NCBI GenBank assembly: GCA_019240375.1
Contig: JAFAYN010000073.1
Location: 1 to 12,731, forward strand
Length of the DNA: 12,731 nucleotides
DNA from: Gemmatimonadota bacterium
GTDB lineage: Bacteria; Gemmatimonadota; Gemmatimonadetes; Longimicrobiales; Longimicrobiaceae
Reading direction: 5' to 3'
Within the stretch, counting starts at the first letter, position 1. Every line of letters begins with the position of its first letter. Below, piece by piece: positions 1 to 12,731 of the stretch. The notes under the pieces are model-generated. The model was not told the origin of the DNA. It did not search any database and saw only the letters and a program-made list of their open reading frames with translations. Both the position numbers and the translations under genes were made by a program.

Positions 1-7
1 CACTTCC

Positions 8-68
8 GACATCGGCCGGAAAGGCCCCGCACGGCACAGCGCCCGTGGCGGGGCCTTTTTTCGTGCCC
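8..68 (+). terminator. Intrinsic terminator inside a conserved module-head element (copy 1)
   Basis: The hairpin starts with AAAGGCCCCGC (20-30) pairing with GCGGGGCC plus T's (48-58). ACGG (31-34) pairs with CCGT (43-46), G47 is bulged, and the loop is CACAGCGC (35-42). Six T's (56-61) follow, the hallmark of rho-independent termination. The flanks (GACATCGGCCGG before, CGTGCCC after) recur at 11694-11756 around a hairpin with compensatory base changes. It probably ends a transcript that began left of the window, or it is a leader attenuator for the genes from 172; the sequence left of base 1 is needed to decide. A weaker alternative pairing of GGCC 14-17 with GGCC 23-26 would compete with the terminator stem. 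Confidence 0.85.
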
Positions 69-171
69 CGCATCCGCGGGCAGCGGCCCGCCCATTCGCC
101 CCTTCCACCGCGGCCGGGCGGCGGAAAGGGGAGCCCGGTCCGGCCCAACTTCCACTCCAGAGGAGAACGCA
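69..171 (+). promoter_or_regulatory. Structured 5' leader and ribosome site of module 1
   Basis: About 100 nt lie between the terminator and the first gene. A hairpin GCGGGC (76-81), loop agcg, GCCCGC (86-91) is followed by a larger one: CCCCTTCC (99-106) with GGAAAGGGG (123-131, one bulged A), and inside it CCGC (108-111) with GCGG (118-121). A good Shine-Dalgarno sequence, GAGGAG at about 160-166, stands before the GTG at 172. No promoter resembling the consensus is visible here, so transcription must come from further left or from a weak promoter. Whether the hairpins regulate anything is inference. Confidence 0.5.
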
Positions 172-579
172 GTGAGCTATTCGAGCGTGAACGAGCTGTC
201 CAGCGCGGTGGCCGTGTACCTCCAGGGGGACGACGGGCTGACGGACCTGGTCAGCGGGATCCAGGTGCTGAGCGCGCCCCCTGCTTCCTCGCCGCCGTAC
301 GTCCGGTTCGGCGAGAAGCGCGAGAGCAGCGCCCGCACCTTCTCGCGCGACGGAATGCAGGTCTCCATGGGCCTGGAGATCGCCGTGGCCGGGGACTCCG
401 ACCAGACCGCACTCGAGGTCTACAACATGGTCAAGGGGAGCATCGAGCAGGGCCAGCTGCTCATGCCGACCTTCCGCGTCGTGGAAAGGTCGGTCTGGCT
501 GGAGAAGACCAGTCTGGACGCCGACGGGGTCACGTGGCGGGCGTTCGCGCGCCTCGACGCGATCGTGCAGGCGCTGTAG
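172..579 (+). CDS. Tail completion protein, DUF3168-like
   Basis: This 135-residue protein has the length and pattern of the DUF3168 / tail-completion family (SPP1 gp17 or HK97 gp10 type), which sits at the head-tail interface and helps finish the top of the tail tube. What is seen: an N-terminal helix with short polar and hydrophobic alternation, a PPYVRFG strand near residue 42 (matching the family's 'PYV.lg' motif), a beta strand with a variable loop, a helix (QTALEVYNMVKGSIEQ), and a C-terminal strand pair around LDADGVTWRAFARLD. The GTG start at 172 is chosen because GAGGAG lies 6-12 nt upstream and the protein then has the expected size. It is the first gene of module 1, in the usual place just before the tail tube gene. 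Only remote similarity is recognised, so the exact role is inferred from family and position. Confidence 0.75.
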   Translation: MSYSSVNELSSAVAVYLQGDDGLTDLVSGIQVLSAPPASSPPYVRFGEKRESSARTFSRDGMQVSMGLEIAVAGDSDQTALEVYNMVKGSIEQGQLLMPTFRVVERSVWLEKTSLDADGVTWRAFARLDAIVQAL

Positions 580-630
580 TACCCACGCAGTTCAACCCGA
601 TCCAACACACCCAATTAGGAGAAGCACACC

Positions 631-1029
631 ATGGCCATCGCCGGAAAGACCCTCGTCGTCAAGGTCGGCACCGTCTCCACGGGTCCCTTCAACCTCGTGC
701 AGGAGCTCAAGGACGCCTCGTTCAGCCAGTCGGGGAGCAACCAGGACGTCAGCACCTTCGACTTCGACTGGGTCAAGCGGGTGCAGGGGCTCAAGGACGG
801 TTCCTACTCGCTGAGCGGCTTCTACAACCCGACCGACACCAACGGCCAGGTGGCGATCCGCAACGCGTGGCTCAACGACACCGTGCTGTTCGTCCAGTAC
901 CTGCCGAACGCCACCAACGGGTTCCAGCAGGAGGTGAAGGTCTCGAAGTTCGACATCAAGGCGAGCGCCAACGGCGCCACCGAGCTGTCCGTCGAGCTGG
1001 AAGGCAACGGCCCGATCACCGCCGTCTGA
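631..1029 (+). CDS. Tail tube (major tail) protein, first paralog
   Basis: 132 residues, starting at an ATG preceded by TTAGGAGAAG, one of the best ribosome sites in the window, which suits a protein needed in many copies. The pattern resembles TP901-1-type tail tube proteins: VQELKDASFSQSGSNQDVSTFDF near residues 25-45, the core motif RVQGLKDGSYSLSGFY at about 50-65, then strands ending in a typical C-terminal ELSVELEGNGPI. Such proteins stack as hexameric rings to form the inner tube. The next gene encodes a longer protein with the same core motif, so the two look like tandem paralogs. There are no Cys residues or membrane segments. It lies between the tail completion gene and the chaperone pair, the canonical order in siphophage tails. 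Alternative: this copy could be a minor tube or tail-terminator ring rather than the main tube. Confidence 0.75.
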   Translation: MAIAGKTLVVKVGTVSTGPFNLVQELKDASFSQSGSNQDVSTFDFDWVKRVQGLKDGSYSLSGFYNPTDTNGQVAIRNAWLNDTVLFVQYLPNATNGFQQEVKVSKFDIKASANGATELSVELEGNGPITAV

Positions 1030-1042
1030 CCCGGAGGCAAGC

Positions 1043-1684
1043 ATGGCCACTGCAGGCCGCAAGGCCCAGGTGAAGGTCGCGGGGTCTCCCGTCGCCTTCA
1101 CCAACGAGCCGACCACGTCGCTCGGCAACAGCATGGACTTCCAGGTCACCGCAGCCACCAAGCGGGTCTGGGACCGCACCGCCGCCATCGTCGTGGGGAC
1201 GTCGGGCGACGGAGGCACCACCTACACGACGGCCGCCGCCGGCACCTACACGGTGAACCGGCTCACGGGGACCATCTCGTTCCTGCTCCCGCAGCTCGGC
1301 CCGCCGCTGGTGCGGGTGAGCGGCTCGTACCTCCCGCTCTCCGTCGTGGGAGAGGCGAGCGAGTACAGCTACTCCCTCACGGCCAAGAACGCCGAGTTCT
1401 CGCGCCTGGGCGACATCTACACCAGCCGTGCGCAGACGCTCAAGGACGTGACCGGGTCGCTCTCCCGCTGGTACGCGGCGGACCCGTACTTCACCAACGC
1501 GCTGACGGCGGAAACGCCCGTCATCCTGGAGTTCTACGCCAACTCCGGCACCGCGCCCGACCTGCGCTGCTGGGCGCTGGTGGGGAAGGAAGAGATCAAG
1601 GCCGCCATGGACGGGCTGGTGGAAACGACCGTCTCGTGGGAGGGCTTTTCCGACACCGAAGGGAGGATGATCAGCCTTGTCTAG
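1043..1684 (+). CDS. Tail tube-like protein, second paralog with insertion
   Basis: 213 residues; the ATG at 1043 has CCGGAGGC just upstream. The core motif RAQTLKDVTGSLSRWY (about 129-144) matches RVQGLKDGSYSLSGFY of the preceding protein. The following TPVILEFYANSG and C-terminal LVETTVSWEGFSDTEG also align in style with a tube fold. The extra N-terminal segment (GTYTVNRLTGTISFL, near 68-82) resembles the beta insertion seen in many major tail proteins. It may form part of the tube, a decorated major tail protein, or the ring next to the tail completion protein. The gap to the previous gene is 13 nt, and its last 8 nt overlap the chaperone start, so it is operonic. It has one Cys (LRCWALVGKEE). 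That it is a tube-fold protein is likely; which of the two paralogs is the main tube protein cannot be told from the sequence. Confidence 0.7.
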   Translation: MATAGRKAQVKVAGSPVAFTNEPTTSLGNSMDFQVTAATKRVWDRTAAIVVGTSGDGGTTYTTAAAGTYTVNRLTGTISFLLPQLGPPLVRVSGSYLPLSVVGEASEYSYSLTAKNAEFSRLGDIYTSRAQTLKDVTGSLSRWYAADPYFTNALTAETPVILEFYANSGTAPDLRCWALVGKEEIKAAMDGLVETTVSWEGFSDTEGRMISLV

Positions 1685-2063
1685 CATCAGAGAGAGGATC
1701 CTGGCCGCGCAGGACCTGCGGTCGGAGACGGTGACGATCCCCGAGTGGGACGTGACCGTGGAGGTCCGCGGGCTCACCGGGACGCAGCGGGCCCGCCTCA
1801 TGAAGTCCGGCTTCGACGCCAGCGGCACGGTGGACTTTGAGCGGCTGTACCCCGAGCTGGTGATCGCCAGCACCTTCGACCCGGCCACCGGGGAGGCGGT
1901 GTTCGGCGAGGCGGACCGCGACGCCCTGAACGGGAAGAGCGGCTCGGCGCTGGAGCGGCTGGCCCAGGCCGCCATGCGGGTGTCGGGCCTCAGCCCCGAC
2001 GCCACGGCGGCCGCGGAAAAAAACTCCGAAGCAACCCCGAGCGACGCTTCTACTTCGAGCTAG
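1677..2063 (+). CDS. Tail assembly chaperone, short (gpG-like) product
   Basis: 128 residues starting with TTG at 1677, 8 nt inside the preceding gene; GGGAGG at 1661-1666 is the ribosome site. It sits between the tube genes and the tape measure gene, the fixed place of the chaperone that binds the tape measure and tube subunits during tail assembly (lambda gpG type). The segment VTIPEWDVTVEVRGLTGTQRARLMKSGFDASG (about 19-50) resembles the 'vevpeWg.~vvvr.ltg.er' start common to this group, followed by LYPELVIASTFDPATGEAVF. The tail after the slippery site (NSEATPSDASTSS) is low-complexity, as expected for a normal-termination tail. Ribosomes that shift -1 at 2018-2024 make the longer product described separately. 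Chaperone assignment rests on position, motif style and the frameshift signal. Confidence 0.8.
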   Translation: MSSIRERILAAQDLRSETVTIPEWDVTVEVRGLTGTQRARLMKSGFDASGTVDFERLYPELVIASTFDPATGEAVFGEADRDALNGKSGSALERLAQAAMRVSGLSPDATAAAEKNSEATPSDASTSS

Positions 2064-2212
2064 CGGAGAAGCTGGGGTGCACGGTGGCGGAGCTGCTGGA
2101 CCGGATCTCCTCGGAAGAGATCACCGAGTGGGCGGCGGTCTGGAAGATCCGCAACGAGGAGGAGGAAAGGGCGCACCGCGACGCGGAGCGCCGATCGGGA
2201 AGGCGGCGGTGA
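1677..2212 (+). CDS. Tail assembly chaperone, -1 frameshift (gpGT-like) fusion, 178 residues
   Basis: The first 116 codons are shared with the short product; a -1 shift at the heptamer 2018-2024 then joins a 62-codon frame (2024-2209) ending at TGA 2210-2212. The extension contains FYFELAEKLGCTVAELLDRI, then SSEEITEWAAVWKIRNEEEERAHRDAERR. 'LAEKLG.TVAELL..IS..E.tEW' is the recognisable hallmark of the gpT-like chaperone extension in siphophage and many myophage tails. That domain has no ribosome site or start codon of its own nearby, which supports expression by frameshifting. In lambda the two products occur at a set ratio and both are needed for tail assembly but are absent from the virion. 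The stop codon lies in a hairpin loop (2196-2225), which is unusual. Confidence 0.85.
2018..2024 (+). other. Programmed -1 ribosomal frameshift site, A_AAA_AAC
   Basis: In the frame of the chaperone gene the codons are GAA (2016), AAA (2019) and AAC (2022), giving the classical slippery heptamer A_AAA_AAC in correct phase. Seven A's in a row stand out in this GC-rich DNA. A modest hairpin GAAGC (2028-2032) with GCTTC (2046-2050) begins 3 nt after the heptamer, and CTCCG (2024-2028) could instead pair with CGGAG near 2064-2068; either might stimulate slippage, but neither is strong. Confidence 0.85.
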
Positions 2213-2225
2213 CGCCGCCTTCCCG
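2196..2225 (+). repeat. 13-bp perfect stem with GTGA loop at the chaperone stop
   Basis: CGGGAAGGCGGCG (2196-2208) is perfectly complementary to CGCCGCCTTCCCG (2213-2225). The 4-nt loop GTGA is a GNRA tetraloop and contains the TGA stop (2210-2212) of the frameshift product. There is no T-run, so it is not a standard intrinsic terminator. It may stabilise mRNA 3' ends, pause transcription, be an RNase processing site, or influence termination of translation. The structure is certain from the sequence; its role is not. Confidence 0.8.
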
Positions 2226-2338
2226 CGCCTCCGGGCCAGGGCTCGGTCCGGAGGCTTCCATTCCGTCCCCACGGGGCGGCGCCACCCGGCCACGAGCCGT
2301 GGGGCGGACCTTCATGGCTTCTTCCAAGAGATGAGCCT
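2226..2338 (+). other. Gap between chaperone and tape measure genes
   Basis: No gene is seen here. A second inverted repeat, CCCCACGG (2267-2274) with CCGTGGGG (2297-2304), adds to the structure of this gap. Most other gaps in the module are 1-13 nt, so a 126-nt spacing (from 2213) in mid-operon is unusual. The frame of the tape measure gene is open all the way back to the TGA at 2210-2212, but it contains no ATG, GTG or TTG in that stretch, and its Pro/Arg-rich translation looks like noncoding GC-rich DNA. Confidence 0.5.
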
Positions 2339-4705
2339 GTGATTGGATCCAACGACGCGTCCGGCGGCTCGGGAGGAGCCGTGGACGCTGCAATGATCGT
2401 CAGCCTCGCCAAGGAGTTCAGGCTCGCCTCCATCGGCGTGGCGAACGGGCTGGCGGAGATGACCATCGCCGCGCGGGGGCTCGCGTTCCCGCTCATCACG
2501 GCCACGGAGGCGCTCAACGGCCTGGCCATGCAGATGACGACGGCCGGTGAGACGTTCGCCACCCTGACCACGACGGTCGGAGAGACGGAGCAAGCCATCG
2601 CGAGCCTGGAAAAGACGATGGTGGATATGCGAGGGCCTGCGCTCCTTCAGGAGTCGCTCGCCGGCCTGGAGACGGAGGCCGAGTTCACGCGAGACGGGAT
2701 CGACAACCTGCTGTCGCCAGCGCTGGCCAACCTCCTCCCCATCATGGGGAGGATCTACAACGCCGTGGGTGTCCTGGCCACCGGCGCGACCCGGTTCGGC
2801 TATGCCGTCGGACAGATCCTTGAAACGATCGGCAATACGGCCAAGGATGCACTCACCAGCCTGGAAAGCGCCGCCAGTGGGCTGATGGGGCTAGCGGGCA
2901 TCGGAGGCGCGGCAGGCAATGCCGGTGAGAAACCGGATCCCATAGCCGGCGCGCTCGCGTCGCCATGGGCGGGCGTCGTTTCAGGTATCTTTCCCTGGGG
3001 CGGGCTAGGGAAAGACGCGCTCGCCGCGCTGTACCAGACGCTCTCCCAACCTGAACGGGAAGCGAGGGAGAGGGAGGCTCAGCACGCCCAAGCGCTCCAG
3101 CAACTGCACGCGCGCGTCGCCGTGCTCCCCGAGAGCCAGACGGCCACCGAGCTGCGGAGCCTCCGGGCCCGGCAGCCACAGCTCGACCGGGCGCGCGACG
3201 ACCTGATGGCACGAGCGGAACGGGAGAAAGAAACCGTCATCACGGAGGTGGATGGCGGAGGCGGCCGGTACACCCATACCCGGGACATGCCCACGCCGGA
3301 GACTGCCAGGGCACTCCTTGATGCTGATTGGGCAGCCAAGCAGAACCGTGTGAATGTCGAGTTCCACAACGAGCGGCTCCAGATCATCGCCCGGGCCCGC
3401 CAGCACACCGAGGATGCCCTCGGTCCGCTGCGCGCCACGCAGGACATGCTCGGCGGCCAGGTGACCGGGTGGGGGACTGCGGCGGACCAGGCCGCGTTTG
3501 CCCGTCCTTCCACCGGGGGAGGGCTGCGGGACGAATTCGCCGCCGCAATGAACCTGGTACGGGACCTGGAGTACCGCAGCCGCGAGAACCGCGATCCCGA
3601 GGCCGATCTTCCGCAGCTTCGCAGCATCCTGGAGAACGCACGCGGCAAGGCTCTTAGCGGCAACGGCGAGGAGCGGCGAGTTTACCAGGCCATCCAGATG
3701 ATGGTCGAGCGCGCGCTGGTCGCCTTCGGTCCCAAGCCAGCCACGACTTCGGCGGATGCGGGTGCACAGACACCCGCCACCCCCGAGACGGCACCCCCTC
3801 TACAGGAAACCCCCGCCGACACGGGGACGGCCTCGGACGGGGGCACGGCTCCGCGAGGGTTCCTCCAGACCATCACCGAGTTCCGGAGGACGGCGGTGGC
3901 GGCGATCGGCAACTTGGCGAAGAACGGTTGGGGCCGGGCTAACGACATCGCCGGGCAGCAGGTCCAGTCGTCGGGAAGCGCCTTCGCGGGGCTGCTCGCG
4001 AACTTCACCCCCCTTGGGATGGTCGCGACCCTTCTGGAGGGAGTTCTCCAGGGCCTCGCCCCGCTGATCGACTCGCTCAAAGAGCCGCTCCGCATCGTCG
4101 GCACCATCCTGGGCAAGGCGCTCGCGCCCATCCTCAAGGCCCTGTTCCCGATCTTCAAGGGGATCGCCATCGCCGCGACCTGGGTGGGACAGATCTTCTT
4201 CACCATCGCCGGGGGGATCCTCCGGGCGATCGGGGCCCTCATCAAGGGGCTGGGAAAGGCCATCGACAAGATCCCCGGGCTGGGGGACTTCGGCCTCAAG
4301 AAAGCCGGCCAGGACCTCATCGACATGGGGAACGGCTTCAAGGACAGCGCCCAGGCGCTGAAGGAGGGGCGCGAGGAGATCAAGAAGCTGGAGTTCGGCG
4401 ACACCGCGGACAAGGTGGAAAAGCTCAACGAGCAGCTCACCAACGCGCCCGAGGGGTTCAAGGTGGCGCTCGCCCGCTTCGAGGCGGTGGCGCCGGAAAC
4501 CGCGCGCGTCCCCTCGCCCCCCACCGACCGCGGCGGCACCACCGCCAGCGGCGAGACGGGCGCCTCGGAGAGCGGCCCCGTCCACATCGGCAACGTCCAG
4601 ATCGTCTCCAACAACCCGGAGGAGATCTGGAAGCAGCTCAAGCGGGTCATGGAACGGGAAAACTTCCGCTCCACCGGCTCGCTCCTCACCCCCGCACTGG
4701 TCTGA
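2339..4705 (+). CDS. Tail tape measure protein
   Basis: 788 residues from the GTG at 2339. Tape measure proteins extend inside the tail tube, set its length, and exit first on infection. Layout: an N-terminal helical region rich in Ala/Thr/Leu; a hydrophobic stretch at about 128-161 (LLPIMGRIYNAVGVLATGATRFGYAVGQIL); charged, Gln/Glu/Arg/Ala-rich coiled-coil-like helices at about 236-463; a Pro/Thr-rich linker at about 464-508; a long hydrophobic block at about 549-640 (LLEGVLQGLAPLI, ILKALFPIFKGIAIAA, TIAGGILRAIGALIKGL) typical of the membrane-active part; and a C-terminal HIGNVQIVSNNPEEIWKQLK segment. By the usual rule of about 0.15 nm per residue the tail would be roughly 120 nm. The start is uncertain: GGAGGAG at 2372-2378 would also serve GTG 2381 or ATG 2393, which would shorten the protein by 14 or 18 residues. 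Confidence 0.9.
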   Translation: MIGSNDASGGSGGAVDAAMIVSLAKEFRLASIGVANGLAEMTIAARGLAFPLITATEALNGLAMQMTTAGETFATLTTTVGETEQAIASLEKTMVDMRGPALLQESLAGLETEAEFTRDGIDNLLSPALANLLPIMGRIYNAVGVLATGATRFGYAVGQILETIGNTAKDALTSLESAASGLMGLAGIGGAAGNAGEKPDPIAGALASPWAGVVSGIFPWGGLGKDALAALYQTLSQPEREAREREAQHAQALQQLHARVAVLPESQTATELRSLRARQPQLDRARDDLMARAEREKETVITEVDGGGGRYTHTRDMPTPETARALLDADWAAKQNRVNVEFHNERLQIIARARQHTEDALGPLRATQDMLGGQVTGWGTAADQAAFARPSTGGGLRDEFAAAMNLVRDLEYRSRENRDPEADLPQLRSILENARGKALSGNGEERRVYQAIQMMVERALVAFGPKPATTSADAGAQTPATPETAPPLQETPADTGTASDGGTAPRGFLQTITEFRRTAVAAIGNLAKNGWGRANDIAGQQVQSSGSAFAGLLANFTPLGMVATLLEGVLQGLAPLIDSLKEPLRIVGTILGKALAPILKALFPIFKGIAIAATWVGQIFFTIAGGILRAIGALIKGLGKAIDKIPGLGDFGLKKAGQDLIDMGNGFKDSAQALKEGREEIKKLEFGDTADKVEKLNEQLTNAPEGFKVALARFEAVAPETARVPSPPTDRGGTTASGETGASESGPVHIGNVQIVSNNPEEIWKQLKRVMERENFRSTGSLLTPALV

Positions 4706-4708
4706 CGA

Positions 4709-5050
4709 ATGGCATTCCTGATCGTGAACGGACAGACCGTCCCCGTGGCCGTGGACGGCGCATCGGTGGACTACGAGCTGATCGGCGACCGGGCGCGCGC
4801 CTTCGACGGGACCATGCGCTCCACCCGGCGCGCCACCAAGCGCAACTGGAAGGTGAAGACCGCCCCCATGGCGGTGGCCGCCGCCGACCAGCTCACCACC
4901 AGCCTGCTGGCCACCCCGCCGATCACCTGCAGCGGCGACATGCTGGGCGGAAGCGTGGCCTGCGACGCCGAGGTCACCGGCGTGACCTTCAGCCCCGCCT
5001 CCGGCGGACTGTCGCGTCGCGCCGTCGAATTCACCCTGCACGAGGTGTGA
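4709..5050 (+). CDS. Small tail protein between tape measure and hub (possible distal-tail protein)
   Basis: 113 residues, ATG at 4709, three bases after the tape measure stop and one base before the GTG of the hub gene, so its translation is probably coupled to both. This is where siphophages encode the distal tail (Dit) or a small tail-tip protein that connects tube and hub. The sequence begins MAFLIVNGQTVPVAVDGASV, followed by basic RSTRRATKRNWKVKTAPM (about 37-54), and ends with a beta-rich GLSRRAVEFTLHEV; overall it looks like a small beta-sandwich. Two Cys residues (TCSG near 72, VACD near 82) might pair. It is short for a classic Dit (about 200-250 residues), so it may keep only the ring-forming domain. 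I do not recognise a specific family. Confidence 0.55.
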   Translation: MAFLIVNGQTVPVAVDGASVDYELIGDRARAFDGTMRSTRRATKRNWKVKTAPMAVAAADQLTTSLLATPPITCSGDMLGGSVACDAEVTGVTFSPASGGLSRRAVEFTLHEV

Positions 5051-5051
5051 C

Positions 5052-8000
5052 GTGCGTACCGTAACCGCAGCGCAGAGCACCGTCCTGTCGGGAACCACCT
5101 ACCGGGTCAGCGCGCGTGTCTGGGTCAAGGACGCGTGGGGGGTGTTCCAGAACCTCTCCGCCCTGGCCGGGCGCGACTGGCTGAGCGAGGTGTCGTGGGA
5201 CGACGACGTGGACCAGTCGGTGTCGCAGTGCACGGTGCAGCTCTGGCGCGAATCGTACGCGCAGAGCCTGTCCCCGATGAAGAAGAGCTCGCCGCTGAAC
5301 CAGAACGCGCAGGGCGTCTTCGGCCCGCTCCTCGACATGGGGCGAGAGATGAAGCTGGAGGTGGCGACCACGGCGGTGGGAGTCGATCCCGCCGCCACCG
5401 ACTGGCAGCTCGTCTTTCACGGCGACGTGGACGAGGTGGACTGGGGGCGGGGGGAGTCGCGCGTCACCCTGGTGGCCCGCGACCTGGGGGCGCGCCTCCT
5501 GGACCGGTACATCGAGACCGAGCGCGCCTACCCCGCCGCCGACCAGGCCAGGGACGCCAACGGCGCCGTGGCCGTGGAGGCGGTGATGCAGCGCATCCTG
5601 GACGACAACCTGGGCGCGGGGGCCGTGACCCTGTGGGTGCCGGCCTCGCCCGGGTGGATGATCAAGGACTTCAAGCAGGAAAAGGACTCGGTCCTGGAGG
5701 CGCTGCGCAAGCTGGCGCAGCAGTTCGGGTGGGACCTGCGCTACCGGTGGGACGCGGGGACGTCGAGCTTCCGGCTCAAGCTCTTCGCCCCGCAGCGCAC
5801 CCGGGTGGTCAACGTCCCCACGGACCCGGCCAACACGGCGCCGGACTGGACCTTCGGGCCCTCGCGCTACCTGGACGTCTCCACCCTGCGCCTGGCCCGC
5901 GCGGGGATCCGCAACTACATCCGGGTGCAGTACCTGGACAGGAGCACCACCCCCAGCCAGCTCCGCACGTCCGACGCGTACGACCCCGACAGCATGGCCA
6001 AGTACGGGCGGCGCTTCATGGAGCTGCAGGAAGACACGGAGAAGAGCGCCATCGACACCCCGGCCGAGGCCGCCCAGCTCGCCCAGTCGGTGCTGAGCGA
6101 CCTGGCCGACCCGCGGGCCGAGCAGGAGGTGGAGATGCACTTCTTCTGGCCGGCGGAGCTGGGCGACTACTACCTGTTCCAGGCCAACGGCGTCCACTAC
6201 GACCAGGACCAGGTGGGCGCGGTGGTGGCGGTGAAGCACCAGATCACCCGCGAGCAGCAGCGCACCACCATCAACACCCGGGGGCGTGCCGCCGGCGCCT
6301 ACCGCGACTGGCTCCGCCGCGAGATCCGCGTGGCGGGAACGCAGGACGATCCCGAGGTGGGGTACCGCGTGGAGGTGCTGGAGAACGCCGCAGGCACCAC
6401 GGGGACGCTGCGCCTCACGCTGACCGACCCCGGCGCGCTGGTGCAGTCGGTGGGGTTCTACGTGGCCGCGGGGCCGGCGGCGCGCACCGGCCCCTCTCCC
6501 GCCGACCGCACCCCCTCGGCGGGGGTGTACGAGAAGGACGTGACGCTGCACGAGCAGCACACCTCCATCATCGAGCCGGTGATCACCCTGAAGAGCGGGC
6601 GGGTGATCCAGCCGGGCGCAGAGACCTTCGACCAGGGCGCCACCCCGGTGGTCCTCTCTCTCTCGGGCGAGGTGAACGACGCCGGCGCGGTTGTCGCCAC
6701 CGCACGCGGCGACAGCGACACGCAGAGCTTCCGCATCGCCCTGCGCAAGGACCGGATGCCCACCACGGCCGAGGTGCGCGCCGCGGCGGTCTACCCGGGC
6801 GGCGGGACGGCGGCCCGCGAGGTGGTGACGACCCTCCCGGGGACGCTCGCCCCCGGCGAGATTGCCTACCTGGGCGCGCTGGCGTACGCGGACACGGGGG
6901 GGCTGACGCTGGAATCGGTGCTCGCCACCACGCAGACCAAGCGGTCGGACCGGGTCCCGCCCTCCCTCTCCCCCCGCTCGGTGCTGAACACCGCGCGCGA
7001 CGCCGCCGACCTGTACGTGGTGCTGGAGTCGCTCACGGCCGAGCAGGTTCGGCTGCACGTCAAGGACGAGGCCACCGGCACCACCTGGAGCCTGGTGACC
7101 GGCCAGACGGACACCACTCCGCTCTTCGTGGCGAGCGGGACGGAGATCGGGATCAACCACTGGTTCTACAGCGGGACCGGCTCCACGGCCAAGAAGCTGG
7201 CCGCCTTCCCGCTGGTGCGTGACCAGGTCACCCGGGTGCTCTTCCAGGCCGAGGGGAAGAACCTGGGGGCGAAGTCCACCTGGGTGCCACTGACGCTCAA
7301 CGTCAAGGAGCAGCCCTGGCTGGAGTCGGTGGACGTGGTGTGGGACGAGGGGACCGACACCCTGACGATGCGCGGCATCGGAGGCGCCTTCACCCGCAGC
7401 GCGCGCATCGAGTTCGCGGACAACGAGGGGTTCACCGGGACCACGCTCAGCGGCTCCAGCGTGGCCGCTTCCGACGGGGGCTCCTTCTACGCCACCCGGA
7501 CGCTGGCGGCGGCGGAGCGCGGCAAGACCTGGCACGCCCGCATCACCCCGTTCAACGGCGCGCTGGTGAGCGGGGCCACCTCCGGCACCGGGGGTGTCCC
7601 CCAGCGCGACAGTGTACAGGTCCCCGCCAGCGAGAGCGGCGGGATCGAGCGACCCACCGCGGCCATCGTGTACGTGTCGGAAACGATCTCGGCCTTCACC
7701 CTGGAGTACCAGGGGACGCTGGGGGCCGGCGGCACGGGGCCGCTCCAGTACCGCACCCGGACCAACACCGAGGGAACCAACGGGACGTGGAGCGCCTGGA
7801 CCGCGCTCCCCACCCCGTTCCCGCAGCAGGTCGTCACCCGGCTGGGCCGGCTGAACCGCGTGGTCACGCTGCAGGTGCAGGACGCCGCGGGGCGCACCGC
7901 GACCGACACCTTCCTGGTCCCTGCGCGCTTCGGCGGCGTGGACCCGACGGACGGCGGGGTGATCTTCGACCAGCCGTACAGCGGGCGCCCTTCCACGGAC

Positions 8001-10202
8001 ACCCCCGCGTACGGCCACGAGGGACGGCGCCGGGTGGACACCGTCTACGACACGGATGGGGGGATCGGCTACAACGTCACCATCCGCGACCCCGACCTGG
8101 GAGCGGGGCAGTACCGGAGCATCCGCGACACGGCCAAGCGGGCGCAGACCGGCCTCGCCGCGGTGGACGCGGCGGGGAACGGCGGGGAGATCGCGCGGAA
8201 CGCCCCGCTGGCGCGGCTGGCGCCCGTCCTCCTCGACATCAGCTCCACCACCGGCCGCATCGCCACGGTGGGCGGCGCGCGGGCGGAGCAGATCCCGTCC
8301 GGGCTCTCGGGAGCGCAGCTCTCCCCCAACCCCGACTTCCTGAACGGGCTGACGGGCTACTACGTCTACAACAACTCGGGGGGGACCCACGTCCAGCTCT
8401 TCCACGAGACGGACGTCACCGCGCCCAACACCAGCGGAAAGCGGATGCGCGTCGGCGTGAGCGGCACCAACACCAGCCCGGGGAACGGCGGGTTCACCCT
8501 CTCGCTCCTGCCCACCGACGGGGCGGTGGCCCCCGGGTACTACCGTCGCGGCGCGGAGATCGTCTTCACGATCCGGGCGTGGATCCCGAGCGGGCTCACC
8601 ATCCTGTTCGCCAGCAACGCAGTGGGGAACGAGGCCGTCCAGACCTGGCTCAGCTCCCAGACGGGAACGAGCGCATGGGCCACGTACACGTTCCGGCTCA
8701 AGGTGGGCACCACCGGGACGTTCAACACCACGGGGTTCTTCTGGGTCAGCGGGGGCACCCCGCCCTTCGAATGGTACGTGGCGATGGTGGACGCCATCGA
8801 CGTGAGCGCGCAATCCACGGTGTTCGCCGGCTCCAACCTGCGGGCATCCTCCGGGGTGCGGCTGGGCGACGCCGACATCGTCACCTCGCAGGGGACCGCC
8901 GCCGACACGTCCAGCGTGGGCGGGAGGGCGGCGGGCACGGTGCGCGACGAGGCGATGGAGGGGAACCGCAAGTCCAACTACGTCATGCCGTACGGGGACG
9001 GCCTGCTCCGCGAGAACCTGCAGGTGAACGACCCCGGCGTCACCTGGCGCAACCTCACGGACGTGGGGCGCCGCTCGCAGGCGGGGCTGACGTACGCCAA
9101 CCTGGACGGGACCGGCGGAGAGATCGCGAAGGTCGCCCCGCTGGCCCGGCTGTCGCCCGTGCTCCCGGCGATCCACGCGTCCACGGGGCTGCTGAACCGC
9201 GCCATCGCCACGCACGACGGGGGCAGGATCGCCTCGGAGCAGGCGGTCACCGACTTCGGCAACCTGATCTACAACCCCAGCTTCGAGGTGGACGCCAACG
9301 GGGACGGGGTGGGGGACGGGTGGACGCCCCACTTCGAGGGCGGGGGCGGAGCGTACTCGCTGGTCCAGGGGATCCACGGGAGCTACGCGCAGTCGCAGAC
9401 CCCGTCGGACGGGGTGTCCTGCGCCCCTTTCCGCATTCGTGCCGGGGAGCGATACCGCTTCGGCGTCACGGTGGGGAACCCCAGCGGGACCGAGCAGAAC
9501 GGGTTCTACTTCCGGGTGCTCTGGTATGGCGACACCAACGACTTCTCGCGCGGTGGCGCCATGCAGTTCACGGACCTGGTGACCGGGGACCAGGCCGTCC
9601 TCAACATCTCGGGGTGGACGGACTTCAGCGGGGTGCTGGAGGCGCCCTCGGGAGCCCGGTTCTGCCGGGTGACGTTCTACACCTGGAGCCCGCGCACGGT
9701 GGTGCTGTACTTCGACCGGGCCTACGCCCAGAGCGAGGACGCGTTCGAGGGGCGGCGGCACGTGGAAACCCTTTCCGACTCCGACCGGCTCCTCAAGTCC
9801 GGGGTGCTCCAGTACGATGGGGCGCGCGAGGTGAAGCTGGCCCAGTTCGCCCAGGCCGGGGTGGTGCAGGACGGCACCACGATCAGCTTCAACCCGCCGT
9901 TCCAGAGCGTCCCGGCGGTGATGTTCGGGCCCGGGCAGGTCACCTACGACCCCGCGCTGGGGAGCGTGCGGCAGCGGACGGTGGCGGAAGCGGTGGGGCT
10001 CACCCCCTCCGGCTTCACCGCGCGCATCAAGGTGCGCCAGGCCGACCCGGTGCTGACCACCAACACCCTGTCTCCCAGCAGCGGGATCTGCACCAAGAAC
10101 AGCGCCACCGAGGCGTACGACGACGTGTACGTCTTCAACTACTCGGTGAGCATCAACTCGTACACCACGAGCAGCGGAACCACCTTGAGGGAGCCCATCT
10201 GA
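5052..10202 (+). CDS. Tail hub and fibre protein (receptor-binding), 1716 residues
   Basis: GTG start at 5052, with the previous stop one base upstream. Residues 1 to about 420 look like a tail hub (gp27/Tal-like): WDDDVDQSVSQCTVQLWRE, a segment reading FHGDVDEVDWGRGESRVTLV, and a stretch with WVPASPGWMIKDFKQEKDSV suggest the beta-barrel hub that closes the tube. About 425-960 is a series of Ig/FN3-like beta domains (for example RPTAAIVYVSETISAFTLEY near 867). About 1008-1716 is a modular fibre: repeat A (1008-1070), a jelly-roll-like segment (1090-1254, NPDFLNGLTGYYVY...), repeat B (1325-1384), a second jelly-roll-like segment (1404-1563, NLIYNPSFEVDANGDGVGD, with a DxNxDGxxD calcium-type motif), and a C-terminal domain (about 1580-1716, VQDGTTISFNPPFQSVPAVM) like lectin-type fibre tips. 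It probably binds the cell surface. Domain names are by pattern, not by search. Confidence 0.8.
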   Translation: MRTVTAAQSTVLSGTTYRVSARVWVKDAWGVFQNLSALAGRDWLSEVSWDDDVDQSVSQCTVQLWRESYAQSLSPMKKSSPLNQNAQGVFGPLLDMGREMKLEVATTAVGVDPAATDWQLVFHGDVDEVDWGRGESRVTLVARDLGARLLDRYIETERAYPAADQARDANGAVAVEAVMQRILDDNLGAGAVTLWVPASPGWMIKDFKQEKDSVLEALRKLAQQFGWDLRYRWDAGTSSFRLKLFAPQRTRVVNVPTDPANTAPDWTFGPSRYLDVSTLRLARAGIRNYIRVQYLDRSTTPSQLRTSDAYDPDSMAKYGRRFMELQEDTEKSAIDTPAEAAQLAQSVLSDLADPRAEQEVEMHFFWPAELGDYYLFQANGVHYDQDQVGAVVAVKHQITREQQRTTINTRGRAAGAYRDWLRREIRVAGTQDDPEVGYRVEVLENAAGTTGTLRLTLTDPGALVQSVGFYVAAGPAARTGPSPADRTPSAGVYEKDVTLHEQHTSIIEPVITLKSGRVIQPGAETFDQGATPVVLSLSGEVNDAGAVVATARGDSDTQSFRIALRKDRMPTTAEVRAAAVYPGGGTAAREVVTTLPGTLAPGEIAYLGALAYADTGGLTLESVLATTQTKRSDRVPPSLSPRSVLNTARDAADLYVVLESLTAEQVRLHVKDEATGTTWSLVTGQTDTTPLFVASGTEIGINHWFYSGTGSTAKKLAAFPLVRDQVTRVLFQAEGKNLGAKSTWVPLTLNVKEQPWLESVDVVWDEGTDTLTMRGIGGAFTRSARIEFADNEGFTGTTLSGSSVAASDGGSFYATRTLAAAERGKTWHARITPFNGALVSGATSGTGGVPQRDSVQVPASESGGIERPTAAIVYVSETISAFTLEYQGTLGAGGTGPLQYRTRTNTEGTNGTWSAWTALPTPFPQQVVTRLGRLNRVVTLQVQDAAGRTATDTFLVPARFGGVDPTDGGVIFDQPYSGRPSTDTPAYGHEGRRRVDTVYDTDGGIGYNVTIRDPDLGAGQYRSIRDTAKRAQTGLAAVDAAGNGGEIARNAPLARLAPVLLDISSTTGRIATVGGARAEQIPSGLSGAQLSPNPDFLNGLTGYYVYNNSGGTHVQLFHETDVTAPNTSGKRMRVGVSGTNTSPGNGGFTLSLLPTDGAVAPGYYRRGAEIVFTIRAWIPSGLTILFASNAVGNEAVQTWLSSQTGTSAWATYTFRLKVGTTGTFNTTGFFWVSGGTPPFEWYVAMVDAIDVSAQSTVFAGSNLRASSGVRLGDADIVTSQGTAADTSSVGGRAAGTVRDEAMEGNRKSNYVMPYGDGLLRENLQVNDPGVTWRNLTDVGRRSQAGLTYANLDGTGGEIAKVAPLARLSPVLPAIHASTGLLNRAIATHDGGRIASEQAVTDFGNLIYNPSFEVDANGDGVGDGWTPHFEGGGGAYSLVQGIHGSYAQSQTPSDGVSCAPFRIRAGERYRFGVTVGNPSGTEQNGFYFRVLWYGDTNDFSRGGAMQFTDLVTGDQAVLNISGWTDFSGVLEAPSGARFCRVTFYTWSPRTVVLYFDRAYAQSEDAFEGRRHVETLSDSDRLLKSGVLQYDGAREVKLAQFAQAGVVQDGTTISFNPPFQSVPAVMFGPGQVTYDPALGSVRQRTVAEAVGLTPSGFTARIKVRQADPVLTTNTLSPSSGICTKNSATEAYDDVYVFNYSVSINSYTTSSGTTLREPI
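8073..8262 (+). repeat. Fibre repeat A (residues about 1008-1070)
   Basis: This encodes NVTIRDPDLGAGQYRSIRDT, then AKRAQTGLAAVDAAGNGGEI and ARNAPLARLAPVLLDISSTT. It matches the second copy at 9024-9203 in order and spacing: (V)(N)DPG/DLG, R(S/N)(I/L)xD, RxQ(T/A)GL, D(A/G)xGxGGEIA, APLARL(A/S)PVL, STG. Such repeats usually form a repeated collar or linker before a binding domain in fibres. Confidence 0.75.
9024..9203 (+). repeat. Fibre repeat B (residues about 1325-1384)
   Basis: This encodes VNDPGVTWRNLTDVGRRSQA, then GLTYANLDGTGGEIAKVAPL and ARLSPVLPAIHASTGLL, clearly homologous to the copy at 8073-8262. Each copy is followed within about 20 residues by a jelly-roll-like segment, so the duplicated unit is repeat plus binding domain. 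Segments before repeat A (EGRRRVDTVYDTDGG), before repeat B (EGNRKSNYVMPYGDGLLREN) and before the C-terminal domain (EGRRHVETLSDSDRLLKSG) also resemble each other. Confidence 0.75.
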
Positions 10203-10534
10203 TGCCCATATCTCCAGGCGGTACCACCGTCACCTACGGGGGCCAGGTCAGCGTGGGATTCTACACCCGCTACAACGGCTCGGGATGGGTGCTCCGCGGC
10301 ACCCGGAGCTACTCCAACTACAGCGGGTCGGCCACCACCCGAAGCTACTCGTCCTCCGTGAGCGTGGACGGGCTGGGCTACGGCGCGGAATACATGGTCC
10401 AGGTGACCGACCAGTACGACCTGGGAGGGAGCGTTTCCCTCACCAGCGTCACCTACAAGACGGGGTCGGTGAACGAAGCCGGAGCCACCCCGGGAGACGT
10501 GAGCGTCCCCTTCATCGCCCTGGGAGGGGCCTGA
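10202..10534 (+). CDS. Small beta-rich protein after the fibre gene, unrecognised
   Basis: 110 residues; the ATG shares a base with the fibre stop (TGATG), which implies coupled translation and matched dosage. The sequence is rich in Gly, Ser, Thr and Tyr with alternating hydrophobics (SVGFYTRYNGSGWVLRGTRS, then SVSVDGLGYGAEYMVQVTDQYDLGGSVSLTSVTY), as in a single FN3/Ig-like beta sandwich. It has no Cys, membrane segment or signal peptide. In tail operons small genes in this position encode fibre-tip proteins, fibre chaperones or attachment factors; the many exposed aromatics would suit a surface-binding domain. The last residues (GDVSVPFIALGGA) are hydrophobic. Function is inferred only from position and composition. 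Confidence 0.65.
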   Translation: MPISPGGTTVTYGGQVSVGFYTRYNGSGWVLRGTRSYSNYSGSATTRSYSSSVSVDGLGYGAEYMVQVTDQYDLGGSVSLTSVTYKTGSVNEAGATPGDVSVPFIALGGA

Positions 10535-10537
10535 CCG

Positions 10538-10942
10538 ATGCCTAACCCGCACGACGTGGAATCGCCCGTGACCCGGTGGCACCCGGACAACCGGGCGGAA
10601 AAGAACCGCAGGAAGCACCAGGCCGGGAAGGCGAAGGGGCAGGGCGTCGGCGTGGCCGACGCCCCGGCGCAGGCCGCCTCACCCGCACCCTACACCCCCG
10701 ACGAGCTGGACCTGGAGCGGGTGCGCTGCGCCTGCGGGCGCTGGACCTTCGCCTTGTGCATGGTGGACGTGCAGGGCGTCCCCGCCGCTATCCGCGGCGA
10801 TGCCGAAGAGGTGTGCGACGGCTGCTGGACGGCGTGGGTGCGCGAGGGGAAGCTTTCGCGCGCCGAGCTCGCCGCGTACCAGGGCGCGCCGCAGGAAGTG
10901 GTGGAACACATCCGGAGCCACGGGAACCCGCACCTCCCGTGA
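10538..10942 (+). CDS. Small Cys-rich protein with basic N-terminus, possible zinc ribbon
   Basis: 134 residues; ATG at 10538, GGGAGG about 10 nt upstream, 3 nt after the previous stop. The N-terminal 35 residues are strongly basic (RWHPDNRAEKNRRKHQAGKA). A Pro/Ala linker leads to VRCACGRWTFALC (CxC near 63-65 plus another Cys) and, about 30 residues on, EEVCDGCW (CxxC). The two pairs are spaced as in small zinc ribbons, with a closing helix (LSRAELAAYQGAPQEVVEHI). It could bind nucleic acid or a partner protein; a structural tail role is less obvious. It lies late in the tail operon, just before the 206-residue gene and the next module's promoter. Family not recognised; the zinc-site call is a guess from the Cys pattern. 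Confidence 0.65.
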   Translation: MPNPHDVESPVTRWHPDNRAEKNRRKHQAGKAKGQGVGVADAPAQAASPAPYTPDELDLERVRCACGRWTFALCMVDVQGVPAAIRGDAEEVCDGCWTAWVREGKLSRAELAAYQGAPQEVVEHIRSHGNPHLP

Positions 10943-10974
10943 CCCGTCCCCCGAACCCGACGAGAACCGATCTC

Positions 10975-11595
10975 ATGACGACCCAGACCGACACCGAACA
11001 GCCGCCCCTGACCACGACCGAGACGCCGGGCGGGCCCGGCGCCGCCGCGCCGCACCTGGACGCCAGGCCCGCCCGCGAGACCTACAACGGCCCCGTGGTC
11101 TTCTGCCTCGTGAGCGGCGAGCCCGACTTCAGCGGCTTCGTCTTCGGCCCGCAGGGGCTGCGCTTCCTCCCGGTGGGGCGGATCCCCGACGGACGCCTGG
11201 TGGGGATCGCCGCCTGCTACCCGTCCGAGAAGGCGTACGTGCAGGCAGCCCACCCCGACGAGTACCTGGCCGGCTCGTGGAACGAGCTCCTGGCGCGTAC
11301 CGAGTACGCCCCGTACGTGGCCTGGCAGGTCCTCACCCGCAACCGCGGCTGGGTGGCGGAGCAGGACCTCGCCGCCGGCGACCAGGTGGAGCGCACGGTC
11401 CGCGGCCACAAGCTCCGCCGTCCGCCCCTGGCCGACGCGGCGCAGGGCTTCGACCCCGACTTCGTCCCGGCCGTGGGCACCCTGCGCGTGGTGTCCGTCG
11501 AAGGGGCGGACGACCGGGTGCAGATCGTCCGCACCGGGCCGGACGGCAGTGCCGGCTGGTACGAGGTGCAGAGCACCCCGGCCGCGCGCGGGTGA
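10975..11595 (+). CDS. Unrecognised 206-residue protein, last gene of module 1
   Basis: The ATG at 10975 is chosen because the open frame further upstream overlaps the Cys-rich gene and reads as Arg/Pro-rich noise. The ribosome site is weak (CGAGAA, 10-15 nt upstream). About 40 N-terminal residues are Thr/Pro/Gly/Ala-rich and probably disordered (TDTEQPPLTTTETPGG). Then a folded part: NGPVVFCLVSGEPDFSGFVF, GLRFLPVGRIPDGRLVGIAA, a helical YPSEKAYVQAAHPDEYLAGS, and near the C-terminus VGTLRVVSVEGADDRVQIVR. There is no signal peptide or membrane segment. It is followed by the junction with the module 2 promoter. No family is recognised; it could be a tail accessory protein or an unrelated cargo gene at the module end. 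Confidence 0.65.
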   Translation: MTTQTDTEQPPLTTTETPGGPGAAAPHLDARPARETYNGPVVFCLVSGEPDFSGFVFGPQGLRFLPVGRIPDGRLVGIAACYPSEKAYVQAAHPDEYLAGSWNELLARTEYAPYVAWQVLTRNRGWVAEQDLAAGDQVERTVRGHKLRRPPLADAAQGFDPDFVPAVGTLRVVSVEGADDRVQIVRTGPDGSAGWYEVQSTPAARG

Positions 11596-11603
11596 GTCCC
11601 GTC

Positions 11604-11617
11604 TGCTCCGTGGAGCA
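11604..11617. promoter_or_regulatory. Dyad TGCTCC-GT-GGAGCA, possible operator
   Basis: A perfect 6-bp inverted repeat with a 2-bp centre lies 20 nt upstream of the -35 box. The 2-nt gap is too tight for a good RNA hairpin, so a protein-binding operator is more likely than a terminator. Downstream, TGACA, TGACA and TGACG recur at 11630, 11639 and 11647 and overlap the -35 region. The role is inferred. Confidence 0.4.
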
Positions 11618-11637
11618 AACAAACGATCGTGACACCG

Positions 11638-11666
11638 TTGACAGTTTGACGGGATTTCGATAGCTT
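11638..11666 (+). promoter_or_regulatory. Putative sigma70-type promoter of module 2
   Basis: The -35 box TTGACA (11638-11643) is perfect, the spacer is 17 nt, and the -10 box TAGCTT (11661-11666) matches TATAAT at 3 of 6 positions. The surrounding DNA is AT-richer than the rest of the window. A start near 11672-11674 would give a transcript that meets the terminator at 11706-11749 after about 35 nt. Confidence 0.5.
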
Positions 11667-11693
11667 TACCGTAGAAATTCCGAACACACTCCT

Positions 11694-11756
11694 GACATCG
11701 GCCGGAAAGGCCCCCACTCGGCACAGCGCCCGAGGTGGGGGCTTTTTTTCGTGCCC
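11694..11756 (+). terminator. Intrinsic terminator inside the conserved module-head element (copy 2)
   Basis: GCCCCCAC (11710-11717) pairs with GTGGGGGC (11735-11742), extended by A/T pairs and one G-T wobble. TCGG (11718-11721) pairs with CCGA (11730-11733), G11734 is bulged, the loop is CACAGCGC (11722-11729), and seven T's follow (11743-11749). Compared with copy 1 at 8-68, the flanks, loop and bulge are the same, while stem pairs have changed on both sides (ACGG/CCGT to TCGG/CCGA; CCCCGC/GCGGGG to CCCCCAC/GTGGGGG). That is covariation, good evidence for an RNA structure under selection. GGCC 11700-11703 with GGCC 11709-11712 is a competing small hairpin. Confidence 0.85.
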
Positions 11757-11891
11757 GTGAGTTCGAGTCCGACTTCGGCGGGGCCGGCGTTCCTGCACCG
11801 GCGCAAACCCCGGCATCACGGCAAACTGGCGCTTCGGTCGCCCGTTCGCCGGCCCCGCACCCGCCCACCACGTACTAGGGGACATAACGAG
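11757..11891 (+). promoter_or_regulatory. Module 2 leader with 12-bp inverted repeat and ribosome site
   Basis: GCGGGGCCGGCG (11778-11789) is perfectly complementary to CGCCGGCCCCGC (11847-11858), with a 57-nt interior that holds a smaller hairpin capped by CTTCGG (near 11829-11843). AGGGG (11877-11881) lies about 10 nt before the ATG at 11892 and is the likely ribosome site. The leader is also folded in module 1, but with unrelated sequence. No gene is seen here. Confidence 0.5.
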
Positions 11892-12281
11892 ATGCGTTGG
11901 GATGAAGCCATCACCGCCGTGATGCAGCGGCTGAACGACGACGCGGTGCTGACCGCCGCCCTGGGCAGCGACCACATCGTCCGGGCGAGCGAGTCCACCT
12001 CCCCGCCCCTTCCGGGGGTCGTCTACCAGGTCACCAGCAGCCAGCAGCGCGAGAACGAGGAGGTGGTCTTCACCCGCTGGGACATGCGGGCGGCCACCCT
12101 GGACGAGGTGGTCGCCATTGAGGAGCGCCTCCGCGCCAACCTGGACCGGACCCTCCCGGAAACGGTGAGCGGCCTCCCGATGTGGCTGGAGTACGTGGAC
12201 GGATGGGACGTTCCGGAGGCACCCGCGGGCACCGCCCAGCGCACCGTCCTGTTCCGCTTCACGGTGCTCAGGGAGCACTGA
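11892..12281 (+). CDS. Tail completion-like protein of module 2
   Basis: 129 residues from the ATG at 11892; the frame is open back to 11751, but that part is terminator and leader. The layout resembles the DUF3168-like group: an N-terminal helix with a DDAVLTAALGSDHIVRASES start, a PPLPGVVYQVTSS strand (about 38-50), a helix DEVVAIEERLRANLDRTLPE, and a terminal strand TAQRTVLFRFTVLREH. Similarity to the module 1 counterpart (172-579) is only in pattern and size, so the two modules are old or separately acquired rather than a recent copy. It is the first gene behind the second terminator element, just as its counterpart follows the first. Alternative: another small neck or tail-terminator protein. 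Confidence 0.6.
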   Translation: MRWDEAITAVMQRLNDDAVLTAALGSDHIVRASESTSPPLPGVVYQVTSSQQRENEEVVFTRWDMRAATLDEVVAIEERLRANLDRTLPETVSGLPMWLEYVDGWDVPEAPAGTAQRTVLFRFTVLREH

Positions 12282-12348
12282 AACCGCGTGCCGCACTTCC
12301 GCGGCGCACCGCCCGAAAGGGCAAACTATCCTCACAGGGAGCAAAGAG
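12282..12348 (+). promoter_or_regulatory. Gap with GAAA-capped hairpin and strong ribosome site
   Basis: A small hairpin GCCC-GAAA-GGGC (12311-12322) is a GNRA-type tetraloop stem. GCCGC and GCGGC near 12290-12306 form another. GGGAG (12337-12341), 7 nt before the ATG at 12349, is a strong ribosome site suiting a highly made tube protein. Confidence 0.5.
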
Positions 12349-12731
12349 ATGACCTTCCCCGACCTGCTGTCCACCTTCAAGTCCATCGGCAAGGGCTACG
12401 TCTTCGTGGGCGACACGTCCACCGCCGGCGGGCTCCACCCGCTCGGCCTGACCGAGGGCGAGATCAAGGTCGCGTTCGCGCAGGAGTTCAACGACCTGAA
12501 GTTCCCGGAGTACACCGGCCCGGCCGTGCACGACCGCAAGCTGACCGGCGAGAACGTCACCGTCACCATCCCGCTGATCCTGGGCGACCCGGACCTGTTC
12601 GAGCGTCTGAGCCCGGTTCAGAAGTCCAGCGGCGGCTACAGCACGCAGCAGAAGGTGGAGACCACCTCGCTGGTGATCTTCCCCGAGAACGAGATGAGCC
12701 CCAGCACCGGGATCAGCTACGCCCCGGCGGC
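12349..12731 (+). CDS. Tail tube-like protein of module 2, 3' end outside window
   Basis: The ATG at 12349 follows a strong GGGAG site; the frame is open to the window edge (127 codons seen). It reads TFPDLLSTFKSIGKGYVFVG, then LGLTEGEIKVAFAQEFNDLKF and, near residue 65, KLTGENVTVTIPLILGDPDL, followed by FERLSP. The early 'G.L..GEIKV.F..E...L' and 'R.LTGE.V.VTIPL' run of strands is common in phage major tail and related structural proteins. It lies after the tail completion-like gene, the place of the tube gene in module 1, yet it does not resemble either tube paralog there, so the modules use different tube families. The assignment is by pattern and position only. Confidence 0.6.
   Translation, partial: MTFPDLLSTFKSIGKGYVFVGDTSTAGGLHPLGLTEGEIKVAFAQEFNDLKFPEYTGPAVHDRKLTGENVTVTIPLILGDPDLFERLSPVQKSSGGYSTQQKVETTSLVIFPENEMSPSTGISYAPA

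Follow-up and report, generated by a model that had tools for sequence, protein, structure and literature searches.

A covarying hairpin shared by a predicted non-contractile tail operon and the start of a second tail module in a member of the Longimicrobiaceae

When one set of phage tail genes follows another on a bacterial contig and a shared hairpin recurs in front of each, two questions arise: what kind of particle the genes encode, and what the hairpin does in front of them. This arrangement is found in Gemmatimonadota bacterium (Longimicrobiaceae; assembly GCA_019240375.1) on contig JAFAYN010000073.1 (C430), which was analyzed over its entire length of 12,731 nt and is referred to here as the window. 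The source genome (G000) is a fragmented MAG that is 62% complete, and the window is bounded by contig ends on both sides; murB and an Ogr-like gene, which were sought to place the window, were not found in the G000 assembly. The window is identical to IMG/VR contig 3300037853_000063, and is listed there as viral.

An earlier note on this DNA had described a full tail module at 172-11595 followed directly by a second one, and profile matches in both modules bear this out. Positions 172-11595 are predicted to form a complete non-contractile tail module, with all genes on the forward strand. The first gene (172..579) encodes a tail completion protein of the gp17 type (Tail_completion_gp17, PF11367, E 5.4e-8; we take this to be the DUF3168 family), followed by the major tail tube protein (631..1029; PF06199, E 9.9e-10; phrog_1407, E 1.2e-19), which is 77% identical to its relative in L003 and 83% identical to that in G007. 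A conserved 213-aa protein with no family match (1043..1684) is encoded at the equivalent position in both L003 and G007. Next is the short form of the tail assembly chaperone (1677..2063; phrog_344, E 6.1e-26), and past an A7 run an open -1 frame (2015..2212) is predicted to extend the chaperone through a programmed frameshift of the G/GT type; G007 has a comparable -1-frame reading frame behind its chaperone (7889-8017). The 788-aa tape measure protein (2339..4705) was assigned by phrog_991 (E 7.2e-4), position and length and, by the rule of 0.15 nm per residue, would correspond to a flexible tail of about 120 nm; the conserved tail gene behind it (4709..5050; phrog_1194, E 9.2e-5) has relatives in G007 (C207 and C5), G009 and G055. 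A 1716-aa tail tip/fibre protein (5052..10202) matches phrog_1887 at its N-terminus as well as phrog_5911, and its residues 1-416 are 77% identical to G007. The module ends with genes for proteins of 110 aa (10202..10534, directly behind the tip gene; no PHROG match), 134 aa (10538..10942; no family match) and 206 aa (10975..11595; no PHROG match). By profile matches, the window has genes for a tube, a chaperone, a tape measure and a tip but none for a sheath, the content expected of an F-type tailocin; sheath matches (PF04984) fell on C545 and C6 of the source genome and not on C430, and likewise on C131 and C152 of G007 and not on C179. No lysis, head or regulator gene, and no terminase, portal or capsid gene, was recognized within the 12.7 kb of the window, whose flanks lie beyond the contig ends.

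Positions 11892-12731 are the beginning of a second tail module, which is of a different lineage than the first and is truncated by the contig end. Its first gene (11892..12281, forward strand) encodes a tail completion-like protein that matches PF11367 at E 0.0072, under the curated cut-off, and its second (12349..12731, forward strand) encodes a tube-like protein that is cut off by the contig end (phrog_2175, E 9e-5; relatives are 197-206 aa long) and has 15 further relatives at 63-80% identity; relatives of this protein are encoded, among others, on contigs P0003 (13.0 kb), P0006 (12.5 kb) and P0011 (15.1 kb). Both genes have homologs in L073, a 52-kb phage contig, at 35% (gp17-like) and 44-46% (tube) identity; there, a single short gene separates the two, a likely tape measure gene is found downstream, and the pair is preceded by genes read as head genes by inspection. 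Judged by this gene order, the pair appears to open a tail module. An AlphaFold model of the tube family was of low confidence (mean pLDDT 64, pTM 0.65), and a Foldseek search with it returned no PDB match at E ≤ 0.001, many of its weak leading rows being phage tail proteins.

The hairpin element is present at 8..64 (copy 1, with a T6 tail) and 11694..11751 (copy 2, with a T7 tail), both on the forward strand. The copies scored 85.6 and 81.7 bits with the R1 covariance model and fold at -30.5 (z -3.1) and -29.2 kcal/mol (z -3.8), respectively; they are 87% identical across 70 nt, and the longest word that they have in common is 21 nt. A third and a fourth copy are found at the corresponding site of L003 (2201-2258) and G007 (C179:5817-5874). 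In the source genome, a strict word search recovered the window's two copies and no more (seven other rows, with two mismatches each, were not counted), and in 40 relatives it found none. The covariance-model search that the earlier note had proposed was productive, yielding four more copies in the source genome, by which the word search proved misleading, and 46 strong copies in related loci. These 46 are all the matches that the R2 covariance model gave at E ≤ 1e-6 across 24 loci, which were chosen because of their matches (L105 has none); several of the loci adjoin on one contig, L003 is a contig from a viral collection, and the copies are mutually dependent, as they include close pairs and related genomes. 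With the threshold set at E ≤ 0.001, 17 of 21 genomes have weaker matches, many of these on both strands; they were followed in 14 loci, and one of these, in G008 (52.3 bits), rivals many of the 46.

The element hairpin is real. An alignment of four copies had 64 of 64 cells paired, with double changes at three pairs, and an alignment of 26 copies had 95.2% of cells paired, with double changes at 11 of 16 pairs, which was equalled by none of 500 shuffles; the pair counts of alignment A5 lean towards the model because A5 and A6 were fitted to it, and A4 was aligned without structure. Most copies also have a conserved loop. No Rfam covariance model matched the window at its gathering score, and none matched at E ≤ 1 in three loci that hold five element copies.

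The same element was found in front of a range of units in related genomes. The earlier note had read the left-edge copy as a sign of a further unit upstream, but a copy there need not in itself mean a tail unit upstream: regulator genes are in that position in G007, and L003 has the order fibre unit, element and tail module A. An array of element-headed tail units, as had been proposed, is seen in the window, with L003 as an independent case, and arrays of elements and units were found in G001, G002, G013 and G020. What follows the element ranges from full tails and fibre-only units to predicted lysis genes, genes for large secreted proteins and haloperoxidase-like/beta-helix genes. Genes read by eye as holin-like, with no family match, are found in the arrays of G001, G002, G007 (18247) and G020, and the G002 array encodes an M15 peptidase (PF08291, E 1.3e-9). 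The concern that the element might be scattered at unrelated genes was justified insofar as it also precedes haloperoxidase-like and RHS-like genes; however, the inspected strong copies stand before a few kinds of unit that recur. In G007, contig C179 carries a single tail of the module A type with its leader among chromosomal genes, flanked on one side by genes for a thiolase and for HTH, IrrE-like and Ogr-like proteins and on the other by cspA and murB, and no head, packaging or integrase gene was recognized among its 56 called genes (20 by HMM, the others by eye). This tail-only chromosomal island favours a tailocin-like reading. The site with regulator, cspA and murB genes contains neither tail genes nor the element in G006, G015, G016 and G018, indicating that the element goes with the units.

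The explanation that we prefer, and to which we give an even chance of being right, is that a predicted complete non-contractile tail operon and the start of a second, different one share a covarying hairpin that serves as an attenuator-like leader RNA gating headless, tailocin-like tails. Transcription would start from a promoter upstream of the hairpin, and the leader of approximately 70-80 nt would fold into the hairpin, at which RNA polymerase would stop or pause unless a trans factor permits passage. If this factor is shared, tail, fibre, lysis and other cassettes would be switched on together, and the product would be an F-type tailocin-like particle, with two tails from one locus, in the manner of the R and F pyocins, whose clusters adjoin in Pseudomonas aeruginosa. 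The two tails may also be alternatives with different receptor ranges, as the earlier note had suggested.

A leader function has to be weighed against two other roles for the element. One is that of a strong intrinsic terminator whose sequence is kept through copying with the cassettes; it is in keeping with the GC-rich stem and the T6 or T7 run of both window copies, and with the weaker family matches, which often separate convergent genes and are picked up on either strand, but we consider it improbable. The window copies are strand-specific (for copy 1, 85.6 bits on one strand and 21.2 on the other), and the conserved loop is not needed by a terminator. A T run of at least four is kept in 21 of the 46 strong copies and missing from 25, and thus many copies are probably not classical intrinsic terminators. 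Moreover, the strong copies mostly precede genes on their own strand: the next called gene is on the strand of the element in 43 of 46 copies (genes in relatives were called with a simple in-house caller trained on the genes of the window). Divergent contexts outnumber convergent ones by 9 to 3 in the strong set, compared with 1 to 7 in the mostly weak, terminator-like set of 14 (Fisher p 0.02), a contrast that becomes 9:4 versus 1:6 (p 0.057) when G008 is moved to the strong set. A sigma-70-like promoter (TTGACA - 17 - TAGCTT, with 9/12 consensus matches; 11638..11666, forward strand) lies 27 nt upstream of copy 2; any promoter of copy 1 would fall outside the contig edge. Scanning with a rule of at least four matches in the first hexamer, A and T fixed in the second and 9/12 overall placed a consensus-like promoter (at least 9/12) no more than 100 nt upstream of 16 of 45 testable copies, compared with a mean of 0.5 and a maximum of 4 in 500 mononucleotide shuffles; the other 29 copies had no nearby 9/12 promoter. 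A stricter sigma-70 scan with four matches per hexamer found no site in the window, because that rule asks more of the second hexamer. The earlier note was correct in seeing one shared element before each module, but calling it a terminator says too little: judged from its sequence context, it is probably for the most part a 5' leader, linked to a promoter or heading a unit. A two-state attenuator with a competing antiterminator (5' flank : 5' arm), an idea that arose from GGCC-N5/6-GGCC in several copies, found no support: no covariation upheld the pairing, and 413 of 2000 permutations were equally good; by pairing energy, the flank did no better with its own arm than with swapped arms.

The other of these roles, a recombination or insertion boundary at the DNA level (attC-like or REP-like) for the exchange of tail, fibre and toxin-like cassettes, is very improbable in our estimation. 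The same element does precede cassettes of varied content, two elements near murB in G014 have no called gene between them, close element pairs occur in C178, G013 and G020, tail-free sites are without the element, and the covariation is compatible with a DNA cruciform. The attC core motif is GTTRRRY...RYYYAAC, and such a pair was found in 0 of 46 copies, on which ground an integron cassette array was rejected; no integrase was noticed beside the arrays in gene lists read by eye. The linked promoters and same-strand orientation point to a transcribed leader rather than a DNA site. More weight, as a possible though rather unlikely alternative, is given to an ordinary phage or prophage late region, or two adjacent prophages, with the hairpin as a phage late-operon leader or terminator. 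It is in keeping with the viral classification in IMG/VR, and related tail genes lie near genes read as head genes by inspection in L073 and on C5 and C207 of G007; on both C5 and C207, an Ogr-like gene precedes a weak hairpin (21.5 and 23.9 bits, respectively). However, the nearest flanked relative of module A, on C179 of G007, is chromosomal and without recognized head genes, strong copies of the element are found apart from tail modules, and a single phage would not normally be expected to have two different complete tails.

A leader RNA that gates headless tails would need a factor acting in trans. In five arrays (G001, G002, G007, G013 and G014) a zinc-ribbon Ogr-like gene was found 38-81 nt upstream of the element; in G007 it is directly upstream of the tail operon (PF04606, E 1.6e-4, 22.0 bits versus the Pfam cut-off of 26.3). 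Across 21 genomes, eight had both the Ogr-like gene and the element, one the gene only, three the element only and nine neither (Fisher p 0.0075, with phylogeny uncontrolled). Ogr-like genes were counted here at E < 1e-10, leaving out weak hits in G009 and G011, and genomes were counted as element-bearing at 46 bits or more, minus G005 and G008, which have one copy each, that of G008 lying between convergent genes; p rises to 0.067 when G005 and G008 are included. The Ogr-like gene was not found in G020, where three element-headed loci are readable upstream, or in G000 and G017, all three genomes being incomplete, and it occurs without the element at four cspA-murB sites. The Ogr-like zinc-ribbon protein is the best candidate factor so far, if a weak one. 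The site of P2-type activators is TGT-N12-ACA, and it was found in only 1 of 16 promoter regions; with this and a protein under the Pfam cut-off, a classical Ogr/Delta activator system is not supported. A NusG/LoaP-type partner likewise found no support, as NusG copy number does not track the element across the 21 genomes: there is one copy in G007, G013 and G020 and two in G003 and G009, both of which are without an R2 match, and the counts are incomplete because four of the 21 genomes gave none.

We regard as doubtful, and put forward as a conjecture, the broader idea that a Longimicrobiaceae family of RNA leaders and one trans factor run a chromosome-wide tail regulon of interchangeable cassettes, with several headless tails produced from one plug-in locus. 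The factor might be the zinc-ribbon protein, and the cassettes would comprise complete tails, spare fibres, genes for lysis, RHS-like proteins and haloperoxidases. Control of pyocin-type loci is described as lying with DNA-binding proteins. As a marker of tail, fibre, lysis and secreted-protein units, the covarying hairpin offers a sequence handle with which the full set could be located in uncultured Gemmatimonadota; it suggests that a single locus can gain or exchange such units, and it makes RNA-based control of tail production directly testable.

Several known systems resemble parts of this arrangement. The hairpins are like integron attC sites in being imperfect and separating gene cassettes; in contrast to integrons, attC boxes are absent (0/46), promoters are linked, and cassettes reach 11 kb. 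As with P2 Ogr/Delta, a small zinc-finger gene lies immediately upstream of the G007 tail operon; however, the promoters here have near-consensus -35 hexamers. In the LoaP/dfn system of Bacillus velezensis, which works by processive antitermination, a long operon has a 5' leader that contains an intrinsic terminator besides a small RNA hairpin (PMC12691694). The likeness, which is one of description, lies in a hairpin within the 5' leader of a long operon; unlike in the LoaP system, NusG-domain copy number does not track the element in the incomplete counts. Few F-type tailocins are known, according to a source that also describes juxtaposed R- and F-pyocin clusters in P. aeruginosa, the F-type being non-contractile, and rhizoviticin, which has a DUF3168 gene as well as holin-like and lytic genes but lacks head genes (PMC10811719). 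The window is like F-type tailocins (F-pyocin, rhizoviticin and monocin) in its tail gene sets, which here are predicted to be headless. Unlike the R and F pyocins, both of its modules are of the siphovirus type as far as they can be read, and its host belongs to a different phylum, the Gemmatimonadota, than the hosts of pyocins. Finally, unlike in the pyocin clusters, each unit has a hairpin leader of its own, and leaders of this family stand before further units at other chromosomal sites.

The window contains two successive tail units, each behind a copy of the same hairpin element (8-64 and 11694-11751), as the earlier note had correctly described: module A (172-11595) and the start of module B (11892-12731). 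Module A follows the standard siphovirus tail order: genes for tail completion and the tube come first, then those for a 213-aa protein, the assembly chaperone and the tape measure, and after these a short conserved gene, the gene for a tip/fibre protein of 1716 aa and, last, three small genes; no sheath gene was found among them. In the chaperone, an A7 run is followed by a second reading frame, and this -1-frame extension (2015-2212) is likely a programmed frameshift of the G/GT type. The tip/fibre gene carries an internal repeat (8175-8254 and 9108-9187; 76% over 80 nt). Module B opens with a second tail-completion-like gene (weak Pfam match, E 0.0072), followed by a second tube-like gene. 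Homologues of both lie near each other on a 52-kb phage contig, with one short gene between them and downstream of genes read as head genes, and the tube has 15 further relatives of 197-206 aa; one tube relative carries the name Longimicrobiaceae. Because BLAST detected no similarity at E 0.01 between the two completion proteins or between the two tubes, module B is interpreted as the tail of another lineage and not as a recent copy of module A.

The window is the whole of contig C430 in a MAG of 3.46 Mb (632 contigs, 62% complete) and is identical to IMG/VR contig 3300037853_000063; the data contain none of the flanking sequence that the earlier note proposed to read. Among the named relatives of module A, the nearest belongs to a Gemmatimonadetes bacterium (JAQBQD010000062.1). 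Elsewhere in the MAG, matches to sheath (PF04984) and baseplate J (PF04865) families (C545:8182-8664, C6:4628-4909 and C48:7233-7958) point to a putative separate contractile system, away from the window.

Both window copies of the element share the 5' stretch GACATCGGCCGG and the loop region CGGCACAGCGCCCG, and both have a long stem interrupted by a single bulge. When these were aligned with the copies from L003, a viral-collection contig with a module A relative, and from G007, a genome with a chromosomal relative of module A, all 64 of 64 cells in 16 pairs were paired, with double changes in three pairs. A covariance model of these four copies (R1), run on 395 genomes of the phylum, gave matches in 16 at E<=0.001, and those of at least 46 bits were confined to the window's family, Longimicrobiaceae; four additional copies were present in the window's own genome, on C621 and C178. 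On C621 (L103), the element heads a 336-aa gene (246-1256), and a 68-aa plus-strand reading frame at 18-224 is an inverted near-copy of that gene's C-terminus. In an alignment of 26 copies, itself fitted to R1, double changes occurred in 11 of 16 pairs, and all 500 shuffles stayed below the real alignment on each of five measures. The model of these copies (R2) matched 17 of the 21 genomes of the family at E<=0.001, and Rfam held no match to the element.

The earlier note had read the element as a terminator. Among the 46 copies matched by R2 at E<=1e-6 in 24 loci chosen for their matches, only 21 carry four T in a row, and the next called gene lies on the element's strand in 43. For 16 of the 45 copies with enough upstream sequence, a promoter matching the consensus at 9 or more of 12 positions stands no more than 100 nt upstream, whereas 500 mononucleotide shuffles averaged 0.5 such copies and never gave more than 4. 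Of these 16 promoters, 14 have a spacer of 17, and several share CCGAA motifs just 3' of the -10 hexamer. Flanking genes were divergent at nine of the 46 copies and a convergent gene was next at three, versus one and seven, respectively, among 14 mostly weak matches read by eye (Fisher p 0.02, or 0.057 once a strong match in G008 is moved across). The weak R2 matches look like ordinary terminators. The element is mostly a predicted leader and not only a terminator, and the window's "terminator" is a member of a leader-hairpin family absent from every library searched.

The element heads full tail modules in the window (A, and B at its start), L003 and G007, and recurs before other units. Fibre-only units in G002, G013 and G020 (two loci) encode a protein related to residues ~460-526 of the window tip protein and contain one or two short genes, which in most units include a phrog_1401-like one; the fibre of G002 has an S74 chaperone domain at its end, and G001 has a related fibre unit with different small genes. 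In L003, genes for a fibre and a phrog_1401-like protein lie immediately upstream of the element and module A. Holin-like genes, read from sequence without a family, occur in the G001, G002 and G020 arrays, alongside an M15 peptidase in G002. Large secreted proteins include one with an RHS repeat by HMM (G020 C180) and others RHS-type by reading only (G001, G013); an HMM scan of one G013 piece returned no family. Haloperoxidase/PAP2-like and/or beta-helix proteins occur in G000 (C178), G015, G016, G017, G018 and G020, the haloperoxidase label being by reading, with PAP2 scores below cut-off or absent and one beta-helix score above it. Upstream of one such element-headed haloperoxidase-like unit, on G020 C172, three proteins in a row (18910-20475) were read as tail-collar-like. 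With L003 and the arrays in G001, G002, G013 and G020, the proposed array of tail units is better supported than it was by the window sequence by itself.

The G007 island is bounded by thiolase, IrrE-like, HTH and Ogr-like (small zinc-ribbon) genes on one side and cspA-murB on the other. In G013, where the identity of murB was checked, a fibre unit and genes for large secreted proteins sit amid thiolase, HTH, Ogr-like and murB genes. The G014 locus combines HTH, Ogr-like and murB genes with two elements near murB and no called gene between them (C190, L111 14020-15663); it may have been emptied or be still to be filled. In G006, G015, G016 and G018, the regulator genes have cspA and a murB-like gene nearby and no tail genes (G015 also has a holin-like gene beside them), and no element was found at these sites at E<=0.01. 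At further HTH and Ogr-like sites in G018 (C130) and G016 (C15), a protein of 157 or 173 aa comes next in place of tail genes. In G001, HTH, cspA and murB lie together, and the element array is elsewhere, beside an EF-G-like gene. Neither murB nor the Ogr-like gene, by which the window might be placed on the chromosome, was found in its 62% complete assembly.

The sequences show the anatomy, the covariation, a promoter link for some of the copies, the strand bias and the recurrence of the element. In the proposed mechanism, the hairpin would stop or slow RNA polymerase, a shared factor would relieve this block, headless particles would form, and having two tails would broaden the range of targets. 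The Ogr-like gene lies 38-81 nt upstream of the element in five arrays (G001, G002, G007, G013 and G014). G020 lacks this gene, although the sequence upstream of three element-headed loci can be read there, and at four sites the gene is present without the element; its protein scores under the Pfam cut-off, and a classical Ogr site was found in 1 of 16 promoter regions. These points slightly lower the probability of a rather unlikely reading, in which one hairpin and one trans factor, perhaps the zinc-ribbon protein, switch on interchangeable cassettes including several headless tail kinds. A NusG paralogue as partner and a competing hairpin were each tested and found no support. Two prophage-like regions of G007 (C5, L055 12875-12912; C207, L069 8558-8616) have a weak hairpin after an Ogr-like zinc-finger gene, with genes read as terminase and portal close by, an arrangement that is perhaps a phage ancestor of that in the island.

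The portions of the open-licence literature covered by searches on tailocins or phage-tail bacteriocins in Gemmatimonadota and on riboswitches in Longimicrobium described no such system. Leader hairpins with antitermination are described for LoaP (PMC12691694), and juxtaposed tail clusters for the R and F pyocins (PMC10811719).
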